Shown here: positions 1 to 64,000 of the stretch, piece after piece | Layout: every line of letters begins with the position of its first letter | Numbering within the stretch: position 1 is the first letter of the stretch | From: Pseudoalteromonas ulvae UL12 | GTDB lineage: Bacteria > Pseudomonadota > Gammaproteobacteria > Enterobacterales > Alteromonadaceae | Length of the DNA stretch: 64,000 bases | Direction of reading: 5' to 3' | Assembly: GCF_014925405.1 (NCBI RefSeq) | Contig: NZ_AQHJ01000021.1 | Span: forward strand, 1 to 64,000 | Program-made: the position numbers and the translations under genes | Notes under the pieces: model-generated | Database searches by the model: none | What the model saw: the letters and a program-made list of their open reading frames with translations, nothing else | What the model was told of the DNA's origin: nothing

Positions 1-120
1 CCCACGTTGTAGCTCTGCAAGCGTCCTGATTCAATTGCTACATATCGCCCACGTTGTAGCTCTGCAAGAGTCCGGATTCAATTACTACAAATCGCCCACC
101 AATTAAGTGCTACAAGAGTA
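1..120. repeat. 47-bp tandem iteron-like repeats (putative replication origin)
   Basis: Two tandem copies of a 47-bp unit, 1-47 and 48-94, differ at about five positions; both begin CCCACGTTGTAGCTCTGCAAG. A degenerate third copy starts at 95 (CCCACC...GCTACAAGAG). They lie directly upstream of a Rep_3 initiator, the usual place for iterons bound by such initiators. The array probably continues beyond the window's left edge. An origin role is inferred from position and family. Confidence 0.7.
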
Positions 121-192
121 AAAAAAGTGTAGTAATAGGTTTGTTAATATGAAATACTACATGAAACAAATGATTTGTAGTAATAAAAAGGT
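121..192 (+). promoter_or_regulatory. rep promoter/operator region with TGTAGTAAT words
   Basis: The 70 bases before rep contain TGTAGTAAT at 128-136 and 176-184 and the inverted word ATACTACA at 154-161. The same words are related to the CTACA/TGTAG core of the 47-bp repeats. Inverted copies of iteron cores at rep promoters commonly serve initiator autoregulation; that role is inferred here. Confidence 0.45.
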
Positions 193-897
193 ATGACCAT
201 GAGCGAACAGGTACTTTATAGAAATCCATTAATATCACAAGAGATAGGCGATTCTAAGGCGTTACTTCATTCCAGGCATACCATGTCTAAAGACGAAGGA
301 CGCATTTTGTTAATGTGTTTAGAGCGAATGAACAGAGATGGTGAAAGCGCTAATGGAGAGTATTGGTTCAATGCATCGGATTATTGTGAAATTTTTGATA
401 TTTCTAGGAGGGAGGCTGTCAGAGATATAAAAGCAGCGATTGATAACTTAGCTGAGCGTTGGGTGCATATTAAGGATGGCGATCACGAAGTTTCAATGCG
501 TTGGATTGGTAAGAAGATGAAAAATGTAAAACAAGGAAAGTACGGTGTTGTCTTTTGGCCTGAAATACTTCCCTATTTACATGATTTATCAGACCAGTTA
601 GCTGCTCCACTTCCTTGGTTGGCTGCAATGAGTAACATCAACAATCAGCGTATTCTTCGTTGGATAAATGAGGCTCGTAGTAATGACCTGCAGTGCCTAG
701 AAATGACGCTGGATGATATAAGGTACGGCCTTGATATTAGAGAAGTAAAATCGTATTCAATTTACAACAACTTGAAGAGACGAATAGTTGAGCCAGCTAT
801 TGAAAATATTAATTTGGGAACCGGCATTGAATTGACATTTGAAGAAATTAAAGAATCAAGGAAAGTGGTTGGTTTAAAATTTTACTGGGAAAAATAG
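193..897 (+). CDS. Rep_3-family plasmid replication initiator
   Basis: A 234-residue protein of the RepB/RepE (Rep_3) superfamily, normally a double winged-helix protein that binds iterons and opens the plasmid origin. Visible family features are the N-terminal NPLISQEIGDSKALLHSRHT segment, the central DISRREAVRDIKAAIDNL region, and the C-terminal YSIYNNLKRRIVEPAIENIN helix followed by a basic GLKFYWEK end. Length is typical. The AAGG at 188-191 is better spaced for ATG 199 than for ATG 193, so the mature start may be two codons later. Iteron-like repeats immediately upstream support the call. Confidence 0.9.
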   Translation: MTMSEQVLYRNPLISQEIGDSKALLHSRHTMSKDEGRILLMCLERMNRDGESANGEYWFNASDYCEIFDISRREAVRDIKAAIDNLAERWVHIKDGDHEVSMRWIGKKMKNVKQGKYGVVFWPEILPYLHDLSDQLAAPLPWLAAMSNINNQRILRWINEARSNDLQCLEMTLDDIRYGLDIREVKSYSIYNNLKRRIVEPAIENINLGTGIELTFEEIKESRKVVGLKFYWEK

Positions 898-1240
898 TAA
901 ATACTACAGATTGCCTCATTAAATCGTGGGTGAAAAGTAGTATTTAATGGATCCGTATTGATCTCCTATAGCATCTATTATTAATCTTGTATTAAATAGG
1001 ATAAGGATTGGAAAAAGAATAAAAAATAGTAATCAATAAAAAACAAAGCCTCGCGCTAACGAGGCTATTTGTTCGATAAGCAACATACCGTTAGAAACCG
1101 ATAGGTAATTGGTAAGTAACTAATCTAAGTTTGACACCTCAGATTTTAGACTTCCACAACCTAGCGGTCAAGTTTCTTTTACCTAAAAAAAGAGAATGAC
1201 ATGACTAGAATAATCATGCGCTCTTACTCTATGGAAATGA
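898..1240. other. intergenic region after rep: inverted rep words, hairpin, primase leader
   Basis: No long gene is present. Just after rep stand the words TAGTAAATACTAC (897-909) and AAGTAGTATTT, related to the rep control words. A hairpin occurs at 1047-1066. A TTGACA-like -35 lies near 1130, and AAAGAGAATGAC precedes ATG 1201. That ATG opens a 20-codon frame ending at TAG 1261-1263, overlapping the start of the primase gene. Confidence 0.4.
1047..1072 (+). terminator. possible Rho-independent terminator downstream of rep
   Basis: AGCCTCG (1047-1053) pairs with CGAGGCT (1060-1066) around a 6-nt loop, followed by ATTTGTT. The T tract is weak, so termination efficiency is uncertain. Confidence 0.5.
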
Positions 1241-2674
1241 GTGAAAGTGCTAAATACAGGTAGCGTATTAAATCAAACAACGCTTTATAAGCGTTGTTCA
1301 CCTACAAACTTTAATGCATCAATGGGAATAGGCCAAGAGGCCAATTGCCGGTATGTGTGGTCATATAGGATCAAAGAGGGGAATTCCCCTTGGAGAGCCA
1401 TTGGTCATAGACAGTCGGGCAAAAGTACCACCACCTTATCTAAATTTTACCTCGATGCATCGATAGGTAGAGATTGCTCGATTGATTGTTTTATTTCACC
1501 TAACCAATTTTTTGACTGGAGAAATACGAAGCAATTAGCGTCTTTACATGCAAATTGGTTGGAAATAGATATAAACAGTCCTGCCGGTGTAACTAGAGAA
1601 AATAAGAAATCACTGACTCCTGAAGAAGAAAGCGAAGTTATAAAAGAGGTCTTTGGCCAATTACAGTTGGCAGAAGTGCCTATGCCTACTGGCTATGTGT
1701 TATCAGGTTCTGGAGGTGTGCATTTATATTGGATGTATCCAGGTGTTGAGGCATATAAATGGAGAATAAATTCGTGGAGAGATATTACTTCAAAACTGGT
1801 AAGTAAACTGAATGGTGGAAAAAACTGGCATGTTGATTTGGGAGCCAGTAAAGATCCGGCTCGTGTTTTAAGAATGCCAGGAACAAAACATGGATCTACA
1901 AGGAGAACGGTCGAGTATTATGATGGTGGCCATACCTATGATTTCGAAGATCTGGCAAAACAGCTTGGGGTTAAAATAACCAAGCCAACGCACTTAAAGC
2001 TAGTTACGCAACCAAAAAAAGAAACTCAAGCAAGAAAGGCTAAGACTCCAAAAGCAAAATCGGATAACCCCCCCAATTCTGGAAAGCATACTATAGGTCA
2101 GTGGTGGTTCAAGATATACACTAATGTTCTGCAGCACATCCAAAAAAATCCCGTAAAAGAAGGTATGAGGGATAGCGCAGCCTTTATAATTTACGTGGCT
2201 CTAAGGCATATTCAAGATGCCGACTCTGCATTTAATCGAGTTCGCCAAATTAATGAGAGGTTGATAGGCCTTACAGACGATGAACTTGCTAGATATTTAA
2301 AAACTGCCCAAAACACACTCTATAAATATAAAAAGGATTCAATTTCAGAATACCTTTCAAGGCAATTAGGAATGGATACATCCTTCCTATACCAAAGCAA
2401 GACCAAACTAACTCCCGAAGAAGTAGCTATCGCAAGGAAAGCCTCTGCATTAACTACAGCTAAGAGAAAAGCAGAAGGGACTCTTTCACGCATCTTGAAA
2501 GCGGCGAGAGAGCTTCTGAGCGACCAATCACCACTTACCCAAACCTCTGTTGCCGCGATTTGTGGTCGGAGCGAACGGACAGTGCGTCGTTATTGGAAAG
2601 AGTTATTGGATCATCCGGTCATTAGGTGCGCTTCTATATATTCCCCCCCAAAAGAATGTCCGGTAGCTGTGTAA
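1241..2674 (+). CDS. AEP-type (RepB'-like) DNA primase / replication protein
   Basis: A 477-residue protein with archaeo-eukaryotic primase features: WLEIDIN near residue 107 (acidic metal-binding motif), SGSGGVHLYWMY near 154-165, and ARVLRMPGTKHGS near 207-219. This pattern is typical of plasmid and phage replication primases. A basic linker (about 245-275) precedes a C-terminal region with a helix-turn-helix-like stretch, VAAICGRSERTVRRYWKEL (about 437-455), suggesting DNA binding. The first in-frame start after a stop at 1238 is GTG 1241; ATG 1322 is an internal alternative. It follows the initiator and probably primes plasmid replication. Confident in the primase class, less so in the start. 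Confidence 0.75.
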   Translation: MKVLNTGSVLNQTTLYKRCSPTNFNASMGIGQEANCRYVWSYRIKEGNSPWRAIGHRQSGKSTTTLSKFYLDASIGRDCSIDCFISPNQFFDWRNTKQLASLHANWLEIDINSPAGVTRENKKSLTPEEESEVIKEVFGQLQLAEVPMPTGYVLSGSGGVHLYWMYPGVEAYKWRINSWRDITSKLVSKLNGGKNWHVDLGASKDPARVLRMPGTKHGSTRRTVEYYDGGHTYDFEDLAKQLGVKITKPTHLKLVTQPKKETQARKAKTPKAKSDNPPNSGKHTIGQWWFKIYTNVLQHIQKNPVKEGMRDSAAFIIYVALRHIQDADSAFNRVRQINERLIGLTDDELARYLKTAQNTLYKYKKDSISEYLSRQLGMDTSFLYQSKTKLTPEEVAIARKASALTTAKRKAEGTLSRILKAARELLSDQSPLTQTSVAAICGRSERTVRRYWKELLDHPVIRCASIYSPPKECPVAV

Positions 2675-2763
2675 TGAGACTAAAAAATAAAGATCTACAA
2701 AAAAGATTGTTATTACTTTGGGCCTGTGGAGTTAGTGGTTTAAAACGAGAGTGTGGTCATGGC

Positions 2764-2810
2764 ATGTGGGTAACTTAGTGGTAGGCTTGCCTTCCACAAG
2801 TTATCCATGT
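2764..2810. repeat. long imperfect hairpin, about 20-bp stem
   Basis: The arms 2764-2785 and 2790-2810 pair with a few wobbles, one bulge and a CTTG loop. There is no T tract, so it is not a normal terminator. The words GTGGGTAACT (2766-2775) and AGTTATCCAT (2799-2808) are the same two words that end and begin the 65-bp repeat at 55.9 and 63.2 kb, here in swapped order. Confidence 0.6.
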
Positions 2811-2871
2811 GTCTGTCCATGCGGTAGTTTGTTACGCGAAGCGGAAAACCACAAATCCATAGGTCTTCTTT

Positions 2872-2885
2872 TTCTACATGTAGAA
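2872..2885. repeat. dispersed palindrome TTCTACATGTAGAA, copy 1
   Basis: Perfect 14-bp palindrome upstream of the EAL gene. It is one of eight perfect copies and two one-base variants spread over the window. Probably a DNA-binding site of a plasmid-wide regulator or segregation protein (inference). Confidence 0.75.
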
Positions 2886-2960
2886 TTTTTTTCATTAATA
2901 CTTTGAGTCTATTTGTAGTGGTAAAATTTTCATCATTATAAATAGGGTGGTTAGTCAGGT

Positions 2961-3689
2961 ATGGCGCTAGACAATATTGAAAAATTACAAGTAGGATCGT
3001 TTGGCTATGTCTTTCAACCTATCGTTAACTCTAATAAGTGCATTGTTGGGTTTGAGGCTTTGGCTCGTTGTAGTGCCGCTATGAATATGTCGGTATATCA
3101 AGGCTCTGCTAGTTTAATTTCATTAGTCCCTTTTAAAACGCAGTGTCATGAGTTCTTTAGGTCTGTTAGTCAATTAGTTCAGCTTTACGGGTCTTCTTAT
3201 CATTATGCCTTTAATATTGAACCAAGTGACTGTAAAGAAGATAGTATCTGGTTACTTGTTAAGTTAGCACAGGCTTACGGTGTTCCTTGTTCCTGTATCG
3301 AGCTTGAGATTATTGAATCTTCTAGAACTTCTCTTTCCATTCCAGCTTTAAAATTAGCTAAAGAATTTGGTTTTACATTGGTTTTAGATGACTTTGGGGT
3401 AGGTTACTCAAATGTTGAGTCTTTGTTAGACTATCCTTTCGACAGAGTTAAGTTCGACAAAGTATTTACTTTAAATCAAGGTGAACGCTTACCAAGTCAA
3501 TTATTAAGCGCGGTTCATAAGGTAGTACAGGCTTGTGGATTTAGTACTGTTATTGAAGGTGTTGAATCTAAGAGCCTAATGGATTTTGCTGTAGGACTAT
3601 CTGCTGATTTTTACCAGGGCTTTTTATTTGGTCGTGGTGATAGCCTGGAAGATATGTTAAACGTACCCCTTAATATAGAGTGTAAGTAA
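2961..3689 (+). CDS. EAL-domain cyclic-di-GMP phosphodiesterase
   Basis: A stand-alone EAL domain of 242 residues with no transmembrane or sensory part. The catalytic set appears complete: E32-A-L in FEALAR, N85 in FNIEPSD, E116/E119 in ELEIIES, D143-D144 in DDFGVGYS, K164 in VKFDK, E199/E202 in IEGVE and Q219 in YQGFLFGR. It should hydrolyse c-di-GMP to pGpG in the cytoplasm. It sits between replication genes and ends 3 bases before the next start, so it is co-transcribed with the Toprim gene. Lowering c-di-GMP could favour motility or pilus states during transfer (inference). Start ATG 2961 follows AGGGTGG. Confidence 0.85.
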   Translation: MALDNIEKLQVGSFGYVFQPIVNSNKCIVGFEALARCSAAMNMSVYQGSASLISLVPFKTQCHEFFRSVSQLVQLYGSSYHYAFNIEPSDCKEDSIWLLVKLAQAYGVPCSCIELEIIESSRTSLSIPALKLAKEFGFTLVLDDFGVGYSNVESLLDYPFDRVKFDKVFTLNQGERLPSQLLSAVHKVVQACGFSTVIEGVESKSLMDFAVGLSADFYQGFLFGRGDSLEDMLNVPLNIECK

Positions 3690-3692
3690 TCG

Positions 3693-4784
3693 ATGGAAAG
3701 TAATAAAACATTTAAAGAGTGGATAGCTGAGCGTTATCCTTCACTTAATGACAAGGTTGAAGCTTGTTATAAAGAATTGGTAGACGGTGCCAACGTCGTT
3801 GATATCGATTTTGCAGGTTGTTCATTGAGTCCTGGTAAGCTACGGCATAAAGATATTGCTGTGAATAGCGCAGATTCAAAAGGACGGTGTAGGGTATATT
3901 TCAATATTAAAGATTACAATGGGGATCAGTTTCCTCATTTTGTATTCCAAAATTTTCGAGCTTCTTATTCGGATCCATCATCCGGTAAATCTATTCCATC
4001 GGTTGTGAATACAGTTGGTATTTTGTTTGAACAATATCAGTCAGGTTCCTCCTTGCGAAAAAATAGTTATAAAGCTGCTATTCATAAAGCAAAACCTGCA
4101 GTTAATCGTATGACTCTAGTAAATGAACAGCGGCGCTGGTTCTCTAAACTGTTTAAGTACGGTGAAAAGGGTCGTGAAAGTATGTACTTTCACAAAAAAG
4201 GTATTTTGAAAGAATGGATTTTAGAAGATCCTCTGTTAGATTTTAGACTCGGTTATTCTCGTCGCTACGGCCAATATTGCGCCCTCCCATTTAGGTATTT
4301 GCATCAAGATACTTTCATGGGGTTTCAACGTATATATGATACCGGTGAAAAAATTATGATGAAGGAATTTGATCCTACCGGACTTTGCTTTTACTTCCCT
4401 TCAGATGAATTGGCGATTGAACCATCTACTTTAAAAACAGTTATCCTTCAGGAAGGAGGTGCAAACGCTTTATTGGCCCATTTTATGAGTAAGCAATTAG
4501 GATTAAAAGCGCTTGCGAATGTTGGTGGTTTGTATGCTGATAACTTACCCGTTCTTGCTGAAATATTGGCTACTGAATTGCCTAATGTAGAAAAAATACT
4601 GCTTATTTACGACAACGATGATAATCATAAAGGGCAAGTTATCGCTAATAGATGTAAAGAAATATGCCCTAGGATTCATATTGATACTTTCGAAAGAAAT
4701 GATATTGCGGCTATGGTTGCTGGTTTTAATTATGAATACGCCAAGAAAGAGTTCGTTCTGATGCTTAAAAAAGCATTTAGTTGA
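3693..4784 (+). CDS. Toprim-domain primase-like protein
   Basis: A 363-residue protein. The N-terminal part (FKEWIAERYPSLNDKVEACYKELVDGA) resembles the start of conjugative TraC-type primases. The C-terminal Toprim domain shows VILQEGGANALL (about 252-263, catalytic Glu) and LLIYDNDDNHKG (about 303-314, the DxD motif). The region between has GFQRIYDTGEKIMMKEFDPTG, matching the usual strand before Toprim in such primases. The likely role is primer synthesis on transferred or replicating single strands. It starts three bases after the EAL stop. No zinc finger or helicase domain is visible. Confidence 0.7.
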   Translation: MESNKTFKEWIAERYPSLNDKVEACYKELVDGANVVDIDFAGCSLSPGKLRHKDIAVNSADSKGRCRVYFNIKDYNGDQFPHFVFQNFRASYSDPSSGKSIPSVVNTVGILFEQYQSGSSLRKNSYKAAIHKAKPAVNRMTLVNEQRRWFSKLFKYGEKGRESMYFHKKGILKEWILEDPLLDFRLGYSRRYGQYCALPFRYLHQDTFMGFQRIYDTGEKIMMKEFDPTGLCFYFPSDELAIEPSTLKTVILQEGGANALLAHFMSKQLGLKALANVGGLYADNLPVLAEILATELPNVEKILLIYDNDDNHKGQVIANRCKEICPRIHIDTFERNDIAAMVAGFNYEYAKKEFVLMLKKAFS

Positions 4785-4819
4785 TGAAAAATGAAAAAAG
4801 GACTTTTAATAGGCTATAA

Positions 4820-4835
4820 ATTCATTATAATGAAT
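4820..4835. promoter_or_regulatory. palindromic operator ATTCATTATAATGAAT before parA
   Basis: Perfect 16-bp palindrome with an embedded TATAAT, so it probably overlaps the -10 box of the parA promoter. The same 16 bp, extended to 26 bp, recurs before the 8353 gene. A repressor that covers the promoter, possibly ParA or ParB themselves, is inferred. Confidence 0.6.
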
Positions 4836-4844
4836 AAAGTAAAA

Positions 4845-4858
4845 TTCTACATGAAGAA
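4845..4858. repeat. dispersed palindrome, one-base variant (TTCTACATGAAGAA), copy 2
   Basis: It differs from the consensus by one base and lies directly upstream of the parA start, where centromere or operator sites of partition systems are often found. Confidence 0.65.
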
Positions 4859-4873
4859 TTTAGAGGAACTTTC

Positions 4874-5716
4874 ATGGCTGGGAAAATAACTAATATCGGC
4901 TTCCAGAAGGGAGGCGTAAATAAGACAACTTTAGCTGTACAGTTGGGGTTGTATACCGCTGAACAAAACAAAACCGTATTGATAATCGACGGTGATGCTC
5001 AAGAAGATTCTAGTCGCTTACTTGGTAAGCCTGATAATTATGATGGGTTGTGTTCTGACTCCTTGTTTACCATGAGTCCTGAAGAATTTCAGGCAAGTTG
5101 GGAGCGAGGCGAGCGTCCTATTTTACCAGTCAGAAATTGGGGGTGTAGACTTCCGGAAGATGTTGAGAGTATAGGTGAGTTAATGCATTTTGTACCTGCC
5201 AGTGCGGGTGCTATGGCTAATATTAACGAAAGTAAAGATAAGTCTTATGTGTCAAACTTTAAGGCTAACGTTGCTTTTCTGGCTACCCAATATGATCACC
5301 TATATGTTGATACTCCCCCGCAATTAGGACTTGTTCAATATGCGAGTTTATGTGCGTGTACAAGTACTGTGATGCCTCTTATTTGCGATTTTGATACTTG
5401 TGGCAAAGATAAAGTGACTAAATATTTCGCTCTCTATAACGCTGCTAAAAAATTGCACAACCCGCAACTTAAGTTGCCGGTTGTTGTGCTTTCGTCAGTT
5501 GATGCCCGAGGTAAAATCGTGAAACGTTTTATTGATTGGGCTAGGGCTTCATTCAAAACAAACCTAACAAACAAATATATCGAATATTCAACGGCGTTGA
5601 ATAATGCGAAAGATGAGCGTCGAGCTATATGGTTTAAACCAGCCAGCGGCAATGACAGAACGAAAGGTGCGGCGTATCGTCGTGTCATTACAGATATTTA
5701 TGAAAGATTGGTCTAG
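4874..5716 (+). CDS. parA: ParA-family partition ATPase
   Basis: A 280-residue ParA/Soj-type ATPase that segregates plasmid copies with ParB. It has the deviant Walker A signature KGGVNKTT (residues 12-19), with Asn replacing the usual second Gly, then LIIDGDAQ (about 37-44, Walker A') and YVDTPPQLG (about 146-154, Walker B). No N-terminal DNA-binding domain is present, so it is a small type Ib-like or Soj-like form. parB begins eight bases after the stop, forming a parAB operon. The promoter region carries two palindromes that may mediate autoregulation. Confidence 0.88.
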   Translation: MAGKITNIGFQKGGVNKTTLAVQLGLYTAEQNKTVLIIDGDAQEDSSRLLGKPDNYDGLCSDSLFTMSPEEFQASWERGERPILPVRNWGCRLPEDVESIGELMHFVPASAGAMANINESKDKSYVSNFKANVAFLATQYDHLYVDTPPQLGLVQYASLCACTSTVMPLICDFDTCGKDKVTKYFALYNAAKKLHNPQLKLPVVVLSSVDARGKIVKRFIDWARASFKTNLTNKYIEYSTALNNAKDERRAIWFKPASGNDRTKGAAYRRVITDIYERLV

Positions 5717-5724
5717 GAGGTATT

Positions 5725-6942
5725 ATGGCTGGTGTTAGTAACGATGCTGATGCATTAGATTTTGATTCGCTTTTGGCAGAAGGTGAAGGAATGATGGGAT
5801 CCTCGGCTGAGAAAGATCAAAGTGAGCGAGTGTTGGATATTGAGCTTGGTCGTATTCGTCCTTTCGAGCTGAATAGGGCCTTAACTGAAGAGCAGGTTAA
5901 AAAAGCTGCTGAAGAACTGGCTGCTGAAGACTGGGTATTATTGCATCCGGTAGTACTTGTTCCTGATGATTCGGGAAAGGCCGATTATGTTGTTATTTCA
6001 GGTGAAAAACGATGGAGGGCATTCCGTCACGGCGGGATGGAAACTATTAAAAGCCGTATTTTTGAAGGTATGACAGCAAGGGAGCTTCACCGTAAAAATA
6101 TTAAAGCTAATACTGAGATAGAAGAAGAGGATTTACCTACTCTTGCTGTTCGAATAAAGGTGTATAAAGAGACACATAATCTTAGTAACAAAGAAGTTTC
6201 TGAAGATTTTAAAAAGTCTCAAGGCTATATCAGTGACTATATCAATCATTTCAGTCAACTTAGGGAAATACCATTAGTCAGAGATATCTATGATGTAGAT
6301 GGTGTGACAGACATGCTTCTTTTGAAACACTTGATAATGATCCATAAAAAAAGTGATTCTGCCGCCCGAAGCATTGTAGGGTTCGGAAAAGCCAATGGTT
6401 GCTTCAATCGTGATTTTGTCCTTGGTGCTTATAAATTAGATTTGTATGGAGATATCGAAGCACAGCTTAGAACTTGGTTGGCCAACGGGCTAACTAAAGA
6501 AGCTTTAAATCAAGCGATGAATGAAGAGGGGGAGTTGACTAGTCCTAGCTCTGCTATTGATGATAAATCAAGCGCTAATATTTCGCCAGGTAAGCAGAAA
6601 GACGAAGAACAGTTAGATATTGAAGATGCTATTAATTCAGATATTGAAGGTATACATAAAGGTGGTTCTGGTGATGAGTATGAAGAAGAGCCTCAAGGTG
6701 ATGATATAGGTGGGTCTGAAGATGACGACTTTGATGAGCATGAAGAAGATGTTGAAAGTGGAAGTCCGGTTAAAAAACGAGCTTTATCCAAAGCGGAGAT
6801 AAGCGTTCAATATGAAGGTGATAATTATTTTCTTGCCTTAGATCTTGTTGCCGATGAAGAAGATAAAATAGTCATACGTTCAGTTTCGGGAAAACTCAGC
6901 GTTGTTGATCCTGCTTTAGTCAAAATTAGCTATGTAAGTTAA
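5725..6942 (+). CDS. parB: ParB-family partition protein (centromere binding)
   Basis: A 405-residue ParB/Spo0J-like protein. The N-terminal nuclease-like domain includes RIRPFELNRAL and the GEKRWRAF box (about 93-100), the CTP-binding ERR-like motif. A helix-turn-helix region, LSNKEVSEDFKKSQGYISDYINHF, lies near 153-176. A long acidic, Gly-rich linker (about 290-350) leads to a short beta-rich C-terminal domain, IVIRSVSGKLSVV. It follows parA by 8 bases with an AGGAGG ribosome site. It is the leading candidate to bind the dispersed 14-bp palindrome, but nothing here proves that. Confidence 0.87.
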   Translation: MAGVSNDADALDFDSLLAEGEGMMGSSAEKDQSERVLDIELGRIRPFELNRALTEEQVKKAAEELAAEDWVLLHPVVLVPDDSGKADYVVISGEKRWRAFRHGGMETIKSRIFEGMTARELHRKNIKANTEIEEEDLPTLAVRIKVYKETHNLSNKEVSEDFKKSQGYISDYINHFSQLREIPLVRDIYDVDGVTDMLLLKHLIMIHKKSDSAARSIVGFGKANGCFNRDFVLGAYKLDLYGDIEAQLRTWLANGLTKEALNQAMNEEGELTSPSSAIDDKSSANISPGKQKDEEQLDIEDAINSDIEGIHKGGSGDEYEEEPQGDDIGGSEDDDFDEHEEDVESGSPVKKRALSKAEISVQYEGDNYFLALDLVADEEDKIVIRSVSGKLSVVDPALVKISYVS

Positions 6943-6964
6943 TTAACATCATCAATAACTGTTT

Positions 6965-6993
6965 AGCCCCGTCGGATTACGGGGCTTTTTTTT
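6965..6993 (+). terminator. Rho-independent terminator after parAB
   Basis: AGCCCCGT...ACGGGGCT stem (6965-6986) followed by seven or more T. It ends the maintenance operon. Confidence 0.88.
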
Positions 6994-7069
6994 ATTTCTG
7001 GCTCCAACCTATTGAACTAAGCGGTCTATATTAGATCATTCTTAATTTATCGGTGGTAAAAAGGGGCGC

Positions 7070-7486
7070 ATGTTAATTTCTAATCGTGACTTAGCTTTTG
7101 CAGTACTTGGTTATATTCGAGATATAGATGCATATCTACTTGGAGAACACGAAGTTGAGTTTAGTCGGCTGATAAAAACATTACCGTATAGAAGTGATGT
7201 TAGCGCTAATCGTATTTCAAAATTAATTTCAGATAGCCCGTTGTCTAGGTATCGGTTCAAATTGTTAAAAATGAATAAGGTTGTTGGTGAGTGGAAACCT
7301 TTTGTAAGTGAGCAAACCTTCAATAGCATTAGAGATAATTTTAATGTTGAAGTTTCTTATATGGGTGATAGTGGATGTGTTACAAATCAAAACATCATGG
7401 CTTTTAACTGTGTAAACTGGTGTAGAAAATATGTGGTTAGAGGTGTGAATAGTGATATTCAGGGGTTGGTAAATGTCGTGGGCTGA
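7070..7486 (+). CDS. hypothetical protein, first gene after parB
   Basis: A 138-residue protein that I do not recognise. It has no signal peptide or membrane segment. The N-terminal half (SNRDLAFAVLGYIRDIDAYLLGEHEVEFSRLIKTLPYRSDVSANRISKLI) is predicted helical and could be a small DNA-binding or regulatory fold. Its start follows AAAAAGGGG at good spacing. The next gene starts inside its last codons, so the two are translationally coupled. In pKLC102-like elements, short unknown genes follow soj/parB in the same place; function unknown. Confidence 0.6.
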   Translation: MLISNRDLAFAVLGYIRDIDAYLLGEHEVEFSRLIKTLPYRSDVSANRISKLISDSPLSRYRFKLLKMNKVVGEWKPFVSEQTFNSIRDNFNVEVSYMGDSGCVTNQNIMAFNCVNWCRKYVVRGVNSDIQGLVNVVG

Positions 7487-8285
7487 TAAAGTATTTTGGC
7501 GTAAATCTAAAAAAGATATTAACGCTAATAAAGAAAAGTTAGTAAAGCTTAGAAGGCAGTTGTTGAATTTAAGCGGTATATCTGATTCTACGTTTGATAA
7601 ATTACTATCTGGTGTGCTCGAAGATATTATTGGCCATGTAGATTTAGATAACTTTCACCATATGCTTTCAGATATAATCGCTGATGAATATTTTTATAAA
7701 GAAAGCCGAAAAGCAAGTTTTTATCTCGCGGTGTGTTTAGTAGGTAGTGAAGCGGCTGCTAAATCCAAAATCGAAAAAGATGGTGTGAACGGGGTTAAAC
7801 ATCATGTTGAAATACTGACTATTTCTTTATTTCACACTATTATTTCGAAGACGCCCGAAGGTTACAATTGGATTGGTCAATATACTGGGCTAATGAAAGA
7901 AGTCTGGTTATATCTAAAAGCAAAGCGCGGCAGGTTCGTGTCGTATATGGAAATTCTACATGTAGAAAGTGGCTCAACAATGGAAGTTGAGATCGATAAG
8001 GAAGTTAATCATGGAGGTGATGATAACGAAATAGATGACGATTTCAGCGCTGAAACAGATGATGAAATCGGTTCTCTGTTGTCTGGTGGTGATGTTATGG
8101 CTGAAACCGATGAAGATGTTCTTAATCAAATTTATGACGATAGAGAAGATGTCGGTACTGAGTCAAACATAGAGCCTGAACCAAGTGTAGAGCCGGAAGT
8201 AACTATTGATGAAGAAGAACAAGAAGATGACAAAACTGAAGGTGAAATACCTGATGTATTGGATGTGTCATCGCTGCTTAAATAA
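7473..8285 (+). CDS. hypothetical protein with acidic C-terminal tail
   Basis: A 270-residue cytoplasmic protein that I cannot assign. Residues 1-165 are mixed helical (EKLVKLRRQLLNL, HHMLSDIIADEYF), and residues 175-265 form a strongly acidic low-complexity tail ending DVLDVSSLLK. The gene overlaps the previous one by 14 bases. A perfect copy of the 14-bp palindrome lies in its coding sequence (7954-7967), where it encodes ILHVE. Acidic tails suggest protein-protein contact or DNA mimicry, but this is not demonstrable from sequence alone. Confidence 0.6.
   Translation: MSWADKVFWRKSKKDINANKEKLVKLRRQLLNLSGISDSTFDKLLSGVLEDIIGHVDLDNFHHMLSDIIADEYFYKESRKASFYLAVCLVGSEAAAKSKIEKDGVNGVKHHVEILTISLFHTIISKTPEGYNWIGQYTGLMKEVWLYLKAKRGRFVSYMEILHVESGSTMEVEIDKEVNHGGDDNEIDDDFSAETDDEIGSLLSGGDVMAETDEDVLNQIYDDREDVGTESNIEPEPSVEPEVTIDEEEQEDDKTEGEIPDVLDVSSLLK
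7954..7967. repeat. dispersed palindrome TTCTACATGTAGAA, copy 3 (intragenic)
   Basis: Perfect copy inside the 7473-8285 gene, far from any start codon, so a simple promoter-operator role is unlikely for this copy. Confidence 0.75.
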
Positions 8286-8309
8286 TCAAAATAATTATTT
8301 CCATTCCTC

Positions 8310-8335
8310 ATCAAATTCATTATAATGAATTTGAT
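8310..8335. promoter_or_regulatory. 26-bp perfect palindromic operator before the 8353 gene
   Basis: The two 13-bp arms are exact inverse complements. The core ATTCATTATAATGAAT is identical to the parA operator, with an embedded TATAAT. It lies 17 bp upstream of the start codon, so a bound protein would block RNA polymerase. It implies co-regulation of this gene with parAB. Confidence 0.65.
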
Positions 8336-8352
8336 AAAGATGGAGTGTAGCT

Positions 8353-9321
8353 ATGTCACATGCAAGTTATAGTAATTTAGATATTAAATTTGGAGCCGCA
8401 AGCCTTTTGGTTTCTGGTGTTCCTGAGCTTATATCCGAATATGGAAATAAAATCGATGAGGTAATACAGACCCTTGGCATTAGTCGTCAAGCGGCTTTGG
8501 CTATTAGAGACATGTCTGCTTACGATATGCCTGATTTTTGCAAAAAGGTCGAGGGTAGGAAAGCGGCGTGGCTGGTTATCGATTACAAAACAACTATTGA
8601 AATTGCCGAGATACTTGCAAAATGTAGTGAAGGGCAACTGGATAAGCTTCGCAGTTCTACAGAAAAATACATGAAGTCCCTAAGTGTAGGTGAGGCAACA
8701 TACAAAACTATCATTGTAAGTAAATTTATTTCATATATATCACGAATGATGTATGAGGTTGAACAAAAGCCAGGTGATTCAAACATTGGTAATATTCCCC
8801 CTAAATTATTTTCTGCACTGCAAGAATTAAAGCAGGGTGTAATGCATCTTTATACTCGATTATTAGTTCAACGTAATGTTATTAATGTTGAAGTAGATAA
8901 AGTTGCGATGGATACTGTTATAGCTGGTTTTAAGGCGCATGTACGGGGCCGGAAATTGTTACATGATTTGATTAAAGCGGGTGCTCATTTAACGTTTATA
9001 GAACAGTACAACAATGAGAGATATATAGATGTAGAGTACTATCGTCAATGGCGGCGATTTCATTCGGTTGGTAGAAATTCTGAGAAAATAACGCCTTCTG
9101 TTGGTGTGGATATTTATCAAATGTTTAATCAACTGATGGCAACGAATATTGAAGTAATTGACGTTTATTTCGAACTTCATCGTAAATTTAGATTTCGTAT
9201 TGAAACGCTCTATACCTATATTCAAAGCACCTTGACAGAAGTTTTAGATGATGACGACGATGATGATGAAGAGTTGTTTGGTTCTGTAATGAACATAATC
9301 AATCATGTTAACGAGAAGTAA
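8353..9321 (+). CDS. hypothetical protein under the parA-type operator
   Basis: A 322-residue protein, mainly helical, not recognised. Residues 25-65 (LISEYGNKIDEVIQTLGISRQAALAIRDMSAYDMPDF) resemble a small helix-turn-helix or FlhD-like fold. The C terminus carries a run of eight Asp/Glu-rich residues (DDDDDDDEE) and then a short helix. No signal peptide or membrane span. It has its own promoter with a 26-bp palindromic operator shared with parA, so it may belong to the plasmid maintenance regulon. It lies just upstream of the transfer operon. Confidence 0.6.
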   Translation: MSHASYSNLDIKFGAASLLVSGVPELISEYGNKIDEVIQTLGISRQAALAIRDMSAYDMPDFCKKVEGRKAAWLVIDYKTTIEIAEILAKCSEGQLDKLRSSTEKYMKSLSVGEATYKTIIVSKFISYISRMMYEVEQKPGDSNIGNIPPKLFSALQELKQGVMHLYTRLLVQRNVINVEVDKVAMDTVIAGFKAHVRGRKLLHDLIKAGAHLTFIEQYNNERYIDVEYYRQWRRFHSVGRNSEKITPSVGVDIYQMFNQLMATNIEVIDVYFELHRKFRFRIETLYTYIQSTLTEVLDDDDDDDEELFGSVMNIINHVNEK

Positions 9322-9358
9322 TGTTTATTCATTACTAATGAGTAACCTATAAATTTAA

Positions 9359-9375
9359 TTTTTTCCTCGAAAAAA
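9359..9375. promoter_or_regulatory. transfer-operon operator 1 (T6-CCTCG-A6)
   Basis: TTTTTTCCTCGAAAAAA at 9359-9375 is the exact reverse complement of the motif before the pilus operon (25094-25110) and resembles the palindrome before the 17462 operon. A second dyad AGACC-TCTAA-GGTCT (9377-9391) and a GATAAT -10-like box follow. A shared regulator of three transfer operons is inferred. Confidence 0.55.
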
Positions 9376-9431
9376 TAGACCTCTAAGGTCTGATAATATT
9401 CTTGCCATCTATTTAAACCGAGAACGTAGTG

Positions 9432-11267
9432 ATGGCAGAGCGTAAACAAGTTCAAACACTTCTATTTGAGAAACCTTCTCAAGCCGCTGATTGGGCGCGG
9501 TTTCTGGGCTTTAAACCTGCAGATAAAAAGCGCAATTATTATTTCAGTAAAGAAAAAAACATCTATCTTATTAATGCTGTTGGCCATTTGTTTGGTTTGG
9601 CTGGCCCAGAGCACTATGTTCCTGAGTTGTCTAAGTCGTGGCAACTGAAACACCTTCCTGTTTTTCCTGAAAAGTACGAAGTAAGTCTTGCTGACGATAA
9701 AAAAGTAATTTTTAACACGATTAAAACAGTGTTAGGAAAAACTGATGTTCTTTATATAGCAACTGATCCAGATAACGAGGGGGAGCTTATCGCGAGGGAT
9801 ATTATTCGGTTTGCAAATTATTGCGGACAGTTGAAGAGAGTTTTGTTTTCAGCTACCGATAACGGATCTTTGAAAAAGGCTTGGGATAACCCCGTTTCAG
9901 AAAAAACGACACGTTTTATGGCTAAGGAAGCAGATTTAAGGCGTCGATTGGATTGGATGGTAGGGATGAACCTTACTATGGCCATGACCACATTGCTTAG
10001 AAAAAACAATGAAATTAAAAAAGGTGCATTTTCGGTTGGTAGAGTAATAACTGCTGCCTCTTTAATTGTTTATCAAAACACAATGGCCAGAAAGAATTTT
10101 AAACCACAAACATTTTACAGTGTTAAGTTGAAATGCAGGAAAAGTTCAGGAGAAGAGTTTTTCGTTACTTTGGATGTACCAGATGAATATCTGGATAAAC
10201 AATCTGGAAGGTTATTGTCATCGAAAGTAGCAACATCTTTTGCTAGCCAATTGAAGGGCGTCGAATTTAAAGCAGATACCGTTGAAGTCAAGCGTAAAAA
10301 AGTTTCACCACCGCTGCCTTTTGATTTGTCAAAACTACAGGTGGCTGTTGACCGCTTTGATATTGGTGCTAAGGAGACTCTAACGCTTCTTCAAACTTTA
10401 TATGATCAACCATTAAGTGCTGTTACATATCCAAGAACAGATAAGCGACACTTACCAGAAAGTATGCTTGATGATGTAAAAGTGATTGTAAATCACCTTA
10501 ATGCATTAAGTCAGATAAAAAAACTTGATTTGGATTTAGATAAAAAGCCAAAAGCATTTGATGATAAAAAAGTTAATGTACACCACGGCATTATTCCATC
10601 ACGTAAGCCTGTAAATTTACGCCGACTTACTGAAAAGCAAATTGCAGTTTATCTAACAATAGCACTGCGCTATGTAGCTCAATTTATGAAGGATTACGAG
10701 TACGATTCTCAGCAAGTTGTATTAAAAACACTTAACGGGAAAGTTAGTGCTGGAGTTCGTGCGACTAAGGTCGTGGAGCTTGGCTGGAAAGAAGCAGAGA
10801 GAGTGATTAGTGGCAAGGAGGATTCTGAAGACCCAGTTCTTGAGATTAAAGAGGGGGAAGTTGTAAAGGTCGTAGGTTCTGAGGTTGTTGAAGGTAAGAC
10901 TAAAAAACCTGCATTAATGTCAGAAGCGAAGCTAGTAGAAGCTATGGAAAACCCATCACAATACGTTACTGATCCTGATTTAAGAGCTTTGTTGGCTGAA
11001 GGGGATGGTATAGGTACTTCCGCTACGCGAAGTGACACTATTGATCGTGCAATCAAGAAAAATCTCATCAAAAAAGCAGGAAAAGGCTTAGAGAGCACAA
11101 GGCTGTTTGAGCAGCATGTTAGCAAATTCAAAAATATGGATGCCGGTTTAACTGCCCTGCTTCAAAGAGCAGTTAAAGCAGCATCTGAAGGTCGGGTGGA
11201 TGAACGGAACGTTATAGTTCAACACCAAAATTTTGTAACTAAAATGATGAGTGATTGGGCTGTATGA
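9432..11267 (+). CDS. topB: DNA topoisomerase III (type IA)
   Basis: A type IA topoisomerase of about 611 residues that relaxes or decatenates DNA through a 5'-phosphotyrosine intermediate. The Toprim motif ATDPDNEGELIARDI lies near 110-124, and the active-site tyrosine sits in SAVTYPRTDKRHLPE near 333. The later GDGIGTSATRSDTI motif is also family-typical. The C-terminal zinc fingers of some homologues are absent. Plasmid-borne topB is characteristic of pKLC102/SXT-like elements. ATG 9432 is preferred over GTG 9429. The stop overlaps the next start (ATGA), so it leads the first transfer operon. Confidence 0.93.
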   Translation: MAERKQVQTLLFEKPSQAADWARFLGFKPADKKRNYYFSKEKNIYLINAVGHLFGLAGPEHYVPELSKSWQLKHLPVFPEKYEVSLADDKKVIFNTIKTVLGKTDVLYIATDPDNEGELIARDIIRFANYCGQLKRVLFSATDNGSLKKAWDNPVSEKTTRFMAKEADLRRRLDWMVGMNLTMAMTTLLRKNNEIKKGAFSVGRVITAASLIVYQNTMARKNFKPQTFYSVKLKCRKSSGEEFFVTLDVPDEYLDKQSGRLLSSKVATSFASQLKGVEFKADTVEVKRKKVSPPLPFDLSKLQVAVDRFDIGAKETLTLLQTLYDQPLSAVTYPRTDKRHLPESMLDDVKVIVNHLNALSQIKKLDLDLDKKPKAFDDKKVNVHHGIIPSRKPVNLRRLTEKQIAVYLTIALRYVAQFMKDYEYDSQQVVLKTLNGKVSAGVRATKVVELGWKEAERVISGKEDSEDPVLEIKEGEVVKVVGSEVVEGKTKKPALMSEAKLVEAMENPSQYVTDPDLRALLAEGDGIGTSATRSDTIDRAIKKNLIKKAGKGLESTRLFEQHVSKFKNMDAGLTALLQRAVKAASEGRVDERNVIVQHQNFVTKMMSDWAV

Positions 11268-11695
11268 AAAAATTAGTCATTTCTCTATTTTGGGTTGCTA
11301 GTTTAGGTGTGTCTGCTAGCGACTTCAAAACGATTGATACGGATAGGTACACTGAAGTTGTTCTAAAACCTACTGTAGAGCAAGTAAATCCCCTAAAAGA
11401 TGTTGTACAAATTAGGTTTCCTGTTCAGGTGTCTTCTGTATATGACGCAATTATTTACGTTCTCGACGATAGTGGATTCGCATTAGTACCAGAAACTATT
11501 TGGACTGAAGAAATGAAAATTATGCTTGAGTCGAAGCTTCCCTTGGTGCAAAGAGACTTGGCTGATAATCCAATGACTATTTTGAATGTCATTGAGGTTG
11601 TTGCAGGAGAGCCGTTTCGTGTCGTTATGGATCCATTAAGACGCCGCTTATCCTTTGAGTTGAAAGATGAATACAAGGGGTTGATCAATGGCTGA
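11264..11695 (+). CDS. PilL N-terminal-like conjugative protein (TIGR03748 type)
   Basis: A 143-residue exported protein. The signal peptide is MKKLVISLFWVASLGVSA, followed by DFKTIDTDRYTEV, and a domain ending MDPLRRRLSFELKDEYKGL. This matches my recollection of the TIGR03748/PilL-N family found at the start of the type G mating-pair-formation cluster. The start ATG 11264 overlaps the topB stop (ATGA). It is probably a periplasmic or outer-membrane-associated component. Gene order supports the family call. Confidence 0.7.
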   Translation: MKKLVISLFWVASLGVSASDFKTIDTDRYTEVVLKPTVEQVNPLKDVVQIRFPVQVSSVYDAIIYVLDDSGFALVPETIWTEEMKIMLESKLPLVQRDLADNPMTILNVIEVVAGEPFRVVMDPLRRRLSFELKDEYKGLING

Positions 11696-12641
11696 TGAAC
11701 AAATTATCGATGATGAAATTGAGACAGATGAGCCTCAATTTTCACTCCCTGAAAATAATGAAAATAATGAAAATAATGAAAAAAACGAAGGTGAAAAGAA
11801 AAAGCCAGGATTGTTACCTGTCATCGTTATGTTGATTGTCGCGCTTAGTCTACTTGGTGGTGTTATATATTTTATATTTACGGGTGGCTTTAGTGATCTA
11901 TTAAACAAAAAACCTCAAGTTAACGGTGCTACTAGGGAAATTGTGGTTGATACACCGGATTCAATGAGTTCCGAGTTAAATGGAGATTTGCCGACAATTC
12001 CAACATTAACAGCACAGGAACAACAGCGAATTGATGACACTTATGATGTATTTGAAGCAGGTTCAAATGTTGTTCAAGAATCAGGTGATTATGAAATAGC
12101 CCCAAATGATGAATCCCCTGATAATACTAAACCGGTTAACGATGGCCTAGCACAATCTACTGCTGCAGATGTAGGTGTAACAGCAACAGTGTTGCGTGAA
12201 CTACAAAGCATTAAAGCTTCTCTATCTACAATTAATAGCGATGTTAATGCTTTGAAGGGGGAGTTGATGTCGGTGCATCGAGCGCTGGGACAGCAAAATG
12301 TCGATACACAAGGAAAGATTAATGGCCTTGGCCAAGCCTTGAAAGGTGTTGATGTAGGGGTTGGTGAAAACGGTCGTAGATTGGAAGCTGTGCTTTCAGG
12401 AGTGTCAGGTTTTAAGAGTGAAGCAGAACAAAAAAGAAAAGCCTTCACATTTAAAGTACTTCACCAGGAAGTATATGGCGGTAAAAAAAGGTTAGTTGGG
12501 TTTGATGTTAATAGTCCATCTACACCAATGAAAGTATATGAAGGTGGTGAGATTGGATTCTGGCGTTTAGTAGAAATAAAGGGGAATGAAGCCGTTTTTA
12601 AGCATAGGGATGGGGAATCTCACGTAGAGTCACTGTTATGA
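11688..12641 (+). CDS. single-pass inner-membrane protein of transfer operon
   Basis: A 317-residue protein. A short acidic, Asn/Glu-rich cytoplasmic start contains a NENNENNE repeat; one membrane helix (about 42-66, LLPVIVMLIVALSLLGGVIYFIF) follows. Then come a disordered stretch and a coiled-coil-prone region (about 165-240, LRELQSIKASLSTINSDVNALKGEL). The C-terminal domain is small and beta-rich (KRLVGFDVNSPSTPMKVYEGGEIGFWRLVEI). The architecture resembles periplasm-spanning pilus or secretion alignment proteins. The gene overlaps both neighbours by a few bases. Exact role unknown. Confidence 0.6.
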   Translation: MADEQIIDDEIETDEPQFSLPENNENNENNEKNEGEKKKPGLLPVIVMLIVALSLLGGVIYFIFTGGFSDLLNKKPQVNGATREIVVDTPDSMSSELNGDLPTIPTLTAQEQQRIDDTYDVFEAGSNVVQESGDYEIAPNDESPDNTKPVNDGLAQSTAADVGVTATVLRELQSIKASLSTINSDVNALKGELMSVHRALGQQNVDTQGKINGLGQALKGVDVGVGENGRRLEAVLSGVSGFKSEAEQKRKAFTFKVLHQEVYGGKKRLVGFDVNSPSTPMKVYEGGEIGFWRLVEIKGNEAVFKHRDGESHVESLL

Positions 12642-12880
12642 AAAATATATTAGTTAGTTTTTTATTGGTCGCAATATGCGGCTGCAGTACAACCAATAAT
12701 GTTGATAGCGATAAAAGGTATTCAGTTATTCATACATCGGACGGAGTAAGAACCATACCTGCAGTTGTTGACAATCCTGCTCCGGACTGTTCGAAAGCAG
12801 TCAATATTGCTCGATTAGATAGAGCGCCTGAATTACAAGTTAAGGTTGATATTGAGAACGGGGGGAATACATGCAAGTAA
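12638..12880 (+). CDS. small lipoprotein of transfer operon
   Basis: An 80-residue protein with a lipoprotein signal: MKNILVSFLLVAICGC, lipobox AICGC, Cys at residue 16. The mature part is short and has two more cysteines (PDCSKA and the terminal TCK). It starts within the previous stop (ATGA) and overlaps the next gene by 10 bases, so it is translationally coupled. Probably an outer-membrane lipoprotein of the mating apparatus; not assigned to a family. Confidence 0.6.
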   Translation: MKNILVSFLLVAICGCSTTNNVDSDKRYSVIHTSDGVRTIPAVVDNPAPDCSKAVNIARLDRAPELQVKVDIENGGNTCK

Positions 12881-13596
12881 TTATTTTCATTATAGGTTTG
12901 ATGTTTTCCTGTGTAATTCAAGCTCAGGATATTAAACAAGATAACGTGGACTCTTTCGATGTTGAAGGTCTTCAAGTAGATAATGGTTTTTTAGAGGCGT
13001 GGGGTATAGATAAATCTGAGTATCGTCGGTTTATGTATCTAAAGGAGAATACACCTAGAGGTATATTAACCCCTTCAGCGAACCCTCTTTATTATCTTGG
13101 CATGGAAGCGAGAACTGATGTTGAACGAAAAAAATATGCAAAGCTTATTGCGAAAATGGAGTTCGAAAATGTGCAAAAAATGCAGATGTTAAATAGGGAA
13201 ATATTGTTAGCTTCAAAGCAAATGTTCGGGGCTGGCCAAGCGGTTGATTTAAGTATTGGTGAGTCATTGAAAAAAGAAATGGATCCGTTAGGTTCTATAT
13301 TGGGGAATAAACAACAAAACCTTACGTTAGGCTCTGGAAGGGATCTGTTTGTTTCTCTGGACTGTGACGATTGTATAAAGCAATTTAAAGGATTGATGGG
13401 TCAATTATCAGTTGGGACTATTAAGACAATTGATATTGTTTTCCCTGCTTCTGTTGATGATATTGATATTAAGCGCTGGGCTTTTAAAGCGGGTGTTAGT
13501 CCGGAATTAAATGACAGGAAAGTTATAGGTTTGCGTCGAGCTGGTGAAAATGAAACGGTTGATAAATATCCTACTGTTCGTATTAGTCGTTTGTAA
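12871..13596 (+). CDS. integrating conjugative element protein, TIGR03759 (PFL_4693) type
   Basis: A 241-residue exported protein (signal MQVIIFIIGLMFSCVIQA). The conserved block EAWGIDKSEYRRFMYL, PRGILTPSANPLYYLGMEAR and DVERKKYAKLIAKMEF (about 43-102) is the hallmark I recall for the TIGR03759/PFL_4693 family. A thioredoxin-like second half has DCDDCIKQF (CxxC near 167-170). Probably periplasmic, perhaps with a redox or structural role in the type G apparatus. It lies directly before the lytic transglycosylase, as in ICE clusters. Confidence 0.82.
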   Translation: MQVIIFIIGLMFSCVIQAQDIKQDNVDSFDVEGLQVDNGFLEAWGIDKSEYRRFMYLKENTPRGILTPSANPLYYLGMEARTDVERKKYAKLIAKMEFENVQKMQMLNREILLASKQMFGAGQAVDLSIGESLKKEMDPLGSILGNKQQNLTLGSGRDLFVSLDCDDCIKQFKGLMGQLSVGTIKTIDIVFPASVDDIDIKRWAFKAGVSPELNDRKVIGLRRAGENETVDKYPTVRISRL

Positions 13597-14059
13597 CTCA
13601 AGAAATACTTTCGCTAATACGTTAAACGAGATCATAGAAGGGGAATGTGTTTCTGTTCCTGTGTGGGTAATTAAAAAGATAATAACTCACGAATCTAAAT
13701 CATTTAAAAATGGTGAACCACAACCTTGGCCCTGGACTTTAAATATAGATGGTAAAGGGTGGTATTACAGAACCTATAATGAAGCGTTAGTTGCGGCGAC
13801 GTTTGCGTTTGAGAACGGTGCTGATAGGTTAGGTGTTGGGTTTGGTCAAATAGAGTGGAAATGGCATTCAAAGCGCTTTGAAGGGAGCTTTGCAAAAGCT
13901 TTAAACCCAACTAAAAATATTAAAGTTGTTTGTGAAATTTTAAGGGAGTCCTGGCAATCCAAAAAGGTTAATAGCTGGGAAGATGCGATAGCCTACTATC
14001 ACAGACCGGTCATGGATAAAAAAGCGAGGTTATATGCAGAAATTGTTCTTTCTTTGTAA
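13550..14059 (+). CDS. transglycosylase-like (SLT) protein of conjugation system
   Basis: About 169 residues with signal peptide MKRLINILLFVLVVCNSRNTFA. The SLT-like core has IITHESKSF (predicted catalytic Glu in HES), WPWTLNIDGKGWYYRTYNEALVAA, and GVGFGQIEW. It probably cuts peptidoglycan locally to let the transfer channel through. ATG 13550 is preferred over GTG 13544. The gene overlaps the preceding one by 47 bases and the next by 26, which is unusually deep but consistent with this densely packed operon. Confidence 0.8.
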   Translation: MKRLINILLFVLVVCNSRNTFANTLNEIIEGECVSVPVWVIKKIITHESKSFKNGEPQPWPWTLNIDGKGWYYRTYNEALVAATFAFENGADRLGVGFGQIEWKWHSKRFEGSFAKALNPTKNIKVVCEILRESWQSKKVNSWEDAIAYYHRPVMDKKARLYAEIVLSL

Positions 14060-14537
14060 TTGCATTTTCTTGATGCTTGTTAGTTGTTTTGCTTCTGCTG
14101 AAACATTTGTTGTATTTGATAGTGGTAAAGCAAGGGATATTGAAGTTTATTATGGTAAAGGTGAGCAATACGTGCCTAAAAAGCCTTTTACTAATGACGA
14201 TGTAAAAAAAGCGTTGGACGCTCAATTTCCTCTGGTGTCTCATTTGCCTATGGAGTCCTTTAATTCTTACAAAATCGAAACTAAGCTTCCATACAACATT
14301 GCAGTTGTAGGTACTGATGAAACAAGTCAAAACTGGCTTCAAAGAAACTTTAAAAAGATTAAAGACTCAAGGGCTGTTGTATTAGTTATTGATGCAAAGA
14401 CCTTGAGCGAGTTTACCGCATTTGAGAACGTTTTGCGTAGAGCAGGACTTTCAGTTGGTAAAGTGGAAAGTAAGATGTTTGATTCTGTATTAAACGCTTA
14501 TCCGGCTCTAATTATTAATGGGGAAGTGTCGCAATGA
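14034..14537 (+). CDS. integrating conjugative element protein, TIGR03765 (PFL_4695) type
   Basis: A 167-residue exported protein (signal MQKLFFLCNCIFLMLVSCFASA). The opening of the mature part, TFVVFDSGKARDIEVYY, and the later NIAVVGTDETSQNWLQRN and AYPALIINGE fit the TIGR03765/PFL_4695 family by memory. The position immediately before traD is also standard for that family. Probably periplasmic; biochemical role unknown. Confidence 0.78.
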   Translation: MQKLFFLCNCIFLMLVSCFASAETFVVFDSGKARDIEVYYGKGEQYVPKKPFTNDDVKKALDAQFPLVSHLPMESFNSYKIETKLPYNIAVVGTDETSQNWLQRNFKKIKDSRAVVLVIDAKTLSEFTAFENVLRRAGLSVGKVESKMFDSVLNAYPALIINGEVSQ

Positions 14538-16642
14538 TTAGATCAGAAACACCTGCAGAGGGACTGTTGCGGCCTATTGGAGAATGGTATGTAGCATTCA
14601 CCTGCTTTTTAGCTGCCTTCATATCTTGGGCTTGTTACGAATACTTATTTATGAGTAAGTCGCTTTCCTATGTGTCTGTAGCCGTATTTTCTTTTATGGG
14701 TGCTGTTTACATAAAAGACGGTAGGCGTTTAGCTCTCTATCAAAGAAATATAAAGCGGTTACGCTTTTATCAAATAAATCCTGCAGACATTCCTTTTGAT
14801 CCTAGTTACGTACCGTTAGGGAAAGGTTTTCGTTGGCTACCAATCCACACACAACGCTTGCGCGATACTTTTAAATCTCAGAATAAGGATTATATTGTTG
14901 ATGGTGAGCTGTATACAAACGTTCGGCACTTTTGTATAAAAAATCAAAACACACCTGTTATAAAACACTTGGTCAAATTATTAGAAAGTAATAACCCTCT
15001 AAATCCATTTAGACCTTTACCTGACATTGGTGGCAATCCTGCAATTCATGGTATTGAACCAAACGAAAAAACATTCCTTTGGCGCTATGATGAGCGTGTT
15101 GGCCATACTGGTATATTTGGTCAAAGCCGTGTTGGTAAGACAAGAGCTGCAGAACTAATTATTAGCTCTGATATTAGAGCTGGAGCTAAAAAGTTACGCG
15201 ATAAAATTAACGATGGTAACGTTGTTATTGTTATTGATCCAAAGGGCGATGGTGAGTTATTGCGTCGTTGTGTTGTCGAATGTATTGAAGCAGACCGACT
15301 AGATGATTTTTATATGTTTCATCTTGGTTTTCCTGAACATAGTTGTGAGTACAACCCCGTTTCAGATTTCCAGAAAATAACAGAGGTAGCTGGTCGAGCT
15401 ACTAACCAGTTAGCCGGTGAGGGTAACAGTGCTGTATTTAAAGAGTTCTCATGGAGATTTGTAAACATTGTTTCTCAAGCTGTTGAAATGGTTGGTGAAG
15501 AGGCTAGTTATGAACGCCTTAATGTATATATCAACAATCCTGAAGACATACTATCAAAGTACCTCGATAAAATTCTACATGTAGAAGATCCGGATTGGGA
15601 ACAAAGTATTGTTGATATGGAAGCGGAAATTGATGATAAAGACGCATCCTTCAAAGGGCGCAGTAAGAGAACGCTAGCAATGATTGACCTGGCTCGTGAT
15701 CTACTTGCTAAAAAACATGATCCTATTATTCGTGGTTTGGTTAGTGCGCTTGAATATAATAAATCCCACTATGACAAGATAGTAGCGTCACTCTTACCGT
15801 TCCTCGACAAAATGACAACTGGTAAAACAGCAGAACTGTTAAGTCCTGGGTTAAAACCAAAAAAAGGAAAAAAACGTTTACGCTGGCGCGATGTAATATC
15901 TCGAAGGGGGGTGGTTTATATTGGGCTTGATGCACTCACGGATCCCGTTGTTGCGGTAGCTGTGGCGAGTGCAGCTTTATCTGATTTGGTTTCTGTAGCG
16001 GGTGAGATATATAAAACAGGTAGTGATTTCGATGAACCTGAATTTAAGCAGCACAAGAAAAAGTTAGCTAAACCTTGGCGTGGTAATGTACCTATTTTGG
16101 TTCATCTTGACGAATTCAATGAGTTGATAACCGGTGATGAAATTATTCAGTTTTTAAATAAAGCCGGTGGTGCAGGTTTAATGGCGCATGTTTATTCTCA
16201 AACAGTTAAAGATATTGAAGCTAAAATAGGTAGTGCTGCAAAAGCCGCACAAATTATTGGTAACTTACAAAATCTGATTATGATGCGTGTTGCTGAAGAA
16301 AGTACCGCTGAACTTTTGGTTAGTAAGCTCCCTATGGTAGAAATAGAAAGTAATACAGGAGTAAGTGGCAGTAAAGACTCAGGCGATTTATTGCAGAATA
16401 TGACTGATAATCAAGACCGTTTAACGACTAAAGAAGATTTTATGCTAAGGCCTAATGACGTTATGAGTCTACCCAAGGGGCAAGCTTTCTTCCTTAAAAA
16501 TGGTGGTGAGCTTTGGAAAGTAAGGTTCCCGCTTTTTGATAAAGATAGGGTTGAACTACCTGTGGAAGTTAACGATATGGTGGCTCAAATGAAAGCTAAT
16601 TATCAAACTAGCGATGGATGGGCTGAAACACATGCCGCGTAA
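14534..16642 (+). CDS. traD: TraD-type conjugative coupling protein (SXT/TOL subfamily)
   Basis: A 702-residue type IV coupling protein that links the relaxosome to the secretion channel. Two N-terminal membrane helices (about 15-65) are followed by Walker A GQSRVGKT (about 196-203), Walker B-like VVIVIDPKGDGE (about 230-241), and ILVHLDEFNEL (about 519-529). It belongs to the SXT/TOL subfamily by overall layout and neighbours. The start overlaps the previous stop. A perfect dispersed palindrome (15573-15586) lies in its coding sequence and encodes ILHVE. It is the anchor for assigning the system to MPF type G. Confidence 0.92.
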   Translation: MIRSETPAEGLLRPIGEWYVAFTCFLAAFISWACYEYLFMSKSLSYVSVAVFSFMGAVYIKDGRRLALYQRNIKRLRFYQINPADIPFDPSYVPLGKGFRWLPIHTQRLRDTFKSQNKDYIVDGELYTNVRHFCIKNQNTPVIKHLVKLLESNNPLNPFRPLPDIGGNPAIHGIEPNEKTFLWRYDERVGHTGIFGQSRVGKTRAAELIISSDIRAGAKKLRDKINDGNVVIVIDPKGDGELLRRCVVECIEADRLDDFYMFHLGFPEHSCEYNPVSDFQKITEVAGRATNQLAGEGNSAVFKEFSWRFVNIVSQAVEMVGEEASYERLNVYINNPEDILSKYLDKILHVEDPDWEQSIVDMEAEIDDKDASFKGRSKRTLAMIDLARDLLAKKHDPIIRGLVSALEYNKSHYDKIVASLLPFLDKMTTGKTAELLSPGLKPKKGKKRLRWRDVISRRGVVYIGLDALTDPVVAVAVASAALSDLVSVAGEIYKTGSDFDEPEFKQHKKKLAKPWRGNVPILVHLDEFNELITGDEIIQFLNKAGGAGLMAHVYSQTVKDIEAKIGSAAKAAQIIGNLQNLIMMRVAEESTAELLVSKLPMVEIESNTGVSGSKDSGDLLQNMTDNQDRLTTKEDFMLRPNDVMSLPKGQAFFLKNGGELWKVRFPLFDKDRVELPVEVNDMVAQMKANYQTSDGWAETHAA
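15573..15586. repeat. dispersed palindrome TTCTACATGTAGAA, copy 4 (inside traD)
   Basis: Perfect copy in the middle of traD, about 1 kb from either end of the gene, so it is not positioned as a normal promoter operator. Confidence 0.75.
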
Positions 16643-17333
16643 TGATGATAAGAGAACTGAAAAAAAAGAAGAGGGGAGGAAAGGGGTCATTCATGCCCTT
16701 TTCGTATGGCCTATCGCAATAGTATCAGCGTTGTTTATAAGTGCTTTAATATCTTACTTGATCGAAGTGTTAGGTATGTTGTTCGATTGGTGGGATTTAC
16801 CAGGTGTATTACATAGTCAACAAATGGTTGAACAAGAATTAGTACATCTTAATGACCGGTTAGATAAAAGTGTTATTGAGTGGGCTTCAGGAGTTACTGT
16901 TAAAGAAATATTCGACAATACTATTGGTTATGTTGAAGATGGGCTTTCTTGGCTTGGTTTAATGTCATTCGCGAAAAGCAGTGCTACAGGAGGTTTTGGA
17001 GCATATCTTGGTGCAATGGCAAATATGATTCTATTGACTGCTATGCGTTTTATGGTTTTTGTCTTTGCTTTGCCGCTGTTTGCTATTTGGGGGTATGTTG
17101 GTTTTATCATTGGTGTTTTTGAGCGAGATAAACGTAGAGCAGGTGTAGGGCGGGAATCTGGTGCTATTTTCCAGGCGAGTAGAAAATTGGTTCCTTTGAG
17201 TCTTGCTATACCGTTTTTTGCTTATTTGGCTTGGCCAAACAGTATTGACCCGTTGTTTATTATCTTCCCGTTCGCTGTGTTTTTGGGTATTGCATTAGCA
17301 TATACAGCAGCAAGTTACAGGAAGTATATGTAA
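16614..17333 (+). CDS. integrating conjugative element membrane protein, TIGR03747 (PFL_4697) type
   Basis: A 239-residue polytopic inner-membrane protein with about four helices: VIHALFVWPIAIVSALFI, then two around MANMILLTAMRFMVFVFALPLFAIWGYVGFII, and a pair near the C terminus (LVPLSLAIPFFAYLAW, PLFIIFPFAVFLGIALAY). The GVFERDKRRAGVGRESGAIF loop is typical of DUF4400/TIGR03747 proteins that follow traD. ATG 16614 or ATG 16632 could be the start; the gene overlaps traD either way. It is the last gene of the first transfer operon. Confidence 0.82.
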   Translation: MDGLKHMPRNDDKRTEKKEEGRKGVIHALFVWPIAIVSALFISALISYLIEVLGMLFDWWDLPGVLHSQQMVEQELVHLNDRLDKSVIEWASGVTVKEIFDNTIGYVEDGLSWLGLMSFAKSSATGGFGAYLGAMANMILLTAMRFMVFVFALPLFAIWGYVGFIIGVFERDKRRAGVGRESGAIFQASRKLVPLSLAIPFFAYLAWPNSIDPLFIIFPFAVFLGIALAYTAASYRKYM

Positions 17334-17350
17334 CGTCGTTCCTTTATAAA

Positions 17351-17375
17351 AAGGGCCATGATTGGCCCTTTTTTT
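17351..17375 (+). terminator. terminator after first transfer operon
   Basis: AAGGGCC (17351-17357) pairs with GGCCCTT (17364-17370), followed by a T run. Confidence 0.88.
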
Positions 17376-17390
17376 GTGGCTGTAAATTAT

Positions 17391-17408
17391 TTTTTTTCGC
17401 GAAAAAAA
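17391..17408. promoter_or_regulatory. transfer-operon operator 2 (T7-CGCG-A7 palindrome)
   Basis: Perfect 18-bp palindrome upstream of the second transfer operon, with a TATTAT-like -10 about 25 bp downstream. It shares the design and location of the motifs at 9359 and 25094. Confidence 0.55.
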
Positions 17409-17461
17409 TAAAGCCTTTTAAATGGGTATTATAAGCGCAGTGAATTTATGGGGGTTTTATT

Positions 17462-17749
17462 GTGCGTTTTAGAATATTGATACTTCTATCGCTTTTGTTT
17501 TCGCAAAATACTTTTGCTCTAACTGAGTTGGAAAAAGAGAAGCTTAAACAAGCATTAGATACTTTGGAAGTTGCTAAGCAAATAATCAGGGAGGCTAAGA
17601 AGGAGTCTTCAGAAACCGATCCTGTGCGTTTGAAGTATGAGCGACTGTTGTTCGATATAGGCGAAGTTCAGTCGGCGGTTAAAAGACATGTCGTGTCTCC
17701 GTCTAGAGTTCCGCGTGAATTGAAAGAACTTCACTTGGATTATAAGTAG
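17462..17749 (+). CDS. RAQPRD-family conjugative element protein
   Basis: A 95-residue exported protein. The signal peptide is MRFRILILLSLLFSQNTFA. A helical segment (LTELEKEKLKQALDTLEVAKQIIREAKK) is followed by LKYERLLFDIGEVQSAVKRHVVSPSRVPRELKEL, which aligns with the RAQPRD signature of TIGR01690 proteins (here S-P-S-R-V-P-R-E). The start is GTG 17462 after a GGGGG-rich ribosome site. First gene of the second transfer operon, exactly the place this family takes after traD and TIGR03747. Confidence 0.82.
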   Translation: MRFRILILLSLLFSQNTFALTELEKEKLKQALDTLEVAKQIIREAKKESSETDPVRLKYERLLFDIGEVQSAVKRHVVSPSRVPRELKELHLDYK

Positions 17750-17755
17750 GTTTAC

Positions 17756-17986
17756 GTGTCAGAAGGAGGGTTCGAACGCGGAGCAGGTATTAGTGAGTCG
17801 GCAGTAGCCGCCGGATTTGATTGGTTGCTTGTCATTATCATGATCGTTGCTGCGGTCATGATTATTTTAGGGGCTTGGGGGGCATGGTCTTCTGGGCAGT
17901 TGAAAACTGAGAAGTTGATGTTTTATTCAATTAGAGCGTTAGTGCTTTTAGTTGTAACGGTAGTTTTATTTGGAGCTGTGGTGTGA
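17756..17986 (+). CDS. small membrane protein, TIGR03758 (PFL_4701) type
   Basis: A 76-residue protein with two membrane helices (about 22-40, LLVIIMIVAAVMIILGAWGAW; about 53-74, FYSIRALVLLVVTVVLFGAVV). Size and two-helix layout match the TIGR03758/DUF3262 proteins that sit between the RAQPRD protein and the TIGR03745 protein in type G clusters. The start is GTG 17756 with GTTTACG just before, a weak ribosome site. Possibly pilin-like or a channel accessory; role not established. Confidence 0.75.
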   Translation: MSEGGFERGAGISESAVAAGFDWLLVIIMIVAAVMIILGAWGAWSSGQLKTEKLMFYSIRALVLLVVTVVLFGAVV

Positions 17987-17988
17987 TT

Positions 17989-18360
17989 ATGAAATTTAAT
18001 ATTAAGAAAAAAGTATCTTCGTTGTTATCAATGGTGACACTGATATTTGTTCAATTTCAAGTGTGGGCTGAAACTGATTTGCCTCTTGCTGATGAGGTAG
18101 CTGAACAGGCCGAAGATAAAAGTGTGTTTGAGTTTGCTGCATACATTATTGGTGGTGCTATTGGTGTTGTTCTTTTAGCGTTGACAGGCTTTGCATTTGT
18201 TCAATCGCTCAGTTCGACGTTAACTGCTTTTAAAGAGTGGCAAGACGGTAAGGGTAATCTTCAGGAACTCGGTATGAAGGTTGGTGTATCTGTTCTGTTG
18301 CTCGTTATTTGTATTGTGATAATTGGCTTTGGTTACGCGGCGTTTGAAGAGTACCTTTAA
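17989..18360 (+). CDS. small membrane protein, TIGR03745 (PFL_4702) type
   Basis: About 123 residues. A signal-like N terminus with VSSLLSMVTLIFVQFQVWA precedes two membrane helices (about 47-72, YIIGGAIGVVLLALTGFAFV; about 98-120, VGVSVLLLVICIVIIGFGYAAF). The layout matches TIGR03745 proteins, often regarded as VirB2/pilin-like candidates in type G systems. ATG 17989 is preferred to the GTG at 17983 that overlaps the previous stop. The next gene's ATG overlaps its stop. Confidence 0.75.
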   Translation: MKFNIKKKVSSLLSMVTLIFVQFQVWAETDLPLADEVAEQAEDKSVFEFAAYIIGGAIGVVLLALTGFAFVQSLSSTLTAFKEWQDGKGNLQELGMKVGVSVLLLVICIVIIGFGYAAFEEYL

Positions 18361-18773
18361 TGGATGAAACTGATTTTACCGACCAGTTTGTACCTACCTT
18401 TGTAAATCAAGAGCCGGAGGTTATCAAAGGTCTAACCCAATTAGAACTAATGTTTTGCTTAGGTTTTGGATTTGTTTTTGGTGTGGTTTCAGCGGTGCTG
18501 ATTGGTATTTTTGTTGGCTTGATTGCGGGTTTAATCTCAATGATATTCTTAGGAATTTTGTCGGGTTTTATTCTAGCTAAAAAAATCAAAAGTATTAAGG
18601 CTGGTAAACCTAAAGGGTATATGAGCGTTGCTTTAAGAAAAAGAGCAATTAGCTGGTTTGGTAATTCAGTTAATAAAGAAGGTTTTTACCTTTTCGATGA
18701 GCGTCTAACTATTGGGCGCTCGGATATTCCAATGTTTGAAGTTGTGGAGCGTAGGGAGGAAGATGATGAGTAA
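18360..18773 (+). CDS. conjugative membrane protein, TIGR03750 type
   Basis: A 137-residue protein. The N terminus (FVPTFVNQEPEVIKGLTQLEL) is followed by two adjacent membrane helices (about 36-75, FGFVFGVVSAVLIGIFVGLIAGLISMIFLGILSGFILA) and a basic C-terminal part. This resembles TraL/VirB3-like proteins and the TIGR03750 family that precedes the VirB8-like gene. The start shares the TAATG junction with the previous stop. Its end overlaps the next gene. Confidence 0.75.
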   Translation: MDETDFTDQFVPTFVNQEPEVIKGLTQLELMFCLGFGFVFGVVSAVLIGIFVGLIAGLISMIFLGILSGFILAKKIKSIKAGKPKGYMSVALRKRAISWFGNSVNKEGFYLFDERLTIGRSDIPMFEVVERREEDDE

Positions 18774-19386
18774 ATCAGATAGGATGCTTGATGAAAAAAA
18801 TAAAACTATCCGTTGGCTTACGATTATCATCGGTTTATTGATAGCTGGTTTGATCCATGCACATATGATGGTCGCTAACATGCCTAAAGAGTGGTCTTTT
18901 TGGACTCCCCCGAACATCGATGCAGGGGGTAAGTCGAAAATAGGGCTTATTCCCGATGTGGAGGCATATAATTTTTCTTTTTTAATTTTCGCAAATATTA
19001 ATACTTGGCTAAATGATGGAGATAAAGAATATCCCAAAAAGCTTCAGCAGTTTAAGTATTACATGTCTGAAACCTACGCTAGTAAGTTGAAGAAAGAGTA
19101 TGAACAAGATCAAGGTAGTTATCGCAATCGCCTGCGTTCGGTTGAATTTGTGCCTAAAGCAGATGGTACTCCAAAATATTCAGTGCGACCTATAGATAGA
19201 AATAAATTTGAAGTTGAAGCTGTATTAAGGGTTAAAGATAGTATCAGTGGTACTGTTATTTTTGACGAAGAACGACGCTATTTTTTCACTGTGAGAAGTG
19301 CTTATGTTCCACGCAGAAACAATCCTTGGCAGATGAAGATTGTTGGTGAGTATCAGCGTTATACTTTGGAGAAGAAGCGTGTTTAG
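18763..19386 (+). CDS. VirB8-like conjugative protein, TIGR03746 (PFL_4703) type
   Basis: About 207 residues. One membrane helix (about 20-42, IRWLTIIIGLLIAGLIHAHMM) is followed by a periplasmic VirB8-like domain with PDVEAYNFSFLIFANINTWLNDGDKEYPKKL and SAYVPRRNNPWQMKIVGEYQRY. These are family landmarks of TIGR03746, an assembly platform protein. ATG 18763 or 18766, just after AGGGAGGA, is the likely start. It overlaps the next gene's GTG. Confidence 0.85.
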   Translation: MMSKSDRMLDEKNKTIRWLTIIIGLLIAGLIHAHMMVANMPKEWSFWTPPNIDAGGKSKIGLIPDVEAYNFSFLIFANINTWLNDGDKEYPKKLQQFKYYMSETYASKLKKEYEQDQGSYRNRLRSVEFVPKADGTPKYSVRPIDRNKFEVEAVLRVKDSISGTVIFDEERRYFFTVRSAYVPRRNNPWQMKIVGEYQRYTLEKKRV

Positions 19387-20158
19387 GTTGTTCATTGTTT
19401 TGATGATGTTTGTAAGTGTTGTAAATGCTGAAACATTTGTTGAGGCTAACGATGGTGATGAGATCCGCGTTGTTGTACCGTTTGTTAAGAACCTTGACAA
19501 AAAAATAATATTTGAAGAGCCAGTGGCTATTGGTGCTACTGGTGCTTTTAAAAATGTTATTAGAACGCAATCTATCGGTAATACAGTTTACTTTACAGCT
19601 AAGACTACTTCTGACAGAAGGTTCAGAATTGTAGGAAAGGGTCAACAATCCAAGAAAGTCTATACCCTTTTGGTTTCTATTAGCGAAAGAGCAGATGATG
19701 CAGATGGTATTAGAGTTGTTTCCCCTGGTAAATCATTTGGATTAACAAGAAGCGCCGGTAAAAGTGAAGTGACCCCTATTGAGTTAGTTCGTTTTGTCTC
19801 ACAAACTCTGTTTTCCCCTTCGTATGCTATTGAACCTTTATCTGGGGTGAGAATGGTTGGTCATTCGTTACCAGATGATCTCGATTTTCTATATGAAGGA
19901 GCCAGTTTAGATATTGCACCAATAAGAGCATACAGGGCTGGTAAATGGACTGTTACGGCATTAAAAGTCATTAACAAAAGCCAATTTGAAGAACATTCAT
20001 TAAGCCCTGATAACTTAATGAAGATATATCCCAGAGTTAATGCGGAGGGTGTTGTTGCTCAACATGAATATTTAGGTGTAACCGAAGATGATAATTCTTC
20101 TGTTATATATGTTGTTTCTAAGGATGCTCTTGCAAAAAACTTAAAGGTGGGTCGTTAG
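19379..20158 (+). CDS. TraK-like conjugative protein, TIGR03749 (PFL_4704) type
   Basis: About 259 residues with signal peptide MFRLFIVLMMFVSVVNA and a mature start ETFVEANDGDEIRVVVP. The C-terminal part, GAYDLDFLYEGASLD-like segments and RAYRAGKWTVTALKVINKS (about 185-205), fits DUF3438/TIGR03749 proteins that act like VirB9/TraK in the outer-membrane core complex. The start is GTG 19379, overlapping the previous stop. Immediately followed by the TraB-like gene, which is the expected order. Confidence 0.82.
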   Translation: MFRLFIVLMMFVSVVNAETFVEANDGDEIRVVVPFVKNLDKKIIFEEPVAIGATGAFKNVIRTQSIGNTVYFTAKTTSDRRFRIVGKGQQSKKVYTLLVSISERADDADGIRVVSPGKSFGLTRSAGKSEVTPIELVRFVSQTLFSPSYAIEPLSGVRMVGHSLPDDLDFLYEGASLDIAPIRAYRAGKWTVTALKVINKSQFEEHSLSPDNLMKIYPRVNAEGVVAQHEYLGVTEDDNSSVIYVVSKDALAKNLKVGR

Positions 20159-21610
20159 ATGGCAGGTAAATTATCAAGCTCACCTGCTTTAAAGTTGAGT
20201 GGGTATGTCGGCGCTGCTGTTTTGCTTTTTTTTGGCGGTAGTTATTTGTTTACCAGTGAGCCAGAAGTAGGTAAATCAACAAATGGTAGCCAGTCGAGCC
20301 AAAAAGATACTGATGTAGATCAAGGCCCGACTGCTGGTAGTGAACCTGGCGCTTTAACAAATGATGTTAGACAGCTCTATGCTCGTTTTAATGAGCTTCA
20401 ATCTGAAAACAATCAATTAAAAGATGAACTAAAGGATTTTAAAAAAAATGGTGTTACTAACAATACACCAGTAGAAGGACAAAATAATATCAGTGAAGAG
20501 CAGATAGAGAATATGGTAGCGAAGCTGGTAAGTGAACAAGTAAAAGGTGAACTTGGTACCAGCAATATGAATGTAGATCAAACTACTGATGATGCATTAT
20601 TGGATTTCGGTTCATTGAACGACGAAAATAAACGCAAAGGCGCGGGTGTCACCTTGAATGGTTATAAAGTTTCTACACAGTCAAATGGTGTTGGCCAAAA
20701 AAGTAGTAATGAAGATTCAATCGAATGGATTGTACCTGAAGGTGTGGAGAGTTCTGAAGAGGGTGGCTTGTCAGGATTTCTTTCTGAAGCAAAAGACACT
20801 ATCCCTTTTAACAATGCCAAATCTGAAGAACAGCGGCGTAAAGAGCAACTAATTCAATACGCGACTATCGATGCTGACGCGATCTTGTTCGGTGCTATAT
20901 CATTAAATGCCTTAATTGGCGTAACACCTACAGATGGAAGCGTTCAGTCTCCATTTCAATTTAAAGTTGAGTTGGGTCAGGAAAACTTAGCTACATCTGG
21001 TGTATATATGCCAGATATTGCACTTATGCGTTTTTCAGGTTATGCGGTAGGTGAATGGGCTACCGGTTGCGTTGAAGGACGTATTACTAGCGCTACATTT
21101 GTTTTTAATGATGGTGCTATCGCTTCCATTACGCCCGTTGACCCAATGAAGGGAGGGGGTGGCGGTAAAAACAATTCCATCGGTTATCTAAGTGATCGTC
21201 ATGGAACACCATGCATAAAAGGTGAGAAGCATTCAACACTGTTAGAGTACGCTTCAATCACTGGCTCACTTTCTGGTTTGAGTGCTATTGGAGAAGGTTT
21301 GTCTAATGCACAATTTGATATCGATAAAACATCAACTGGTTTAACCCAAGCCTTTACAGGGAATCAATTAGAACTTGCGGTAGGTGATGGTCTTAGCGGT
21401 GGTATTAACGCTATAAATCAAGTGGTAGCACAACGTTATGCAAACGTTAGGGATATCGTCGTAGCACCTGCAGGTGAATATGTTTTAAATATGACAAAGC
21501 AATTAAATATTGATTATGACCCTAACGGTAGAAAACTGATTAATGATGATTTTGATTCTGAATTGGAGGCATATCGTGAAGAACAACGTATTGTTACTGC
21601 TACTAATTAG
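20159..21610 (+). CDS. TraB/VirB10-like conjugative protein, TIGR03752 (PFL_4705) type
   Basis: A 483-residue core-complex scaffold. It has one N-terminal membrane helix (about 12-32, GYVGAAVLLFFGGSYLFT). A linker with a coiled coil follows (about 64-105, VRQLYARFNELQSENNQLKDELKDF). The C-terminal region has PFQFKVELGQENLATSGVYMPDIALMRFSGYAVGEW and SDRHGTPCIKG, typical of TIGR03752. VirB10-type proteins span both membranes and gate the channel. The start is one base after the TAG of the previous gene, and the following lipoprotein gene starts within its last 35 bases. Confidence 0.85.
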   Translation: MAGKLSSSPALKLSGYVGAAVLLFFGGSYLFTSEPEVGKSTNGSQSSQKDTDVDQGPTAGSEPGALTNDVRQLYARFNELQSENNQLKDELKDFKKNGVTNNTPVEGQNNISEEQIENMVAKLVSEQVKGELGTSNMNVDQTTDDALLDFGSLNDENKRKGAGVTLNGYKVSTQSNGVGQKSSNEDSIEWIVPEGVESSEEGGLSGFLSEAKDTIPFNNAKSEEQRRKEQLIQYATIDADAILFGAISLNALIGVTPTDGSVQSPFQFKVELGQENLATSGVYMPDIALMRFSGYAVGEWATGCVEGRITSATFVFNDGAIASITPVDPMKGGGGGKNNSIGYLSDRHGTPCIKGEKHSTLLEYASITGSLSGLSAIGEGLSNAQFDIDKTSTGLTQAFTGNQLELAVGDGLSGGINAINQVVAQRYANVRDIVVAPAGEYVLNMTKQLNIDYDPNGRKLINDDFDSELEAYREEQRIVTATN

Positions 21611-21926
21611 TTCCATTGTTGGTTGCTCTAGTAGGTCGGATGACCTTTTCAATAATGAAGGTAAGCCGACAATGCTAGAAATGCATGAAAAACACAAACA
21701 AGGCCTCTACGGAAATCGTATCGAAGAAGCGCGTAAACAATTCAGTGTGATCGATAACTATAAAGAACAGAAAAGAGTGACGTTTAATGATGACCTTCGT
21801 TTACCTAACCCAGAATTAGAATTTGTCGTTTTCCCTAAAAGAAATCCAGATGGTTCAGTTAGCCCACAAACGGTAAAGCGTTTTAGTATGTATCGTCAAG
21901 TCCATTACCAGACTGGAGGTTATTAA
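21576..21926 (+). CDS. conjugative lipoprotein, TIGR03751 type
   Basis: About 116 residues with lipoprotein signal MKNNVLLLLLISSIVGC (lipobox SIVGC). Landmarks are HEKHKQGLYGNRIEEARKQF and LPNPELEFVVFPKRNPDGSVSP near the C terminus, resembling TIGR03751 lipoproteins, the VirB7-like partner in type G systems. GTG 21576 with GGAGG at the right distance is the best start. Overlaps the TraB-like gene and abuts the ATPase gene. Confidence 0.82.
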   Translation: MKNNVLLLLLISSIVGCSSRSDDLFNNEGKPTMLEMHEKHKQGLYGNRIEEARKQFSVIDNYKEQKRVTFNDDLRLPNPELEFVVFPKRNPDGSVSPQTVKRFSMYRQVHYQTGGY

Positions 21927-24900
21927 TGAAAGTGTTAGATCGCATTAATGTAGTAGCAGATAACTTTATGGATGCATTTAGAATTCATGACACATCGCCT
22001 TCGGAAATGGTTACATCTGCAGATTTGAAAGCACAATATCAAAGGCCAACGTCTTTTACGGATAAATTACCCTTTATTGAGTACCTGCCTTCAGAAGAAA
22101 TGTTTTTAAAACATGACTGTTTTAGCGTAGCTGCTGGGTTTGAAATAAAAACCATAAATACAGAAGGTTTTCCATTAAAAACTAAAGCCGCATTTAGGGA
22201 TCAGTTAATGCGTGTTTTAAGAGATAATGTCCCACAAGAAGCTGATAATCCGTGGGTGGTAGAAGTTTTTTTCTCAAATACATACAGCTTAGACAGAGTT
22301 GCAGATTCATTTGTTAATTTTTCAAGTAAAAGCACTATTAGGGATGCGGTAAAAGAGTCATTAGATCAGATCTATTCACGACACCTCAAAGGTGTTGCCG
22401 GTGAAAAAGGTATTTTTGTTGATGAGCAAGTAACCAAGTTACCGTTCGGTGGCAAAGAAACTGTTGGCCGTATGTTTCTTTATCGTCGTAGAAACCGTAA
22501 GCAGGTGCTCGATGAAACGCCTGTTGATGAGCTTAATATAGTAAGAGACAGACTTGTTCAATCCATTAAAGATATTGGCGATGGTGTGGCCATTACTAAT
22601 ATGACTGGCGAAAAATACTATGAATGGATGTTTAGATGGTTTAATCCTAACCCTGATATCACAGACGGTGATGTTGATAAAGCATTGAAAATGTTTGCCT
22701 ATCCAGGCGATGATAATGTACCTGTTGGTCGCGATTTTTCTGGAATGCTTACTTTAACACCACCTAAGTCTGTTGTTGATAAAGGGATGTGGGAATTTGA
22801 TGGTATTAAGCATAAATATATGCCGGTAAATGTTATTCGTGGTGCACCTAAAATCGGGGCCTTTAGCGCCCCGACGGAAGGAGTTTCACTTTTTGATAAG
22901 TTGCCATCCGGTACAACATTCGCAATGAAAATCACATTCATTGATAAAGATTCGGTGGAAACTGATATTAGCCGTATTGAGAAGTCAGCTATTGGTGATG
23001 GTGCTGTTGCTCAAGAGGCAAGAGAAGAAGCCGCACATGTAAAAGAAATATTGCTAAAAGGTGGTACGCTTTTACCTGTGGAAATGGGATTTTATGTTAG
23101 AGCAAAACATGAGAATGGATTGCGTCGAGTATGCAATAAAATTAAAGGAGCTGCTGCAGACGTCCAATTGCAAGTGTTGGATGATAAATTTGATTTAAAA
23201 GCCTGTGATAATTATTTCAGAATGATGCCAGGTAACTACAGACCTGATTTGAATAAGACTAGAGCTACTACGGTGAAGTGCTCATTAGAACATGTAGCCA
23301 ATTATTTTCCTTTACTTGGTCGCGGTGTGGGTTCTGGAACGTGTGTTCAGATGCAGTTCAATCGCGGTGGTGAAGTGATGGCATTTGATACAATTGGAGA
23401 TCGATTATCAAATTCACACAAGGTAATTATCGGGGGTTCAGGAGCCGGTAAATCTGTGAAACTTGTTGAAGAGTTGTTCGAGTATGTGGCCCAGTATAAT
23501 GCGCAGGTTTTCATTATAGAAAAAGGCGACTCATTTAAACTTGCTGTTGAATACCTTGAGCGTTTAGGTAAATCAACTAATCAGATAAAACTTGACTCCA
23601 AAAGTAAAACTGTATTACCTCCTTACGCAAATGCTTATAGAGCACTTGATGCTGAAGAAGACTTCGAAGAGGCTATAAATAATCCTCGCGATGTATTCAA
23701 AGATACATACGCAGAAGTTGAAGCTATGGCAGACCCTAGTGTTCCACCTCCAGACGATCTTGAGCAATTTGGTGTTGATGTTGAGGATGAAGATAAGGAT
23801 TATCTGGGTGAAATGGAATTAATGACTCGAATTATAGTTACAGGTGGTAATGCTGCAGAAAATGCAAAGCTAAAACCTGCAGATCAGTCATTCATTCGGA
23901 GAGCAATTCTTAACGCTGCTAGAAAATGTTTAGCACAGTGCGAGTTTGTTTCGGTTAGCGACACTAATCAATTGGTGGGTAAGTCTGGAGCTGTAATAAA
24001 GAACAAAGAGGGGGAGTTTTACTGGCTCGACAGGGAAAGCAATACAGTAATAACAGGTAAAGATAAGGAAAGCGCCGTCCCTTCGGTAAAGTTTTTCGCT
24101 AACAAAAGTGGTATTCAATTAAACGTTAATAAATTTAAAGGAGATAATGGTCAGCTAAAAGATTACAAAGGGAATATGGTCTTATTCCTAACCAAACCGC
24201 ATCCATTAATTTCAGATGTTGCTTTAGAAATGAAGCAGCTTATGGAAGATGATAAGTTTATGCGGGAAGAACAAAAGAGCAGGGTTTATGAGTTTGGTGA
24301 AGGTATGAACAACTTCACTATGGGTCTTGCTGGTAAGCTTTTTAATAAACACGGCCAATTATTCCCTGATGTAGATATTACTCATATTGATATGGGTGAT
24401 ACAGTTAAAGCCGGTAAAGAGGCTGAGTTAGCTGTTGCGTACGCTTCTGTTCTAAACTCAGTTACAGATTTAGCTGAAGCTAAACAATACTCAGGCCGTC
24501 CGATCCTTGTTATTACTGATGAGGGCCATAACTTTGTATCTAAAACCTCTAAAGCATCTGAAATTTTAGTACCTGCAATTGTTAAGATCGTAAAAATGAT
24601 GCGGAAATTAGGTTGTTGGTATTGGATTGCTACGCAAAATATTAAAGATTTTAGTGATGAAGCTGCAGCCCTACTCAAGCTTGCTGAATGGTGGGAGGTG
24701 TTGTTAGTGCCTGAAGGTGAGGATGAGGATATAGCTAGGTTTAAACGACTTAGTGATGACCAAAAGGCAATATTATCTAGCGTAACAAAAGAACCCAGGA
24801 AATATACTGAAGGGTTCATTATGTGCGCGAATAAAAAGATTAATAATCAGATATTTAGGAATATTCCGCCTTCAATTATACTGGCTCTTGCAATGTCAGA

Positions 24901-25021
24901 TCCAGATGAGAAGAGGGCTAGAGCATCTATAATGAAACAACATAACGTTTCAGAACTGGATGCAGCGCTGATTATGGCAGATGAGCTTGACCAGGCAAGG
25001 GGATTTGCTATGGCTGCTTAG
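21926..25021 (+). CDS. traC: TraC/VirB4-type conjugative transfer ATPase (TIGR03744, PFL_4706)
   Basis: A 1031-residue ATPase that powers pilus and channel assembly. Walker A IIGGSGAGKSVKL lies near 500-512 and Walker B PILVITDEGHNF near 860-871. The N-terminal TraC-like region has DTIGDRLSNSHK just before the P-loop. Its length, over 900 residues, matches TIGR03744 rather than shorter VirB4 proteins. The start shares TAATG with the previous stop. It is the last gene before the terminator, and the downstream pilus operon separates it from the rest of the type G genes. Confidence 0.92.
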   Translation: MKVLDRINVVADNFMDAFRIHDTSPSEMVTSADLKAQYQRPTSFTDKLPFIEYLPSEEMFLKHDCFSVAAGFEIKTINTEGFPLKTKAAFRDQLMRVLRDNVPQEADNPWVVEVFFSNTYSLDRVADSFVNFSSKSTIRDAVKESLDQIYSRHLKGVAGEKGIFVDEQVTKLPFGGKETVGRMFLYRRRNRKQVLDETPVDELNIVRDRLVQSIKDIGDGVAITNMTGEKYYEWMFRWFNPNPDITDGDVDKALKMFAYPGDDNVPVGRDFSGMLTLTPPKSVVDKGMWEFDGIKHKYMPVNVIRGAPKIGAFSAPTEGVSLFDKLPSGTTFAMKITFIDKDSVETDISRIEKSAIGDGAVAQEAREEAAHVKEILLKGGTLLPVEMGFYVRAKHENGLRRVCNKIKGAAADVQLQVLDDKFDLKACDNYFRMMPGNYRPDLNKTRATTVKCSLEHVANYFPLLGRGVGSGTCVQMQFNRGGEVMAFDTIGDRLSNSHKVIIGGSGAGKSVKLVEELFEYVAQYNAQVFIIEKGDSFKLAVEYLERLGKSTNQIKLDSKSKTVLPPYANAYRALDAEEDFEEAINNPRDVFKDTYAEVEAMADPSVPPPDDLEQFGVDVEDEDKDYLGEMELMTRIIVTGGNAAENAKLKPADQSFIRRAILNAARKCLAQCEFVSVSDTNQLVGKSGAVIKNKEGEFYWLDRESNTVITGKDKESAVPSVKFFANKSGIQLNVNKFKGDNGQLKDYKGNMVLFLTKPHPLISDVALEMKQLMEDDKFMREEQKSRVYEFGEGMNNFTMGLAGKLFNKHGQLFPDVDITHIDMGDTVKAGKEAELAVAYASVLNSVTDLAEAKQYSGRPILVITDEGHNFVSKTSKASEILVPAIVKIVKMMRKLGCWYWIATQNIKDFSDEAAALLKLAEWWEVLLVPEGEDEDIARFKRLSDDQKAILSSVTKEPRKYTEGFIMCANKKINNQIFRNIPPSIILALAMSDPDEKRARASIMKQHNVSELDAALIMADELDQARGFAMAA

Positions 25022-25026
25022 ATAAT

Positions 25027-25040
25027 TTCTACATGTAGAA
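25027..25040. repeat. dispersed palindrome TTCTACATGTAGAA, copy 5
   Basis: Perfect copy between the TraC stop and the terminator, 50-100 bp upstream of the pilus operon promoter region. Confidence 0.75.
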
Positions 25041-25068
25041 AAAGGCTGGCTTTGTGCTGGCCTTTTTT
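25041..25068 (+). terminator. terminator after TraC
   Basis: AAGGC...GCCTT stem with inner GGC/GCTGG pairing, followed by TTTTTT. Confidence 0.75.
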
Positions 25069-25093
25069 CGTTTTTGTCACTTATAAACTTTAT

Positions 25094-25110
25094 TTTTTTC
25101 GAGGAAAAAA
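25094..25110. promoter_or_regulatory. transfer-operon operator 3 (T6-CGAGG-A6)
   Basis: TTTTTTCGAGGAAAAAA is the exact reverse complement of the motif at 9359-9375. A TAGAAT -10-like box follows about 20 bp downstream, before the pilus operon. Confidence 0.55.
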
Positions 25111-25160
25111 TATCGAAATTAAATCATTAGAATAGCTTGCATAGATTAAGAGGCGATTTA

Positions 25161-25898
25161 ATGAAGCAGTTATTCACATTATTAACAATTGGTACTTTGT
25201 TGGCAGGTTGCCAATCTACGCTACCTGAACCTATCGAACATAAGCGTGAGCCTAATGCAGTAATTCAATTTGCTGCTAATCATTCGTATTTCAATAATGC
25301 TGAAGGATTGAAGCAGGTTGTGGCAGGTAACCCAGCGTTGATAGTTGTTAATGCCACTGACAGTAATGTAGGTGTGGCTAAAAGTCGTGCAGAACGTATT
25401 GTGAAGTTAATGGAAGCGCATGGTGATTTATACGCGGCCTATCGTTACACGGTTCATCCTGAAGATGCTGATTTGGCCGAAGTCTTTGTGCTTGATGAAA
25501 ATGAATCACTTCAAAGTTTATTAGCGGTCGTTAATGGCCAGTCTCTTGATCGTACATTGGGTAAGTATTTCTCTGAAGATAAAGTGCGTTTGTTGGAACG
25601 TGATATTTCAAGATCGAAGTTCGTTGTTGAAAAAGAAGATTCGTTAGACGTTCAGCTTAAAAAGTTAATTAAACAATTTGGTTGGAGCGTTTCGGCGTTG
25701 CCTGATTTTAGAGGGGAAGATGGTGTCGTGGTTAAGTCTGTGGCATTTGAAATGGATTTGGTAGTTGGGGATGTTAGCCAGCTAACCGGTAGTGAAATCA
25801 CTGAGGTTATCAATCGGTGGTTTGGTGTTTATTCAGCGGTTGAGGGTGATTACAAGGTTGCCGTGGACTCTGTAAATAAAGGTGTGGTGATTTACTAA
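25161..25898 (+). CDS. pilL: PilL-like type IV pilus lipoprotein
   Basis: About 245 residues with lipoprotein signal MKQLFTLLTIGTLLAGC. The C-terminal region (about 155-245, VEKEDSLDVQLKKLIKQFGW and ITEVINRWFGVYSAVEGDYKVAV) resembles the TcpQ/PilL domain that helps position the pilus secretin. ATG 25161 is chosen because the lipoprotein signal begins there. First gene of the pilus operon, overlapping the next by one base. PilL of IncI-type thin pili is the nearest named relative; moderately sure. Confidence 0.65.
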   Translation: MKQLFTLLTIGTLLAGCQSTLPEPIEHKREPNAVIQFAANHSYFNNAEGLKQVVAGNPALIVVNATDSNVGVAKSRAERIVKLMEAHGDLYAAYRYTVHPEDADLAEVFVLDENESLQSLLAVVNGQSLDRTLGKYFSEDKVRLLERDISRSKFVVEKEDSLDVQLKKLIKQFGWSVSALPDFRGEDGVVVKSVAFEMDLVVGDVSQLTGSEITEVINRWFGVYSAVEGDYKVAVDSVNKGVVIY

Positions 25899-26371
25899 TG
25901 AAAAAAACGTATTTAGCCCTGTTGTTGGCAGTGGCAACCAGTGTTTCGGCAGAGCAAAGTGCTGTGTTGGGGGTTCAAGTTTTAAGTGAGCCTACTTCAA
26001 AAGAGAAGGAGTTACTTGCGGAGCTTGAAGCTGAGCAGGAAAAAAGTGAACAGCAACAACAAGAGAGTCTTTTAGCTCAACGTTCTTATGTGTACCAGGG
26101 CGGTTTTAGAGAGAACTTTGAGAGACTTGCTACACAATGGGACTTTGCTCCTGTTATTTGGGATGAAAAAGTCAATAACTGTGTTTGGGAGCAAGTCACA
26201 GAGTATGAAATTAAGGACACTAAAACGGGTGAGCCATTTTTCGACTCGCGTGATGTGCTTTTTTTCTATGCGGATACATTGGATTTCGTTCCACGTTTTA
26301 ATGATATCGATAAGTCGGTGGTGATGATTTACCAAGGGCCGGAAAATAGGGTGAGTGATTGTGCATATTAA
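25898..26371 (+). CDS. exported TcpQ-like pilus accessory protein
   Basis: A 157-residue protein with signal peptide MKKTYLALLLAVATSVSA. A Glu/Gln-rich coiled-coil stretch (about 32-62) is followed by GGFRENFERLATQWDFAPVIWDEKVNNCVWEQ and a C-terminal VPRFNDIDKSVVMIYQGPENRVSDCAY. The ERLATQWDF block resembles the TcpQ/PilL C-domain found beside secretins. It overlaps the secretin gene by 17 bases. Role likely in secretin assembly; family assignment tentative. Confidence 0.6.
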   Translation: MKKTYLALLLAVATSVSAEQSAVLGVQVLSEPTSKEKELLAELEAEQEKSEQQQQESLLAQRSYVYQGGFRENFERLATQWDFAPVIWDEKVNNCVWEQVTEYEIKDTKTGEPFFDSRDVLFFYADTLDFVPRFNDIDKSVVMIYQGPENRVSDCAY

Positions 26372-28184
26372 ATTTATAACTGCAGCGTTAGCGGCTGCTT
26401 TAATGGTTGGATGTACTTCTATCGAGCTTAAAGGTGATCCTACGATAGATGAGTCATTGGCTAATGCAGAAAGAGAAAAAGCAGAAGCCATTAAAAAGCA
26501 AAAGTACATTGTTTCTCAAAAACCTTACGCGAAGGTAAAGCCTAAGAGTAAAGATGATGTTGCAGAAACATGGTTGTCATCTATTAAGTTGTCATTAAAC
26601 AACGATGTAGATAACCGCTATGGAGTTTCATTAAAAGAGATTCTTCGTAGCTTTAATGAGGCAGGTATCAATATTGTTACTAACTTGCCGGTTAATGATT
26701 ATTACTACCGTGGATTTCCTATTAAAGAGGGCACCGATGCACTTTCAGCACTCCATATTCTGACAGAGCAACTGGGTCTAGATTATATTGTTCGTCATGA
26801 CGGTAATGATTCAGGTTATGTCTCGATCATTGAAATGGGTACCACTGAGTATCGTCTTTATGTGCCTGATGTTGTCGCTGCTTTATCTATCGTTTCACAA
26901 AGCGAAAGTAGCCAGGGCGGTCAAGGCAGTCAAGGTGGCTCTAGTAGTCAACAAGGTGGTCTTTCTGGTGGGCTAAATAGTTCTAATTCATCGTCTGGTG
27001 ACAGTCCTGAAGGTGGATCTTCGCAGGTATCTTCAGGTGGATCTGGTAATTCTGGTCAGGGTAGTCAACAAGGTAACGGTAGTACGATGTATTATCAAAA
27101 TGCCTTTTGGTCTAAATTGGAAACTGAACTTGAAAGTATGATGACAGTTCTTATGCCTAAGCAGGAGCGTCTAGTTGGCCCAGATGGTTTAAACGGTGGG
27201 AATAACACTGCTGGAGAAAATGCTGATAACCCTTTTGAGAAGGTGGAAATTGGTCAAGTTACGGTAAACAGTTTAACTGGTCATATTAGTATTTCCGCTC
27301 CACGTCATATTCGAGATCGTGTTGTTAAATATCTTGAGCACCTAGATGATGAAGTAAACACTAGAATGGTGGTTGAAGCTAAGATTATTGCGGTTAATCG
27401 TAATAGTGAGAGTTCGCGAGGTCTAGATATACGTGCTTTTGCTGAAATAGGTTCAAAGTACGGTCTTAATTTGATGAATAATGGTCTTGGTAATCTAAGT
27501 TTTTCAGATGTTGATGGAGGTGGTTTCTTTGGTGTCGCTGCAGATAATGCTTTAGCGCAATCTTTGATTGGGATTACAAAAGCAGATCGTACATTTTCAG
27601 CATTCGCTGCCTTCCTTGAAAGTTATGGTGAAACAAAGTCTGTTGGTGAGTTACGTGGTAGCTCAAGAAGCGGCAGAACATTAAATCTTTCTGTTACTTC
27701 AAATGATCCTCGACTTCGTTCAAGTGTGCAAACAGCTACCAACGAACAAGGCACTACAACTGGGGGATCATCTTCGGAACGAGATGAGAACATTACAGGT
27801 ACAGAAGCTAAAATAACGCCGTCATACGATGCTAAGCGTGGTGTCGTTCATAGTCTAATTGACATTCAGTTGGTTCTTGACGCTGGTGAGAATATTGATC
27901 AGGAAGTAATTGTTGCTGGCACTAATATCCAATTGCGTGATGTGCGTCTTCAAAGGACGGCACAGGTAACGGTTCAATCTGAAACTGTAACAAGAGCGGG
28001 TGAGGTCGTTTTAGCGGGTGGATTCAGAACCGTTACTGAAGTAAGTGACGAGTCTGGTGTAACTGATTTACGCAATACTGCAATTGTTGGTGATGTTTTT
28101 GGTAATAAAGCCAAGCGCACAAAAATAACTGATTACTATGTTTTGTTGACTGTCGATAAGCGTAACTATCGGGATCTCTACTAA
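26355..28184 (+). CDS. pilN: PilN-type pilus secretin lipoprotein
   Basis: A 609-residue outer-membrane secretin with a lipoprotein signal (FITAALAAALMVGCTS). A domain including GINIVTNLPVNDYYYRGFPIKEGTDALSALHILTEQLGLDYIV is N-terminal. A Gly/Ser/Gln-rich low-complexity linker follows (about 180-245). The C-terminal secretin domain has VTVNSLTGHISISAPRHIRDRVVKYLEHLDDEVNTRMVVEAKIIAV and ends with GEVVLAGGFRT. It should form the pilus exit pore. GTG 26355 or 26361 is the start. Matches PilN/TcpC/BfpB secretins. Confidence 0.88.
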   Translation: MIVHIKFITAALAAALMVGCTSIELKGDPTIDESLANAEREKAEAIKKQKYIVSQKPYAKVKPKSKDDVAETWLSSIKLSLNNDVDNRYGVSLKEILRSFNEAGINIVTNLPVNDYYYRGFPIKEGTDALSALHILTEQLGLDYIVRHDGNDSGYVSIIEMGTTEYRLYVPDVVAALSIVSQSESSQGGQGSQGGSSSQQGGLSGGLNSSNSSSGDSPEGGSSQVSSGGSGNSGQGSQQGNGSTMYYQNAFWSKLETELESMMTVLMPKQERLVGPDGLNGGNNTAGENADNPFEKVEIGQVTVNSLTGHISISAPRHIRDRVVKYLEHLDDEVNTRMVVEAKIIAVNRNSESSRGLDIRAFAEIGSKYGLNLMNNGLGNLSFSDVDGGGFFGVAADNALAQSLIGITKADRTFSAFAAFLESYGETKSVGELRGSSRSGRTLNLSVTSNDPRLRSSVQTATNEQGTTTGGSSSERDENITGTEAKITPSYDAKRGVVHSLIDIQLVLDAGENIDQEVIVAGTNIQLRDVRLQRTAQVTVQSETVTRAGEVVLAGGFRTVTEVSDESGVTDLRNTAIVGDVFGNKAKRTKITDYYVLLTVDKRNYRDLY

Positions 28185-29200
28185 TGCGCAATATGAAAAC
28201 TATCAAGGGACAAAAAGGGTTTACCCTTGCTGAACTGGTGATAGTAATGATCGTTATCGGCATTATGTCACCTGCACTCTACTCTTATTTTGCTGCTGCG
28301 AACGCAAAGTCTGAGCAAGTGTATCAACTTAATGTCATGAGCGAAAACCTGACAATCGCCCAGGCACTCAGGGCTTTTGCAGGGCAAGAAAATAATGGTC
28401 TACTACCGGCTCCTTATACTGGTGGTGGCTATCAAAATGCTCCTGTTGATGTAGCTAATGCTACGTTAACTGAGTATTTATCGAGGGGTAATATTGGGTC
28501 AGATCGTTTTAATGATGACGGCTCAACTAACCAAAACGTTCGGTATTTAGAGTTATTAAACCCTAAGCCTACTTACCAAATGCCTATTGTGGGTAACGCT
28601 GCTGAAACAGTAGCATTGGTTTATGACAGAGGGGTTTTATATCAAACAGCATGTGGTTTAAGTGATGTTTGCAATGATGGTACACCTGGTACATCTGCTG
28701 CCTATGCTGCAGTTGGTTGGGAAGTTACCGGTACTGATGTGGCTCCTGTTCAAATTAGTACTTTGGATATTCAACAAGGCCTATGGCGTGAAACGTGGCT
28801 TAGGCTATCGGAGGTTCGTACAAAAATAAGAAACGCATTTAATGCTCAGGTGGCCGCATCTGCTGCCGGTGATCCTACAAACTTTTTCTTTAGACCGGAC
28901 TTAGGTACGTCTCCTGATTTATCAGGAGCTGACCCCGCAACAAATCAAGGGTGTCGTGATGGCTGGTATCAGCTTAATAGTAACGATGTCAATGTACTTC
29001 AATTTTATGGACTTGAGCCTGTCAGTATCTATGCGGAAACGTCATGGGGTGGCAGGGTAGAGTATTGTCCGGACTACGACCCTAATGATGGAGGTGTTGA
29101 TGCACTTCCACATATAGGGGCTATCAGAATCAATCGTCAAGTGACGACTGGTAATGCGCCAGGTGGTGCAATAGCGGGAAATTTAATTCTCGTTATCTAA
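28184..29200 (+). CDS. large type IV prepilin-like protein (PilV-like)
   Basis: A 338-residue protein beginning MRNMKTIKGQKG, then the prepilin motif GFTLAELVIVMIVIGIMSPALYSYF (cleavage after G, Glu at +5). The hydrophobic helix is followed by a long exported domain with several Cys (ACGLSDVC, QGCRDGWY, EYCPDY). The size and position near the major pilin suggest a minor or tip prepilin comparable to PilV, but no shufflon repeats or rci recombinase are seen nearby. The start ATG overlaps the secretin stop. Confidence 0.75.
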   Translation: MRNMKTIKGQKGFTLAELVIVMIVIGIMSPALYSYFAAANAKSEQVYQLNVMSENLTIAQALRAFAGQENNGLLPAPYTGGGYQNAPVDVANATLTEYLSRGNIGSDRFNDDGSTNQNVRYLELLNPKPTYQMPIVGNAAETVALVYDRGVLYQTACGLSDVCNDGTPGTSAAYAAVGWEVTGTDVAPVQISTLDIQQGLWRETWLRLSEVRTKIRNAFNAQVAASAAGDPTNFFFRPDLGTSPDLSGADPATNQGCRDGWYQLNSNDVNVLQFYGLEPVSIYAETSWGGRVEYCPDYDPNDGGVDALPHIGAIRINRQVTTGNAPGGAIAGNLILVI

Positions 29201-29239
29201 GTAAATAAAAAACTCATAGTAAAGAGGAATATAAAGCTT

Positions 29240-29848
29240 ATGAATAAGCAAACAGTAAATAAAATGGGCGGTTTTACTTTGGTAGAGCTTATCGTTGTAA
29301 TCGCAATTCTTGGTGTTCTGGCTGCATGGGGTGCTCCTAAACTTAAAGGTTATCTTGAATCGGCAAAAGGTACTGCTATGGGTGAAGCAATTCAAACAGT
29401 CGATGAAGAAATAACGTCATTAGCTAACACTCACCGTATATCTAACTGTGCAACTAATACTCGATTAGTTGCTGCAGGTAATAACTATTTAGACGTTATT
29501 TATAATGGCTCTGCATTTGTTCTTGCTGCAGAACAAGGGTCTTATGAGCGTCTGCCTCATGCTATTAACACGAATGCATTTTCTGAAATTACGGCTGCTG
29601 GAGCGGGTGCTGCTGGTACTTATGAAGTGCAAGGTATGCCCTTCACTATTCAGCCTTGCACAGCGACTGAGAATGTTTATCGCTTGCAAAGCGTAACATC
29701 AGATACGTTGGGTGCTTATTTGGATACATATCACCCTGCAATTGCCGCTGCATTTGACCCTGCAGTTGCTGTAAATGCGGGTGCTGTACGTTATACGGCT
29801 GCAGATGCGAACGACGAACATCAAGTTGATATTTATATTCGTCGCTAA
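29240..29848 (+). CDS. pilS: type IV major prepilin (PilS-like)
   Basis: A 202-residue prepilin with a short basic leader MNKQTVNKMGG, cleavage motif GG-FTLVELIVVIAILGVLAAWGAPKLKGYL (Glu +5), then a globular domain with a Cys pair (ISNCATNT and IQPCTATE) that could form the C-terminal disulphide loop. The size fits PilS of thin pili. It has its own ribosome site (AAAGAGGAA) and a 39-base gap upstream. It is likely the main pilus subunit. Confidence 0.85.
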   Translation: MNKQTVNKMGGFTLVELIVVIAILGVLAAWGAPKLKGYLESAKGTAMGEAIQTVDEEITSLANTHRISNCATNTRLVAAGNNYLDVIYNGSAFVLAAEQGSYERLPHAINTNAFSEITAAGAGAAGTYEVQGMPFTIQPCTATENVYRLQSVTSDTLGAYLDTYHPAIAAAFDPAVAVNAGAVRYTAADANDEHQVDIYIRR

Positions 29849-29872
29849 TCATTAGAAGGTTTTAGATTAACT

Positions 29873-30670
29873 ATGGGTTATGTGGTCTTTATATTCGCAA
29901 TGGTTGGGATCAGTTTAGCTGCCACTCAGGTTGATATTTACAACGTGAGTGCAGATAGGTTAATGCTTGACGAAGACCAAGCAAGGATCACAGCGGTAGG
30001 GAATGCTCTAAACCGTCACTTGATGGTTCGAGGCACCCTACCTGTCTCGCTCAATGCGTTAATTGGAACTTCTGGGTTTGAAGATGTCACCTGGGCTGTA
30101 ACTGACGATATGGGTTACAGCGTGACTACGTTGAATGATGCAACAATGGATGCACGTTTTGATAGAGGTGTAGTTTTCTATAAATCCAATAGGGATGAAA
30201 CGGATGCTGATTGGTTGGCTAACAATGACTGCGGTGCAGGAACATTTGCTAATGGCCTTCAATGGTGCAAGGAAGATCAATCTGTTTATGCAGTGGTAAA
30301 CACTTTGGAGTATCAGCGATATCTAGCTAATGAATCGATATATAAACTGGATATTTTGGCTCAACAAATATTTGCTAGTAGAGCAAATACTGGTGATTTT
30401 CCTAATGAACACGCTGCAGGTACTTTGGCTGAAGGAGAGTTAATTACTATACCAGATGCTGTTGGTTATGTTGGAACACCAGAAGCTTGTAATGGGGTAT
30501 TCAACTTTGATGGTGCAATTATTACCTGTGAAATGATGTTCAATATAGACGGCTCTGCAGTTCGATATATTTATGAAAATTCAACGAACGCTGTTATTTA
30601 CGTGAATCAGCCATATTCAAATACGGCTGGTGTTACCTATCGTGTTGCAAGGCCATTGAGAGATTTATAA
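29873..30670 (+). CDS. pilin-like membrane-anchored protein with atypical leader
   Basis: A 265-residue protein. The N terminus MGYVVFIFAMVGISLAATQVDIYNV is a hydrophobic helix like a prepilin, but lacks the GFTLxE motif; an in-frame stop two codons upstream rules out an extended start. Four Cys form two loops (NNDCGAGTF, LQWCKED, PEACNGVF, IITCEMM). It lies between the major pilin and the PilQ ATPase. It may be a minor pilin processed without a basic leader, or a membrane-anchored accessory. Function unassigned. Confidence 0.6.
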   Translation: MGYVVFIFAMVGISLAATQVDIYNVSADRLMLDEDQARITAVGNALNRHLMVRGTLPVSLNALIGTSGFEDVTWAVTDDMGYSVTTLNDATMDARFDRGVVFYKSNRDETDADWLANNDCGAGTFANGLQWCKEDQSVYAVVNTLEYQRYLANESIYKLDILAQQIFASRANTGDFPNEHAAGTLAEGELITIPDAVGYVGTPEACNGVFNFDGAIITCEMMFNIDGSAVRYIYENSTNAVIYVNQPYSNTAGVTYRVARPLRDL

Positions 30671-30672
30671 AA

Positions 30673-32568
30673 ATGAATGTAATTGATTTAGTAAAAGCTT
30701 GGGGCTGGGAAGAGCCAGACGATGCGCCTAATTGGTTAAATACCTTGGCCGATGAGTACACGGATTTCACTGAACGAAAATTAAGAATGGGTGAAATATT
30801 AGTTGAACGCGGTCTTGCAAAAAAAGCAGATATTGAACATTGGTTGAGAAAGAAAAGTGATAGAGAGCAAATGGGAACGTTTTTACAGAATGATAAAAAT
30901 GTACCGGCTCGTGTAAGAAATAATGTTGTACCGGCAATAGCCGCTACAGAAAGTTATCTGTTACCTTTTTTTGATAGTTTGATAGATAAAGAAGGGGTGC
31001 AAATAGCCCCGCCTTTATATGCCAATGATAGCATTCAAAAAGAGTGTATTGATATCAATGCTGTCCTACTTAAAATTGCGTCGAATGATAATTATATCCT
31101 TGTATTTGCTACGCTTGATGGGTATGAGAAATACAAACATCGACCTATGGTGGAGCGTGTTGAAAGTGCTATTGAGAAGGAAGTTGGAAGAGTTTATTTC
31201 GGTGTTTCCAATAACCAGATTGTTGCTGATGTTCTTCGTGATATTAATAGTGGAAAGCAAGTAAGTGAAGTTGACTCATTTGATTTGATTGAATCTGAAA
31301 TGATGTCAAGCGGGGATCCGATTCAAAACGCAATAGCATTGATGTTCAATGCCATCATTCAAAATGGTGGCTCAGATTTGCATATTGCCCCTCAATTAAA
31401 AAATGACACTGTGCATGTTAAAGGACGATTTAAAACCCGTCTTAAAATGCTAGGTACTGAACATCAAATTGACAGACAATTATATTATGGTGTTCGGGAT
31501 TATTTGGTTGCAAAAACACAAGCAACCCAGCATAGAGCGCCTGTTTTCGTGCCTGTTGATGGTGCTGCATTAACATATCATCGTAAAAATGGTGAGAAAG
31601 TGCGCCTCCGTCCTAGTTTTATGCCCGTTGGTATAGACACGATCCCAGAAAAAAATGCTGTCAGAACCGTTTTTCGTTTTTCAGCGCTTGACGCTGATGT
31701 GCGTCGTATCCGTGATTTAAACCTGCATCCAAAAGCTAAAGAGTTGTTCATGGCTATGTGCTCTAGTAAAGGAAAAATGGCTGTTATGGTTGGCCCAATG
31801 GGATCAGGAAAAACTACAACAATGTACGCCGGTTTACAGGCAATTTTAGATCTTTCTCAAGGTAGTCAGTTAATCGCTTCAGTAGAAGACCCTATTGAAG
31901 CGGTTATTGAGGGGGTAGACCAGATACAAATCAGTTACCAAGCAAGACAAAATAAATTGGGATATGACCATTATTTGAAAAGTTTCGTGCGTCAGGATAC
32001 GAACGTACTTTATCTAGGGGAAATTCGTGATAGGGAAACTGCAGAAACTGCAGGGCAGTTTTCAGCTATCGGTAATAAAATTCTTACTACTATTCATGGT
32101 GCAAACGAAATGGAGGGACTTTCGCGACTGATGACTATGTTGCGACGCAAAGATGATCAGTTCCTATTGGCAAGTAATCTAAGTTACGTTTTTACACAGC
32201 GTATTGTTCCGGTGTTATGTGATCACTGTAAAAATGAAATAGAAGTTACTCCAGATATGAGAGACAGCATAATGAAAGTTGTTGGCCCTAAAGCTGGTGT
32301 AGAGTTTGAAAAGATTCAAAAAAATATACCAGGGAAAGCCTTCGCTGCAGGTGAAGGCGAGTGTGGTCATTGCAGTGGTGATCGGTATACGTCAGTAAGG
32401 CCTGTTCTGGGAGTTTTGACAATCACTCCAGAAGTGAGAAAGTTGATGCTATCAGATGATGTTAATCGAGAGGAAGAGATTGCTAAGCTCCGCGACATTA
32501 CTATGTACGATCAGGTATTAGAAATGATCGTAGAGGGGGAAACTGATATTAAGGCGTTGGATTTATGA
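30673..32568 (+). CDS. pilQ: PilQ/PilB-type pilus assembly ATPase (GspE family)
   Basis: A 631-residue traffic ATPase for pilus extension. Walker A VGPMGSGKTTT lies near 373-383. The Asp box VEDPIEAVIEGVDQIQI is near 402-418, Walker B VLYLGEIRDRETA near 444-456, and the His box TTIHGANEMEGLSRL near 474-488. A tetracysteine zinc site is CDHC (about 516) and CGHC (about 563). An N-terminal extension of about 200 residues precedes the catalytic part. Starts two bases after the previous stop; overlaps the PilR gene by four. Confidence 0.92.
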   Translation: MNVIDLVKAWGWEEPDDAPNWLNTLADEYTDFTERKLRMGEILVERGLAKKADIEHWLRKKSDREQMGTFLQNDKNVPARVRNNVVPAIAATESYLLPFFDSLIDKEGVQIAPPLYANDSIQKECIDINAVLLKIASNDNYILVFATLDGYEKYKHRPMVERVESAIEKEVGRVYFGVSNNQIVADVLRDINSGKQVSEVDSFDLIESEMMSSGDPIQNAIALMFNAIIQNGGSDLHIAPQLKNDTVHVKGRFKTRLKMLGTEHQIDRQLYYGVRDYLVAKTQATQHRAPVFVPVDGAALTYHRKNGEKVRLRPSFMPVGIDTIPEKNAVRTVFRFSALDADVRRIRDLNLHPKAKELFMAMCSSKGKMAVMVGPMGSGKTTTMYAGLQAILDLSQGSQLIASVEDPIEAVIEGVDQIQISYQARQNKLGYDHYLKSFVRQDTNVLYLGEIRDRETAETAGQFSAIGNKILTTIHGANEMEGLSRLMTMLRRKDDQFLLASNLSYVFTQRIVPVLCDHCKNEIEVTPDMRDSIMKVVGPKAGVEFEKIQKNIPGKAFAAGEGECGHCSGDRYTSVRPVLGVLTITPEVRKLMLSDDVNREEEIAKLRDITMYDQVLEMIVEGETDIKALDL

Positions 32569-33563
32569 GTAAGGTTAAATCAAAAGATGTTCCTAGTGTT
32601 TTAGATTTGTTTCTCGCGTATATGGGTAGCACTGGCAATATTGCTATGTCACTAAGAGAGACAGGTGAAACATTTAAATCCTATAAGTCTGCATTTGATG
32701 CCGCAGCACAGGATGTTGAACAGAACGGTACGAGTCTTAAAAATGCATTGGAAAAGCAAGATATTTTCTCTGAAGAAGTTATTTCACTATTAAACGCTGG
32801 TAGCGTCGGTGGAAAATTAGAAACGGTGATCCCAGAAGTTTCTAAATCATTAAAATACATGCAAGAAGTTGGCTCGGGTATTCGTGGAGTCTTAATATTT
32901 CAAGGGGGTTTATTGCTTCTAATGGCTATTGCCGCCCCTTATTTGATACACCTTGTTAGTGGTCAAGTAAAAGACCCAAATAGCAGTGTAGCTATTGCAA
33001 ACGCCTATATCGTGCAAATGGTTGATACATTTCCTTATATCGAATATTGGTATCCAATTGCTTTGGTTGTCGGGATTGTTGGTGCTTTTGTTAATAGCGC
33101 CATAAGAATGAAATTAGTTTCATTGTTTGCATCTTTACCTGGTCTTAAAAGTGCGATTGTTAACTTTCAAACTGGTACTTGGTGCCGCTACATGGCCTTA
33201 ACTACAAGTGCCGGTATTGGTTTAGAAGATTCAGAGCGTTTACTTAGAAAATCATTAGTACCACAAATAAGTGAACCCTTTGAGATATTAATCAAATCAT
33301 CTGCAAGTGGTTGGACTAAAGCTTTTAATTTTGAAAATGAAGATCCAAGAACTCGCATTCCAAGAGTTGTACTTGCTTTTATTCGGTCAGGTGCTCAAAC
33401 AGGGCGTTTAGAGGAACAATTAAATCTAGCAGCTGATTATCAATTGGTGTTGGCAAAAAAACAATTTGAAGCAATGACCAAAATTATCAGCTTAATGGTT
33501 ATGTTAATCACAGCAAGTGGAGTCCTAGCATTGGGCGCACAAGTATATGGGTCGAGGTTGTAA
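32565..33563 (+). CDS. pilR: PilR/PilC-type pilus inner-membrane platform protein (GspF family)
   Basis: A 332-residue polytopic protein of the GspF/PilC class that anchors the assembly ATPase. The N-terminal cytoplasmic bundle is followed by helices near 104-125 (VLIFQGGLLLLMAIAAPYLI), 165-185 and the C terminus (ISLMVMLITASGVLALGAQVYGSRL). The RIPRVVLAFIRSGAQTGRLEEQLNLAADY region matches the duplicated GspF motif (SGxxxGxLexxL). Its start overlaps the ATPase stop. Confidence 0.88.
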   Translation: MSKVKSKDVPSVLDLFLAYMGSTGNIAMSLRETGETFKSYKSAFDAAAQDVEQNGTSLKNALEKQDIFSEEVISLLNAGSVGGKLETVIPEVSKSLKYMQEVGSGIRGVLIFQGGLLLLMAIAAPYLIHLVSGQVKDPNSSVAIANAYIVQMVDTFPYIEYWYPIALVVGIVGAFVNSAIRMKLVSLFASLPGLKSAIVNFQTGTWCRYMALTTSAGIGLEDSERLLRKSLVPQISEPFEILIKSSASGWTKAFNFENEDPRTRIPRVVLAFIRSGAQTGRLEEQLNLAADYQLVLAKKQFEAMTKIISLMVMLITASGVLALGAQVYGSRL

Positions 33564-33565
33564 GA

Positions 33566-34816
33566 ATGGAAAAGTTTAAATTCATCGGTGCTCCTACAGA
33601 TGCTGAAGGCCTTCAGAAAAACCAACAAGCGGTTTTAACAGGTAGAGCAGCATTCGTTAAAATACAAAAAAAAGGTGAAGTTGCTAAAGATTATGAAGGT
33701 TATTTAAGGCAAACAAAGATTGCTTTACGTGGTAGTAAAAACGCTATGGTGTCGTATATTAACCAAGCGGTAGCTTCTAATTTACGTAATAGACAAGTCC
33801 TTATAAGTACTTATGCGTTGATGAAATTCTTCACCAACGAAGTGTATCGTCGAAAAATCAAAGCGCCGGTTATTTTCTTGTATGTTTATAAACTTTTAGA
33901 CACTGACGGTCGCTGTCGAGAAATTAATGTTGAGCACTTCGCGTTTAAAAATGGGAAGTTGGAAACACTTGGTGAGAGTCTTGGCCTATCTGAAGGTCTT
34001 TTTCAGCAACATTTCATGAAAAAAATAGACGATTCGCGTACTGGTGATTACGTTGATTCGCAAGTCTATGTTTATAGTGCAGAGCCTTTAAAATTTAACC
34101 TTGAATCTACATACGTCACTGTGAAAGGTAATGAGCCTTTTGAATTAAGTAATAATGTATTTAAAAAAACAAGTGATGAATGGTTTGGCCGGTTCGTAAC
34201 TGACAGCATTATCGGAGTTGAAAAAAAAGGGACTGTTTTACCTATTAAGGAGGTGTTCTTGCCTGTTGCTCTTTCTACTATTTGTGTTGCTGCGTTGTTT
34301 GGATATGCCGAGCTGAAAGAAAGTGAGTTTAAGAGTCTTCAGAAGAAGTACCATGCTTTCGAACAGCAAGTCGATGGATTGCCTGACCAGGGCCTTTTGA
34401 AGCGCTGGGATGATCGCCGCCTATTTTGGAATAAAATGGCATCAAAACCGAATCCAGTTATAGTTCAACGTGATGTAATTGGTTCTTTGAGTATGGTTTC
34501 TAAATCTGACCCTTCACTTGGACTTAATCTTGAACGCATGGAAGTAAAAATGACTACCCCTTTGGTTGTTCAAGAGCAAGAATTTAACGTTGAGCTAGAG
34601 CTAGCTGTATTGCCTTCAATTTATGACACTCCTGAAGAACAAGCTTCAAGAGTAGCTTCTATGTTCACTCAAGCATTGGGAACAAAACTTCAAGGGCATC
34701 TTGATGTTTGGGATGACATTGTTAGCAGGACTATCAATGGGAAGAGATTTAATATAGTAAAAATATATTTTAACCATATTGAATCTACTCAAGGCCAAAA
34801 AGGAGATCAGTTATGA
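33566..34816 (+). CDS. PilO-like pilus biogenesis membrane protein
   Basis: A 416-residue bitopic protein. An N-terminal cytoplasmic domain (about 1-220) precedes a membrane helix (about 230-248, EVFLPVALSTICVAALFGYAEL), a coiled-coil stretch (KESEFKSLQKKYHAFEQQVDGL), and a periplasmic domain with LNLERMEVKMTTPLVVQEQEFNVELELAV. This is reminiscent of PilO of IncI thin pili or a PilM/PilN fusion, which connects the ATPase platform to the periplasm. Not confidently named. Overlaps the next gene. Confidence 0.65.
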   Translation: MEKFKFIGAPTDAEGLQKNQQAVLTGRAAFVKIQKKGEVAKDYEGYLRQTKIALRGSKNAMVSYINQAVASNLRNRQVLISTYALMKFFTNEVYRRKIKAPVIFLYVYKLLDTDGRCREINVEHFAFKNGKLETLGESLGLSEGLFQQHFMKKIDDSRTGDYVDSQVYVYSAEPLKFNLESTYVTVKGNEPFELSNNVFKKTSDEWFGRFVTDSIIGVEKKGTVLPIKEVFLPVALSTICVAALFGYAELKESEFKSLQKKYHAFEQQVDGLPDQGLLKRWDDRRLFWNKMASKPNPVIVQRDVIGSLSMVSKSDPSLGLNLERMEVKMTTPLVVQEQEFNVELELAVLPSIYDTPEEQASRVASMFTQALGTKLQGHLDVWDDIVSRTINGKRFNIVKIYFNHIESTQGQKGDQL

Positions 34817-35358
34817 AATTAGATATAAAGGCCTACGCATGGATTTTGTTTGCAGTGATTGCATACATTACATTTAGTGCATACGTTGATATTTCTAAGC
34901 AATGGGAAAGTAAAATTAAAAATCAGCGTCAGAACAACTACCAGGTTACAACAAGCCAAAATCATTGGGAAGAATTAGCCTTATTTCGCGAGGATTGGGA
35001 AAAGTTTTTTACTGTGGAAGGTGATGCTTCTGCGTCTAGGCATGAACTTTTTAAACAATTAAAGCTTAATCAAATAGGGTTAGAACCTACGCAAAGTAAA
35101 ATTGTAAAAAGTGATACATCAGTCGTTGTACATGAAGGAAAGCAAATAGGCCTTTCTAAAACATGTGTGAAGAATATGCCGTCAGGATTCGGATTTAAAG
35201 GAACGTCGGTGAGTCAATTGTTGGCTTCACTTAACAGTTTGCATAAACGAAAAAGCGTTGCATTTGGCGATTTAAAATTAATCAATAAAAACGGTAAAGC
35301 AGAAGTTAGTATTGATGATTTATGTGTTTATATGCGAATTAGTGAGGTATCAGCATGA
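34813..35358 (+). CDS. small bitopic pilus assembly protein
   Basis: A 181-residue protein with an N-terminal membrane anchor (about 7-25, AYAWILFAVIAYITFSAYVDI), a basic region, and a periplasmic domain with two Cys (KTCVKN and DDLCVYMR). No clear homologue recognised; its placement between PilO-like and PilP-like genes suggests an alignment-complex role. Tightly coupled to both neighbours by 4-base overlaps. Confidence 0.6.
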   Translation: MKLDIKAYAWILFAVIAYITFSAYVDISKQWESKIKNQRQNNYQVTTSQNHWEELALFREDWEKFFTVEGDASASRHELFKQLKLNQIGLEPTQSKIVKSDTSVVVHEGKQIGLSKTCVKNMPSGFGFKGTSVSQLLASLNSLHKRKSVAFGDLKLINKNGKAEVSIDDLCVYMRISEVSA

Positions 35359-35885
35359 GTGCTTTAAGTAAATATCAAAAGTATGTGCCGTTAATTGGTA
35401 TTCTTGTGATTTTTATCATTTCACAGATTATCAGCGACATTTATACAGGTATAGAGAAAGACGCAAAAAGGGCAAAGGTACTTGGTCAAGCAGAAGCTGT
35501 TAGCAATGAATCACAATTAGCTATTTCTGATAGTTTGCCATTGGTTCGCTATGAAGCGGCAGACAATGAAACTGACACCGAACAGTTTGATGAAGGATTA
35601 TTTTCAGCAAGGGTAGTTCAGCAAACCTATGTAGCTCCAGAAATAGATGAGGCTCCTTCATTTAATGTTAATAGCGAAATTAATCGTTATTTAACGCTGG
35701 TAGGTACAGACAAGCGTGGTGCTTATATTAATGGGCGTTTCTTTATGATTGGTCAAAATATTGATGAATTTAAGGTAAAGAATAAAGAGGGGGAATTAGT
35801 ATCTCCAAAGTTAGTTTCTGTTGAAAAAAAGAGTGCAAAGGTATCCGTTAGCGGTGAAATAGCAATTATTAGGTTTGGCTCATGA
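35355..35885 (+). CDS. PilP-like pilus alignment protein
   Basis: A 176-residue protein with an N-terminal membrane anchor (about 8-28, YVPLIGILVIFIISQIISDIY), a disordered acidic linker (about 45-105), and a C-terminal small beta-rich domain: YLTLVGTDKRGAYINGRFFMIGQNI and KVSVSGEIAIIRFG. Such domains are typical of PilP/GspC-type proteins that contact the secretin. Overlaps both neighbours by 4 bases. Confidence 0.65.
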   Translation: MSALSKYQKYVPLIGILVIFIISQIISDIYTGIEKDAKRAKVLGQAEAVSNESQLAISDSLPLVRYEAADNETDTEQFDEGLFSARVVQQTYVAPEIDEAPSFNVNSEINRYLTLVGTDKRGAYINGRFFMIGQNIDEFKVKNKEGELVSPKLVSVEKKSAKVSVSGEIAIIRFGS

Positions 35886-36451
35886 TTGCGAGTATTAGGC
35901 ATAATTTTCCGTTCCTATATAGATTTATTTTATTTGCTCTAATTTTAACCGTCATCACAGTGTTATCGTATATAGCGTTAATTGTTATTAGTCAAACGAA
36001 TAACAAAATCAGCTCTTTAGCTAGTGCAATATATTGGGAAAGTAGAGCTGTTTTGTATGATGGCCCAGACAAAGTTTCTGTAACACCTGCAGAGCATTTT
36101 GTAGCAGAAATTAAAGGTCTTAGATCTGATCGTCAAGTTGTCTTTAGTAAGTGGGGGGATGGTGGTTTCGTTCTCATCGAAGCTGAACTAGCTGACCTTG
36201 ATATTGTTAACTTTCAAGGCGCTAAATCTATCGTTGATAGATATAAAGGCAAAAAAATATTCGTTGATTATTACCAATATAGCGATGATGGTAAGGTCAA
36301 AGATGCAGTAGTGTTGTGGGATGAGTTCGATGCACCTATTAACGCAGAAATAGTTGAAAGACATTTTGCAAAGCCGGTTGAAACACCTCCCACAAACATA
36401 GTTAATACGTTAATGGCTAAGCATTTTTGGAAGTTATTTAAAGAAGGGTGA
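35882..36451 (+). CDS. bitopic protein of pilus operon, unknown
   Basis: A 189-residue protein with an N-terminal membrane helix (about 11-38, LYRFILFALILTVITVLSYIALIVI) and a periplasmic domain with ADLDIVNFQGAKSIVDRYKGKKIFVDYYQYSDDGKVKDAVVLWDEF. I do not recognise it. It is coupled to the PilP-like gene and is followed 7 bases later by the exported tandem-repeat protein. Confidence 0.55.
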   Translation: MIASIRHNFPFLYRFILFALILTVITVLSYIALIVISQTNNKISSLASAIYWESRAVLYDGPDKVSVTPAEHFVAEIKGLRSDRQVVFSKWGDGGFVLIEAELADLDIVNFQGAKSIVDRYKGKKIFVDYYQYSDDGKVKDAVVLWDEFDAPINAEIVERHFAKPVETPPTNIVNTLMAKHFWKLFKEG

Positions 36452-36458
36452 AATTGAA

Positions 36459-37307
36459 ATGAAGACTATTTCTTCTATGTTGGCCGTGTGTATTATCGGA
36501 TTGTCAGGTTCTGCTTTAAGTGCTGAATGGGCGCATAAAAAGGACACGTTTGACCAACGTGGTCAAGTAACCTTAAAGGATGCTGCAGGTAATACCTGGG
36601 GCCAGAATAATGACGAGGCCTATAGGGGGCTTTCATCTACATCATCCCCTACCGTTTTGAATGTTACAGTTAATATTGGTGAGGTAACTATTCCTGCTGC
36701 TAAAGAGGAAGAGGTTACTTTCAGTTCACCTGCTTCAGATAGTAATACTCTTAGAGCAAATTTATCAGAGAGCTTTATTAGCAATAAAACACTAATTGAA
36801 ATAGTAAGTATGTCTGGGGGTGCTCAAAGTGATTGGTGTGATAAGCCTTATAATTCACCTGATTATACAGTAAATGGCATTTTGGCCAGGTTAGATGTTA
36901 GCGGCGGATATAGTGGGGGAAATACTACTGGTGTGGTATCTACTGCGGGAGGTGGTGTTAGGAGGTGCCATACTAATGCTGGTAGTATAAATGTTACAGC
37001 TAAAGTTATTGAAGTGGAAAGTGGAACGGTTCAGCGGTATCAGTGGACGATTGGCGCTGGTACCACGCAAACATTTAATGTAACTGGTAGTACAGACCAA
37101 AGTAAAATGGTGGCACATGCCAGTAATGGCGTTAGATGTCAGTGGAGCGCTCACCCATATAATAGCCCCACATCATATAGTGTCTATGTTGTGAATGATA
37201 TGTCGTTTGACGGTTCTACCGGCGAAGCAACATTCACTACTAACTCCGCTTATGGAGGTTACAATTGTAGCAGCGCCGTTATTGTTGCGTATATATGGAC
37301 TCCATAG
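36459..37307 (+). CDS. secreted protein with duplicated Cys-containing module
   Basis: A 282-residue protein with signal peptide MKTISSMLAVCIIGLSGSALSA. Two related halves carry W-C/S-xx-PYNSP-x-Y-T/S-V and a Gly-rich strand then Cys: residues about 125-170 (DWCDKPYNSPDYTVNG, then GGVRRCH) and about 225-275 (CQWSAHPYNSPTSYSVY, then GGYNCSS). It ends YIWTP. The last gene of the pilus operon, before the terminator. A secreted adhesin or pilus tip factor is plausible; the family is not recognised. Confidence 0.6.
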   Translation: MKTISSMLAVCIIGLSGSALSAEWAHKKDTFDQRGQVTLKDAAGNTWGQNNDEAYRGLSSTSSPTVLNVTVNIGEVTIPAAKEEEVTFSSPASDSNTLRANLSESFISNKTLIEIVSMSGGAQSDWCDKPYNSPDYTVNGILARLDVSGGYSGGNTTGVVSTAGGGVRRCHTNAGSINVTAKVIEVESGTVQRYQWTIGAGTTQTFNVTGSTDQSKMVAHASNGVRCQWSAHPYNSPTSYSVYVVNDMSFDGSTGEATFTTNSAYGGYNCSSAVIVAYIWTP

Positions 37308-37333
37308 AAAACTAAGATAGAAAAATATTTATC

Positions 37334-37355
37334 AAGCCCCATTAGGGGCTTTTTT
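37334..37355 (+). terminator. terminator after pilus operon
   Basis: AAGCCCC-ATTA-GGGGCTT stem followed by a T run. Confidence 0.9.
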
Positions 37356-37402
37356 GTTGGGATAATAGTGATAGCTATTAAAGTGGAACTTGAAGGACTG
37401 AT

Positions 37403-38122
37403 ATGAAAATCAATAAATTAATTAAAGCTATGAGTGTAGCAGGGGTTTTAGCGTTAAGCGGTTGTGCGGCAACTGATGGGACAGGTTTAGCAGATTCGTT
37501 GGAAGTGTCAACCAAGATGAGTAGTACTATCTGGCTTGATCCAGTGGGTTCGGATAAGAGAACGATATTCCTATCCCTTCGAAATACTAGCGATAAAGAT
37601 ATGAATATTGCTAATCAAATTAGTGAAGCTATCGTTAGCAAGGGTTACAAAGTGGTTACTAACCCAGATGAAGCCCATTATTGGATCCAGGGAAATATCC
37701 TGAAGGTTGGAAAATCTACTGACGAAGAAACTGACTCATTCCTAGATACCGGCTTCGGTGGTGGTGTAGTCGGTGGTGTCCTTGGTTCAACGATTGGTGG
37801 TGGCAATGGTAAAACGGCTGCTACTGTGGGGGGAGCATTGGCAGGTTATTTAATTGACAAGGCATTTGAAGATACTATGTATACGATGGTTACTGACTTG
37901 CAGATATCAGAAGCTTCAGATGAGACTGTGTTATCTAAATCTAATCACCAATTATCTCAAGGTAATTCTGGTTCAACTGTGCAAGTGTCAGAAAAAAGCG
38001 GTAATCGCAAAAAATACCAGACTCGAATTGTATCTACAGCGAGTCAATCCAATCTTGCCTTTGATCAAGCTAGACCTGAATTGGAATCCGGTTTAATACG
38101 TTCTATCTCTGGCCTTTTGTAA
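37403..38122 (+). CDS. traT: TraT surface-exclusion / complement-resistance lipoprotein
   Basis: A 239-residue outer-membrane lipoprotein. The signal MKINKLIKAMSVAGVLALSGC contains lipobox LALSGC; the mature start is AATDGTG. It has the TraT-typical blocks VSTKMSSTIWLDPV, FLSLRNTSDKDMNI, GGGNGKTAATVGGALAGYLIDKAFEDTMYTMVTDLQI, and KYQTRIVSTASQSNL. TraT lowers mating with cells that already carry the plasmid and can mask the surface. It has its own promoter region and terminator, between the pilus operon and the last transfer operon. Confidence 0.93.
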   Translation: MKINKLIKAMSVAGVLALSGCAATDGTGLADSLEVSTKMSSTIWLDPVGSDKRTIFLSLRNTSDKDMNIANQISEAIVSKGYKVVTNPDEAHYWIQGNILKVGKSTDEETDSFLDTGFGGGVVGGVLGSTIGGGNGKTAATVGGALAGYLIDKAFEDTMYTMVTDLQISEASDETVLSKSNHQLSQGNSGSTVQVSEKSGNRKKYQTRIVSTASQSNLAFDQARPELESGLIRSISGLL

Positions 38123-38131
38123 TGAGGTTTT

Positions 38132-38155
38132 GGGTCGTTTTACGGCCCTTTTTTT
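38132..38155 (+). terminator. terminator after traT
   Basis: GGGTCGT (38132-38138) pairs with ACGGCCC (38142-38148) with one wobble, then TTTTTTT. Confidence 0.85.
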
Positions 38156-38163
38156 AAAAAATA

Positions 38164-38177
38164 TTCTACATGTAGAA
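38164..38177. repeat. dispersed palindrome TTCTACATGTAGAA, copy 6
   Basis: Perfect copy 39 bp upstream of the last transfer operon, after the traT terminator. This copy is suitably placed to act as an operator. Confidence 0.75.
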
Positions 38178-38216
38178 ATTAGATCTGTTAGTAATTGATT
38201 AAATACGTTTAAAATA

Positions 38217-38711
38217 ATGACAAAAGAAACTATACGGAAAAACGAAGTGGTAGGGATTGGTAGAAATCCTCGATGGTGGCAACCCTTCGAAAAAGCTTTT
38301 ATATGTGAACACATTACTCTTAACCAAGAGAAGCTAGGTTTATCTGACGAAAAAATGGTTGCCGCCAAAAAGCGAGTTAATGACGCTGATAAAGAAGACT
38401 TCCAAGATGTAGTCAATGACCTTTATTGGGAAAAAAATGTACGTACTACATTAATAAAATATTTAGCTCGTAAAAATAGGGAAGAGCTTGGCTGCAATAG
38501 TCAAAAAAAATATAAAACAATTGGTGTCGTTGAAAAAACGAAAGAGCATTTTGATGAACAGAAGAAGGAGCTTGGGTATTCAGGTGTGAGTCATAGCGAA
38601 TTTGTTGTTGATCTTATTGCAGCTAGAGCTGTAATAAAGGAGGTGATGAATAGTAAAAACCTTTCATTTGATGATGCTATAGCGTATCTAAGTGAGTTAG
38701 CAGATGAATAA
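38217..38711 (+). CDS. hypothetical protein leading the last transfer operon
   Basis: A 164-residue basic cytoplasmic protein, not recognised. It has no signal or membrane helix. The C-terminal part (YSGVSHSEFVVDLIAARAVIKEVMNSKNLSFDDAIAYLSELADE) could be a helical dimerisation or ribbon-helix-helix-like region. ATG 38217 has no convincing ribosome site; a TAAAAT box lies only a few bases upstream, so the mRNA may be leaderless or the start may lie further in. It overlaps the next gene by 8 bases and could regulate that operon. Confidence 0.5.
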   Translation: MTKETIRKNEVVGIGRNPRWWQPFEKAFICEHITLNQEKLGLSDEKMVAAKKRVNDADKEDFQDVVNDLYWEKNVRTTLIKYLARKNREELGCNSQKKYKTIGVVEKTKEHFDEQKKELGYSGVSHSEFVVDLIAARAVIKEVMNSKNLSFDDAIAYLSELADE

Positions 38712-39150
38712 ACTGTTAGTGTTAATGCTAGTGTTTTTATCCTTAGATGTTTATTCTGCGGAGTATTTAACGATTATTTACGATGCAAGATATGACAAAA
38801 TAACTGGTGTTCCAAAAAATATTTACGTACACCACTATGACGTCTCTGAAGTGAGTAAAATAGAAACTCAAATTAATAGGCGTCTGGTATTTAAAGGTCA
38901 AGCTAAAAGTCAAAGTGATGTTGAAGTTTGGGCTATGAATAAAGTCAATAAAGATCCTGAAATTAAGGCTCTAATCGATAAGCTACCGCTTGCGTATGAC
39001 TATCTTACTGCAGTTGACGAATTCGGGTTAACTAAAGTACCAGCCGTCGTTTACAGTGATGGTGATAAAAATTTTGTTGTATACGGCGAAACTAACATTT
39101 CTAAAGCGATTCAAAAAGTCAACGCTTACCGCTATGGTACTAAGCGCTAG
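38704..39150 (+). CDS. integrating conjugative element protein, TIGR03757 (PFL_4709) type
   Basis: A 148-residue exported protein with signal MNKLLVLMLVFLSLDVYS. The thioredoxin-like layout ends VDEFGLTKVPAVVYSDGDKNFVVYGETNISKAIQKVNAYR. That fits TIGR03757/DUF1525, which precedes the TraU-like gene in type G clusters. It has no CxxC, so it is probably structural. Overlaps the TraU-like gene. Confidence 0.8.
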   Translation: MNKLLVLMLVFLSLDVYSAEYLTIIYDARYDKITGVPKNIYVHHYDVSEVSKIETQINRRLVFKGQAKSQSDVEVWAMNKVNKDPEIKALIDKLPLAYDYLTAVDEFGLTKVPAVVYSDGDKNFVVYGETNISKAIQKVNAYRYGTKR

Positions 39151-40120
39151 CCTTTTTGCTAGCGCCCCTTCAGTACAAGCTGATTTTTCATTCGATACAT
39201 TTATTAAAGCTGGCTCTATAGATACATTGAGTTGTGCTGCATTTACAGTTAAAGGTGCATGTTTTTGGATTAAATGTACCTTGATTGCGTGTAATTTCGA
39301 TACAACAGCAATTATTGAGCACTATACCCCAGATGTTTTCGTTTCTGTCTATGATTCAAAATCCCCTGAGAAAATTAGCAGATCTATTACCAATACTATG
39401 ACAGGAATACTTCCTTGGCATTCTGACGGTGCTGAGCAAACAAGGATGCGTGACAACAAGCGTATGGCGATCAATTACAGGATTGCTGATGTGTATGGTA
39501 GCCCTTCAGCTCAACTACTTATAAATATCCTTAAAGAGCTTCCTCTAGGATTGGCATGTGATCCTGGTAGTACTCCGTATAAACCGTATTTTGTTAGCCG
39601 CTCGAATCCTTTTTTCTGGAATACTGGGTTGATTGACGGAATTAGTAATCTAGCCGGTAGGGATAGATACATAGGTGAGAGAAAGGATGGTACTAGGAAT
39701 GCGTTCATTAATAAAAATCTCTGGGGTTATTTATATCCTAGAACGGGGGTTGTTTTAAATCAAGATCACTATAAAGCAAGTGCGGTAATTGCACAGCGCT
39801 CAATCGATATAGTTTTTAATGGAGCGTTTGGTATTTATAGCGATGAACTTGATGGCTCAGAAGGCCAGTGGTATCGGCCATCAATGAGTGTTGAAGAGTG
39901 GTCTACAAAAGAGGGTAAATGGCAAATGCTTTACCCTAAATATGAAAGTGGATGTCACATATTGGGTGAAGAAAGATTGAAAAGGCCCAGTGATGCTGAC
40001 ATGGAAGGTTGGGGTGATAGGCGTTCAGATGACGGTGATTACATATGGCATTACTGGAGAAGATATGAGTGTTGCCAGAAACCTAGTGGGTATTCGTTTA
40101 TAGGAAAAGTACGATGGTAA
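39056..40120 (+). CDS. TraU-like conjugative protein, TIGR03756 (PFL_4710) type
   Basis: Up to 354 residues. The signal region LKRFKKSTLTAMVLSASLFASAPSVQA is followed by a TraU-like Cys block: DTLSCAAFTVKGACFWIKCTLIACNF. Later regions include LGLACDPGSTPYKPYFVSRSNPFFWNTGLIDGISN, and the end has YWRRYECCQKPSG. TraU-type proteins stabilise mating pairs in the periplasm. The start is unclear: ATG 39056/39059 gives an unusually long N-region, ATG 39134 would leave the signal without basic residues; an alternative codon in between is possible. Overlaps both neighbours. Confidence 0.8.
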   Translation: MMVIKILLYTAKLTFLKRFKKSTLTAMVLSASLFASAPSVQADFSFDTFIKAGSIDTLSCAAFTVKGACFWIKCTLIACNFDTTAIIEHYTPDVFVSVYDSKSPEKISRSITNTMTGILPWHSDGAEQTRMRDNKRMAINYRIADVYGSPSAQLLINILKELPLGLACDPGSTPYKPYFVSRSNPFFWNTGLIDGISNLAGRDRYIGERKDGTRNAFINKNLWGYLYPRTGVVLNQDHYKASAVIAQRSIDIVFNGAFGIYSDELDGSEGQWYRPSMSVEEWSTKEGKWQMLYPKYESGCHILGEERLKRPSDADMEGWGDRRSDDGDYIWHYWRRYECCQKPSGYSFIGKVRW

Positions 40121-41481
40121 AAATTTCTAAAATATTTGGTGTAATGCTGTTGGTTTCTGCGTTGCCTGTTTTGGCTGAAGATGAGGGTAAAGTTGATACT
40201 GTGCTCGATAAAATGGATCCGGTATTAGATTATAAGATAGGCGGCACTAGCAGTATAGGTCGTCGTAGACTTACTCCAACTGTAGATGTCAATTATCCCG
40301 AGTTCGGGTGGAATGTTGGTGCAAGTTGTTCTGGGTGGGATGCAGGTATTTCTGTATCTGGTTTGATGAACGATGCAAAGAGTAAGTTTCAGCGTCTTCA
40401 AAAAGACGTAGTATCTTCAATTACTGGGTTTATAACTCAATATCCCATGCTTCTTATTCAGCGTGAAGATCCAGGTTTATATGAAATGCTTAATAACTCT
40501 ATTTTGAATGGCGAAGATATATTTGATGTGTCTGCAGCAAGTTGTAGAGATATGTCTAAGCGATATATGGAAGGGTCTAACGGCCTTGGTGATGTTGTTG
40601 AAACAAGTGGATGGTTAGAATTTAGTTCTAACGCTTCAGAAGATAAAGAAAACAAAGATTTGATTTCTGAGGTTGAAAATGCTGATGAAAACAAAGGTGA
40701 TGCAGGTGTCATCGGCATGAACGGTGAAAAGTGTGGCGGTAAAGACAGTGAGCGTTGTAAGCCTGTTAAAGACGTTATCAAAGAAGGGTTTGACAGGACT
40801 GCAGATAAAGTTACCACTAATGCTAATGGAGAGCCTGTGGTTAGTTGGATACAGCAAATATGGGATGACTACGAAGCTGCTGAAGATTGGATTGTTGATG
40901 TTGTTGGTGACACTCAATATGCCACATGCCAAGACTGTACGAAATTGATAGAAATACCTGGCTACGGTGTTTATAGCTTTATTGCAGATGAAGCAACCGA
41001 AATTCGTGATGCGTTAGCATTGATTGTAGAGGGGGATAGCGTTCCTTCGTTAGATCAACTTCGGGATATTAGCTCTAACGATGTTTTGATTAACGAGAGT
41101 GTTATTTATGCACTTCGTGATGAAATAGCGCAACGGCATTTATTTATTACTCGAATCGCTCAGGATGTCGCTTTATTAAGAACTGTAGATATGCTGCTAG
41201 CAGCTCGACGGATAATGATTGCTGGTAAGGGGGATGCGAACTTTACATCCGTTCCTAAAAACCTTGAAATTGTAGATTCTAAGATAAAAATGCTTGCTGA
41301 AGAGGTGGGTATGATCAAGGAAGAGTTGGAGCTTAAAAGGGTTGCAAGGGGGGACGCTGTGGCCTTGTTGCTTGGAAGATTCGAAAGCCGCCGTAACTTG
41401 AGACAAGACAGTAGTATTGATGGTGAAATACAACGTCGTGCAGTAGAAGGTCTTCAAAAAGTTACCGGTAGGGGTCAGTGA
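40114..41481 (+). CDS. integrating conjugative element protein, TIGR03755 (PFL_4711) type
   Basis: A 455-residue exported protein with signal MVKISKIFGVMLLVSALPVLA. It has a YKIGGTSSIGRRRLTPTVDVNYPEFGWNVGASCSGWDAGISVSGLMN start block and a C-terminal coiled coil (about 385-455, LEIVDSKIKMLAEEVGMIKEELELKR). The order TIGR03757-TIGR03756-TIGR03755 is diagnostic of the type G distal cluster. Cysteines are numerous in the middle. It is probably periplasmic or at the outer membrane. Confidence 0.8.
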   Translation: MVKISKIFGVMLLVSALPVLAEDEGKVDTVLDKMDPVLDYKIGGTSSIGRRRLTPTVDVNYPEFGWNVGASCSGWDAGISVSGLMNDAKSKFQRLQKDVVSSITGFITQYPMLLIQREDPGLYEMLNNSILNGEDIFDVSAASCRDMSKRYMEGSNGLGDVVETSGWLEFSSNASEDKENKDLISEVENADENKGDAGVIGMNGEKCGGKDSERCKPVKDVIKEGFDRTADKVTTNANGEPVVSWIQQIWDDYEAAEDWIVDVVGDTQYATCQDCTKLIEIPGYGVYSFIADEATEIRDALALIVEGDSVPSLDQLRDISSNDVLINESVIYALRDEIAQRHLFITRIAQDVALLRTVDMLLAARRIMIAGKGDANFTSVPKNLEIVDSKIKMLAEEVGMIKEELELKRVARGDAVALLLGRFESRRNLRQDSSIDGEIQRRAVEGLQKVTGRGQ

Positions 41482-41825
41482 AAATCATGATTAAAATTGT
41501 TTTGAAGTGGGTCTTAATATCTATAGCCGTTTTAATTGGATTATCATTGCTTGGTGCTGTGCTTGCTTCTATTGGCATCGATGGTTGGAAATCTATTGAC
41601 AGTACATGGAATAACTTGGGTATATATGCTTCAGCGGCAACTTACGGATTATACGCGTATGTTGCATTTCATTGGCGTGAATCGTGTCATTGGCTGGCCA
41701 ATAGGGTAACAGAAGGAGAAAAAGCGGAACAGCTCGGTAATGCTCTAGTAGAGAAAAAAATATTGGCCATAAGTATTGTCCTTTTTGTTGAGGTGATCAG
41801 TTGGACGTCGAGGTATAGTTTATGA
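41478..41825 (+). CDS. small inner-membrane protein of transfer cluster
   Basis: A 115-residue protein with a strong N-terminal membrane helix (about 6-32, VLKWVLISIAVLIGLSLLGAVLASIGI) and further hydrophobic stretches (about 48-66 and 95-110). GTG 41478 overlaps the previous stop. It is the usual small membrane protein before TraG in type G clusters. Not named. Confidence 0.65.
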   Translation: MKIMIKIVLKWVLISIAVLIGLSLLGAVLASIGIDGWKSIDSTWNNLGIYASAATYGLYAYVAFHWRESCHWLANRVTEGEKAEQLGNALVEKKILAISIVLFVEVISWTSRYSL

Positions 41826-43561
41826 CGTTTACCAGTTTATCTGACCTATATTTCATGAGTATTGGCCTATATGCGTTAAATACGCTATGGGCCATTATCG
41901 TTGATACTAAATTGATAATATTGCCGATTATCATGATAGTCCTTGAAGTCATGAAAGAAAGTACTGAATCCGGAAAGGCATTTAGTGACTCTGGATTTAT
42001 GCTTAAAAAATTGGAAACCAGAATATATATCGGTATTTTTACGATCATATTTTTTGCTTGGCCAATGGTTCCTTTTGAAATTGACAATATGACGCAATAC
42101 ACGAAGCAATGTGAAGCAGGTGAAGAAGTTTATATCGAAGACGATATAGGGATTGGGGAAATAATTAATAGTAGTCCCAGATTGGTTGATCAAGTAAAAA
42201 TAAAACCTAATAACCTTTTGGTTGAGGTATCCGGAAGCAAATTGAGAGTACCTTTGGCTATGCAGCTTGTTATGTCATACATGTCAGGTTATAGCGTTGA
42301 ATCAGTAGACAAACTGCCTTGCTCCATCAATGTCGTAGCTGTTAGTAAGCAATTATTAGATACTCAAATTAAAGATACTGATTTATTGATAGAAACGAAA
42401 GAGTTCGTTAAGCAGTGTTTTGAACCGGCGCGTTCATTAGCTGTTAGAAACAAAGATAGTAACATGCCTTGGTTGGAGAATCCTGATACTGCAGATTTAG
42501 CTTGGCCAGGTCATCGATCATTTATGAACGATGCCTACTACGGAGCAGTAGGTAGAGGGTTTTATTCTCAGGTATTGCTTGAAGGTTGGCAAGGAGCTAA
42601 AACTAATCAGCAAGTACCTAAATGGATGCAAAGCAAAGAAGCTGAACAAAATGGTGAAATAGACTGTAGTAGCGGGTCTTGCCTACATCAAGTAGGTGGT
42701 TTTCCATCATGTAGAGAGTGGTGGCAGGGTATAGGTGCTGGGTATAGTGGTGTGAGTGTAAGTTCAAATGACATATCGCTTAGAAGCCGGTTAATAAAAA
42801 ACCTGCCAGAAAATACCGGTAGTAACTACGGATCATTCGTCGCAATGCTGAAGGAATACAATATATTTGAAAATACTGAGTCAGAAAACGATACCCTATT
42901 AAGAATGGCCTATTTTAACCCTGTGGCGATTAACAGAATTAAAGGTGCAGAGATTAAAGATTATGCTTGGGATAGCGAAACTAACGCGATACAGGGCGTT
43001 ATATCGAGAACGTTGGGTACCATAGGTACGGCGGGAGCAGCAATCGGTAATTTTGCTGGTGCTAGTATGATTCAATTAGCAGCGCCTTTGGCTAAAAGTA
43101 TGGTGTTTTTGATTTTACTGACGGCCTATCCTATGGCTGTGATCGTTTCAAAGTTTGGTTATAAATTTATTATTCCATTCCATTTTTTTGTGGGTTCAGT
43201 ATTTTTTTGGCCTTTTCTTTGGGATTTGGCTTTATTAGCACAACAAAGTTTAATAGAAAGTACGATGGCTAATGGCGATTTATGGATAGGGGATATAACT
43301 CGAACGAATACTATGTTGCTTGGCCAATATCTAACAGACGCATTGTTTTTGGCGTTTCCAACTTTGTTTACTGGTGTTATGACAGCGGCTGGAATGACGG
43401 TCGGTTCCCACATGAGCGGAATTTCGAGTGACCCAGGTGGAAGTGCTGGTAGCCCTGCTAGACAAGAGGGTAATAAGCAATCTGGTAATGTACGAAAAGG
43501 TGCTGAAAACGGAATTAAATCGGGAGCTAAAAGAGTGGCGTCAAAAGGAGCGAAAGGGTAG
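41822..43561 (+). CDS. traG: TraG N-terminal-domain conjugative protein
   Basis: A 579-residue polytopic membrane protein with helices near 30-50, 78-95 and 410-530 (MVFLILLTAYPMAVIV, HFFVGSVFFWPFLWDLALL, LFLAFPTLFTGVMTAAGMTVG). The long periplasmic loop has Cys pairs (YTKQCEAGEE, LPCSINVV, DCSSGSCLHQVGGFPSCREWW). It matches TraG-N proteins involved in mating-pair stabilisation and, in F, entry exclusion. The tail is Gly/Lys-rich. The large C-terminal domain of F TraG is absent, as in other type G members. The last transfer gene in the cluster. Confidence 0.85.
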   Translation: MTFTSLSDLYFMSIGLYALNTLWAIIVDTKLIILPIIMIVLEVMKESTESGKAFSDSGFMLKKLETRIYIGIFTIIFFAWPMVPFEIDNMTQYTKQCEAGEEVYIEDDIGIGEIINSSPRLVDQVKIKPNNLLVEVSGSKLRVPLAMQLVMSYMSGYSVESVDKLPCSINVVAVSKQLLDTQIKDTDLLIETKEFVKQCFEPARSLAVRNKDSNMPWLENPDTADLAWPGHRSFMNDAYYGAVGRGFYSQVLLEGWQGAKTNQQVPKWMQSKEAEQNGEIDCSSGSCLHQVGGFPSCREWWQGIGAGYSGVSVSSNDISLRSRLIKNLPENTGSNYGSFVAMLKEYNIFENTESENDTLLRMAYFNPVAINRIKGAEIKDYAWDSETNAIQGVISRTLGTIGTAGAAIGNFAGASMIQLAAPLAKSMVFLILLTAYPMAVIVSKFGYKFIIPFHFFVGSVFFWPFLWDLALLAQQSLIESTMANGDLWIGDITRTNTMLLGQYLTDALFLAFPTLFTGVMTAAGMTVGSHMSGISSDPGGSAGSPARQEGNKQSGNVRKGAENGIKSGAKRVASKGAKG

Positions 43562-43568
43562 TTAAAAA

Positions 43569-43595
43569 AAAGGAGGATTTTTTAAATCCTCCTTT
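43569..43595. terminator. bidirectional terminator between traG and a minus-strand small gene
   Basis: AAAGGAGGATTT-TTT-AAATCCTCCTTT stem with A tract on one side and T tract on the other, suited to stop convergent transcription. Confidence 0.9.
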
Positions 43596-43745
43596 TTATT
43601 TATTTTCATAAACTTGAATCATTTCACCGTTTGGGCCTTTTGGCTTATATGAAACAACTGGCTTAGATTCAGTTTCATCTGCTGTGCCATTACCACCAAC
43701 TAATGAAGCAATGACGTTTAGTGTTAAAGATAGTAGTGTGTTCAT
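43596..43745 (-). CDS. 49-residue small protein with structured leader
   Basis: A minus-strand reading frame: ATG at 43745-43743, stop at 43596-43598. It encodes 49 residues beginning MNTLLSLTLNVIASLVGG and ending EMIQVYENK. A good ribosome site (GAGGGGA) lies 6 bases upstream of the ATG. The N-terminal part is hydrophobic (residues 3-16), the rest polar. Its 5' region contains a 124-bp inverted-repeat structure that pairs with the ribosome site. It abuts a bidirectional terminator. It could be a small membrane-active peptide or a type I toxin-like gene; no family recognised. Confidence 0.6.
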   Translation of the reverse strand: MNTLLSLTLNVIASLVGGNGTADETESKPVVSYKPKGPNGEMIQVYENK

Positions 43746-43754
43746 TTTAAATCC

Positions 43755-43878
43755 CCTCTGTCTGATTGCTCACTTAACATTGGCCGACGTGCAATATGGA
43801 TGAAGCAATGCGAAGCAGCATTTCTTCCATATTGATTAGCGTCTGCCGATATATTGTACCTCATTAGATAGACAGAGG
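43755..43878 (-). promoter_or_regulatory. long inverted-repeat leader upstream of the minus-strand small gene
   Basis: On the minus strand CCTCTGTCT (complement of 43870-43878) pairs with AGACAGAGG (complement of 43755-43763), the latter overlapping the ribosome site. Inside, 43792-43800 CAATATGGA pairs with 43826-43834 TCCATATTG, with further GAA/TTC and AATGC/GCATT pairing. GGCCGACG and CGTCTGCC add a mid stem. The fold would hide the ribosome site, so translation control by opening of the structure is inferred. Confidence 0.55.
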
Positions 43879-43913
43879 ATTGTGATGCAACATAAAAGCT
43901 ACTAATACTAAAA

Positions 43914-43927
43914 TTCTACATGAAGAA
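43914..43927. repeat. dispersed palindrome, one-base variant (TTCTACATGAAGAA), copy 7
   Basis: The same one-base variant as before parA. It lies upstream of the minus-strand small gene and of the candidate small RNA. Confidence 0.65.
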
Positions 43928-44029
43928 TTAATTTAGATGGTAGCACAGCAAGATCAAAAAGAAAGTGAATAGTCAGTTAAAAATATTATAGAGTCAAAAA
44001 ATGGCTCTAAAACGATGTATTATAGTGTT

Positions 44030-44186
44030 GTTAAGTAAGATAAGGATTTTTAAGTAAATGGAATTTTTACACCGTGGGGTGGGGTAGAAGCAACCTGTAA
44101 ATGCTAGTCGTAACTTGTTACGCATGCTGCTTTATAGCAGTGTTTTCTTACGCAACGGAATGACCGCTCTTATGAGCGGTTTTTTC
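44030..44186 (+). ncRNA. candidate small RNA with terminator
   Basis: A TATAGT-type -10 (44021-44026) is followed by about 150 bases without a reading frame. These contain a perfect hairpin CGTAAC-TT-GTTACG (44109-44122) and CTGC-TTTATA-GCAG (44127-44140), and end in a strong terminator at 44163-44186. The start is estimated from the -10 box. It could instead be the leader of the 44219 gene with attenuation; transcription is untested. Confidence 0.4.
44163..44186 (+). terminator. strong terminator
   Basis: ACCGCTC-TTAT-GAGCGGT stem followed by TTTTTTCTTTT. Confidence 0.9.
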
Positions 44187-44218
44187 TTTTAGGTTATCTA
44201 AGAATGTAGAGGGGAGTT

Positions 44219-44410
44219 GTGGTGGTGGTTAGTATTAAGTCACTTGTTGAGAAAGGTGATGTTAGGGCCGTCATGGAGAAGGTTTCAAAAATGGAATTAC
44301 CGGATATTGTCACCGCTGCAGGTGATGCAGGTATAATTTTAAGCGGTCAACGAAAGTACGACGTTGTTATAGGGTTATATAAACAGCTTATTTCTCAAGG
44401 CGCTTATTAG
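44219..44410 (+). CDS. 63-residue hypothetical protein
   Basis: A small protein starting at GTG 44219 (or GTG 44222) after GAGGGGAG. The sequence is helical (VEKGDVRAVMEKVSKMELPDIVTAAGDAGIILSGQRKYDVVIGLYKQLI), not recognised. Its stop lies inside a terminator stem (44401-44412). It lacks the cassette hairpin leader seen in the following genes. A strong ribosome site supports translation. Confidence 0.55.
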   Translation: MVVVSIKSLVEKGDVRAVMEKVSKMELPDIVTAAGDAGIILSGQRKYDVVIGLYKQLISQGAY

Positions 44411-44420
44411 CGTTTTTTTT
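44401..44420 (+). terminator. terminator overlapping the end of the 44219 gene
   Basis: CGCT-TATT-AGCG followed by eight T. Confidence 0.8.
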
Positions 44421-44424
44421 GTGC

Positions 44425-44469
44425 AATAATGATTTTGATAAACAGTAAATACGAGGCATTGGCCATCGT
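44425..44469 (+). promoter_or_regulatory. cassette leader 1: -10 box and bulged hairpin
   Basis: AATAAT at 44425-44430, then 20 nt, then hairpin ACGAGGCATTGGCCATCGT at 44451-44469 (ACGA/TCGT, GGC/GCC, loop ATTG, bulged A). The start codon follows 17 nt later with AGGTG between. Confidence 0.8.
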
Positions 44470-44486
44470 GAATATAGGTGAAAAAT

Positions 44487-44903
44487 ATGGAATCAAAATC
44501 ATTCTGCGAACAGGAGGTGTTGGCATTAATTGCTGATGCTGAAAATACGTTCTTATCTGAAGAATATGATCGCTTAAACGGTATGTGTGAGTCGTTCCTA
44601 AAGCCGCTTGATAGGTTGAGAAACGAAAGACTTTCAGATACTAGCGATTCATTGTTAAGAGTTAGTACTTATCTGAAAAAGTTGTCCTGTAACATTAATG
44701 GCCGAATCAAAGGCTTTAAAGGAAAGGATGAAGAGGCTTTTCAGCTTGGTAGCTGGTTTATGTTTTGGTGTGATAGTAAATCCGGAGAATTATCGACTGT
44801 TGGTCGGGTTAATCTCTTCCGATATTTGAACTCTAAAAGACAACCGGTAGAAATAACTAACAACGTGGTGGCGTTAGATGGTTGGAATAAAAAGGTCGCA
44901 TAG
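44487..44903 (+). CDS. cassette gene, hypothetical
   Basis: A 138-residue helical protein starting MESKSFCEQEVLALIADAENTFL, not recognised. ATG 44487 is chosen because AGGTG (44476-44480) is properly spaced and the conserved leader ends just before. Residues 85-110 (GKDEEAFQLGSWFMFWCDSKSGELSTVGR) contain two Trp and a Cys. A monocistronic cassette: leader 1 upstream, terminator overlapping its last codons. Function unknown; soluble. Confidence 0.65.
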   Translation: MESKSFCEQEVLALIADAENTFLSEEYDRLNGMCESFLKPLDRLRNERLSDTSDSLLRVSTYLKKLSCNINGRIKGFKGKDEEAFQLGSWFMFWCDSKSGELSTVGRVNLFRYLNSKRQPVEITNNVVALDGWNKKVA

Positions 44904-44914
44904 CGGCCTTTTTT
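44892..44914 (+). terminator. cassette terminator
   Basis: AAGGTCGC-ATA-GCGGCCTT stem plus T run; the same design recurs at 58678 and 59723. Confidence 0.88.
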
Positions 44915-44966
44915 ATTGGCTTAAATTATTTTTTGATAGATAAGGTTAGGTTGGCATTATATTGGG

Positions 44967-45012
44967 TAATATGATCCAGTTGAACGTAAATACGGGGCAA
45001 TTGGGCCATCGT
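44967..45012 (+). promoter_or_regulatory. cassette leader 2: divergent bulged hairpin
   Basis: TAATAT-like -10 at 44967-44972. The hairpin ACGGGGCAATTGGGCCATCGT at 44992-45012 keeps ACGG/TCGT (G-U wobble), GGC/GCC and the bulged A, with a six-base loop. Start codon GTG 45037 follows 24 nt later after AAGGTG. Confidence 0.65.
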
Positions 45013-45036
45013 GTTAATATTTATAAGGTGTTTAAT

Positions 45037-45381
45037 GTGAATGAATATAAAGAATGTCCTCGATGTCACTCTAGCGTCGAAGCGCGTGTAACTGTATGTG
45101 GTAACTGTAAAGCAGTGGAACACGTTGGATGGACTGATAAAGAGTTTGGGCTGTACAGAAATAAGGTTTGGGGCAGTATTGTATTGCTTTCAATCTTAGG
45201 CATGTTCTTTGTGCCATCTTACCTAAATAAAAACTTTGATCTGGAAATTGGTAATTTCTTCAGTATTGGGCCAATTGGCGTTTTGGTATTGGGTGCAGTC
45301 GCTTTTGCAATCGCACACATGGCAGCAAAATCAAAAGAAGCAAAGAATAGCAACCTGGTCAGATGGTTCTGGAATGAGTAG
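45037..45381 (+). CDS. zinc-ribbon membrane protein (cassette)
   Basis: A 114-residue protein. The N-terminal zinc ribbon is CPRCHSSVEARVTVCGNCKA (residues about 7-26, two CxxC knuckles). Two membrane helices follow (about 45-64, VWGSIVLLSILGMFFVPSYL; about 80-98, IGPIGVLVLGAVAFAIAHMA). GTG 45037 is chosen because AAGGTG (45025-45030) and the leader hairpin end upstream; earlier in-frame starts would place the hairpin inside the gene. Function unknown. Confidence 0.65.
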   Translation: MNEYKECPRCHSSVEARVTVCGNCKAVEHVGWTDKEFGLYRNKVWGSIVLLSILGMFFVPSYLNKNFDLEIGNFFSIGPIGVLVLGAVAFAIAHMAAKSKEAKNSNLVRWFWNE

Positions 45382-45403
45382 GTTTTCTACTTATTAATAA
45401 AAC

Positions 45404-45428
45404 AACCGGCTAATGCCGGTTTTTTTTA
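45404..45428 (+). terminator. cassette terminator
   Basis: AACCGGC-TAAT-GCCGGTT stem followed by T8; repeated in design at 46498 and 63769. Confidence 0.9.
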
Positions 45429-45460
45429 TGTATGTATCACTATTCAAAGAGCAGTAATGG

Positions 45461-45505
45461 CAAAATATGGAGGTTGATTAGTAAATACGAGGCATTGGCC
45501 ATCGT
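45461..45505 (+). promoter_or_regulatory. cassette leader 3: extended -10 and bulged hairpin
   Basis: TGG-CAAAAT (hexamer 45461-45466), 20 nt, hairpin ACGAGGCATTGGCCATCGT at 45487-45505, 17 nt to ATG 45523 with GAGGAA. Confidence 0.82.
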
Positions 45506-45522
45506 GAAATTGAGGAATAATT

Positions 45523-46491
45523 ATGACTTTGGATATGTTTGCTTGTAGTGATGACTCAGCAAAGTTAACAGTGTTATCTATGGGATTAGGGCAGGATAGT
45601 ACAGCGCTTCTTTATAAGTATGTTTATGATGAGCACTTTAAAAAGCAGTACGCACCAAATGATTTTTTGGTGATTTTTTCTGATACAGGGAACGAATTCC
45701 CCCAGACCTATGAACATTTAGAAAGCATTAAGATATTTTGTGAAACTCACGGTATTGAATTTGTTCATCTAATACCTGAGATGGGATATCACACTGGAGA
45801 TTGGCAATCTCTTGAGCACTTCTATGAAGTAAAAGAAGCTGTTGGATCAAAAGCCTACCCTAAAATTTGTAGTCAACGACTGAAAATTGAGCCTATTTAT
45901 CGTTATTTAGAAGATTATTTAGGTCAAAAATACGGTGTTAAAGTTGGTAAGAAAAAAGGGTTTCGACAATTTGCTGTTGAGTTCGGAAAAGTACAGATGA
46001 TGATCGGTATTGCAAAGAACGAAGAAAAGCGAATGAGTGATGCGGCTGATAGAAAAGAGCGCTGGTATCGTGAATCTATCGAACATATTTACCCTTTGGT
46101 TGATATGAACATGGATCGCAAAGGTTGTCAGACGTATATAAAGTCTGTTGGCCATAAGATACCAATTCCTAGTAACTGCATGATGTGTCCGTTTTTGTCT
46201 GAGGAAGAATTGGAGTATCTGCGTAGATTCGAACCTAAAGCTTTAGAAAATTGGATTTACTACGAAAAGCGTAAGCTTAATCGTTGGAGCCATTTAGAAG
46301 CTGTGCCGGTTAATAAAGGCACTGATGATGAACCGCGAATTGTATACGTCAATAAAAACCTGGGCGTATGGGGCAAACGTCGATTACCGGAAATGGTAAG
46401 TATCGTTCAAGAAAAGTTTAAAAACTGGACTGATGATATGATCATCGATTACCGAATGTCACATGGTCACTGTGTTGCTTCGGCATACTAA
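45523..46491 (+). CDS. PP-loop (PAPS-reductase-like) enzyme
   Basis: A 322-residue enzyme of the adenine nucleotide alpha-hydrolase / PAPS reductase superfamily. The PP-loop SMGLGQDSTALL (about 19-30) should bind ATP or PAPS-like nucleotide. FSDTGNEFPQTYEH (about 50-63) and CSQRLKIEPIYRYL (about 118-131) are family-like. The C-terminal SNCMMCPF (about 217-224) is a possible metal or Fe-S site. Plasmid and phage members are often found with DNA-modification or anti-defence genes; the substrate cannot be told from sequence. Monocistronic cassette with leader 3 and its own terminator. Confidence 0.78.
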   Translation: MTLDMFACSDDSAKLTVLSMGLGQDSTALLYKYVYDEHFKKQYAPNDFLVIFSDTGNEFPQTYEHLESIKIFCETHGIEFVHLIPEMGYHTGDWQSLEHFYEVKEAVGSKAYPKICSQRLKIEPIYRYLEDYLGQKYGVKVGKKKGFRQFAVEFGKVQMMIGIAKNEEKRMSDAADRKERWYRESIEHIYPLVDMNMDRKGCQTYIKSVGHKIPIPSNCMMCPFLSEEELEYLRRFEPKALENWIYYEKRKLNRWSHLEAVPVNKGTDDEPRIVYVNKNLGVWGKRRLPEMVSIVQEKFKNWTDDMIIDYRMSHGHCVASAY

Positions 46492-46497
46492 AAAAAT

Positions 46498-46520
46498 CCG
46501 GCATTAGCCGGTTTTTTTTT
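46498..46520 (+). terminator. cassette terminator
   Basis: CCGGC-ATTA-GCCGG stem with a T9 tract. Confidence 0.9.
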
Positions 46521-46550
46521 GCCCTCTCTCCTTAATGCTTATAAGCATGG

Positions 46551-46595
46551 CAAAATATAGAGGTTGATTAGTAAATACGAGGCATTGGCCATCGT
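46551..46595 (+). promoter_or_regulatory. cassette leader 4
   Basis: TGG-CAAAAT (46551-46556), 20 nt, hairpin ACGAGGCATTGGCCATCGT (46577-46595), 14 nt to ATG 46610 with AAGGAA. Confidence 0.82.
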
Positions 46596-46609
46596 GATAA
46601 GGAATAAAT

Positions 46610-47044
46610 ATGAAAAAGGTAGAGGTTTATCTTAACCGTAAAGCTATGGGTAAAAGTCCTAAGCGAATTTACTCTATTAGAGACACTATAACGGATACCG
46701 TTGTTGCTTCTAATAGTTGTGTTCTGCTTGAGAATGTTGAGCTTGTCGTTCAACCCAGCGGTCGTAGAGATACGTTATCGCGTATCGAGCGAGGTGCCAA
46801 AATAACGAAAACAGTTCATGCGTTCCTTCGTGGCAATATTGTCTATCGAGGAAGAAATGCTAAGAAAGTGAGTAAAGAACGAGGTTTATTTTGTGCCGGT
46901 AAAGCCGTTGGTTATGATCCGATTAAAACGGATTCATGGCTAGAGCTGAATGGGTTAAAAATGCCTGAAATTGTCGAAGGTCTTAAATCGATAACAAGAG
47001 CTAAATATGCTGTTTTGTTTGAAGATGGGATCTACGTTTTATAA
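46610..47044 (+). CDS. cassette gene with 'VHAF' family motif
   Basis: A 144-residue protein. The segment VYLNRKAMGKSPKRIYSIRD, LLENVELVVQPSGRRDTLSRIERGAKITKTVHAFLRGNIV is a conserved module also present in the 59239 gene (VRVYRNLNKPEFYSILAI, RQRVLREQRRNVHAFCEGYIV), so the two are paralogues. I recall similar short proteins in plasmids and phages without a known function. The rest, ITRAKYAVLFEDGIYVL, is beta-rich. Monocistronic, with leader 4 and a terminator overlapping the stop. Confidence 0.68.
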   Translation: MKKVEVYLNRKAMGKSPKRIYSIRDTITDTVVASNSCVLLENVELVVQPSGRRDTLSRIERGAKITKTVHAFLRGNIVYRGRNAKKVSKERGLFCAGKAVGYDPIKTDSWLELNGLKMPEIVEGLKSITRAKYAVLFEDGIYVL

Positions 47045-47066
47045 AAGCCCTTCTGGGCTTTTTTTA
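47044..47066 (+). terminator. cassette terminator
   Basis: AAAGCCC-TTCT-GGGCTTT followed by T; the stem begins at the stop codon of the preceding gene. Confidence 0.88.
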
Positions 47067-47098
47067 TTTTGAAGCAAATTCAGGGTTAATTATCACGA

Positions 47099-47143
47099 TA
47101 AACTAGAGTTGTAATTAAGTAATAACGAGGCACTGGCCATCGT
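47099..47143 (+). promoter_or_regulatory. cassette leader 5
   Basis: TAAACT (47099-47104), 20 nt, hairpin ACGAGGCACTGGCCATCGT (47125-47143; loop ACTG instead of ATTG, stems unchanged), 18 nt to ATG 47162 with GAGG. Confidence 0.8.
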
Positions 47144-47161
47144 GAAATTGAGGAAAATATT

Positions 47162-47467
47162 ATGCAAACTTTAGTTAATGTAGAAAAAATCGATCCTAGT
47201 ATTGCTGCTTGGATGGCTGCCCTTGAAGCTGACTTTGAATATGTTGAGTTACAAGAGCTATTTTCTGGTGAATTCGGAATTGCCTTTCAAGATGTATATT
47301 CTGTCATTACAGGAAATTTTCAACATTTAGATGATGTGTTATCTAAATGTTTATTAGCGAATGAACGTAGTGATGTAGATCATGTTATTAATACGCTTGC
47401 TGAAATAGGTGCAATAGAAACTGTTGGTGACTTTGTTGCGTTAGCACCAAGCAAAAACCTGTCGTAA
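47162..47467 (+). CDS. cassette gene, acidic hypothetical
   Basis: A 101-residue acidic helical protein beginning MQTLVNVEKIDPSIAAWMAALEADFEYVELQELFSGEF, not recognised. No signal, Cys or membrane helix. Small acidic proteins of this type can be DNA mimics, but no specific evidence is present. Monocistronic; leader 5 precedes it and its last codons lie in the terminator stem (47456-47475). Confidence 0.62.
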   Translation: MQTLVNVEKIDPSIAAWMAALEADFEYVELQELFSGEFGIAFQDVYSVITGNFQHLDDVLSKCLLANERSDVDHVINTLAEIGAIETVGDFVALAPSKNLS

Positions 47468-47484
47468 GACGGGTTTTTTTTTGC
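47456..47484 (+). terminator. cassette terminator
   Basis: AACCTGTC-GTAA-GACGGGTT stem (one wobble) followed by T9. Confidence 0.85.
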
Positions 47485-47511
47485 TTGTCACTTCTATGTT
47501 AAAGGAGCTGA

Positions 47512-47556
47512 TAAGCTAGAGGGGAATTTAAGTAGATACGAGGCATTGGCCATCGT
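47512..47556 (+). promoter_or_regulatory. cassette leader 6
   Basis: TAAGCT (47512-47517) preceded by TGA, 20 nt, hairpin ACGAGGCATTGGCCATCGT (47538-47556), 14 nt to ATG 47571 with TAGGAG. Confidence 0.8.
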
Positions 47557-47570
47557 GAATAGGAGTTAAT

Positions 47571-48020
47571 ATGAAACTGATTATGTGGACTAATGGTGAC
47601 AAGCTTATACGTGGCGCTGTCGTTGAAAGGCGAGAGAGTCGAAATAAGTATGCAGTAGACATCATACTTGAAGATGGACGTTGGTTTAACAACGCTCCGG
47701 AACGAGCGTTAATGCTTAACATTAATTGGATCCTTACTGATCAGGATGTTGATACTAATGAGGTAAATACCTGGTTAGAGCTAAGTAAAGTACGCGAACA
47801 GTATGTGTTTAGTGCGGTAGTAACACTTCAATCTAATGGTGAGAAGGCTGGTGTAAATATTTATCGTAGAGCACCGGTTATCAAAGCAAAGAATATTGAA
47901 GAGGCTGAGTTATCAATTCGTCGTCACTATGGCGATGATTGTGTCTTAGAAATATCAGATTTAAAATTATCTGACTGCCAAATCGGGCCTATCTGGTGCG
48001 ATACAATAGAAGCCTCTTAA
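47571..48020 (+). CDS. cassette gene, hypothetical
   Basis: A 149-residue protein, beta-rich at the start (MKLIMWTNGDKLIRGAVVERRESRNKYAVDIILEDGRWFNNA) and mixed later (IEEAELSIRRHYGDDCVLEISDLKL). Not recognised. It has leader 6 and a weak terminator at its end, after which another gene begins within 30 bases. No export signal. Confidence 0.62.
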   Translation: MKLIMWTNGDKLIRGAVVERRESRNKYAVDIILEDGRWFNNAPERALMLNINWILTDQDVDTNEVNTWLELSKVREQYVFSAVVTLQSNGEKAGVNIYRRAPVIKAKNIEEAELSIRRHYGDDCVLEISDLKLSDCQIGPIWCDTIEAS

Positions 48021-48032
48021 AGAGGCTTTTAT
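48010..48032 (+). terminator. weak terminator between cassette genes
   Basis: AAGCCTCT-TAA-AGAGGCTT followed by TTATTTTT; interrupted T tract, so some read-through into the 48049 gene is likely. Confidence 0.7.
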
Positions 48033-48048
48033 TTTTCGTGAGGTGTAA

Positions 48049-48333
48049 TTGATGGAGCAGAACGGACAAGCTGTAATTTTGTTTTCATTTAAAGTTCAGG
48101 GAGTGGATTTCGAACAGTACTGTTACTGTAAAGAAAATGACTTTGATGTTTATGGTGTACGGCTTGTAACAATGCCGGAAGTCATCAAAGGTGTTTCTGA
48201 TGATAAGTGGGAAGCTAAGGAAGATTTTAAGTTCAATTTGCTGCTTAGTAATAACAGCGAGTTACATTCTGCAGTTAGTAGTTCTACATGTAGAATTATC
48301 GAAAAAGAAGGCGGAACTATCGCCTTGAATTAA
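48049..48333 (+). CDS. cassette-associated hypothetical, carries palindrome copy 8
   Basis: A 94-residue protein (MEQNGQAVILFSFKVQGVDFEQYCYCKENDFDVYGVRL...), not recognised. It lacks a leader hairpin; GTGAGGTG upstream gives a ribosome site. It is probably read through from the previous cassette. ATG 48052 is an alternative start. The dispersed palindrome in its 3' part is read in a different frame here (STCRII) than in the other intragenic copies, showing that the constraint is on the DNA. Confidence 0.55.
   Translation: MMEQNGQAVILFSFKVQGVDFEQYCYCKENDFDVYGVRLVTMPEVIKGVSDDKWEAKEDFKFNLLLSNNSELHSAVSSSTCRIIEKEGGTIALN
48282..48295. repeat. dispersed palindrome TTCTACATGTAGAA, copy 8 (intragenic)
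   Basis: Perfect copy inside the 48049-48333 gene, about 130 bp before leader 7. Confidence 0.75.
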
Positions 48334-48369
48334 ATAATTATTATAACGATATACTGCCCCCAACCATTT

Positions 48370-48393
48370 ACCCCGCACTGCGGGGTTTTTTTT
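48370..48393 (+). terminator. cassette terminator
   Basis: ACCCCGC-ACT-GCGGGGT stem followed by T8. Confidence 0.9.
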
Positions 48394-48424
48394 ATTCAAC
48401 GGCTCTACAAATGCCTGTTTGTGG

Positions 48425-48469
48425 CAAAATAATCATGATTTTTAGTAAATACGAGGCATTGGCCATCGT
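48425..48469 (+). promoter_or_regulatory. cassette leader 7
   Basis: TGG-CAAAAT (48425-48430), 20 nt, hairpin ACGAGGCATTGGCCATCGT (48451-48469), 17 nt to ATG 48487 with AGGTG. Confidence 0.82.
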
Positions 48470-48486
48470 GAATAAAGGTGAAAAAT

Positions 48487-49602
48487 ATGAAAACATTAAA
48501 GCAAGCAGTAGAGTGTCTAACGTCTTTTGGTAATGCAGTAGACTTTAAAGGTTTGAAAAAACTGTATAAAAAAGCTGCGTTATTGGTGCATTCAGATCGA
48601 GCGAAAGAGCATGGTTGTTCTTACAATATGGTTGATTTGAATAATGCCTGGGGCATGATCAGCAATAACGTTGAATCAGCGTTGATGCTAATTGAAGGTA
48701 GTGAAGTTCTAGAAAAGGCTCGCGTTTTTGCGAACTCTTGGAAAGACGATCCTCTTCATGAAGCGTCAGTTCCAAGTTTTTACACTGTAGAAACTATGGC
48801 TAAGAAAGCTTGGAACATTGTTGAGGATGGTGAAGACGGTAACTTCGTCTGGTTTAATCCTAGTAAGCATGTTACTTACATTAAGGATTCTAATCTGGAG
48901 TATCGCTACTATTACGGTGGTGATGTTATCAGCTTTTATGATCTTGAAAACTCATTTAAAACGGGCAAAGAGTGTACCGGCTTTCGTGTATGCCATGACC
49001 GTTTAACTGATCGTAGTTTTATGGAGATTTGGAGTGAAATTCTGAATGAGTATTGCGAGACTCCAACACCCAAAGGTGTGTGGACTTGGCTTACAAGTTT
49101 AGAAATGGTTGATAATGGTCGTTATCACGGTAAATGCGCTGAAATTAAAGTGGGTGATAGTTCAGTACGGGTATATGAAGACAATGTATCCGGCAACAAA
49201 AACTTCTCGCCATTTGTGATTAATCGCGTTAAGCCAGTTGCATCGATGCCAAAAAAATGGACGGTAGTACAGCTTAGAAAAATATTGGCTAATGGTCAAT
49301 TTTCAAAGTATAAGCAGGACTACTATATGACCGATGATTATGCTGGAGATGCGGCAAGTAACTTTCGCAAAGGGTATTACCAAAATCCTCTTGATAGTTA
49401 TGCTGATATCCTTACGTGTAATCACATGCGGGTTTGGAGTAACCAAAATGAAGACGGTACAGTAGTTCTACATTTGGGTGCTCATAGCAATGACGGTCGC
49501 TCTTTAATTGTTGATTTAAATAATCGGTATCCAATAGTTGATATGGAAGCGGAAGAGGCTCAATACCTTACCGGTGATATAAAGCTTATAGATGCTGCCT
49601 AA
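48487..49602 (+). CDS. J-domain-like protein (cassette)
   Basis: A 371-residue protein. The N-terminal segment LKKLYKKAALLVHSDRAKEHGCSYNMVDLNNAWGMI (about 22-57) resembles a DnaJ J-domain, but the hallmark HPD is HSD (about 35-37). The remaining 300 residues have two repeated-looking blocks (VETMAKKAWNIVEDGEDGNFVWF, and later VVQLRKILANGQFSKY) and are not recognised. It might engage host DnaK or mimic a J-protein; loss of Pro in HPD normally impairs DnaK stimulation. Soluble. Monocistronic with leader 7 and terminator. Confidence 0.62.
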   Translation: MKTLKQAVECLTSFGNAVDFKGLKKLYKKAALLVHSDRAKEHGCSYNMVDLNNAWGMISNNVESALMLIEGSEVLEKARVFANSWKDDPLHEASVPSFYTVETMAKKAWNIVEDGEDGNFVWFNPSKHVTYIKDSNLEYRYYYGGDVISFYDLENSFKTGKECTGFRVCHDRLTDRSFMEIWSEILNEYCETPTPKGVWTWLTSLEMVDNGRYHGKCAEIKVGDSSVRVYEDNVSGNKNFSPFVINRVKPVASMPKKWTVVQLRKILANGQFSKYKQDYYMTDDYAGDAASNFRKGYYQNPLDSYADILTCNHMRVWSNQNEDGTVVLHLGAHSNDGRSLIVDLNNRYPIVDMEAEEAQYLTGDIKLIDAA

Positions 49603-49609
49603 AATAGAA

Positions 49610-49635
49610 AACCTCGCTTAGCGGGGTTTTTTTAT
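49610..49635 (+). terminator. cassette terminator
   Basis: AACCTCGC-TTA-GCGGGGTT followed by T7. Confidence 0.88.
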
Positions 49636-49665
49636 GTCTGTCGTAAAATTCATTGCGTTAAATGG

Positions 49666-49710
49666 TATATTGATCCGGATTTTAAGTAATAACGAGGCAT
49701 TGGCCATCGT
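49666..49710 (+). promoter_or_regulatory. cassette leader 8
   Basis: TGG-TATATT (49666-49671), 20 nt, hairpin ACGAGGCATTGGCCATCGT (49692-49710), 18 nt to ATG 49729 with GAGGAA. Confidence 0.82.
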
Positions 49711-49728
49711 GTAAATGAGGAAAATAAT

Positions 49729-51096
49729 ATGACTATTGTACGTGCAACATACAGCCCAGAAGACAACAAATTGCGTATCTACACTAACGGTGAACGTGTT
49801 AGTGATGATGTTTATGCTTTGTTAAAAGAGAAAGGGTTTAAGTGGGCACCGGTTCAAAAGCTTTTTGTTAAACCAAGATGGACGCCAAGTTGTGAAGACT
49901 TGTGTATTCAATTGGCCGGTAACATTGTAGCTGAAGAAACTACCTTACTTGAACGTGCTGAAGTGAAAGCTGAGCGACTTGACTCTTTAGCTGAAAAGCG
50001 TTCGTCACAGTCAGATGCATTTGTTTCTGCAGCTATTCGTTTAGCGGAAAGAATGAGTTTTGGCCAACCTATATTGGTAGGACATCATTCAGAACGTCGA
50101 GCGAGAAAAGATGCAGAGCAGGTAGAGCGATTACATGAAAAAGCGGTAGAAGCTGCTGACGCGGTATCTTATTGGCTATACAGAGCTGAAGGGGTAGAAC
50201 GTCACGCTAACTACAAAAACGATCCAGATGTTCGAGCAAGAAGGATTAAAACACTACTTGCTGAACTACGTGATGATCAAAGAACGCTTAATCATGCTCA
50301 GATATGCATTAAGCTTTGGAGCGACATCGATGCAATTGAAGATGCAGAGAAGAAGCCTAAGTATGTTCGTCATTATGCCGGTTCGATGTTAAAGACTGGC
50401 TCCACTACACCTTCGGGTTTTTGGAGTGCTTTGGATCGAGCTGAAATGACTGAACAAGAGGTGATTGATAAATCACTTCAATGGGCTAACGGTATTGCTA
50501 ACAGTGTTTTTTATGCAAGACGTATTCAACATACATTGAATCGACTTGGTTATGAACGCTTCATGTTGGGTGATACTGTTCGTTTCGAAGATGCGCTGAC
50601 GGCAACCATAATCAAGGCATTTGCTCGTGATAATGGTGCTCATAAACCAGAGTGCAAGAAAGTAGAGGGGAATTGGAAGTTAACTTCTAGTGTTCCGTTA
50701 CCTCTGCATATTGGAGAAGGTGAAGTGTTGTCGTTGTCTGATGTTGAATGGAAAGACCTGATGCAATCGTGTGGTTATGAAGTACCTATTAAGAAACCGG
50801 CTAAGCCGCCGATTCTTAACTTCAGAGCTGAATCGATTAAAGGGGTTGTTTTTCGCAATGTGACTACGTTGCGCCAAGTGGTGATGACTAAAGCTGAGTA
50901 TTCAGATATTTATTCTGATTATCGCGGTGTAAAAGATTCATCATGTGGCCAATTCCGTTTTAAGATGTGCAAGGATCCTAATCACAAGGGGCCAGGTTAT
51001 TCAGCTGAATGGGTAGCTGTTTTCTTGTCGGATTCTAAAGAACATCCTATGCCGGAAAGTGACGCAATTATCAAGGTAGAACAGGATGCAGCCTAA
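49729..51096 (+). CDS. DUF3560-family plasmid protein
   Basis: A 455-residue cytoplasmic protein. The region ERAEVKAERLDSLAEKRSSQSDAFVSAAIRLAERMSFGQPILVGHHSERRARKDAEQVERLHEKAVEAADAVSYWLYRA (about 78-155) is the DUF3560 signature, with the FGQPILVGHHSE core. Such proteins are widespread next to anti-restriction genes on conjugative plasmids; biochemical role unknown. The N-terminal part (YALLKEKGFKWAPVQKLFVKPRWTPSCEDLC) is also typical. It overlaps the following methyltransferase-like gene by one base, so the two form a two-gene cassette under leader 8. Confidence 0.82.
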   Translation: MTIVRATYSPEDNKLRIYTNGERVSDDVYALLKEKGFKWAPVQKLFVKPRWTPSCEDLCIQLAGNIVAEETTLLERAEVKAERLDSLAEKRSSQSDAFVSAAIRLAERMSFGQPILVGHHSERRARKDAEQVERLHEKAVEAADAVSYWLYRAEGVERHANYKNDPDVRARRIKTLLAELRDDQRTLNHAQICIKLWSDIDAIEDAEKKPKYVRHYAGSMLKTGSTTPSGFWSALDRAEMTEQEVIDKSLQWANGIANSVFYARRIQHTLNRLGYERFMLGDTVRFEDALTATIIKAFARDNGAHKPECKKVEGNWKLTSSVPLPLHIGEGEVLSLSDVEWKDLMQSCGYEVPIKKPAKPPILNFRAESIKGVVFRNVTTLRQVVMTKAEYSDIYSDYRGVKDSSCGQFRFKMCKDPNHKGPGYSAEWVAVFLSDSKEHPMPESDAIIKVEQDAA

Positions 51097-51692
51097 TGGA
51101 TGCATCTATTTACGTTAGACCCGATAAGCCATTGCGAAAACCCGTTCAACGTCGTAACTGGATAGATGTAAAAAGGCCTAGCTTTGATACACCTAAACCA
51201 GTGGTTGTTGATTCTGCAACTGAGTGTCATGTATCACCGCCTAATGTGGCTAGTAGAATGGTTGATTACCTTGAACCAGGTAACTGCTCCATTCTTGAAC
51301 CTCATGGTGGTACAGGCGCTTTAATACAGGCGTTGTTAGATCATGGTGTTTGCATTGAGCAAATAACAGCGGTCGAAAGGCATGTAGCATTAAGCCAACA
51401 TATTGAAGGGCGTTTTGATCACCGGTTAAAGGTGATTAACAATTGTTTTCTTGAATTTGGTTTAAATACTAAAGATAGGTTCAAGCATATAATCTTGAAC
51501 CCGCCATTTAAGACATGGAAAAAACATGTGTTAATGGCAAAATCTTTGCTTTGTGATAGTTCAGGTAGCAGCTTGGTTGCACTGGTTCCTGCTTCGTTCG
51601 ATTTGGAAGGTTTTGAGGTGATGGAAACATTACCAATTGATACGTTTCAGTGGGCGAAAGTGAGGACTAAGATAGTGCTTTTCCAACGATAG
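51096..51692 (+). CDS. SAM-dependent DNA methyltransferase-like protein
   Basis: A 198-residue class I methyltransferase. Motif I SILEPHGGTGALIQALL lies near 64-80; motif IV NPPF, typical of N6-adenine (or N4-cytosine) DNA methyltransferases, lies near 135-138. The C-terminal LVALVPASFDLEGF follows as expected. Small size without a target-recognition domain suggests a partner or broad specificity. Coupled to DUF3560 upstream (ATG overlaps the stop). Possibly protects incoming plasmid DNA from restriction; this is inference. Confidence 0.8.
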   Translation: MDASIYVRPDKPLRKPVQRRNWIDVKRPSFDTPKPVVVDSATECHVSPPNVASRMVDYLEPGNCSILEPHGGTGALIQALLDHGVCIEQITAVERHVALSQHIEGRFDHRLKVINNCFLEFGLNTKDRFKHIILNPPFKTWKKHVLMAKSLLCDSSGSSLVALVPASFDLEGFEVMETLPIDTFQWAKVRTKIVLFQR

Positions 51693-51717
51693 AAAAGGCC
51701 GTAAGGCCTTTTTTTAT
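51693..51717 (+). terminator. cassette terminator
   Basis: AAAAGGCC-GTAA-GGCCTTTT followed by T. Confidence 0.9.
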
Positions 51718-51746
51718 GCCCGTAACTAAATTAAGTGCCATCTTGT

Positions 51747-51791
51747 TATACTTATTAAGAATTTTAGAAAGAGCGAAGCATAGGCTATCGC
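51747..51791 (+). promoter_or_regulatory. cassette leader 9 (GCGA class)
   Basis: TGT-TATACT (51747-51752), 20 nt, hairpin GCGAAGCATAGGCTATCGC (51773-51791): GCGA/TCGC and AGC/GCT, loop ATAG, bulged A retained. Then 17 nt to ATG 51809 with TTGGAG. First copy with both stems changed in a compensatory way. Confidence 0.82.
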
Positions 51792-51808
51792 GTATATTGG
51801 AGATAATT

Positions 51809-52231
51809 ATGGCTATTACAAATATTATGAACCTACAGCGTATTTCTGGTACCGGTGAGGGAGAAATTCAGCCTTCAGAAATAGTGGTTGGTTTTGAAGT
51901 TTATGGGCCAGCAGTAACAGCAGGTGTATGGCGTTATAAGTGTGAATATCGTGATTCAGAAAAAGCGATATTCAAATGTTTGGATCCAGAATGGAAAGGA
52001 CACACTTGGGATTTGGTAATTGAATTCGACGCTCCTGATTTCAGTGACGAAGATATGTTCGCATTATCAGATGCTTTAAAAGCGTTTGATAGCATGTCAA
52101 AAACACCTTCGGCTGAAGATAGGGCTTTGGTGATATCTGCAGAAAAATATGGACTGGCTGTGTTAAGAAGTTTTACCCAAGCTCATTGGACTGAACGAGG
52201 GATAGAACGTATAAGAGCACTTAGAGCATAA
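51809..52231 (+). CDS. cassette gene, hypothetical
   Basis: A 140-residue protein (MAITNIMNLQRISGTGEGEIQPSEIVVGFEVYGPAVTAGVWRYKCEY...). Not recognised; the C-terminal half is helical (EDMFALSDALKAFDSMSKTPSAEDRALVISAEKYGLAVLRSF). ATG 51809 is chosen because the leader and TTGGAG lie just before; an earlier in-frame ATG at 51716 would place the promoter and hairpin inside the gene. Monocistronic. Confidence 0.65.
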   Translation: MAITNIMNLQRISGTGEGEIQPSEIVVGFEVYGPAVTAGVWRYKCEYRDSEKAIFKCLDPEWKGHTWDLVIEFDAPDFSDEDMFALSDALKAFDSMSKTPSAEDRALVISAEKYGLAVLRSFTQAHWTERGIERIRALRA

Positions 52232-52243
52232 GTCATAGAAAAG

Positions 52244-52266
52244 AGCCTCCTTAGAGGCTTTTTTTA
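52244..52266 (+). terminator. cassette terminator
   Basis: AGCCTC-CTTA-GAGGCT followed by T7. Confidence 0.88.
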
Positions 52267-52348
52267 TGGCTGTAATTTCAACTGGTGTTTTGAGGTATAG
52301 TTGTAATACAAAATCAATTACTGAAAAAAGAAGATTAAAGGCCATTGT

Positions 52349-52891
52349 ATGACTATGTACCAAGTGGGGCAAAGAGCTTTTGTTAAACATCTGCACCATC
52401 AACACAGCATTGACAAAAAGCAGACGTTCTTAGGCCGTGTAGTTATAGTTGTTAGTAGTAATACTTATAAAGCTGGTACTAGATATTTCCTACGTTTAGC
52501 TGCTTCACCGAACCGAACCATTTTCTTAAATGAGCAATATTTAGAAGCGTTGGATGATCAACCACTTCACATAAGTGATGCTCATTATTTCGATGTTGAT
52601 TCTGCTAATGATCTTAATAATTTTGAGCCACAATTAAAGGTTATTCACTCAATACCTTTGCACTTGGGTAAAGTAGAAGCGATTGAGATTGACAAAGGTG
52701 AAGATTTTAAATCTTGTGAGTGGAGATATCTAGATGATGAAGGGATTTTAGTTTATCAGTCAAAAAACCAGTATGGAAATCCTATGGCGGCGATACGGGA
52801 CGGTTTAGTAACGGTTATTGGTTTGCCAAATGAATTTCGGATGCGTGAAATTGAGCGGGTTCGTGACAAAATTACCACCCATTTTAGATAG
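52349..52891 (+). CDS. hypothetical protein, first of an eight-gene run without cassette leaders
   Basis: A 180-residue protein (start ATG 52349 or ATG 52355, AAAGG upstream). Blocks such as FLGRVVIVVSSNTYKAGTRYFLRLAASPNRTIFLNEQYLEAL look beta-rich. Not recognised. A TATAGT -10 at about 52295 is present, but no bulged hairpin; the segment before the start contains only a degenerate GGCCATTG. The genes from here to 55861 are closely spaced and may be one operon. Confidence 0.6.
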   Translation: MTMYQVGQRAFVKHLHHQHSIDKKQTFLGRVVIVVSSNTYKAGTRYFLRLAASPNRTIFLNEQYLEALDDQPLHISDAHYFDVDSANDLNNFEPQLKVIHSIPLHLGKVEAIEIDKGEDFKSCEWRYLDDEGILVYQSKNQYGNPMAAIRDGLVTVIGLPNEFRMREIERVRDKITTHFR

Positions 52892-52938
52892 TTGGGATGC
52901 GTGGTTCTAAAACAACTTTACCAGGCGAGGAATTAATT

Positions 52939-53118
52939 ATGGAAAATGAATGTATTGGCTGTGGCTGCACAGACTCTAAGGCTTGCACTCATAGTGATGA
53001 ACCTTGTCACTGGTTGTTGTTAGATCAAACATTAGGTTTAGGTGTGTGTTCAAATTGCAATGAACACATTGAAGCTTTTAAAAAGCATCAAAAAGAAATG
53101 GCCGAAGCCTTTTCTTAG
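52939..53118 (+). CDS. small Cys-rich putative zinc protein
   Basis: 59 residues: MENECIGCGCTDSKACTHSDEPCHWLLLDQ, then GLGVCSNCNEHI. The arrangement CxxCGCTDxxACxxxxxPCHW...CSxC with seven cysteines is a recurrent small zinc-binding module in phages and plasmids. ATG 52939 with GAGGAA upstream is chosen over ATG 52897, which would add an unrelated 14-residue extension. Role unknown, possibly DNA or protein binding. Confidence 0.7.
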   Translation: MENECIGCGCTDSKACTHSDEPCHWLLLDQTLGLGVCSNCNEHIEAFKKHQKEMAEAFS

Positions 53119-53142
53119 TAATTGGAAATCACAGGAAATATC

Positions 53143-53547
53143 ATGAGTCGTATATTAAGTAAAATTGCCTATGCTATCGGGGTTGGTGGAAAGATAGAAG
53201 ATGCCGATACTACATATATTGGTCAAGGCTTTAATAAAGGTTTGGTTGATAATGCTCGTCTAACTCCAGAGTACGAATACTTTGAGCTAATTACAGAAGG
53301 CGATCATAAGGGTAAATATAAGCCCGTATTTACCTTTGGTTATCAAAGCGACCTGCGCAATAAAAAACAAGAAGCTGAGATGGTTGTTATTTATAAATCA
53401 GGTAAAGAAATTTACGCGCCAGATCCGAAGGCTGATCCGCAAGATTATACTGAAGAGGCATTAGCTAAAAGAGTGCAATTTATAAAAGAACAAGGTCGGG
53501 ATAATGACTTTATGCTCATAGGTTCTCACCGTAACCCTAATCATTAA
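53143..53547 (+). CDS. hypothetical protein
   Basis: About 134 residues (MSRILSKIAYAIGVGGKIEDADTTYIGQGFNKGLVDNARLTPEYEYFELITEGDHKGKYKP...). Not recognised; mixed fold and a charged tail. ATG 53143 after AGGAAA is preferred to ATG 53122. Located 24 bases after the zinc protein gene, consistent with an operon. Confidence 0.6.
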   Translation: MSRILSKIAYAIGVGGKIEDADTTYIGQGFNKGLVDNARLTPEYEYFELITEGDHKGKYKPVFTFGYQSDLRNKKQEAEMVVIYKSGKEIYAPDPKADPQDYTEEALAKRVQFIKEQGRDNDFMLIGSHRNPNH

Positions 53548-53570
53548 TCAGGTATTGGAATAAGTTTGTA

Positions 53571-53792
53571 ATGAACACGAACGCATTGTCAAAAGAAGGT
53601 TTTACTCTAATTAGAAATGCTTTGGAAGTACGTAATAGCGGTGGTCAACAATTGGCTATCGATATTGCTGAAGCATTGCATAATTTACCAGATGATAATA
53701 GCAATACATTTTTGATAGATATGACTGAGGAAAGAGTTAAAGAATTGGCATCTAAATATTCAGAATGTGAGAAGCTATTGGCTTACCTTTAA
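53571..53792 (+). CDS. small helical hypothetical protein
   Basis: 73 residues (MNTNALSKEGFTLIRNALEVRNSGGQQLAIDIAEALHNLPDD...). Helical, soluble, not recognised. The upstream ribosome site is weak (GGAATAAG). 23 bases after the previous gene. Confidence 0.55.
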   Translation: MNTNALSKEGFTLIRNALEVRNSGGQQLAIDIAEALHNLPDDNSNTFLIDMTEERVKELASKYSECEKLLAYL

Positions 53793-53846
53793 TTAGTACA
53801 AAATATGCCCTATCGGACATCATAAATATTATGGGATAAATAAGTA

Positions 53847-54107
53847 ATGGAATTAAGCGTTGATTTTACAGATTTACGCCTATCTGCAGCGAAAATGGAA
53901 GGGCTAGATGCCTTTCTCCTCGCATTAAGAAACGCGGGTGAAACCTATCATTCAGGATTAATGAAGGCGAAGAAGTATGTCATTGATAATGGTGGAAGCG
54001 TACTTGACGAAGGTCAGGATGGGGTTACTGTGCTTAAATTGTTTGATGATGAAGCTCATTGTTTTCAGCCTTACGCTGATATAGATATGTTTTATTTTGA
54101 GATTTAA
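53847..54107 (+). CDS. small hypothetical protein
   Basis: 86 residues (MELSVDFTDLRLSAAKMEGLDAFLLALRNAGETYHSGLMKAKKYVIDNGGSVLDE...). Not recognised. The preceding 54 bases contain GGGATAA as a weak ribosome site and no clear terminator, so it is probably in the same transcript as its neighbours. Confidence 0.55.
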   Translation: MELSVDFTDLRLSAAKMEGLDAFLLALRNAGETYHSGLMKAKKYVIDNGGSVLDEGQDGVTVLKLFDDEAHCFQPYADIDMFYFEI

Positions 54108-54118
54108 CCGGAGGAAAA

Positions 54119-54418
54119 ATGGAGCAAAAACACAATGTTAAATATATGGGAGAGGCTTTACGCCTCGATGTCACTGGTAGGTATAAACTAAATCCTTCCC
54201 AAGTGATAATTCAAGCCTTTGATTCAAATAATGAGCCATTTGCTACGTTGACTAAGTGCCTTCCTGATTATCAAATACTAAATGATGAAACAATTATAGA
54301 TGAGCCTAATATTCCAGGTATTTTAGAAATATTAGTGAATTCGGGCTTTGTTGAAAAAACCGAACATGTAGTTGAAATGGGCTTTAATATTTATCCAATT
54401 GTAAAGTTAAGAATTTGA
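54119..54418 (+). CDS. small hypothetical protein
   Basis: 99 residues (MEQKHNVKYMGEALRLDVTGRYKLNPSQVIIQAFDSNNEPFATLTKCLPDYQ...). Predominantly beta, not recognised. Excellent ribosome site CCGGAGG 5 bases before ATG 54119; 11 bases after the previous stop. Confidence 0.6.
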   Translation: MEQKHNVKYMGEALRLDVTGRYKLNPSQVIIQAFDSNNEPFATLTKCLPDYQILNDETIIDEPNIPGILEILVNSGFVEKTEHVVEMGFNIYPIVKLRI

Positions 54419-54431
54419 GGGAATGTTAGTA

Positions 54432-55655
54432 ATGAAAAAAGTAGTTATTTTTGCAGGACTCAGTTTGTTAATGTCCTCAATTGCTATGGGCGATGAGGTT
54501 AAATTGTCCTCTAGTAAGTTTAATATGCAAGCGTTTACCACTGAAGCGTCGTTAATAGGGATAGATAAAAGTGACTTTAATGACTGGAAAAACAAGATAA
54601 ATCGTTTTGGTAATCACAATGGCGATATAGGTGTATTACTTGAGGTTCAACAAGAGATAGCCCGTTTTTCATCAGGTGTTAGTAAGTATGAGCTACAAGA
54701 TTATGATTTTGATAAAAGCGTAGATGACGCTATTAGAAATGGAAAAATAAAGGTTGAGACTGTTGAGTCTGAGTTGCTAAAAGTGACCGCTGAACTGAAC
54801 GATGTCAATAGTGCTATTAATGACTATGAAACCAAGCAGAAAGAAAATGATGATGCCATTGCTCAAGCAAAAGCAGATTATGAAAAATCGAAAGTGACTT
54901 TTAGGGAGCAATTTTCTCCTACAGATCTAAAAGCTAAAAAGAAATTTGAAAAAAGCTTGGGAAAAGACTCTATTTTTAAAGTGGTAAAGGTAAAAGAGGC
55001 TCAAAGTACAGATTGCAGTAATGCGCTCTATCTGGATGCAGGAACATCTAAATCTAAACTGAAAAAATTGAACGAAATGTTTATTGGCCAAGGGAAGCAA
55101 TTCGATAAGTATTTATATTGCCCCACGTTGGAATTCAAGTGGATAAGATCAAAAGACAGGAGTGCGTATAAGTCGCACCTTTCTAAAGGGCAGGTAGAGT
55201 TGGCTAATTCGATACTTACTCATTACCTCAGAGCTGAATACTCTAAACTTGCCAAAGTTCATCTTGATGTTGATGATAAAGAGGACAAAGGACAGTATGC
55301 GAAAAGCAAGCGTTCTGCAGGTGAGCTACAAAGAAAAATTGATCAACTTAATAGGGATAAGCTTTATTTAAGTAATCTTAGTCGTGATGATCTGGTTGTT
55401 GCCGAAAAAAAGAAGTTAATAAAGGTCGTTAATAATGCGTTATTCACACTAGCAGAGCTAACCTTTTCAGAGTTAGATAGAACTACTTCTGCTATTTCTG
55501 CTGATGGCCATATTAAATATGAAAGAGAAAAAGATCTTTATTTCGTTGTGTATAAGAGTGGCGCATATCCAGCATATTATGCCAAGTTGCATGAAGATAT
55601 GACAGATATTAATATCGATAACTCTGTAGATGTCATTGGTTTGTTGAGATTGTGA
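54432..55655 (+). CDS. exported coiled-coil protein
   Basis: About 407 residues with signal peptide MKKVVIFAGLSLLMSSIAMG. Long coiled coil near 110-165 (VESELLKVTAELNDVNSAINDYETKQKENDDAIAQAKADYEKSK), another near 290-320 (AGELQRKIDQLNRDKLYL). The Cys pair STDCSNALY...LYCPTLEF may form a disulphide. Not recognised; periplasmic. ATG 54432 is preferred because the signal starts there and GAGGGAA precedes it. The only exported protein in this run. Confidence 0.6.
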   Translation: MKKVVIFAGLSLLMSSIAMGDEVKLSSSKFNMQAFTTEASLIGIDKSDFNDWKNKINRFGNHNGDIGVLLEVQQEIARFSSGVSKYELQDYDFDKSVDDAIRNGKIKVETVESELLKVTAELNDVNSAINDYETKQKENDDAIAQAKADYEKSKVTFREQFSPTDLKAKKKFEKSLGKDSIFKVVKVKEAQSTDCSNALYLDAGTSKSKLKKLNEMFIGQGKQFDKYLYCPTLEFKWIRSKDRSAYKSHLSKGQVELANSILTHYLRAEYSKLAKVHLDVDDKEDKGQYAKSKRSAGELQRKIDQLNRDKLYLSNLSRDDLVVAEKKKLIKVVNNALFTLAELTFSELDRTTSAISADGHIKYEREKDLYFVVYKSGAYPAYYAKLHEDMTDINIDNSVDVIGLLRL

Positions 55656-55672
55656 ATAAAGGAATAAGTAAC

Positions 55673-55861
55673 ATGGATAAGCTTCCATTTGATGAAGGAC
55701 GTGAGGCTTTTATGCAAATGAAATCACCAGACAGTAATCCATACGAGGAAGGTGACTGGCGGCATGATGAATGGTATCTGGGTTGGTCGCATGAGGAAGA
55801 GTGTGATACTACTGATTCGTGGGATTGGTCTACGGACTCTTTTAAAAATAAAGCAGTATGA
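55673..55861 (+). CDS. ribosome-modulation-factor-like small protein
   Basis: 62 residues: MDKLPFDEGREAFMQMKSPDSNPYEEGDWRHDEWYLGWSHEEECD... The pattern EGREAF...SPDSNPY...RHDEWYLGW is reminiscent of Rmf, which dimerises 70S ribosomes (there GYQAG...CPY...WLGGW). The acidic tail differs from basic Rmf, so binding may differ. ATG 55673 after AAAGGAA is preferred to GTG 55652. Tentative family assignment. Confidence 0.6.
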   Translation: MDKLPFDEGREAFMQMKSPDSNPYEEGDWRHDEWYLGWSHEEECDTTDSWDWSTDSFKNKAV

Positions 55862-55874
55862 ATATTATCTAGGC

Positions 55875-55939
55875 GAGTTATCCATCATGCAGCCACTACA
55901 GACCGGAGGAACAATCTGTCGTGGCAATTGTGGGTAACT
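55875..55939. repeat. 65-bp hairpin-forming direct repeat, copy A
   Basis: Begins GAGTTATCCATCATGC and ends GGCAATTGTGGGTAACT; matches 63182-63246 at 62 of 65 positions in the same orientation. Outer arms GAGTTATCCA/TGGGTAACT(C) and inner arms CCACTACAGA/TCTGTCGTGG fold into a long hairpin with CCGGAGGAA in the loop. It sits 7 bp past the stop codon of a tyrosine recombinase, so an att or recombination site is one possibility, a single-strand signal another. Confidence 0.8.
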
Positions 55940-55946
55940 TGCTCAC

Positions 55947-56645
55947 TCACCTAAATTTAACCCCGTCTAATAAAAACGCCATATCAATATCCAAAAGCTG
56001 CATGTAGATCAGTGTGGACTCGATACGCTTATGGCCCATTAAGCGCTGAATTAAAAATACATCCCGCCGATGCAGTACCAGGTTACAGGCGAATGAGTGC
56101 CTTAATACATGGGCGCTGGTTGGCATTAAATTCAATTTGTCTGCAGTCGAACGAATGGCATTATCAAAAGCTTGCCGAGAACAAGGAATAAAGAGGGGCG
56201 TTTCTCTTGATCGACCTGGCATTGTATCGATGCGTCTTTTAAGTGTCAGTGCATAATCATGATCACGAATGGGAATGTCTCGGGTTCTATCTATATCGGT
56301 GGCTTTGGGTTTACCCCGTTGTTTTAATGTCCGCAGCGTCACAATGGCCCGTTGTTCGCCACGTTCTTCATAAAAGGTCAGTGCTTGTTTTTTGATGGCC
56401 AGTGCTTCAGAAATTCTTGCACCGGTGCGCCAGATAAATTCGGCTCTGGCAAAATGCTCCCCACTCATTGCATCGAGTAATTTATTCACTTCCGGAAGCA
56501 ATAAGTAATTAGGTAGATTTTTCTCGGTGATCAGGGTTTGACGATATTGTTGGTGAAAGTGCCAATCAATACCGTCATCGAGGGTGAGGCTCGGTCGATG
56601 AGGTTCCTCGTATTGATGTAATGCTAAAGCGTGATCTGTTTGCAT
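55947..56645 (-). CDS. short tyrosine recombinase
   Basis: A 232-residue tyrosine recombinase with all catalytic positions: R77 (TGARISEAL), H179 and R182 (HVLRHSFA), H205 (GHKR), Y214 (YMQLL). Only about 45 residues precede the catalytic domain, so the core-binding domain is much reduced or absent. The DNA looks more GC-rich than neighbouring genes, suggesting separate acquisition. The stop is 7 bp from one copy of the 65-bp direct repeat, the other copy being 7.3 kb away. It may act on these repeats. Confidence 0.88.
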   Translation of the reverse strand: MQTDHALALHQYEEPHRPSLTLDDGIDWHFHQQYRQTLITEKNLPNYLLLPEVNKLLDAMSGEHFARAEFIWRTGARISEALAIKKQALTFYEERGEQRAIVTLRTLKQRGKPKATDIDRTRDIPIRDHDYALTLKRRIDTMPGRSRETPLFIPCSRQAFDNAIRSTADKLNLMPTSAHVLRHSFACNLVLHRRDVFLIQRLMGHKRIESTLIYMQLLDIDMAFLLDGVKFR

Positions 56646-56897
56646 GAAAATGACCTGGTATGTTGCTTGTTGATTTAGGGCTAAATGATCCGGACTTGTT
56701 GTTATAGATTGACAAAACCCTATGATAAACGCAAGTTCAAGGTGTGTTTAAAACACCTGCCGGTCGCAGCACAAAGCCAAGCCGTGAAAGGGGCTAAGGG
56801 GGGATTGACAAAATAGCGGTAAATGACAATGGGATGTGTAAATTAGATAAAAACAAAGGGAATTATATGGCGAGAGCATTAGAATTTCATTAAATGA
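56646..56897. other. intergenic region upstream of the recombinase
   Basis: No gene supported. It includes GTGTGTTTAAAACACCTGC-like dyads (GGTGTGTTT/AAAACACC near 56739-56757) and two TTGACA words (56708-56713 and 56818-56823 on the plus strand). It resembles the composition of the recombinase gene and is probably its promoter region and transferred flank. Confidence 0.35.
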
Positions 56898-56942
56898 TAT
56901 AGTAAATATGAATGTATGTAAAAACGAGGCATTGGCCATCGT
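56898..56942 (+). promoter_or_regulatory. cassette leader 10 (ACGA class)
   Basis: TATAGT (56898-56903), 20 nt, hairpin ACGAGGCATTGGCCATCGT (56924-56942), 17 nt to ATG 56960 with AGGAG. Confidence 0.8.
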
Positions 56943-56959
56943 GTTATAGGAGTTTAAAA

Positions 56960-57319
56960 ATGTTGGTTTCAGATATTGAAAATCCATTTACAGTTGAAAT
57001 GTTATCAGAAATAGTTGCTAGTCAATTATGTTGTTTTGGAGATCATCTGCTCATCGTTGAGCCGGTACCTGGAGAGTTTGAAGCAGGTATAGAGATAACG
57101 GCTGAAGATAACGTAATTTTAGTTTGTGAACGTCCTCAAGTGATGGAGCAAAAAAAGGTTACACTTAGTTCGTTGTTATTATTCTTAGATCAATGTTCAC
57201 CTAAATCGCTTATTGACACTCAATATAGTGTCAGTGACTCGTTTAAGGTGGGGTTTTATGAAAAAGACGAAGGTTTTATCGAAGTCTTTCATATTAATGA
57301 TCTGGTAGGGAGTGAATAA
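56960..57319 (+). CDS. cassette gene, hypothetical
   Basis: A 119-residue acidic protein (MLVSDIENPFTVEMLSEIVASQLCCFGDHLLIVEPVPGEFEAGIEITAEDNVILVCERPQ...), not recognised. ATG 56960 lies after AGGAG; the frame extends upstream through the leader, so the earlier ATG at 56912 is rejected. First gene of a two-gene cassette; the next ATG follows its stop by one base. Confidence 0.62.
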   Translation: MLVSDIENPFTVEMLSEIVASQLCCFGDHLLIVEPVPGEFEAGIEITAEDNVILVCERPQVMEQKKVTLSSLLLFLDQCSPKSLIDTQYSVSDSFKVGFYEKDEGFIEVFHINDLVGSE

Positions 57320-57320
57320 A

Positions 57321-57575
57321 ATGCCTACTCAAAAACAACATATAACCGGTATTACAAGAGCGCAATATGACATGTTGCAAGGGTTTTATGCTCATTGCTT
57401 TACGGTCTATCATGATGATGGAAAAGCTCACTTTGGATTCTGGGCTGAAGAACTCGATAAAAGTGACATACCTTGGCGAGTTCAGAACAGTGTAGCTGTT
57501 ATCGCTGAGAGTAAAGAATCTATCGCGCTTTATTTAAGTACACACCTTAAAGAACGTGCTATACAGATTCTCTAA
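57321..57575 (+). CDS. cassette gene, hypothetical (second in cassette)
   Basis: 84 residues (MPTQKQHITGITRAQYDMLQGFYAHCFTVYHDDGKAHFGFWAEELDKSDIPW...), not recognised. GTG 57312 is an alternative start nearer to TAGGGAG. Translationally coupled to the gene before; followed by a strong terminator. Confidence 0.58.
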   Translation: MPTQKQHITGITRAQYDMLQGFYAHCFTVYHDDGKAHFGFWAEELDKSDIPWRVQNSVAVIAESKESIALYLSTHLKERAIQIL

Positions 57576-57580
57576 AAAAT

Positions 57581-57605
57581 GCCGCATTTATTGCGGCTTT
57601 TTTTT
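57581..57605 (+). terminator. cassette terminator
   Basis: GCCGCA-TTTAT-TGCGGC followed by T9; near-identical layout at 58122. Confidence 0.9.
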
Positions 57606-57634
57606 GCTTAACTTAAAGTTTATCGGTTTAGTGG

Positions 57635-57679
57635 TATAGTTATCTTGATTATTAGCAAAAGCGAAGCATAGGCTATCGC
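57635..57679 (+). promoter_or_regulatory. cassette leader 11 (GCGA class)
   Basis: Extended -10 TGG-TATAGT (57635-57640), 20 nt, hairpin GCGAAGCATAGGCTATCGC (57661-57679), 16 nt to ATG 57696 with AAGGAA. Confidence 0.82.
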
Positions 57680-57695
57680 GTAAAAGGAAAAAATT

Positions 57696-58091
57696 ATGAA
57701 AAACTCGGTTCTTAATATTGGACTATTAAAACAGTTAGCTATGTGGTTAGACGATAACGTAGATCAAGGAACAGAATTGGTGTTTGGTGAATCAGAGGGG
57801 ATTGAAATTAATTCTGAATCAGTCTTACCTTCGATTGAATCAGCTATAAATGTTTTAGGTTGTTTTGTTGTTGTAGGTCGTGTTGCTGAACAAGAAAACA
57901 TCATGTTATTCATTAAAGCCGATAATATTGATTCAGCACATGCGATTTTTCTCAAGAAAGTTAAACTTGAACATGATTGGAATGGTCATGATGATATTTA
58001 TGTTGACTTTTGTATCAAGTTATCTGATTTAGCTATAGACCATGTTTATAGCGAACCCGATACATGTGAGGTTTTTTGTTTTAACTCTTAA
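57696..58091 (+). CDS. cassette gene, acidic hypothetical
   Basis: A 131-residue strongly acidic protein (MKNSVLNIGLLKQLAMWLDDNVDQGTELVFGESEGIEINSESVLPSIESAINVLG...). Not recognised; low positive charge and small size are compatible with a DNA mimic, which is speculation. Monocistronic with leader 11 and terminator. Confidence 0.62.
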   Translation: MKNSVLNIGLLKQLAMWLDDNVDQGTELVFGESEGIEINSESVLPSIESAINVLGCFVVVGRVAEQENIMLFIKADNIDSAHAIFLKKVKLEHDWNGHDDIYVDFCIKLSDLAIDHVYSEPDTCEVFCFNS

Positions 58092-58121
58092 TGACAGATG
58101 AATACAGATTCACTAAAAAAT

Positions 58122-58146
58122 GCCGCTCTATAGCGGCTTTTTTTTG
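58122..58146 (+). terminator. cassette terminator
   Basis: GCCGCT-CTAT-AGCGGC followed by T9. Confidence 0.9.
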
Positions 58147-58174
58147 CTTAATCTAAAGTCTATTAAGTAAGTGG

Positions 58175-58219
58175 TATAGTTAGTTTGATTTTTAACAAAA
58201 GCGAAGCTGCAGCTATCGC
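58175..58219 (+). promoter_or_regulatory. cassette leader 12 (GCGA class)
   Basis: Extended -10 TGG-TATAGT (58175-58180), 20 nt, hairpin GCGAAGCTGCAGCTATCGC (58201-58219; loop TGCA), 18 nt to ATG 58238. Confidence 0.82.
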
Positions 58220-58237
58220 GCATAAAAGGTTTGTACT

Positions 58238-58669
58238 ATGGAAAACTCAAGTAAAGTTATTACAGAATTGAAACTGGGCCGTAACATTCATCAAATTACA
58301 AAAGCTGATCGTTTTTTAGATAACGGCTTATGTGTTCAACTTTTAAAGGCTAAGCCTATGAAGGTTAGGTATGGTGAAAAAGATACGATGACATTAAAGG
58401 AAGGTGATTTGGAGCATCTTGCTAAGTTTGGCCAAATTACTCATGGCCATCATGAGTATCGAGGCTGTAAAGTGTTTAGCTTAGTTCATCCGGAAGAAAA
58501 ATTTTACGTGATGGGTTATTGTAACCAGGTTGATATCGATAATAAGGAAGGTCGCTTTTTAGGAGCTGAAGGTTATTATCATAATGCTCGTAAAACAAAA
58601 AATGAAAATGTTAACAGCTTTTTTGCTGTAAAGATTTTCGATTCAGATATGGAAGAAGTCAATTATTAG
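58238..58669 (+). CDS. cassette gene, hypothetical
   Basis: A 143-residue protein (MENSSKVITELKLGRNIHQITKADRFLDNGLCVQLLKAKPMKVRYGEKDTMTLKEGDLEHLAKFG...) with several His (GQITHGHHEYRGC). Not recognised. Ribosome site AAAGG is spaced 9-10 bases from ATG 58238. Monocistronic with leader 12 and terminator. Confidence 0.62.
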   Translation: MENSSKVITELKLGRNIHQITKADRFLDNGLCVQLLKAKPMKVRYGEKDTMTLKEGDLEHLAKFGQITHGHHEYRGCKVFSLVHPEEKFYVMGYCNQVDIDNKEGRFLGAEGYYHNARKTKNENVNSFFAVKIFDSDMEEVNY

Positions 58670-58677
58670 GATATAAA

Positions 58678-58702
58678 AAGGTCGCTTAGCGGCCTTTTTT
58701 AT
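58678..58702 (+). terminator. cassette terminator
   Basis: AAGGTCGC-TTA-GCGGCCTT followed by T. Confidence 0.9.
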
Positions 58703-58732
58703 TTTTACTTAAAAATTCAGCCAATAGGCTGG

Positions 58733-58779
58733 TATATTTAGTGTTGAAATATTAGCAAAAGCGAAGCATTAGCTATCGC
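58733..58779 (+). promoter_or_regulatory. cassette leader 13 (GCGA class)
   Basis: TGG-TATATT (58733-58738), 22 nt, hairpin GCGAAGCATTAGCTATCGC (58761-58779; loop ATTA), 16 nt to ATG 58796 with AGGAAG. Confidence 0.82.
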
Positions 58780-58795
58780 ATATAGGAAGATTATT

Positions 58796-59164
58796 ATGAA
58801 ATTTGCAACGCAAAAATGTTTAGACGGTGAAACCCTTATTGTCGGCCCAGGTTTATTAAGTCAAGAAGTAAAAATGGTTGTTACACTTCTGTCAAAATGT
58901 CGATTTAGTGATGTTGACGATATTTTGTGTGCTTCTAATGCTGTTGATGAAGAGATCTGGTCTTTAATATGTGAAAGGGATCGTAAAGTCATCTACTCGA
59001 TAATTGCCAATACGTACAGTATTTATATTGATGATATTGATAAATTTATCGATATTCTTTGCAGTGATGGCATTGAGCTTTGTTTTGACGATGGTACCTT
59101 TATTCCAGATGGTGAATATCTGTTAGGTTTAGAGAACACGATTGTTAAGAATAAGGTCGCGTAA
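58796..59164 (+). CDS. cassette gene, acidic hypothetical
   Basis: A 122-residue acidic protein (MKFATQKCLDGETLIVGPGLLSQEVKMVVTLLSKCRFSDVDDILCASNAVDEEIW...). Repeating DD/ED patches (IDDIDKFIDILCSDGIELCFDDG). Not recognised. First gene of a two-gene cassette; the intergenic segment to the next gene folds into alternative hairpins. Confidence 0.62.
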   Translation: MKFATQKCLDGETLIVGPGLLSQEVKMVVTLLSKCRFSDVDDILCASNAVDEEIWSLICERDRKVIYSIIANTYSIYIDDIDKFIDILCSDGIELCFDDGTFIPDGEYLLGLENTIVKNKVA

Positions 59165-59232
59165 AGTAGTTAAAACGCCCTTGGGGAAAATGTTCCCCTG
59201 TAGGGTCATTTCCCTGCATTCTATTAAGAGGA
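59165..59232 (+). promoter_or_regulatory. intercistronic alternative hairpins
   Basis: GGGGAA-AATG-TTCCCC (59183-59198) is a perfect stem. AGGG at 59202-59205 can pair either with CCCT 59178-59181, extending that stem, or with CCCT 59212-59215 downstream. No T tract follows, so this is not a simple terminator; it may tune expression of the second gene. Confidence 0.4.
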
Positions 59233-59238
59233 AATGTG

Positions 59239-59709
59239 ATGTCTACGGAGTCAAATGGACTAAAAGAGTCTATGTTTGTCGATGGTGCTTTTGAATCTAA
59301 AGTTGGTAAAGTAACTAGGATTTGCAAGCATTTGATGAGGGTTAGAGTGTATCGAAACCTTAATAAGCCTGAGTTTTATTCTATTCTAGCTATTGAAGGT
59401 GAAAATAAGGGAAAGGTAATTGGATATGCTCGTTCTGTCTTGATTAAAGATTGTAAGTTTAAGGTAAGTGAAGCGTCGAGGCAAAGAGTTCTTAGAGAGC
59501 AGCGTCGAAACGTACATGCTTTCTGTGAAGGCTATATCGTTGATGCGTCTGAGTCGGCCCAGTCTCTAAAAGGTGATGAGATAGTGATTACATATAATCC
59601 TTACAAGTTACCTACCTTTTATAAAAGGTCTGACGAAACTGCTCAAACTGACAACTGTGCTCAAGCGCTCCTCCAGGGAAGTGATGTGCATATCATTGAT
59701 AACATTTAA
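59239..59709 (+). CDS. 'VHAF'-family protein, paralogue of the 46610 gene
   Basis: A 156-residue protein. The segment MRVRVYRNLNKPEFYSILAIEGENKGKVIGYARSVLIKDCKFKVSEASRQRVLREQRRNVHAFCEGYIV (about 35-102) corresponds to the module in the 46610 gene. The extra N-terminal 35 residues and the longer C-terminal tail differ. ATG 59239 follows AGAGGA. Second gene of a cassette; function unknown. Confidence 0.65.
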   Translation: MSTESNGLKESMFVDGAFESKVGKVTRICKHLMRVRVYRNLNKPEFYSILAIEGENKGKVIGYARSVLIKDCKFKVSEASRQRVLREQRRNVHAFCEGYIVDASESAQSLKGDEIVITYNPYKLPTFYKRSDETAQTDNCAQALLQGSDVHIIDNI

Positions 59710-59722
59710 GGTTGTATTCAAT

Positions 59723-59748
59723 AAGGTCGCTTTGCGGCCTTTTTTTTT
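59723..59748 (+). terminator. cassette terminator
   Basis: AAGGTCGC-TTT-GCGGCCTT followed by T9. Confidence 0.9.
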
Positions 59749-59776
59749 GGTTTAAAAAAAGATTCGGAGAAAGTGT

Positions 59777-59821
59777 TAAAATTACCGTGATTTTTAACAA
59801 CAGCGAAGCAATAGCTATCGC
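59777..59821 (+). promoter_or_regulatory. cassette leader 14 (GCGA class)
   Basis: TGT-TAAAAT (59777-59782), 20 nt, hairpin GCGAAGCAATAGCTATCGC (59803-59821; loop AATA), 16 nt to ATG 59838 with TAGGT. Confidence 0.82.
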
Positions 59822-59837
59822 GTATTAGGTAAATAAT

Positions 59838-60167
59838 ATGAGTAATGAAAAACACTATTTAATTACAACAGAATTTAGAATTGGCGAAATAGTTGAATCT
59901 ATCACAAGAGTTTGTAAATCGGCTATGCGGCCTGAAGCGTGTCAAGCTGAAGTTGCTCAAGGTATGAATTGTGGTAGCTTTGATAAGGATATGTATAGTA
60001 GACCATGTTTCGATATTGATGGCTTTATTACATACCCTTCGTCTATCAAAGAGATAGATGAAAGCACATTTGATCTATTGATGTCACATATTGAGTTCTA
60101 TCCTTTAGAACAAAACGAAAGTGAGTTAAGTCAAGATGTAAAAGAGTTTTTAGAAGCAACGGTATGA
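59838..60167 (+). CDS. cassette gene, hypothetical
   Basis: A 109-residue protein (MSNEKHYLITTEFRIGEIVESITRVCKSAMRPEACQAEVAQGMNCGSFDKDMYSRPCF...). Four Cys in the central part may bind metal but without a clear knuckle pattern. Acidic C terminus. Not recognised. Monocistronic with leader 14 and terminator. Confidence 0.62.
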   Translation: MSNEKHYLITTEFRIGEIVESITRVCKSAMRPEACQAEVAQGMNCGSFDKDMYSRPCFDIDGFITYPSSIKEIDESTFDLLMSHIEFYPLEQNESELSQDVKEFLEATV

Positions 60168-60185
60168 TGACTTTTACTTACATTA

Positions 60186-60212
60186 AAAAGTACCTTTCTG
60201 GTGCTTTTTTTT
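60186..60212 (+). terminator. cassette terminator
   Basis: AAAGTACC-TTTCT-GGTGCTTT stem (one mismatch) followed by T. Confidence 0.85.
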
Positions 60213-60242
60213 TACGTGAAGAATATGAAAACCATTACGATG

Positions 60243-60287
60243 TATAGTTAACATGACTTTTAACAAAAGCGAAGCAGAAGCTATCGC
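60243..60287 (+). promoter_or_regulatory. cassette leader 15 (GCGA class)
   Basis: TATAGT (60243-60248), 20 nt, hairpin GCGAAGCAGAAGCTATCGC (60269-60287; loop AGAA), 19 nt to ATG 60307 with AAGGAAA. Confidence 0.82.
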
Positions 60288-60306
60288 GTATAAGGAAAAT
60301 ATAACA

Positions 60307-60633
60307 ATGTATCCTAAAAATGTATCTGGATTCTCAATCACTATGGTAGAGATTATTTCAGCAAATATATCTGGACAAGTAATTGGCCATTCACAATTAT
60401 CTTCAGGCTCTGATTGGCTTGGTAGCTTTATCTGTGATGTGTTAGATGGTATCGATGCAAGCGATATTAAGCTTTCAGTACTTGACCGACTGTTGGAGAA
60501 AAATAGTCCTGAACTTAAAGGTTACATTTATACGTTGTATAAAGAAACTGTTGATTTCAGGCCTACAATGCGATTGATTGAAGCTTCTGAAGCTAGGGCA
60601 TGTGATCCAGATTTTTTGGCACAACAATTCTAA
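60307..60633 (+). CDS. cassette gene, hypothetical
   Basis: A 108-residue protein (MYPKNVSGFSITMVEIISANISGQVIGHSQLSSGSDWLGSFICDVLDGIDASDIKLSVLDRLLE...). Not recognised; helical C-terminal half. ATG 60307 is chosen because the leader hairpin and AAGGAAA come just before; the upstream ATG at 60253 would translate through the hairpin. Monocistronic. Confidence 0.62.
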   Translation: MYPKNVSGFSITMVEIISANISGQVIGHSQLSSGSDWLGSFICDVLDGIDASDIKLSVLDRLLEKNSPELKGYIYTLYKETVDFRPTMRLIEASEARACDPDFLAQQF

Positions 60634-60666
60634 GAACGATATTCGGCGTAGCCGATATCTACAGTA

Positions 60667-60695
60667 AAAGGTACCTTTAGGTGCCTTTTTTTTGG
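60667..60695 (+). terminator. cassette terminator
   Basis: AAAGGTACC-TTTA-GGTGCCTTT stem followed by T. Confidence 0.88.
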
Positions 60696-60749
60696 GCGTA
60701 ATATATTCGTTATAAGCTGTTAAAATTCTTTTAGCGAAATATGGAGGTA

Positions 60750-61460
60750 ATGTTGGGTAAAAAGCAAAAACTAAGATACTCATTAAAAAGAATGTTGAGC
60801 TATAACGGTGCTGGTTTTTCTAACCTTGTTAGGGATAAAGATAGAATAATAGACTTTATTGTTGATACGCTTTTAGAAGGAGGGTATAGAGGAATGTCAC
60901 CTTATTCAATTAAACCGAAGCATATTAAATATATGACAACAAAGTGGAGAGAAGAAAAAATAGGTGAAAGTCAATTTTCTGATGCCATGCGATTAGTTTA
61001 TTGGTGGGTTGTTTTGGTAGGAAAAACAAACATCTTAGTAGAGTATAAACAATATTGTTTAACCATATATTGCTGCAAATGTGAAATAGATGTTGAAGCT
61101 AGGCTAACTAATGGCCGTGAAATTTATCCACATAGCAAAGGGGTATCTAATTTACCGTTTTGGATTTGTGATGGTTGTAGTAATTATGTAGGGTGTCATC
61201 ACAAAACTAAAACTAGAATAAAGCCTTTGGGTCACATTCCTTCTAAAGAGTTACGCAACGCACGTAAACATATTCATATCTTATTAGACCCAATATGGAA
61301 AGACGGGTTAGTGAGTAGAAGTCAAATTTATGCGGATTTAAGTAAAGAGTTGGGATGGTCATTTCATATAGCATTAATAAGAAGTATTGAAGAAGCACGA
61401 AATGTTTATAGAGTTATTAGAACAATGAAACATAAATACATAACTAAAGGGGTGCCTTGA
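60750..61460 (+). CDS. integrase-N-like domain fused to DUF3268-type zinc finger
   Basis: About 236 residues. The N-terminal 95 (LVRDKDRIIDFIVDTLLEGGYRGMSPYSIKPKHIKYMTTKW...SQFSDAMRLVYWWVVLVGK) resembles the SAM-like N domain of phage tyrosine integrases. No catalytic domain follows. Instead comes a zinc module, IYCCKCEIDVEARLTNGREIYPHSKGVSNLPFWICDGCSNYVGCHH, then PLGHIPSKELRNARKHIHILLDPIWKDGLVSRSQIYADLSKELG, the DUF3268 signature. A DNA-binding accessory role is inferred. The start is unclear: ATG 60741, ATG 60750 or TTG 60753; GGAGG at 60743-60747 favours the later ones. Confidence 0.7.
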   Translation: MLGKKQKLRYSLKRMLSYNGAGFSNLVRDKDRIIDFIVDTLLEGGYRGMSPYSIKPKHIKYMTTKWREEKIGESQFSDAMRLVYWWVVLVGKTNILVEYKQYCLTIYCCKCEIDVEARLTNGREIYPHSKGVSNLPFWICDGCSNYVGCHHKTKTRIKPLGHIPSKELRNARKHIHILLDPIWKDGLVSRSQIYADLSKELGWSFHIALIRSIEEARNVYRVIRTMKHKYITKGVP

Positions 61461-61468
61461 TTAACTAC

Positions 61469-61502
61469 AAGATATCCACAAATTTTGTGGATATCTTTAT
61501 TT
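61469..61502. terminator. bidirectional terminator between convergent genes
   Basis: AAGATATCCACAAA and TTTGTGGATATCTT form a 14-bp near-perfect stem with A and T tracts on either side, between the plus-strand zinc-finger gene and the minus-strand recombinase gene. Confidence 0.85.
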
Positions 61503-62452
61503 TACCTTAAATATACACCGGTTATCGAAGCCCTGAAGTGTCCCAGTTCTTGAGAGACTATTAACTTAGCTTGTTTATCCGAATAGCCTTTACCTGTTAA
61601 GTGTGCCATTCTGGATTGAGCGTACTGGTGACGCAAACCATGTGCGCCATTACTCATGCCTAATGCTCTTTTGCTTGCAGTTGAGAATGATTTTGAAAAT
61701 GAGTTTCCACCACCAATGTCATAGTGGGATGTATATTTAACCTTACGATCCATTATTTCAACTGGGGTTTCATATCGCCTTGCTTCAAGCTCTTTCGCTA
61801 AATCAGACGGTATTCTTATTTCGCGTACTAGCCCTCCCTTCCCTGCTACTACATACCTTTCACCATCTAAGCCATTAAAGCGCTCTTTACTCCACTGCCT
61901 ATTTGATGTGATTTGTAATTCGTCAGCTTTTCTTATTTGCAATAATTCGTGAGCACGTAAACCTGCAGCATGAGCTATTTTTGTTGCCAAAGCATTACGT
62001 GTAGTTTGAGCTTCAGATATTGCTTTAACCTGAAAGTCAGTATATGACCTAGATTTTGCAGCATTGGATGCTGCTGAATATACTCTAGCAATTGGTAATC
62101 CCAGTAGTATAGAGAGCGCTTTGCGCTCAGCGTCCAAAGTTTTTTGGGTCAAAAGCCTTTGGTTAGATCTATCCTTAATTTCTACATGTAGAACATTTTG
62201 CCCTGCTCGTTCGGCTTCTCTTCTTGAAATTAAAAATTCTTGAGCTTCTTCTATATTAATATGCTTTAACCGTGATACACCCATAGACTCGGCAATCCTA
62301 GCCAATGTCGAAGCTGATTCTTTATAGCTTCTCATCGAAGTAAATTGCTTGTATGGTGTTTTACCAATATTTCCAACATTGGATTTAGATTTACCCATAG
62401 CCAAATGTTTTTTCAGTAGAGCTTCAGATTGCTCAAGTAGTGATTTAGCCAT
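61502..62452 (-). CDS. tyrosine recombinase / integrase
   Basis: A 316-residue tyrosine recombinase with R166 (HAAGLRAHEL), K205 (GKGGLVREI), H271 and R274 (HGLRHQYA), H305 (ELGHFRA) and Y314 close to the C terminus (TGVYLR). The N-terminal half is a core-binding region. It is transcribed with the 96-residue protein upstream, overlapping it by 8 bases. It may resolve plasmid multimers or integrate the element; the folded GC-rich palindrome behind it is a candidate site. A perfect dispersed palindrome (62180-62193) lies inside the gene and encodes LHVE. Confidence 0.88.
   Translation of the reverse strand: MAKSLLEQSEALLKKHLAMGKSKSNVGNIGKTPYKQFTSMRSYKESASTLARIAESMGVSRLKHINIEEAQEFLISRREAERAGQNVLHVEIKDRSNQRLLTQKTLDAERKALSILLGLPIARVYSAASNAAKSRSYTDFQVKAISEAQTTRNALATKIAHAAGLRAHELLQIRKADELQITSNRQWSKERFNGLDGERYVVAGKGGLVREIRIPSDLAKELEARRYETPVEIMDRKVKYTSHYDIGGGNSFSKSFSTASKRALGMSNGAHGLRHQYAQSRMAHLTGKGYSDKQAKLIVSQELGHFRASITGVYLR
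62180..62193. repeat. dispersed palindrome TTCTACATGTAGAA, copy 9 (inside recombinase gene)
   Basis: Perfect copy in the coding sequence of the minus-strand recombinase. Confidence 0.75.
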
Positions 62453-62735
62453 TTATACCTATCTCTTTATCTACAGTATCAAGGTGCTTTTTTGTGAATT
62501 GTTGCACTGCTTGTTTAGTTACTCTTATACGTTTGTTTTGGCGTAGCCAAAGAGCAATATCGGCATAGCTTGCTTCTTCAACCATGCGCAAATATAGAAT
62601 GTCGTTAAGATAACGATTGAGTCTGCTTGAGCTTAGTCGTCTTCTTTTTCTACGACGCTTAATGTCATCAATTTGCGTTTCAAGCAATTCATACCGTTCG
62701 ATTCCTGCTTGTTTTTTATCTTTGTCACTGGTCAT
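62445..62735 (-). CDS. small helix-turn-helix protein upstream of recombinase
   Basis: A 96-residue basic protein (KRRRKRRRLSSSRLNRYLNDILYLRMVEEASYADIALWLRQNKRIRVTKQAVQQFTKKHL). The SYADIALWLRQNKRIRVTKQAVQQF stretch (about 56-80) looks like a helix-turn-helix. Its stop overlaps the recombinase start, implying co-translation. It could be a directionality factor or repressor for the recombinase. Similar HTH-recombinase pairs occur in mobile elements; no specific family named. Confidence 0.65.
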   Translation of the reverse strand: MTSDKDKKQAGIERYELLETQIDDIKRRRKRRRLSSSRLNRYLNDILYLRMVEEASYADIALWLRQNKRIRVTKQAVQQFTKKHLDTVDKEIGING

Positions 62736-62830
62736 TTTTTTCTGTTTTGAACTTCAAAAAGTTTTAAAATTGTCATAGATCATATCAAAAAATTTGCTCA
62801 AAAAAGGCGTCAAGATAAAACGTAAAGCAA

Positions 62831-62953
62831 ATTTGTCTGGGGGCCAACGGTAGCGCGCGCTCTAGGTGAGTGTGAAACGCTCACCTAGAGCGCGCGCGCC
62901 CTACGACACAATTGCTTGTGATGTGTCGGAGGGGCCGTGGCCCCCAGGCAAAT
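62831..62953. repeat. nested three-stem palindrome (cruciform)
   Basis: Outer arms 62831-62845 and 62939-62953 (CTGGGGGCC/GGCCCCCAG core, one wobble over 15 bp). Inner arm 1: 62853-62870 with 62880-62897, 18 bp perfect, 9-base loop. Inner arm 2: CGACACA 62904-62910 with TGTGTCG 62922-62928. Much more GC-rich than the rest of the window. In single-stranded DNA this would form a stable three-way structure. Confidence 0.8.
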
Positions 62954-63181
62954 GTTGAGGCGCTGAAAGCCCGAGCAATTTGACTTTAGAGGGGGAGTGA
63001 AACGACCACCATTACCCCGCCGCGACTTTGGAGCGGTGGCAAAAATAGGCTTTGCTTGTGATGTGACATAGCTAGATCGTCAGATCATTTTAATATCGAT
63101 TTAGATCAAAAGTTCGAATAATTTTTTTGTTGTCATGTGTTGAAATCGAAGTAGCACGATAGTCGTTCAAGTTCGAATATT

Positions 63182-63246
63182 GAGTTATCCATCATGCGCC
63201 CACTACAGACCGGAGGAATAATCTGTCGTGGCAATTGTGGGTAACT
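63182..63246. repeat. 65-bp hairpin-forming direct repeat, copy B
   Basis: Same orientation as copy A at 55875-55939, with three mismatches. Together they bracket 7.3 kb that includes cassette leaders 10-15, the zinc-finger protein and the second recombinase. Confidence 0.8.
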
Positions 63247-63250
63247 CTGC

Positions 63251-63264
63251 TTCTACATGTAGAA
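63251..63264. repeat. dispersed palindrome TTCTACATGTAGAA, copy 10
   Basis: Perfect copy 5 bp after copy B of the 65-bp repeat and about 130 bp upstream of the DUF3577-like gene. Confidence 0.75.
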
Positions 63265-63320
63265 TACAAAGCTGGATAGATTAAATATTTTTAGTCCCCC
63301 TTTATTCAAAAATAGATAGG

Positions 63321-63366
63321 TATACTGTTTGTGATTGTTAAGTAATAACGAAATTTTGATTATCGT
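63321..63366 (+). promoter_or_regulatory. cassette leader 16 (AAT/ATT class)
   Basis: TATACT (63321-63326), 21 nt, hairpin ACGAAATTTTGATTATCGT (63348-63366): ACGA/TCGT and AAT/ATT, loop TTTG, bulged A. A third stem-2 variant with compensating changes. 15 nt to ATG 63382 with GAGGAA. Confidence 0.8.
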
Positions 63367-63381
63367 AAAGAGGAAAATATC

Positions 63382-63747
63382 ATGACTGATTCAAATACAT
63401 CTAAAGACTTTATCGGCACAACTGCTTTTGGTTATTTCAAAAAACTTTCAGTATTACCTAGTGGTACTGAAGTTGCAGAAATTTCATTAATGGCTGGTGA
63501 AGACAAAGGCGGTAAAACACGTTACTTAAATGGTAGTTTTATCGTTTCTGATAAAACAGAAGGTCTTCGTGGTGCTGAGCGTCAACTTAAGGAAGCTCAA
63601 GCTGCTAAAGCTGACGCGGCAGTTCTTGTTGTAGTCCAAGTTAAGGATTTACACGGAGAGCCGTCTAAAGCCAAAAAGTCAGATGCGCTTTATGTTAACT
63701 ATCGTGGTTTGTTGCAAAGTGTTCGCGTACACACCAAGAAAAGCTAA
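63382..63747 (+). CDS. DUF3577 / STY4534-like ICE replication-associated protein
   Basis: A 121-residue protein (FGYFKKLSVLPSG, AEISLMAGEDKGGKTRYLNGSFIVSDKTEGLRGAERQLKEA, VVVQVKDLHGEP, LYVNYRGLLQSVRVH). It resembles, from memory, the DUF3577/STY4534 family found in pKLC102- and SPI-7-type elements, possibly a single-strand DNA-related fold. It carries leader 16 and a terminator, so a conserved-family gene shares the cassette control. Moderate confidence. Confidence 0.6.
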   Translation: MTDSNTSKDFIGTTAFGYFKKLSVLPSGTEVAEISLMAGEDKGGKTRYLNGSFIVSDKTEGLRGAERQLKEAQAAKADAAVLVVVQVKDLHGEPSKAKKSDALYVNYRGLLQSVRVHTKKS

Positions 63748-63768
63748 TTAAAGTAACCTGAATAAAGA

Positions 63769-63792
63769 AACCGGCTTATGCCGGTTTTTTTC
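63769..63792 (+). terminator. cassette terminator
   Basis: AAACCGGC-TTAT-GCCGGTTT followed by T. Confidence 0.9.
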
Positions 63793-63803
63793 TGTCTAAA
63801 ATG

Positions 63804-64000
63804 TTATTGTTGGTATTGCATTAGCTGCCCTTCAAGTTTGGCGCAAACCTTATGAGAGTCACTTAACTCTGACTGGGCTTTGTTTAAGAATGTTTCGCAC
63901 TTATCTAATTCTTTAGTTAAGGTGTCTACGCGGCTCTGTGTACGAATATTTAATGAATTAATTTCGTCTAGCTTAGCCTGAAGCTCAGAGGCTTCTGATG
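63804..64000 (-). CDS. partial coiled-coil protein (C-terminal end)
   Basis: A minus-strand reading frame open from the window edge to a TAA at 63806-63804. The visible 65 residues (SEASELQAKLDEINSLN...LTKELDKCETFLNKAQSELSDSHKVCAKLEGQLMQYQQ) have heptad-like hydrophobic spacing typical of a coiled coil. The start lies beyond the window. A KfrA-like or other filamentous plasmid protein is possible but cannot be decided. Confidence 0.55.
   Translation of the reverse strand, partial: SEASELQAKLDEINSLNIRTQSRVDTLTKELDKCETFLNKAQSELSDSHKVCAKLEGQLMQYQQ

Follow-up and report, generated by a model that had tools for sequence, protein, structure and literature searches.

Bulged hairpins in the window

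The window, that is, the whole 64 kb stretch of DNA analysed here, carries 16 short bulged hairpins in the leaders of genes on the same strand, and these are given below together with the genes that follow them.

44451..44469, plus strand, bulged hairpin ACGA-GGC-ATTG-GCC-A-TCGT, 17 nt upstream of ATG 44487
44992..45012, plus strand, bulged hairpin ACGG-GGC-AATTGG-GCC-A-TCGT with a 6-nt loop, 24 nt upstream of GTG 45037
45487..45505, plus strand, bulged hairpin preceding ATG 45523 (PAPS-reductase domain protein)
46577..46595, plus strand, bulged hairpin preceding ATG 46610 (phage L5 gp82-like family)
47125..47143, plus strand, bulged hairpin with loop ACTG, preceding ATG 47162
47538..47556, plus strand, bulged hairpin preceding ATG 47571
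48451..48469, plus strand, bulged hairpin preceding ATG 48487 (371 aa, without Pfam match)
49692..49710, plus strand, bulged hairpin preceding ATG 49729 (DUF3560 protein)
51773..51791, plus strand, bulged hairpin GCGA-AGC-ATAG-GCT-A-TCGC, preceding ATG 51809
56924..56942, plus strand, bulged hairpin preceding ATG 56960
57661..57679, plus strand, bulged hairpin preceding ATG 57696; an extended -10 box, TGGTATAGT, ends 20 nt upstream
58201..58219, plus strand, bulged hairpin with loop TGCA, preceding ATG 58238
58761..58779, plus strand, bulged hairpin with loop ATTA, preceding ATG 58796
59803..59821, plus strand, bulged hairpin with loop AATA, preceding ATG 59838
60269..60287, plus strand, bulged hairpin with loop AGAA, preceding ATG 60307
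63348..63366, plus strand, bulged hairpin ACGA-AAT-TTTG-ATT-A-TCGT, preceding ATG 63382 (gene family kept on 4/4 plasmids)

All 16 hairpins reported in a preliminary description of this DNA were recovered at their positions. The common architecture, an outer stem of 4 bp, an inner stem of 3 bp, a 4-nt loop and a bulged A on the 3' side, adding up to 19 nt, is present in 15 of them, and the hairpin at 44992 departs from it with 21 nt and a 6-nt loop. Start codons follow 14–19 nt downstream in 15/16 cases and 24 nt downstream in one (GTG 45037), as had been described. The statement that all sites are on the same strand is valid for the window alone because the window stops short of further sites on the contig at 66200, 69652, 69915 and, on the minus strand, 69596; site 66200 is a copy of 63348 and lies within a duplicated stretch. 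The gene starting at GTG 45037 shows a zinc-ribbon match under the cut-off.

When only Watson-Crick pairs were permitted, 15 matches to the architecture were found between 44201 and 63400, compared with a mean of 0.6 and a maximum of 3 in 30 order-1 Markov shuffles, and a smaller excess (24 versus 9.2) was obtained for the same region when G-U pairs were permitted. Compensatory changes had been proposed from the 16 sites, and indeed all pairs form in these sites, both-side changes occur in four of the seven pairs and the covariation score was reached by 0/500 shuffles. In a larger set of 79 distinct sequences from four plasmids, both-side changes were seen in six of seven pairs, as 78 changed cells versus 16.2 in shuffles, and again 0/500 shuffles reached the score. 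The structure of the RNA is under selection. Pairing, and for the most part a C-G core in the outer stem, was a criterion for choosing the 85 curated sites and the 54 sequences aligned in A2, so that '100% paired' and some of the conservation of the outer stem follow from the selection itself; alignment A2 omits 11 of 65 sites, which are near-identical or imperfect and include the minus-strand sites 72868 of Alteromonas indica and 6956 of pKD03.

Related plasmids and orthologous leaders

Three further plasmids with this backbone also carry the element, those of A. indica, of A. macleodii (pKD03) and probably of Alteromonas sp. KUL42. The plasmids are conjugative by gene content, and identity between their backbone proteins ranges from about 22% to 79%. 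Plasmid pKD03 was found through a TraD search; nothing was obtained from PLSDB by a near-DNA search with 19.7 kb or by a protein search with the 63382 product. The search of related plasmids that the preliminary description had called for returned 82 model matches over the four plasmids, none of them in transfer blocks, and the number of sites per plasmid is 15–27.

Among leaders chosen by gene orthology, blind to the hairpin, 28/34 carry the element versus 161/4000 in the null, in a test that took its permitted outer stems from the data themselves and tolerated one inner mismatch, with one family scanned over 150 nt instead of 55 nt, a null of 55-nt windows only and one start coordinate, A. 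indica 66099, that is slightly off. In this test the window gene 59239 was without a hairpin, its two orthologues having one, and two gene families were without it in 5/5 members. A gene for a small Cys-rich protein has the hairpin 15 nt upstream of its ATG on 4/4 plasmids, and there the hairpin lies inside the end of the upstream frame, where residues are altered and the pairing is retained; no -10 box is present at the usual distance from this site.

Conservation of the outer stem

The bulged A, which had been called invariant, is so among the 16 window sites and not over the 85 curated sites (A 75, G 5, T 3, C 2), and these 85 sites contain 17 distinct inner stems and 65 distinct loops of 3–9 nt, the commonest loops being ATTG, ATTGT, AATTG and TTTGT. 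In order to recheck the outer stem without the curation criteria, a scan was employed that sets neither stem sequence nor bulge base but still requires Watson-Crick pairs, a Shine-Dalgarno-like run and a start codon 13–19 nt downstream. This stem-blind scan gave 62 leader matches outside the transfer and replication blocks and 2 within them, and 55 of the 62 have one of four related outer stems (GCGA/TCGC 37, ACGA/TCGT 15, TCGT/ACGA 2, GTGA/TCAC 1); with G-U pairs the scan was noisy (158 versus 115). The outer stem is kept in sequence, beyond pairing, which is a mark of sequence-specific reading, and the inner stems and loops vary. Because the sequence of the outer stem itself is conserved and not just its pairing, mRNA stability alone, one of the roles suggested earlier, is less likely. 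Binding of the hairpin by a protein is likely.

Position relative to promoter and ribosome site

A -10-like box ends 17–21 nt upstream of the hairpin in 63/84 sites, long leaders included, and in 73 leaders the gap from hairpin to start codon has a mean of 17.1 and a standard deviation of 2.3. Folding of the hairpin is predicted for most of these 73 leaders (median pair probability 0.97; few below 0.4), and the median unpaired probability of the Shine-Dalgarno region is 0.58 compared with 0.50 in 24 leaders of transfer-region open reading frames. Reading by eye indicates terminator-like stems or stems closing the Shine-Dalgarno region downstream of the hairpin in several long leaders. Good support for the proposed cis-acting RNA element close to the ribosome site comes from covariation over four plasmids, from the orthologous leaders, from the leader excess in the stem-blind scan, from the fixed spacing to promoter and start codon and from the site of the Cys-rich gene, kept in a changed coding end; the earlier interpretation as a whole is partly supported.

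TraG islands and searches outside the plasmid lineage

Three genomic islands (in genomes G024, G025 and G035) with a TraG homologue have hairpins before the integrase gene and before the traG block, and the integrase leaders are about 280–430 nt long. As in SGI1, each of the three combines traG and int with the recognition element of the presumed helper plasmid, and small islands appear to live off plasmids of this family. The third site of the G025 island has one outer pair broken (ACGA/TCGC), flanking direct repeats were not found at the ends of the G024 island, and two loci with a distant TraG (G1101, G014) have no hairpin.

Outside the plasmid lineage, no clusters of the element were detected in 394, 295, 394 and 369 sampled genomes (overlapping samples, strict filters). 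A family scan at E ≤ 0.05 gave a match in 126/295 genomes, with 1–4 each except in G000 (11), G259 (22) and G677 (14). Single R2 matches in other genomes (L083–L095, L101–L104) were judged by eye to be coding sequence, terminators or chance. In viral contigs, the PAPS protein was not found and two hairpin patterns gave one match each, both of which looked like coding sequence. Nothing better than E 0.13 was obtained from Vibrio p123 (first 50 kb), Microbulbifer pTHAF38_a (first 50 kb) or Erwinia pEB102 (42 kb). In the 64 kb window nothing matched Rfam 15 at gathering score, and for two loci of the KUL42 plasmid a lax threshold yielded only matches that fell far short of it. Literature searches, limited to one library, listed no description of this hairpin element.

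Candidate partner proteins

A candidate helix-turn-helix (HTH) protein is encoded behind its own hairpin, which is located 18–19 nt upstream of the ATG on 4/4 plasmids, with one inner mismatch in A. indica. On contig C20 its gene spans 68388–69557. The HTH assignment rests on prediction and weak matches, both structure and sequence matches to solved structures being weak. Among 5.8 billion proteins searched, 14 such proteins were found, on contigs of at most 75.2 kb; there was none in viral contigs, pKD03 was the only hit in PLSDB, and the protein was not found in the island-bearing genome G024. With three predicted HTH-like units, this protein would be the likeliest binder of the hairpin. A second candidate partner and a protein shared with the islands are encoded in the window:

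62445..62735, minus strand, small basic helical protein with an RKKRR-like stretch and HTH-like helices, kept on 4/4 plasmids; second partner candidate
8353..9321, plus strand, protein with a sub-threshold DUF2857 match, also in hairpin-bearing TraG islands (22–35% identity)

The RNA-binding families CsrA and FinO/ProQ and the antitermination factor NusG were rejected as plasmid-encoded partners: in three genomes CsrA and FinO/ProQ each have a single copy, located on another contig, one NusG is encoded on another contig in each of G000, G259 and G677, and none of them is encoded on pKD03.

Discussion

The coat-protein operator of RNA phages (MS2 type) is a translational operator of about 19 nt with 7 bp, one bulged A, a small loop and a position near the start codon; its bulged A is on the 5' strand of the stem and its 4-nt loop is conserved as ANYA. 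Length, base pairs, single bulged A, small loop and proximity to the start codon are shared by the present hairpin, but the likeness drawn in the preliminary description stands for size only, as bulge side and loop differ: here the 16 window sites have the bulge on the 3' strand (a 3' bulge was a selection rule for the remaining curated sites), 65 distinct loops of 3–9 nt replace ANYA, and 15–27 sites per plasmid are located upstream of the Shine-Dalgarno sequence and do not cover the start codon. The HTH protein Aca2 of phage ZF40 reportedly represses at the DNA and RNA levels and acts autogenously through leader stem-loops near the ribosome site. The predicted HTH protein behind its own hairpin recalls this trait, whereas it would have three HTH-like units and many targets, and the likeness is one of description. 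As with the target hairpins of CsrA/Rsm and FinO/ProQ, the element suggests a post-transcriptional regulon, although the GGA of CsrA targets is not conserved in the loops and neither csrA nor a FinO-domain gene is present on the plasmids. LoaP, a NusG paralogue, reads a dfn leader hairpin with a UNCG-type loop as RNA and acts on distal genes (PMC12691694); here a leader hairpin is likewise found, RNA recognition being the feature of LoaP, but loops vary freely and no NusG paralogue is encoded on the plasmids. AcaCD of IncA/C plasmids reads a promoter DNA motif and activates a regulon common to the island SGI1 (PMC4542580). Similarly, one element is used here by a conjugative plasmid and by an island carrying traG and int, but what they share is a hairpin in the RNA, located past the -10 box, and not a DNA motif of the promoter.

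We consider it an even call that the element serves a plasmid-encoded protein as a small RNA operator, tuning translation of a plasmid-wide regulon that is on by default and repressed by binding. The operator would consist of a nearly fixed 4-bp outer stem, a single bulged nucleotide in the 3' arm and an inner stem of 3 bp whose sequence is free, and would sit in the 5' leader about 12 nt past the expected transcription start and, in most leaders, 13–19 nt before the start codon. A trans-acting plasmid protein would recognise outer stem and bulge and govern how ribosomes load on about 15–27 genes of the plasmid together. The regulon would include the gene of the candidate protein with three HTH-like units, and since the likeliest binder's own gene is among the targets, the system would be autoregulated. 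As the hairpin itself does not sequester the Shine-Dalgarno site, the default state would be on and binding would repress translation, so that the genes may fire on entry of the plasmid into a fresh cell and be damped later. That one plasmid HTH protein reads 15–27 leaders including its own, and that traG islands sense the helper plasmid via the same RNA operator, is proposed tentatively and is rather less likely than not.

A location near the expected 5' end, the predicted folding in most of the 73 leaders and Shine-Dalgarno regions slightly more open than in controls would also suit a passive hairpin without a partner of its own, one that shields the mRNA or holds the ribosome site open. This is unlikely, given that the sequence of the outer stem and not pairing alone is kept even in the scan not asking for it, that clusters are confined to this plasmid lineage among the sampled genomes and that the same hairpin is present in matching TraG-island leaders. 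Transcription antitermination, in which RNA polymerase receives a factor from the nascent hairpin near +12 and then reads through leader attenuators and intergenic terminators, would explain the constant distance to the -10-like box, which extends to long leaders, as well as the downstream stems seen by eye and the long integrase leaders of the islands, and finds a precedent in LoaP from Bacillus (PMC12691694). It is unlikely all the same: all four plasmid contigs lack a NusG paralogue, the Cys-rich-protein site is within an operon, 15 nt before the ATG on 4/4 plasmids, and in short leaders there is no space for a terminator between hairpin and gene.

The reader of the hairpin might instead be a chromosomal protein or RNase of the host, which would agree with the failure to find the HTH candidate in G024 and with CsrA and ProQ being encoded on other contigs of the hosts. 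Such a factor would lack any visible regulon in the host, because no clusters were seen outside the plasmids in the sampled genomes, and this explanation is improbable. Very improbable is a site acting at the level of DNA, be it a duplex operator, an attC-like folded single-strand recombination site or a single-strand promoter during transfer. Integrons are brought to mind by the array of genes on one strand, by the extrahelical base of the imperfect hairpin and by a conserved tyrosine recombinase, and the plasmids are conjugative by gene content; however, loops of 3–9 nt would break the fixed phase of half-sites in duplex DNA, and the spacing to -10 box and start codon points to expression. 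Integron attC sites are long imperfect palindromes with R/L boxes and have stems far longer than those of this hairpin, and in the aligned sites only the 7-bp hairpin and no core-site boxes were recognised by eye.

The RNA element itself is well supported, its position, plasmid-wide use and use by islands are direct observations, and the binding of a protein, the identity of that protein, the sign of control and the transcription start are what we infer from them. One common bulged hairpin in a family of marine plasmids and in islands looks like a shared RNA switch read by a candidate factor. The element is tiny and unlike the motifs with which it was compared, and once its partner is identified it could be put to use as a synthetic operator. 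Where plasmid genes are controlled together, DNA-binding activators and repressors are the usual explanation; if the proposal is true, an RNA operator shared by dozens of leaders would give a mobile element a different means of running a regulon, and its presence in TraG islands would show satellites eavesdropping on their helper through RNA, as an RNA counterpart of the AcaCD/SGI1 circuit with its DNA motif.

The hairpin on the window plasmid and its relatives

The contig holding the window (70,467 bases, Pseudoalteromonas ulvae UL12) gave matches to Rep3, TraD, TraC, TraG and TraT and, judged by these, is a conjugative-type plasmid. All 16 bulged hairpins listed in the preliminary description are present in the window, and the start-codon spacing reported there was reproduced, at 14-19 nt after the hairpin, or 24 nt for the hairpin at 44992. 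With Watson-Crick pairs only, the architecture (4-bp outer stem, 3-bp inner stem, loop and one bulged nucleotide on the 3' side) was matched 15 times between 44201 and 63400, compared with an average of 0.6 matches over 30 order-1 Markov shuffles; allowing G-U pairs gave a smaller excess (24 versus 9.2). Further copies lie on the contig beyond the window:

contig 66200, duplicate of the hairpin at 63348
contig 69596, minus strand, further hairpin
contig 69652, further hairpin
contig 69915, further hairpin

The claim that all hairpins share one strand thus holds within the window and fails on the full contig, because of the hairpin at 69596.

The contig has a direct duplication of ~2.85 kb, which includes the hairpin at 63348: one copy spans window ~62900-64000 together with positions 1-1873 of L021 (the stretch covering the window's end and the rest of its contig), and the other lies at L021 1874-4720. 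The duplication is either real or an assembly artefact. A ~62 bp repeat (GTTATCCATCATGC...TGTGGGTAAC) at window 55877-55938 and 63184-63245 flanks 7 kb and is found again at contig 66036, its first copy adjoining a tyrosine recombinase gene (55947-56645, minus strand). The contig ends in an array of ~50-bp direct repeats (L021 6200-6567) that appears to run on at window 1, perhaps the replication iterons of a circular plasmid. The gene at 60741-61460, which encodes one protein with a DUF3268 zinc-finger domain and an N-terminal phage-integrase SAM-like domain, lacks a hairpin.

A covariance model built from the 16 window sites (R1) was used to scan 394 genomes from the order. Only two had clusters of matches, the genome that contains the window (17) and G259 (10, on a single contig); one other genome had a single weak match. 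The G259 contig is a plasmid of Alteromonas indica IO390401 (PYVY01000020.1, 73,583 bases). Plasmid pKD03 of A. macleodii (NZ_CP147981.1) was found via a TraD search of PLSDB, and a second model (R2), built from 54 sites on three plasmids, led to contig 21 of G677 (75,060 bases), which probably belongs to Alteromonas sp. KUL42. Across the four plasmids, backbone proteins occur in collinear order, with identities of ~22% to 79%. At E<=0.05, all 82 R2 matches on these plasmids fall outside the transfer blocks, the weakest (locus L072, minus strand) probably being due to chance. The window has no match in Rfam, and no description of this element was found in the literature searched.

Conservation of pairing

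The hairpin is a real, structured RNA element. The compensatory changes claimed for the window are borne out by double changes in four of seven pairs among its 16 sites, rising to five among 54 sites and to six among the 82 R2 matches (79 distinct). In this last alignment, 78 cells were doubly changed versus 16.2 in shuffles, and its covariation score of 0.465 was reached in none of 500 shuffles and compares with 0.01-0.13 in slid controls. Among 85 curated sites the outer stems were GCGA/TCGC (62), ACGA/TCGT (15), TCGT/ACGA (2), GTGA/TCAC (2) and four single variants, combined with 17 inner stems and 65 loops. The bulged A, described as invariant, is so in the 16 window sites and not in the curated set (A 75, G 5, T 3, C 2); the base immediately 5' of the stem is A in 75 of the 85.

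As the sites had been selected for pairing and mostly for a C-G core, leaders chosen by orthology and a stem-blind scan were also analyzed. The hairpin was detected in 28 of 34 orthology-chosen leaders from ten gene families, seven of them complete; by the same lax criteria it was scored in 161 of 4000 windows drawn at random from the transfer region. Of the six misses, one is window gene 59239 and the other five make up the whole of two families. In the leader of 59239, the second gp82-like gene (window 59170-59238), the bulged hairpin of its orthologues is absent and nested stems are apparent by eye, one pairing with the Shine-Dalgarno region. The stem-blind scan covered the four plasmids in transfer-gene orientation, admitted any outer stem and any bulge base with Watson-Crick pairs, and required a start codon with a Shine-Dalgarno-like run 13-19 nt downstream. 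It yielded 62 matches outside the transfer/replication blocks versus two inside, although the blocks are longer, and 55 of the 62 carried GCGA/TCGC, ACGA/TCGT, TCGT/ACGA or GTGA/TCAC; with G-U pairs the figures were 158 versus 115.

Position in the leader and proposed mode of action

At 63 of 84 sites, the best -10-like hexamer in the stretch 8-44 nt upstream ended 17-21 nt from the hairpin, with modes of 18 on pKD03 and the A. indica plasmid, 19 on KUL42 and 20 on the window plasmid. A rule assigned starts to 73 of the 81 plasmid sites, and for these the gap from hairpin to start codon averaged 17.1 nt (sd 2.3); some assignments in the long leaders of KUL42 may be wrong. In pKD03, for which an independent annotation exists, 14 plus-strand sites have an annotated start no more than 170 nt away, and in 12 of them it follows at 13-19 nt (23 and 69 nt in the other two); five further sites have none in the annotation table.

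Two leaders separate promoter distance from start distance. On all four plasmids, the hairpin of a gene for a Cys-rich small protein lies 15 nt before the ATG, within the end of the upstream frame, and lacks a -10 box at the normal spacing; the amino acids encoded there vary and the pairing is kept. In the preceding gene, for a small membrane-type protein (leader L021 5771-5880 and orthologues), the hairpin is at the usual promoter distance and 105-112 nt before the ATG, again on all four, with a second long stem in between. The element is therefore a leader module that works both beside the ribosome site and at a distance.

Long leaders (L072 14196, 14875, 17710, 18325 and 18746; A. indica plasmid 50638, reverse-strand numbering) have in common a second RNA module downstream of the hairpin, in which alternative stems are seen by eye, one closing the Shine-Dalgarno site and one resembling an intrinsic terminator with a U run.

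We give an even chance to the reading that a plasmid protein recognises the hairpin as an RNA operator and controls translation, with repression likelier than activation. That it is a passive stem in the leader is unlikely, and that it acts in transcription antitermination is rather improbable. The plasmid contigs hold no copy of CsrA, FinO/ProQ or NusG, copies of which are on other contigs. All four plasmids keep, in the control region, a protein of 377-389 aa (length counted from the ATG that follows its hairpin), a basic protein of ~80-96 aa, the product starting at ATG 63382 behind the hairpin at 63348, an integrase, and a small protein whose matches to MobC-like proteins are weak. Each plasmid places a hairpin 18-19 nt ahead of the ATG of the 377-389 aa protein, and R2 reports two of these four. 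A search among 5.8 billion proteins returned 14 relatives, on contigs no longer than 75.2 kb. The predicted structure of the 377-389 aa protein (mean pLDDT 73.7) contains several helical HTH-like units, three by our reading, and it weakly matches AcrIF24 and Xre-type controllers. HTH proteins such as Aca2 are able to bind leader RNA. For these reasons this protein is the first, tentative candidate for the hairpin's partner.

TraG-bearing islands

A small region combining a gene for an integrase, a DUF2857-like gene and a homologue of the TraG N-terminus occurs in three genomes from the same genus as the window's host, on contigs of 388 kb (G024), 3.7 Mb (G025) and 33 kb (G035). The regions are:

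L074 3300-13000, TraG-bearing genomic island
L125 5300-12400, TraG-bearing genomic island
L126 1200-6200, TraG-bearing genomic island

Their TraG N-terminal homologues are 45%, 43% and 38% identical, respectively, to that of the plasmid. In all three the hairpin precedes both the integrase and the traG block, the inner stem of the traG leader being GGC/GCC in two and GAC/GTC in the third, with pairing kept. G024 and G025 have a third hairpin before a small gene and a tyrosine recombinase, with one outer pair broken in G025. A candidate hairpin also lies upstream of a related integrase in G623 and G482; at two further loci, whose TraG is only distantly related, no hairpin was seen. Island ends were looked for and not found, nor was a homologue of the 377-389 aa protein found in G024, G482 or G623. 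The islands look like helper-dependent satellites of the plasmid family, and the sharing of the hairpin between plasmid and island mirrors the arrangement of AcaCD and SGI1 (PMC4542580).

What the first reader, a model, noticed from the sequence alone, without database searches (positions are those of the whole stretch)
44425..63366. A covarying 19-nt bulged hairpin in the leaders of sixteen plasmid genes
Seen directly: hairpins at 44451, 44992, 45487, 46577, 47125, 47538, 48451, 49692, 51773, 56924, 57661, 58201, 58761, 59803, 60269 and 63348. All share a 4-bp stem, a 3-bp stem, a loop (usually 4 nt) and a single bulged A on the 3' side. Stem 1 is ACGA/TCGT, ACGG/TCGT or GCGA/TCGC; stem 2 is GGC/GCC, AGC/GCT or AAT/ATT; loops are ATTG, ACTG, ATAG, TGCA, ATTA, AATA, AGAA, TTTG. 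Compensatory changes on both arms with an invariant bulge imply selection on structure. Fifteen start codons follow at 14-19 nt and one at 24 nt, all on the same strand. Inference: a cis RNA element near the ribosome site, bound by an unknown protein or tuning mRNA stability. The size and bulged A with a tetraloop recall RNA-phage coat-protein operators, though the bulge is on the other strand. I do not recognise the motif.
Basis: partly seen in the sequence, partly recalled or inferred. Interest (0 to 1): 0.95.

Follow-up and report, generated by a model that had tools for sequence, protein, structure and literature searches.

The report
Shared RNA hairpin on plasmid genes
A small bulged RNA hairpin sits at the start of the messages of many accessory genes on a family of marine-bacterial plasmids and on a few chromosomal islands related to them, and looks like a shared control tag that I found described nowhere.

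Summary
Confirmed. All 16 hairpins are where stated, with starts at 14-19 nt (15) and 24 nt (1); two more lie further along the 70.5-kb contig. The element recurs in three other plasmids of the same conjugative-type family and in small islands. Of 71 plasmid sites listed, 70 have all 7 pairs, in 18 helix types (sites chosen partly by pairing). A test anchored only on CGA...TCG gives inner pairing in 64 of 94 upstream cases against 10 of 270 on the opposite strand. Orthologous leaders carry different, still paired stems. Rfam has no match on them. The hairpin starts 17-22 nt after a predicted -10 box in 67 of 71 sites; 59 lie just before a start codon, 12 head longer leaders. Best reading: a 5'-leader RNA operator, read by an unidentified factor, tagging establishment-type genes. 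Stabiliser, antitermination and ssDNA promoter remain rivals. All 7 of 395 genomes with a BisC-like 322-aa protein are among the 9 of 395 with the hairpin: a candidate factor, not proof.

The parts
44451..44469 (+). hairpin before gene 44487-44903 (138 aa, unknown)
44992..45012 (+). divergent hairpin (ACGG/TCGT, 6-nt loop) before zinc-ribbon-like gene 45037-45381 (GTG start)
   Evidence: (16.1 bits only)
45487..45505 (+). hairpin before PAPS-reductase-like gene 45523-46491
46577..46595 (+). hairpin before Phage_L5_gp82-domain gene 46610-47044
47125..47143 (+). hairpin before gene 47162-47467
47538..47556 (+). hairpin before gene 47571-48020
48451..48469 (+). hairpin before gene 48487-49602
49692..49710 (+). 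hairpin before DUF3560 gene 49729-51096
51773..51791 (+). hairpin before gene 51809-52231
56924..56942 (+). hairpin before gene 56960-57319
57661..57679 (+). hairpin before gene 57696-58091; TATAGT -10-like box ends 20 nt upstream
58201..58219 (+). hairpin before gene 58238-58669
58761..58779 (+). hairpin before gene 58796-59164
59803..59821 (+). hairpin before gene 59838-60167
60269..60287 (+). hairpin before gene 60307-60633
63348..63366 (+). weak AAT/ATT hairpin before gene 63382-63747; leaders of its relatives on three other plasmids also pair, two of them with other letters
8353..9321 (+). 322-aa BisC-like (weak DUF2857) protein found in the four hairpin-bearing plasmids and in four islands (not in the G268 or G292 genomes); candidate regulator
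41822..43561 (+). TraG_N protein; its relatives in the islands stand behind a hairpin leader
5725..6942 (+). weak ParB_N-domain protein (possible BisD-like partner of the 322-aa protein)
   Evidence: partnership inferred from PMC7423338

Best explanation
A cis-acting RNA operator in the 5' leader. Each tagged gene has its own predicted sigma-70-type promoter; about 12 nt into the inferred transcript lies an A-rich stretch and then the bulged hairpin RCGA-NNN-loop-NNN-A-UCGY, usually directly before the Shine-Dalgarno sequence. A trans-acting factor recognises the CGA/A-UCG bulged stem and not the loop, and sets translation or stability of the message gene by gene, so that some 12-23 establishment-type genes per plasmid answer together, most plausibly in the newly entered cell. 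Shown: the element, its pairing, its fixed place after a predicted promoter, and that in the genomes sampled it is found on one plasmid family and a few islands. Inferred: that it acts as RNA, that a protein binds it, the direction of control, and the link to establishment.
For: Pairing kept by compensatory change at pairs 1, 2, 5, 6, 7 and by G-U at 3 and 4; anchor test 64/94 upstream versus 10/270 opposite strand; four orthologous leader sets, each with at least two different paired stems. G-U pairs lie on the message-sense strand. Loop 3-8 nt and the one-nt bulge argue against a double-stranded DNA operator. Stem letters CGA/AUCG are kept while loops drift, and one stem is nearly unstable alone, which suits recognition and not plain stability. 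59 of 71 sites lie 12-24 nt before a start. In pKD03, 19 of 19 hairpins are intergenic and none falls in the 40-CDS replication/partition/transfer block (plus-strand CDS in the script, minus-strand CDS checked by eye).
Against: 12 of 71 sites head longer leaders, six of them without a leader-peptide start close by, so direct ribosome blocking cannot be the whole story. No binding protein is identified: no ProQ/FinO, CsrA or NusG-family gene lies on the plasmid contigs searched. Two measures do not exceed their shuffles clearly (pairs changed on both sides reached by 16 of 500, further pair types by 498 of 500). No transcript data; promoters are predicted. The fixed spacings could partly be inherited from one duplicated promoter-leader cassette.
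Confidence: 0.45

Rival explanations
1. Factor-free 5' element: the A-rich stretch plus hairpin raises message stability or ribosome loading of plasmid genes in any host.
For: Near the inferred 5' end, before each tagged gene; Shine-Dalgarno region unpaired in the two leaders with a stable hairpin that were folded with their start region. p576 leaders have short inverted repeats thought to lengthen message life (PMC8708921, passages).
Against: About 12 nt would stand unpaired before the hairpin (inferred start), poor as an end protector; stem letters and bulge are kept while loops drift; the 63348 stem is -0.2 kcal/mol alone.
Confidence: 0.22
2. Transcription signal: the hairpin, formed just behind the polymerase, loads an antitermination or pausing state (put-, nut- or LoaP-like).
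For: Position is fixed to the predicted promoter in both leader classes; five G289 leaders and one G168 leader have a terminator-like U-run hairpin between tag and gene (by eye); T-runs, apparently of the preceding terminator, peak 56-60 nt before the hairpin.
Against: A tag on every gene is more than a processive system needs; most leaders have no terminator after the tag; no NusG-family gene on the plasmid contigs searched.
Confidence: 0.18
3. Single-stranded-DNA promoter or other signal used on the incoming strand (Frpo-like).
For: Leading-region-like gene content and same orientation; such promoters are common there (PMC11541004, passages).
Against: RNAalifold over -60..+25 of 70 sites (RNA energies) gives only the 7-bp hairpin, with no common stem at the -10 box; in single folds that box is paired about as much as its surroundings (mean 0.52). 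The hairpin lies downstream of the predicted promoter. Transfer strand and oriT are unknown here.
Confidence: 0.07
4. Target of the BisC-like activator (overlaps the best explanation, since it names the factor): the 322-aa protein, perhaps with ParB, acts at or through the hairpin, and islands carry the tag to answer the plasmid.
For: All 7 of 395 genomes with the protein are among the 9 of 395 with the hairpin (apparently the same draw; hypergeometric 1.3e-13, not corrected for shared descent); in the islands, which share little else with the plasmids, traG units and, by gene order, the int-bisC units stand behind the tag.
Against: Known relatives act as DNA-level activators (PMC7423338, PMC4207636, passages); on the window's plasmid the protein's own leader and the transfer genes carry no tag; G268 has two tandem hairpins without the protein; both may simply travel together.
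Confidence: 0.12

Closest known systems
EGeRS1/EGeRS2 establishment-gene regulatory sequences of pLS20-family plasmids (PMC8708921, passages)
   Same: A repeated upstream element shared by several establishment units of a conjugative plasmid family.
   Different: EGeRS2 is a promoter with DNA operators for a ribbon-helix-helix repressor; EGeRS1 is a 400-600-bp region with many inverted repeats. Here an 18-23-nt hairpin downstream of the promoter.
CUP elements and ArdK of IncN plasmids (recalled; only search listings seen)
   Same: A regulon of leading-region genes, each with a shared upstream element.
   Different: DNA promoter regions under a DNA-binding repressor (recalled).
Frpo/ssi single-stranded promoters (PMC11541004, passages)
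   Same: Folded element associated with leading-region genes.
   Different: There the promoter boxes lie inside the fold; here the hairpin follows the predicted promoter.
LoaP/dfn hairpin antitermination (PMC12691694, passages)
   Same: A small hairpin in the 5' leader read by a trans factor.
   Different: UNCG tetraloop, two operons, a NusG paralogue; none of these found here.
conAn processive antitermination (PMC8955417, passages)
   Same: RNA element plus element-encoded control in conjugative plasmids with many terminators.
   Different: One at the start of one long operon, Gram-positive; here one tag per gene or unit.
RNA-phage coat-protein operators (recalled)
   Same: About 19 nt, bulged A, tetraloop in some copies.
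   Different: Bulge on the other strand, loop not conserved.
SGI1 with IncC AcaCD (PMC4207636, passages)
   Same: Small islands that carry integrase and transfer-apparatus genes and answer a plasmid regulon.
   Different: AcaCD sites are DNA motifs read by a class-2-type activator.

Membership tests
Any Rfam 15 family | score over the curated gathering threshold | tested here: not met
   0 matches in the window; with E up to 1 over 44000-64000 six sub-threshold matches, none on a hairpin site
RNA-phage coat operator | bulged A on the 5' strand and conserved loop | tested here: not met
   bulge on the 3' strand; loops of 3-8 nt without conserved letters; the reference structure is recalled
LoaP/NusG-paralogue antitermination | specialised NusG paralogue on the element | tested here: not met
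   PF02357 on none of the hairpin plasmid contigs or islands; 6 of 7 genomes/records have copies only on other contigs or far from the island (G231 has two), pKD03 has none
LoaP/NusG-paralogue antitermination | UNCG tetraloop hairpin | tested here: not met
   loops vary in length and letters
HK022 put-type RNA antiterminator | read-through of downstream terminators in cis without protein | not testable with these tools
   needs transcription assays
Frpo/ssi promoter | -35 and -10 boxes inside a folded single strand | tested here: inconclusive
   no common stem at the -10 box in the consensus fold of 70 sites, RNA energies only; single folds pair it at a mean of 0.52
Double-stranded DNA operator | fixed half-site spacing and sequence | tested here: not met
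   loop 3-8 nt, one-sided bulge, stem letters change together
Establishment regulon (EGeRS/CUP type) | one shared element before many units of a plasmid's accessory region | tested here: met
   position relative to oriT not known
Establishment regulon (EGeRS/CUP type) | transient expression after transfer, controlled by a plasmid regulator | not testable with these tools
   needs experiments
BisC/DUF2857 activator (322-aa protein) | PF11198 match over the curated cut-off | tested here: inconclusive
   5 of 6 homologues tested match at E 1e-3 to 1e-6, all below the 36.8-bit cut-off; the L328 copy does not match
FlhC fold (322-aa protein) | structural match to FlhC | tested here: inconclusive
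SGI1-like satellite (islands in G231, G288, G1090) | integrase, activator and transfer-gene homologue without own transfer apparatus | tested here: inconclusive
   by BLAST at E 1e-4 the C20-related proteins seen there are integrase-type, 94-aa, 322-aa and TraG_N; the fetched stretches were not searched for unrelated transfer systems; mobilisation not testable

The most novel reading that the evidence does not exclude
A plasmid family runs its establishment genes as an RNA-level regulon: one short bulged hairpin, copied to some 12-23 messages per plasmid and kept by compensatory change, is read by an element-encoded factor of unknown type, and chromosomal satellite islands carry the same tag so as to answer or exploit the plasmid's program.
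Probability: 0.3. Interest if true: 0.88.

Novelty: new variant of a known kind. Interest (0 to 1): 0.74.

Why it matters
Regulons of plasmid leading or establishment genes are known to be driven by DNA repressors or single-stranded promoters. A per-message RNA tag, shared across diverged plasmids and small islands, would be a new way to coordinate what a plasmid does on entering a cell, and the tag gives a sequence handle to find the factor and the many unknown genes behind it.

Tried and rejected

Weak points: the A2 and 71-site sets were gathered by pairing patterns and models, so their 100% pairing is partly by construction; one search is free of that for the inner stem, though G289 lacked 20 kb there and one hairpin can be counted with more than one loop length. 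There, gene-strand anchors elsewhere paired in 25 of 189 (these include long-leader sites) and opposite-strand upstream anchors in 2 of 13. Two low-scoring pKD03 sites (2233 and 37244; 16.5 and 14.7 bits) are in the 19.
Full report
Observation. The sixteen listed hairpins are all present at the stated coordinates. Fifteen are 4 bp + 3 bp + 4-nt loop + bulged A; 44992 has a G-U pair and a 6-nt loop. Starts follow at 14-19 nt (15) and 24 nt (1). The contig (G000:C20) is 70,467 bp long and holds two more sites after the window: 66200, a copy inside a duplication of about 2.85 kb, and 69652, with a long structured leader. The own genome has 17 R1 hits, all on this contig and strand.

Related elements. 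R2 (39 sites) hits 9 of 395 genomes of the family at E<=0.001. Their TraD is 64-79% identical to the window's. G268 has two tandem hairpins and none of the shared genes found in the others (one search lists no C20 relative there; no 322-aa protein); G292 looks like chance. In samples of 394 genomes of the order and 369 of the class no other genome had more than one hit, all weak. In the 108 genomes of the genus 6 had a hit at E<=0.001, two of them (G1133, G1176) single weak hits not examined.

Structure. On A2 (39 rows, 38 distinct) all 7 pairs are kept, four pairs changing on both sides; paired cells, cells changed on both sides and covariation score exceed all 500 shuffles, but the number of pairs changed on both sides is reached by 16 of 500 and the number of further pair types by 498 of 500. 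On 70 plasmid sites there are 18 helix types; pair types from the outside in are GC/AU; CG/UA; GC/GU; AU/GU; AU/GC; GC/CG/AU; CG/UA/UG. Because these sites were partly chosen by pairing, I anchored a second test on CGA...NTCG only: the inner three pairs form in 64 of 94 gene-strand cases upstream of starts (18/23, 25/34, 14/24, 7/13), in 25 of 189 gene-strand cases elsewhere, in 10 of 270 opposite-strand cases elsewhere and 2 of 13 opposite-strand upstream. Four orthologous leader sets (PAPS-like, L5 gp82-like, 63382, 69733; 3, 3, 4 and 4 members) each show at least two different stems, all 7/7 paired. G-U pairs fall on the message-sense strand. Loops are 3-8 nt; bulge A 64, G 4, C 2 of 70.

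Place. In 71 plasmid sites (17 C20, 23 G168, 19 pKD03, 12 G289) the best-scoring -10 box ends 17-22 nt before the hairpin in 67. T-runs, apparently terminators of the gene before, peak 56-60 nt upstream, and A-rich sequence precedes the stem (A at -4 in 90%, at -1 in 87%). A start codon follows within 12-24 nt in 59 sites by script; by hand one missed short leader (L023:7093) and one leader-peptide start (L325:14875) cancel out, leaving 12 long leaders. Six of these (five G289, one G168) contain a possible leader-peptide start near the hairpin and a U-run hairpin before the gene (by eye); folding one shows the Shine-Dalgarno sequence paired. So the hairpin keeps to the predicted promoter in both classes. 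In pKD03, whose annotation is independent of me, 19 of 19 hairpins are intergenic; 0 lie in the 40-CDS block from replication to transfer, 5 and 14 in the two flanking parts with 7 and 37 plus-strand CDS.

What the tagged genes are. Mostly small unknown proteins; some PAPS-reductase-like, DUF3560, L5 gp82-like, and in pKD03's hairpin-bearing region DNA methyltransferases. Such content recalls leading or establishment regions (PMC11541004, PMC8708921, passages), but I did not look for an oriT and no MobH relaxase was detected.

The factor. Of the window plasmid's proteins, those with BLAST relatives in the islands are integrase-type proteins, a 94-aa protein (no hit in pKD03 or G168), TraG_N and the 322-aa protein of window 8353-9321. 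That protein is present in 7 of 395 genomes, all among the 9 with hairpins (1.3e-13, not corrected for shared descent). Its C-terminal half matches DUF2857 weakly; ICEclc BisC, a DUF2857 protein likened to FlhC, acts with the ParB-domain protein BisD to switch on transfer genes (PMC7423338, passages). In the islands the traG unit, and by gene order the int-bisC unit, stand behind the hairpin, much as SGI1 genes stand behind AcaCD sites (PMC4207636, passages). But those are DNA-level activators, and on the window's plasmid neither the 322-aa gene nor the transfer genes are tagged, so I hold it as a candidate only.

Mechanism. A double-stranded DNA operator does not suit variable loop length, a one-sided bulge and stems that change together. 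A single-stranded promoter is not supported by any common fold at the -10 box, though this was tested with RNA energies only. A plain stabiliser does not suit stems that keep CGA/AUCG and a bulge while one is nearly unstable. A processive antiterminator would not need a tag on every gene. A gene-by-gene RNA operator read by a trans factor accounts for most, at about 0.45; whether it works on translation, stability or elongation is open.

Literature. In the listings of searches (titles and starts of abstracts; open-licence PMC papers only) I saw no paper that describes this element. Papers seen as passages: PMC8955417, PMC12691694, PMC8708921, PMC11541004, PMC4207636, PMC7423338, PMC9286271. 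All others: search listings only.

Noticed in passing
window about 44080-44190; L023 about 12460-12340 (-): A stretch (TAGAAGCA..CTAGTCG.. with a terminator) similar by eye in two diverged plasmids just before the first tagged gene: a possible small RNA.
   Followed up: no
contig G000:C20 about 62920-68620: Tandem duplication of about 2.85 kb holding gene 63382 and its hairpin.
   Followed up: partly
L001 about 6110-6467 and window start: About 47-nt tandem repeats at both contig ends next to a Rep3 initiator gene: probably iterons, contig probably circular.
   Followed up: no
window about 48281, 62180, 63251; L001 about 1209: Repeated palindrome TTCTACATGTAGAA, a possible DNA operator.
   Followed up: no
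window about 55875-55938 and 63186-63248: Near-identical stretch of about 60 nt (TTATCCATCATGC..CACTACAGACCGGAGG..GTGGGTAAC) near integrase-type genes.
   Followed up: no
C20, G168:C13, G289:C21, pKD03: Conjugation-type backbone without a detectable MobH relaxase (PF07514); pKD03 is typed non-mobilizable.
   Followed up: partly
G231:C21 about 174-188 kb, G288:C1 about 3.243-3.255 Mb, G1090:C49: Compact islands with integrase, 322-aa protein and TraG_N, and varying cargo between conserved parts: likely satellites of the plasmids.
   Followed up: partly
L325:14196, 14875, 17710, 18325, 18746; L023:2946 (-): Long leader after the hairpin with a possible leader peptide and a U-run hairpin; the one folded (14196) has its Shine-Dalgarno sequence paired; five near-identical copies in one plasmid.
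   Followed up: partly
G168:C13 (L023 about 1900-3400): Repeated box CTGAACGTTTCCCACTTGGC upstream of several tagged promoters.
   Followed up: no
L001:5950-6081: Cys-rich 43-aa protein, 62-69% identical in two other plasmids, in the tagged unit near the plasmid's repeats; small zinc-finger-like candidate RNA binder.
   Followed up: no
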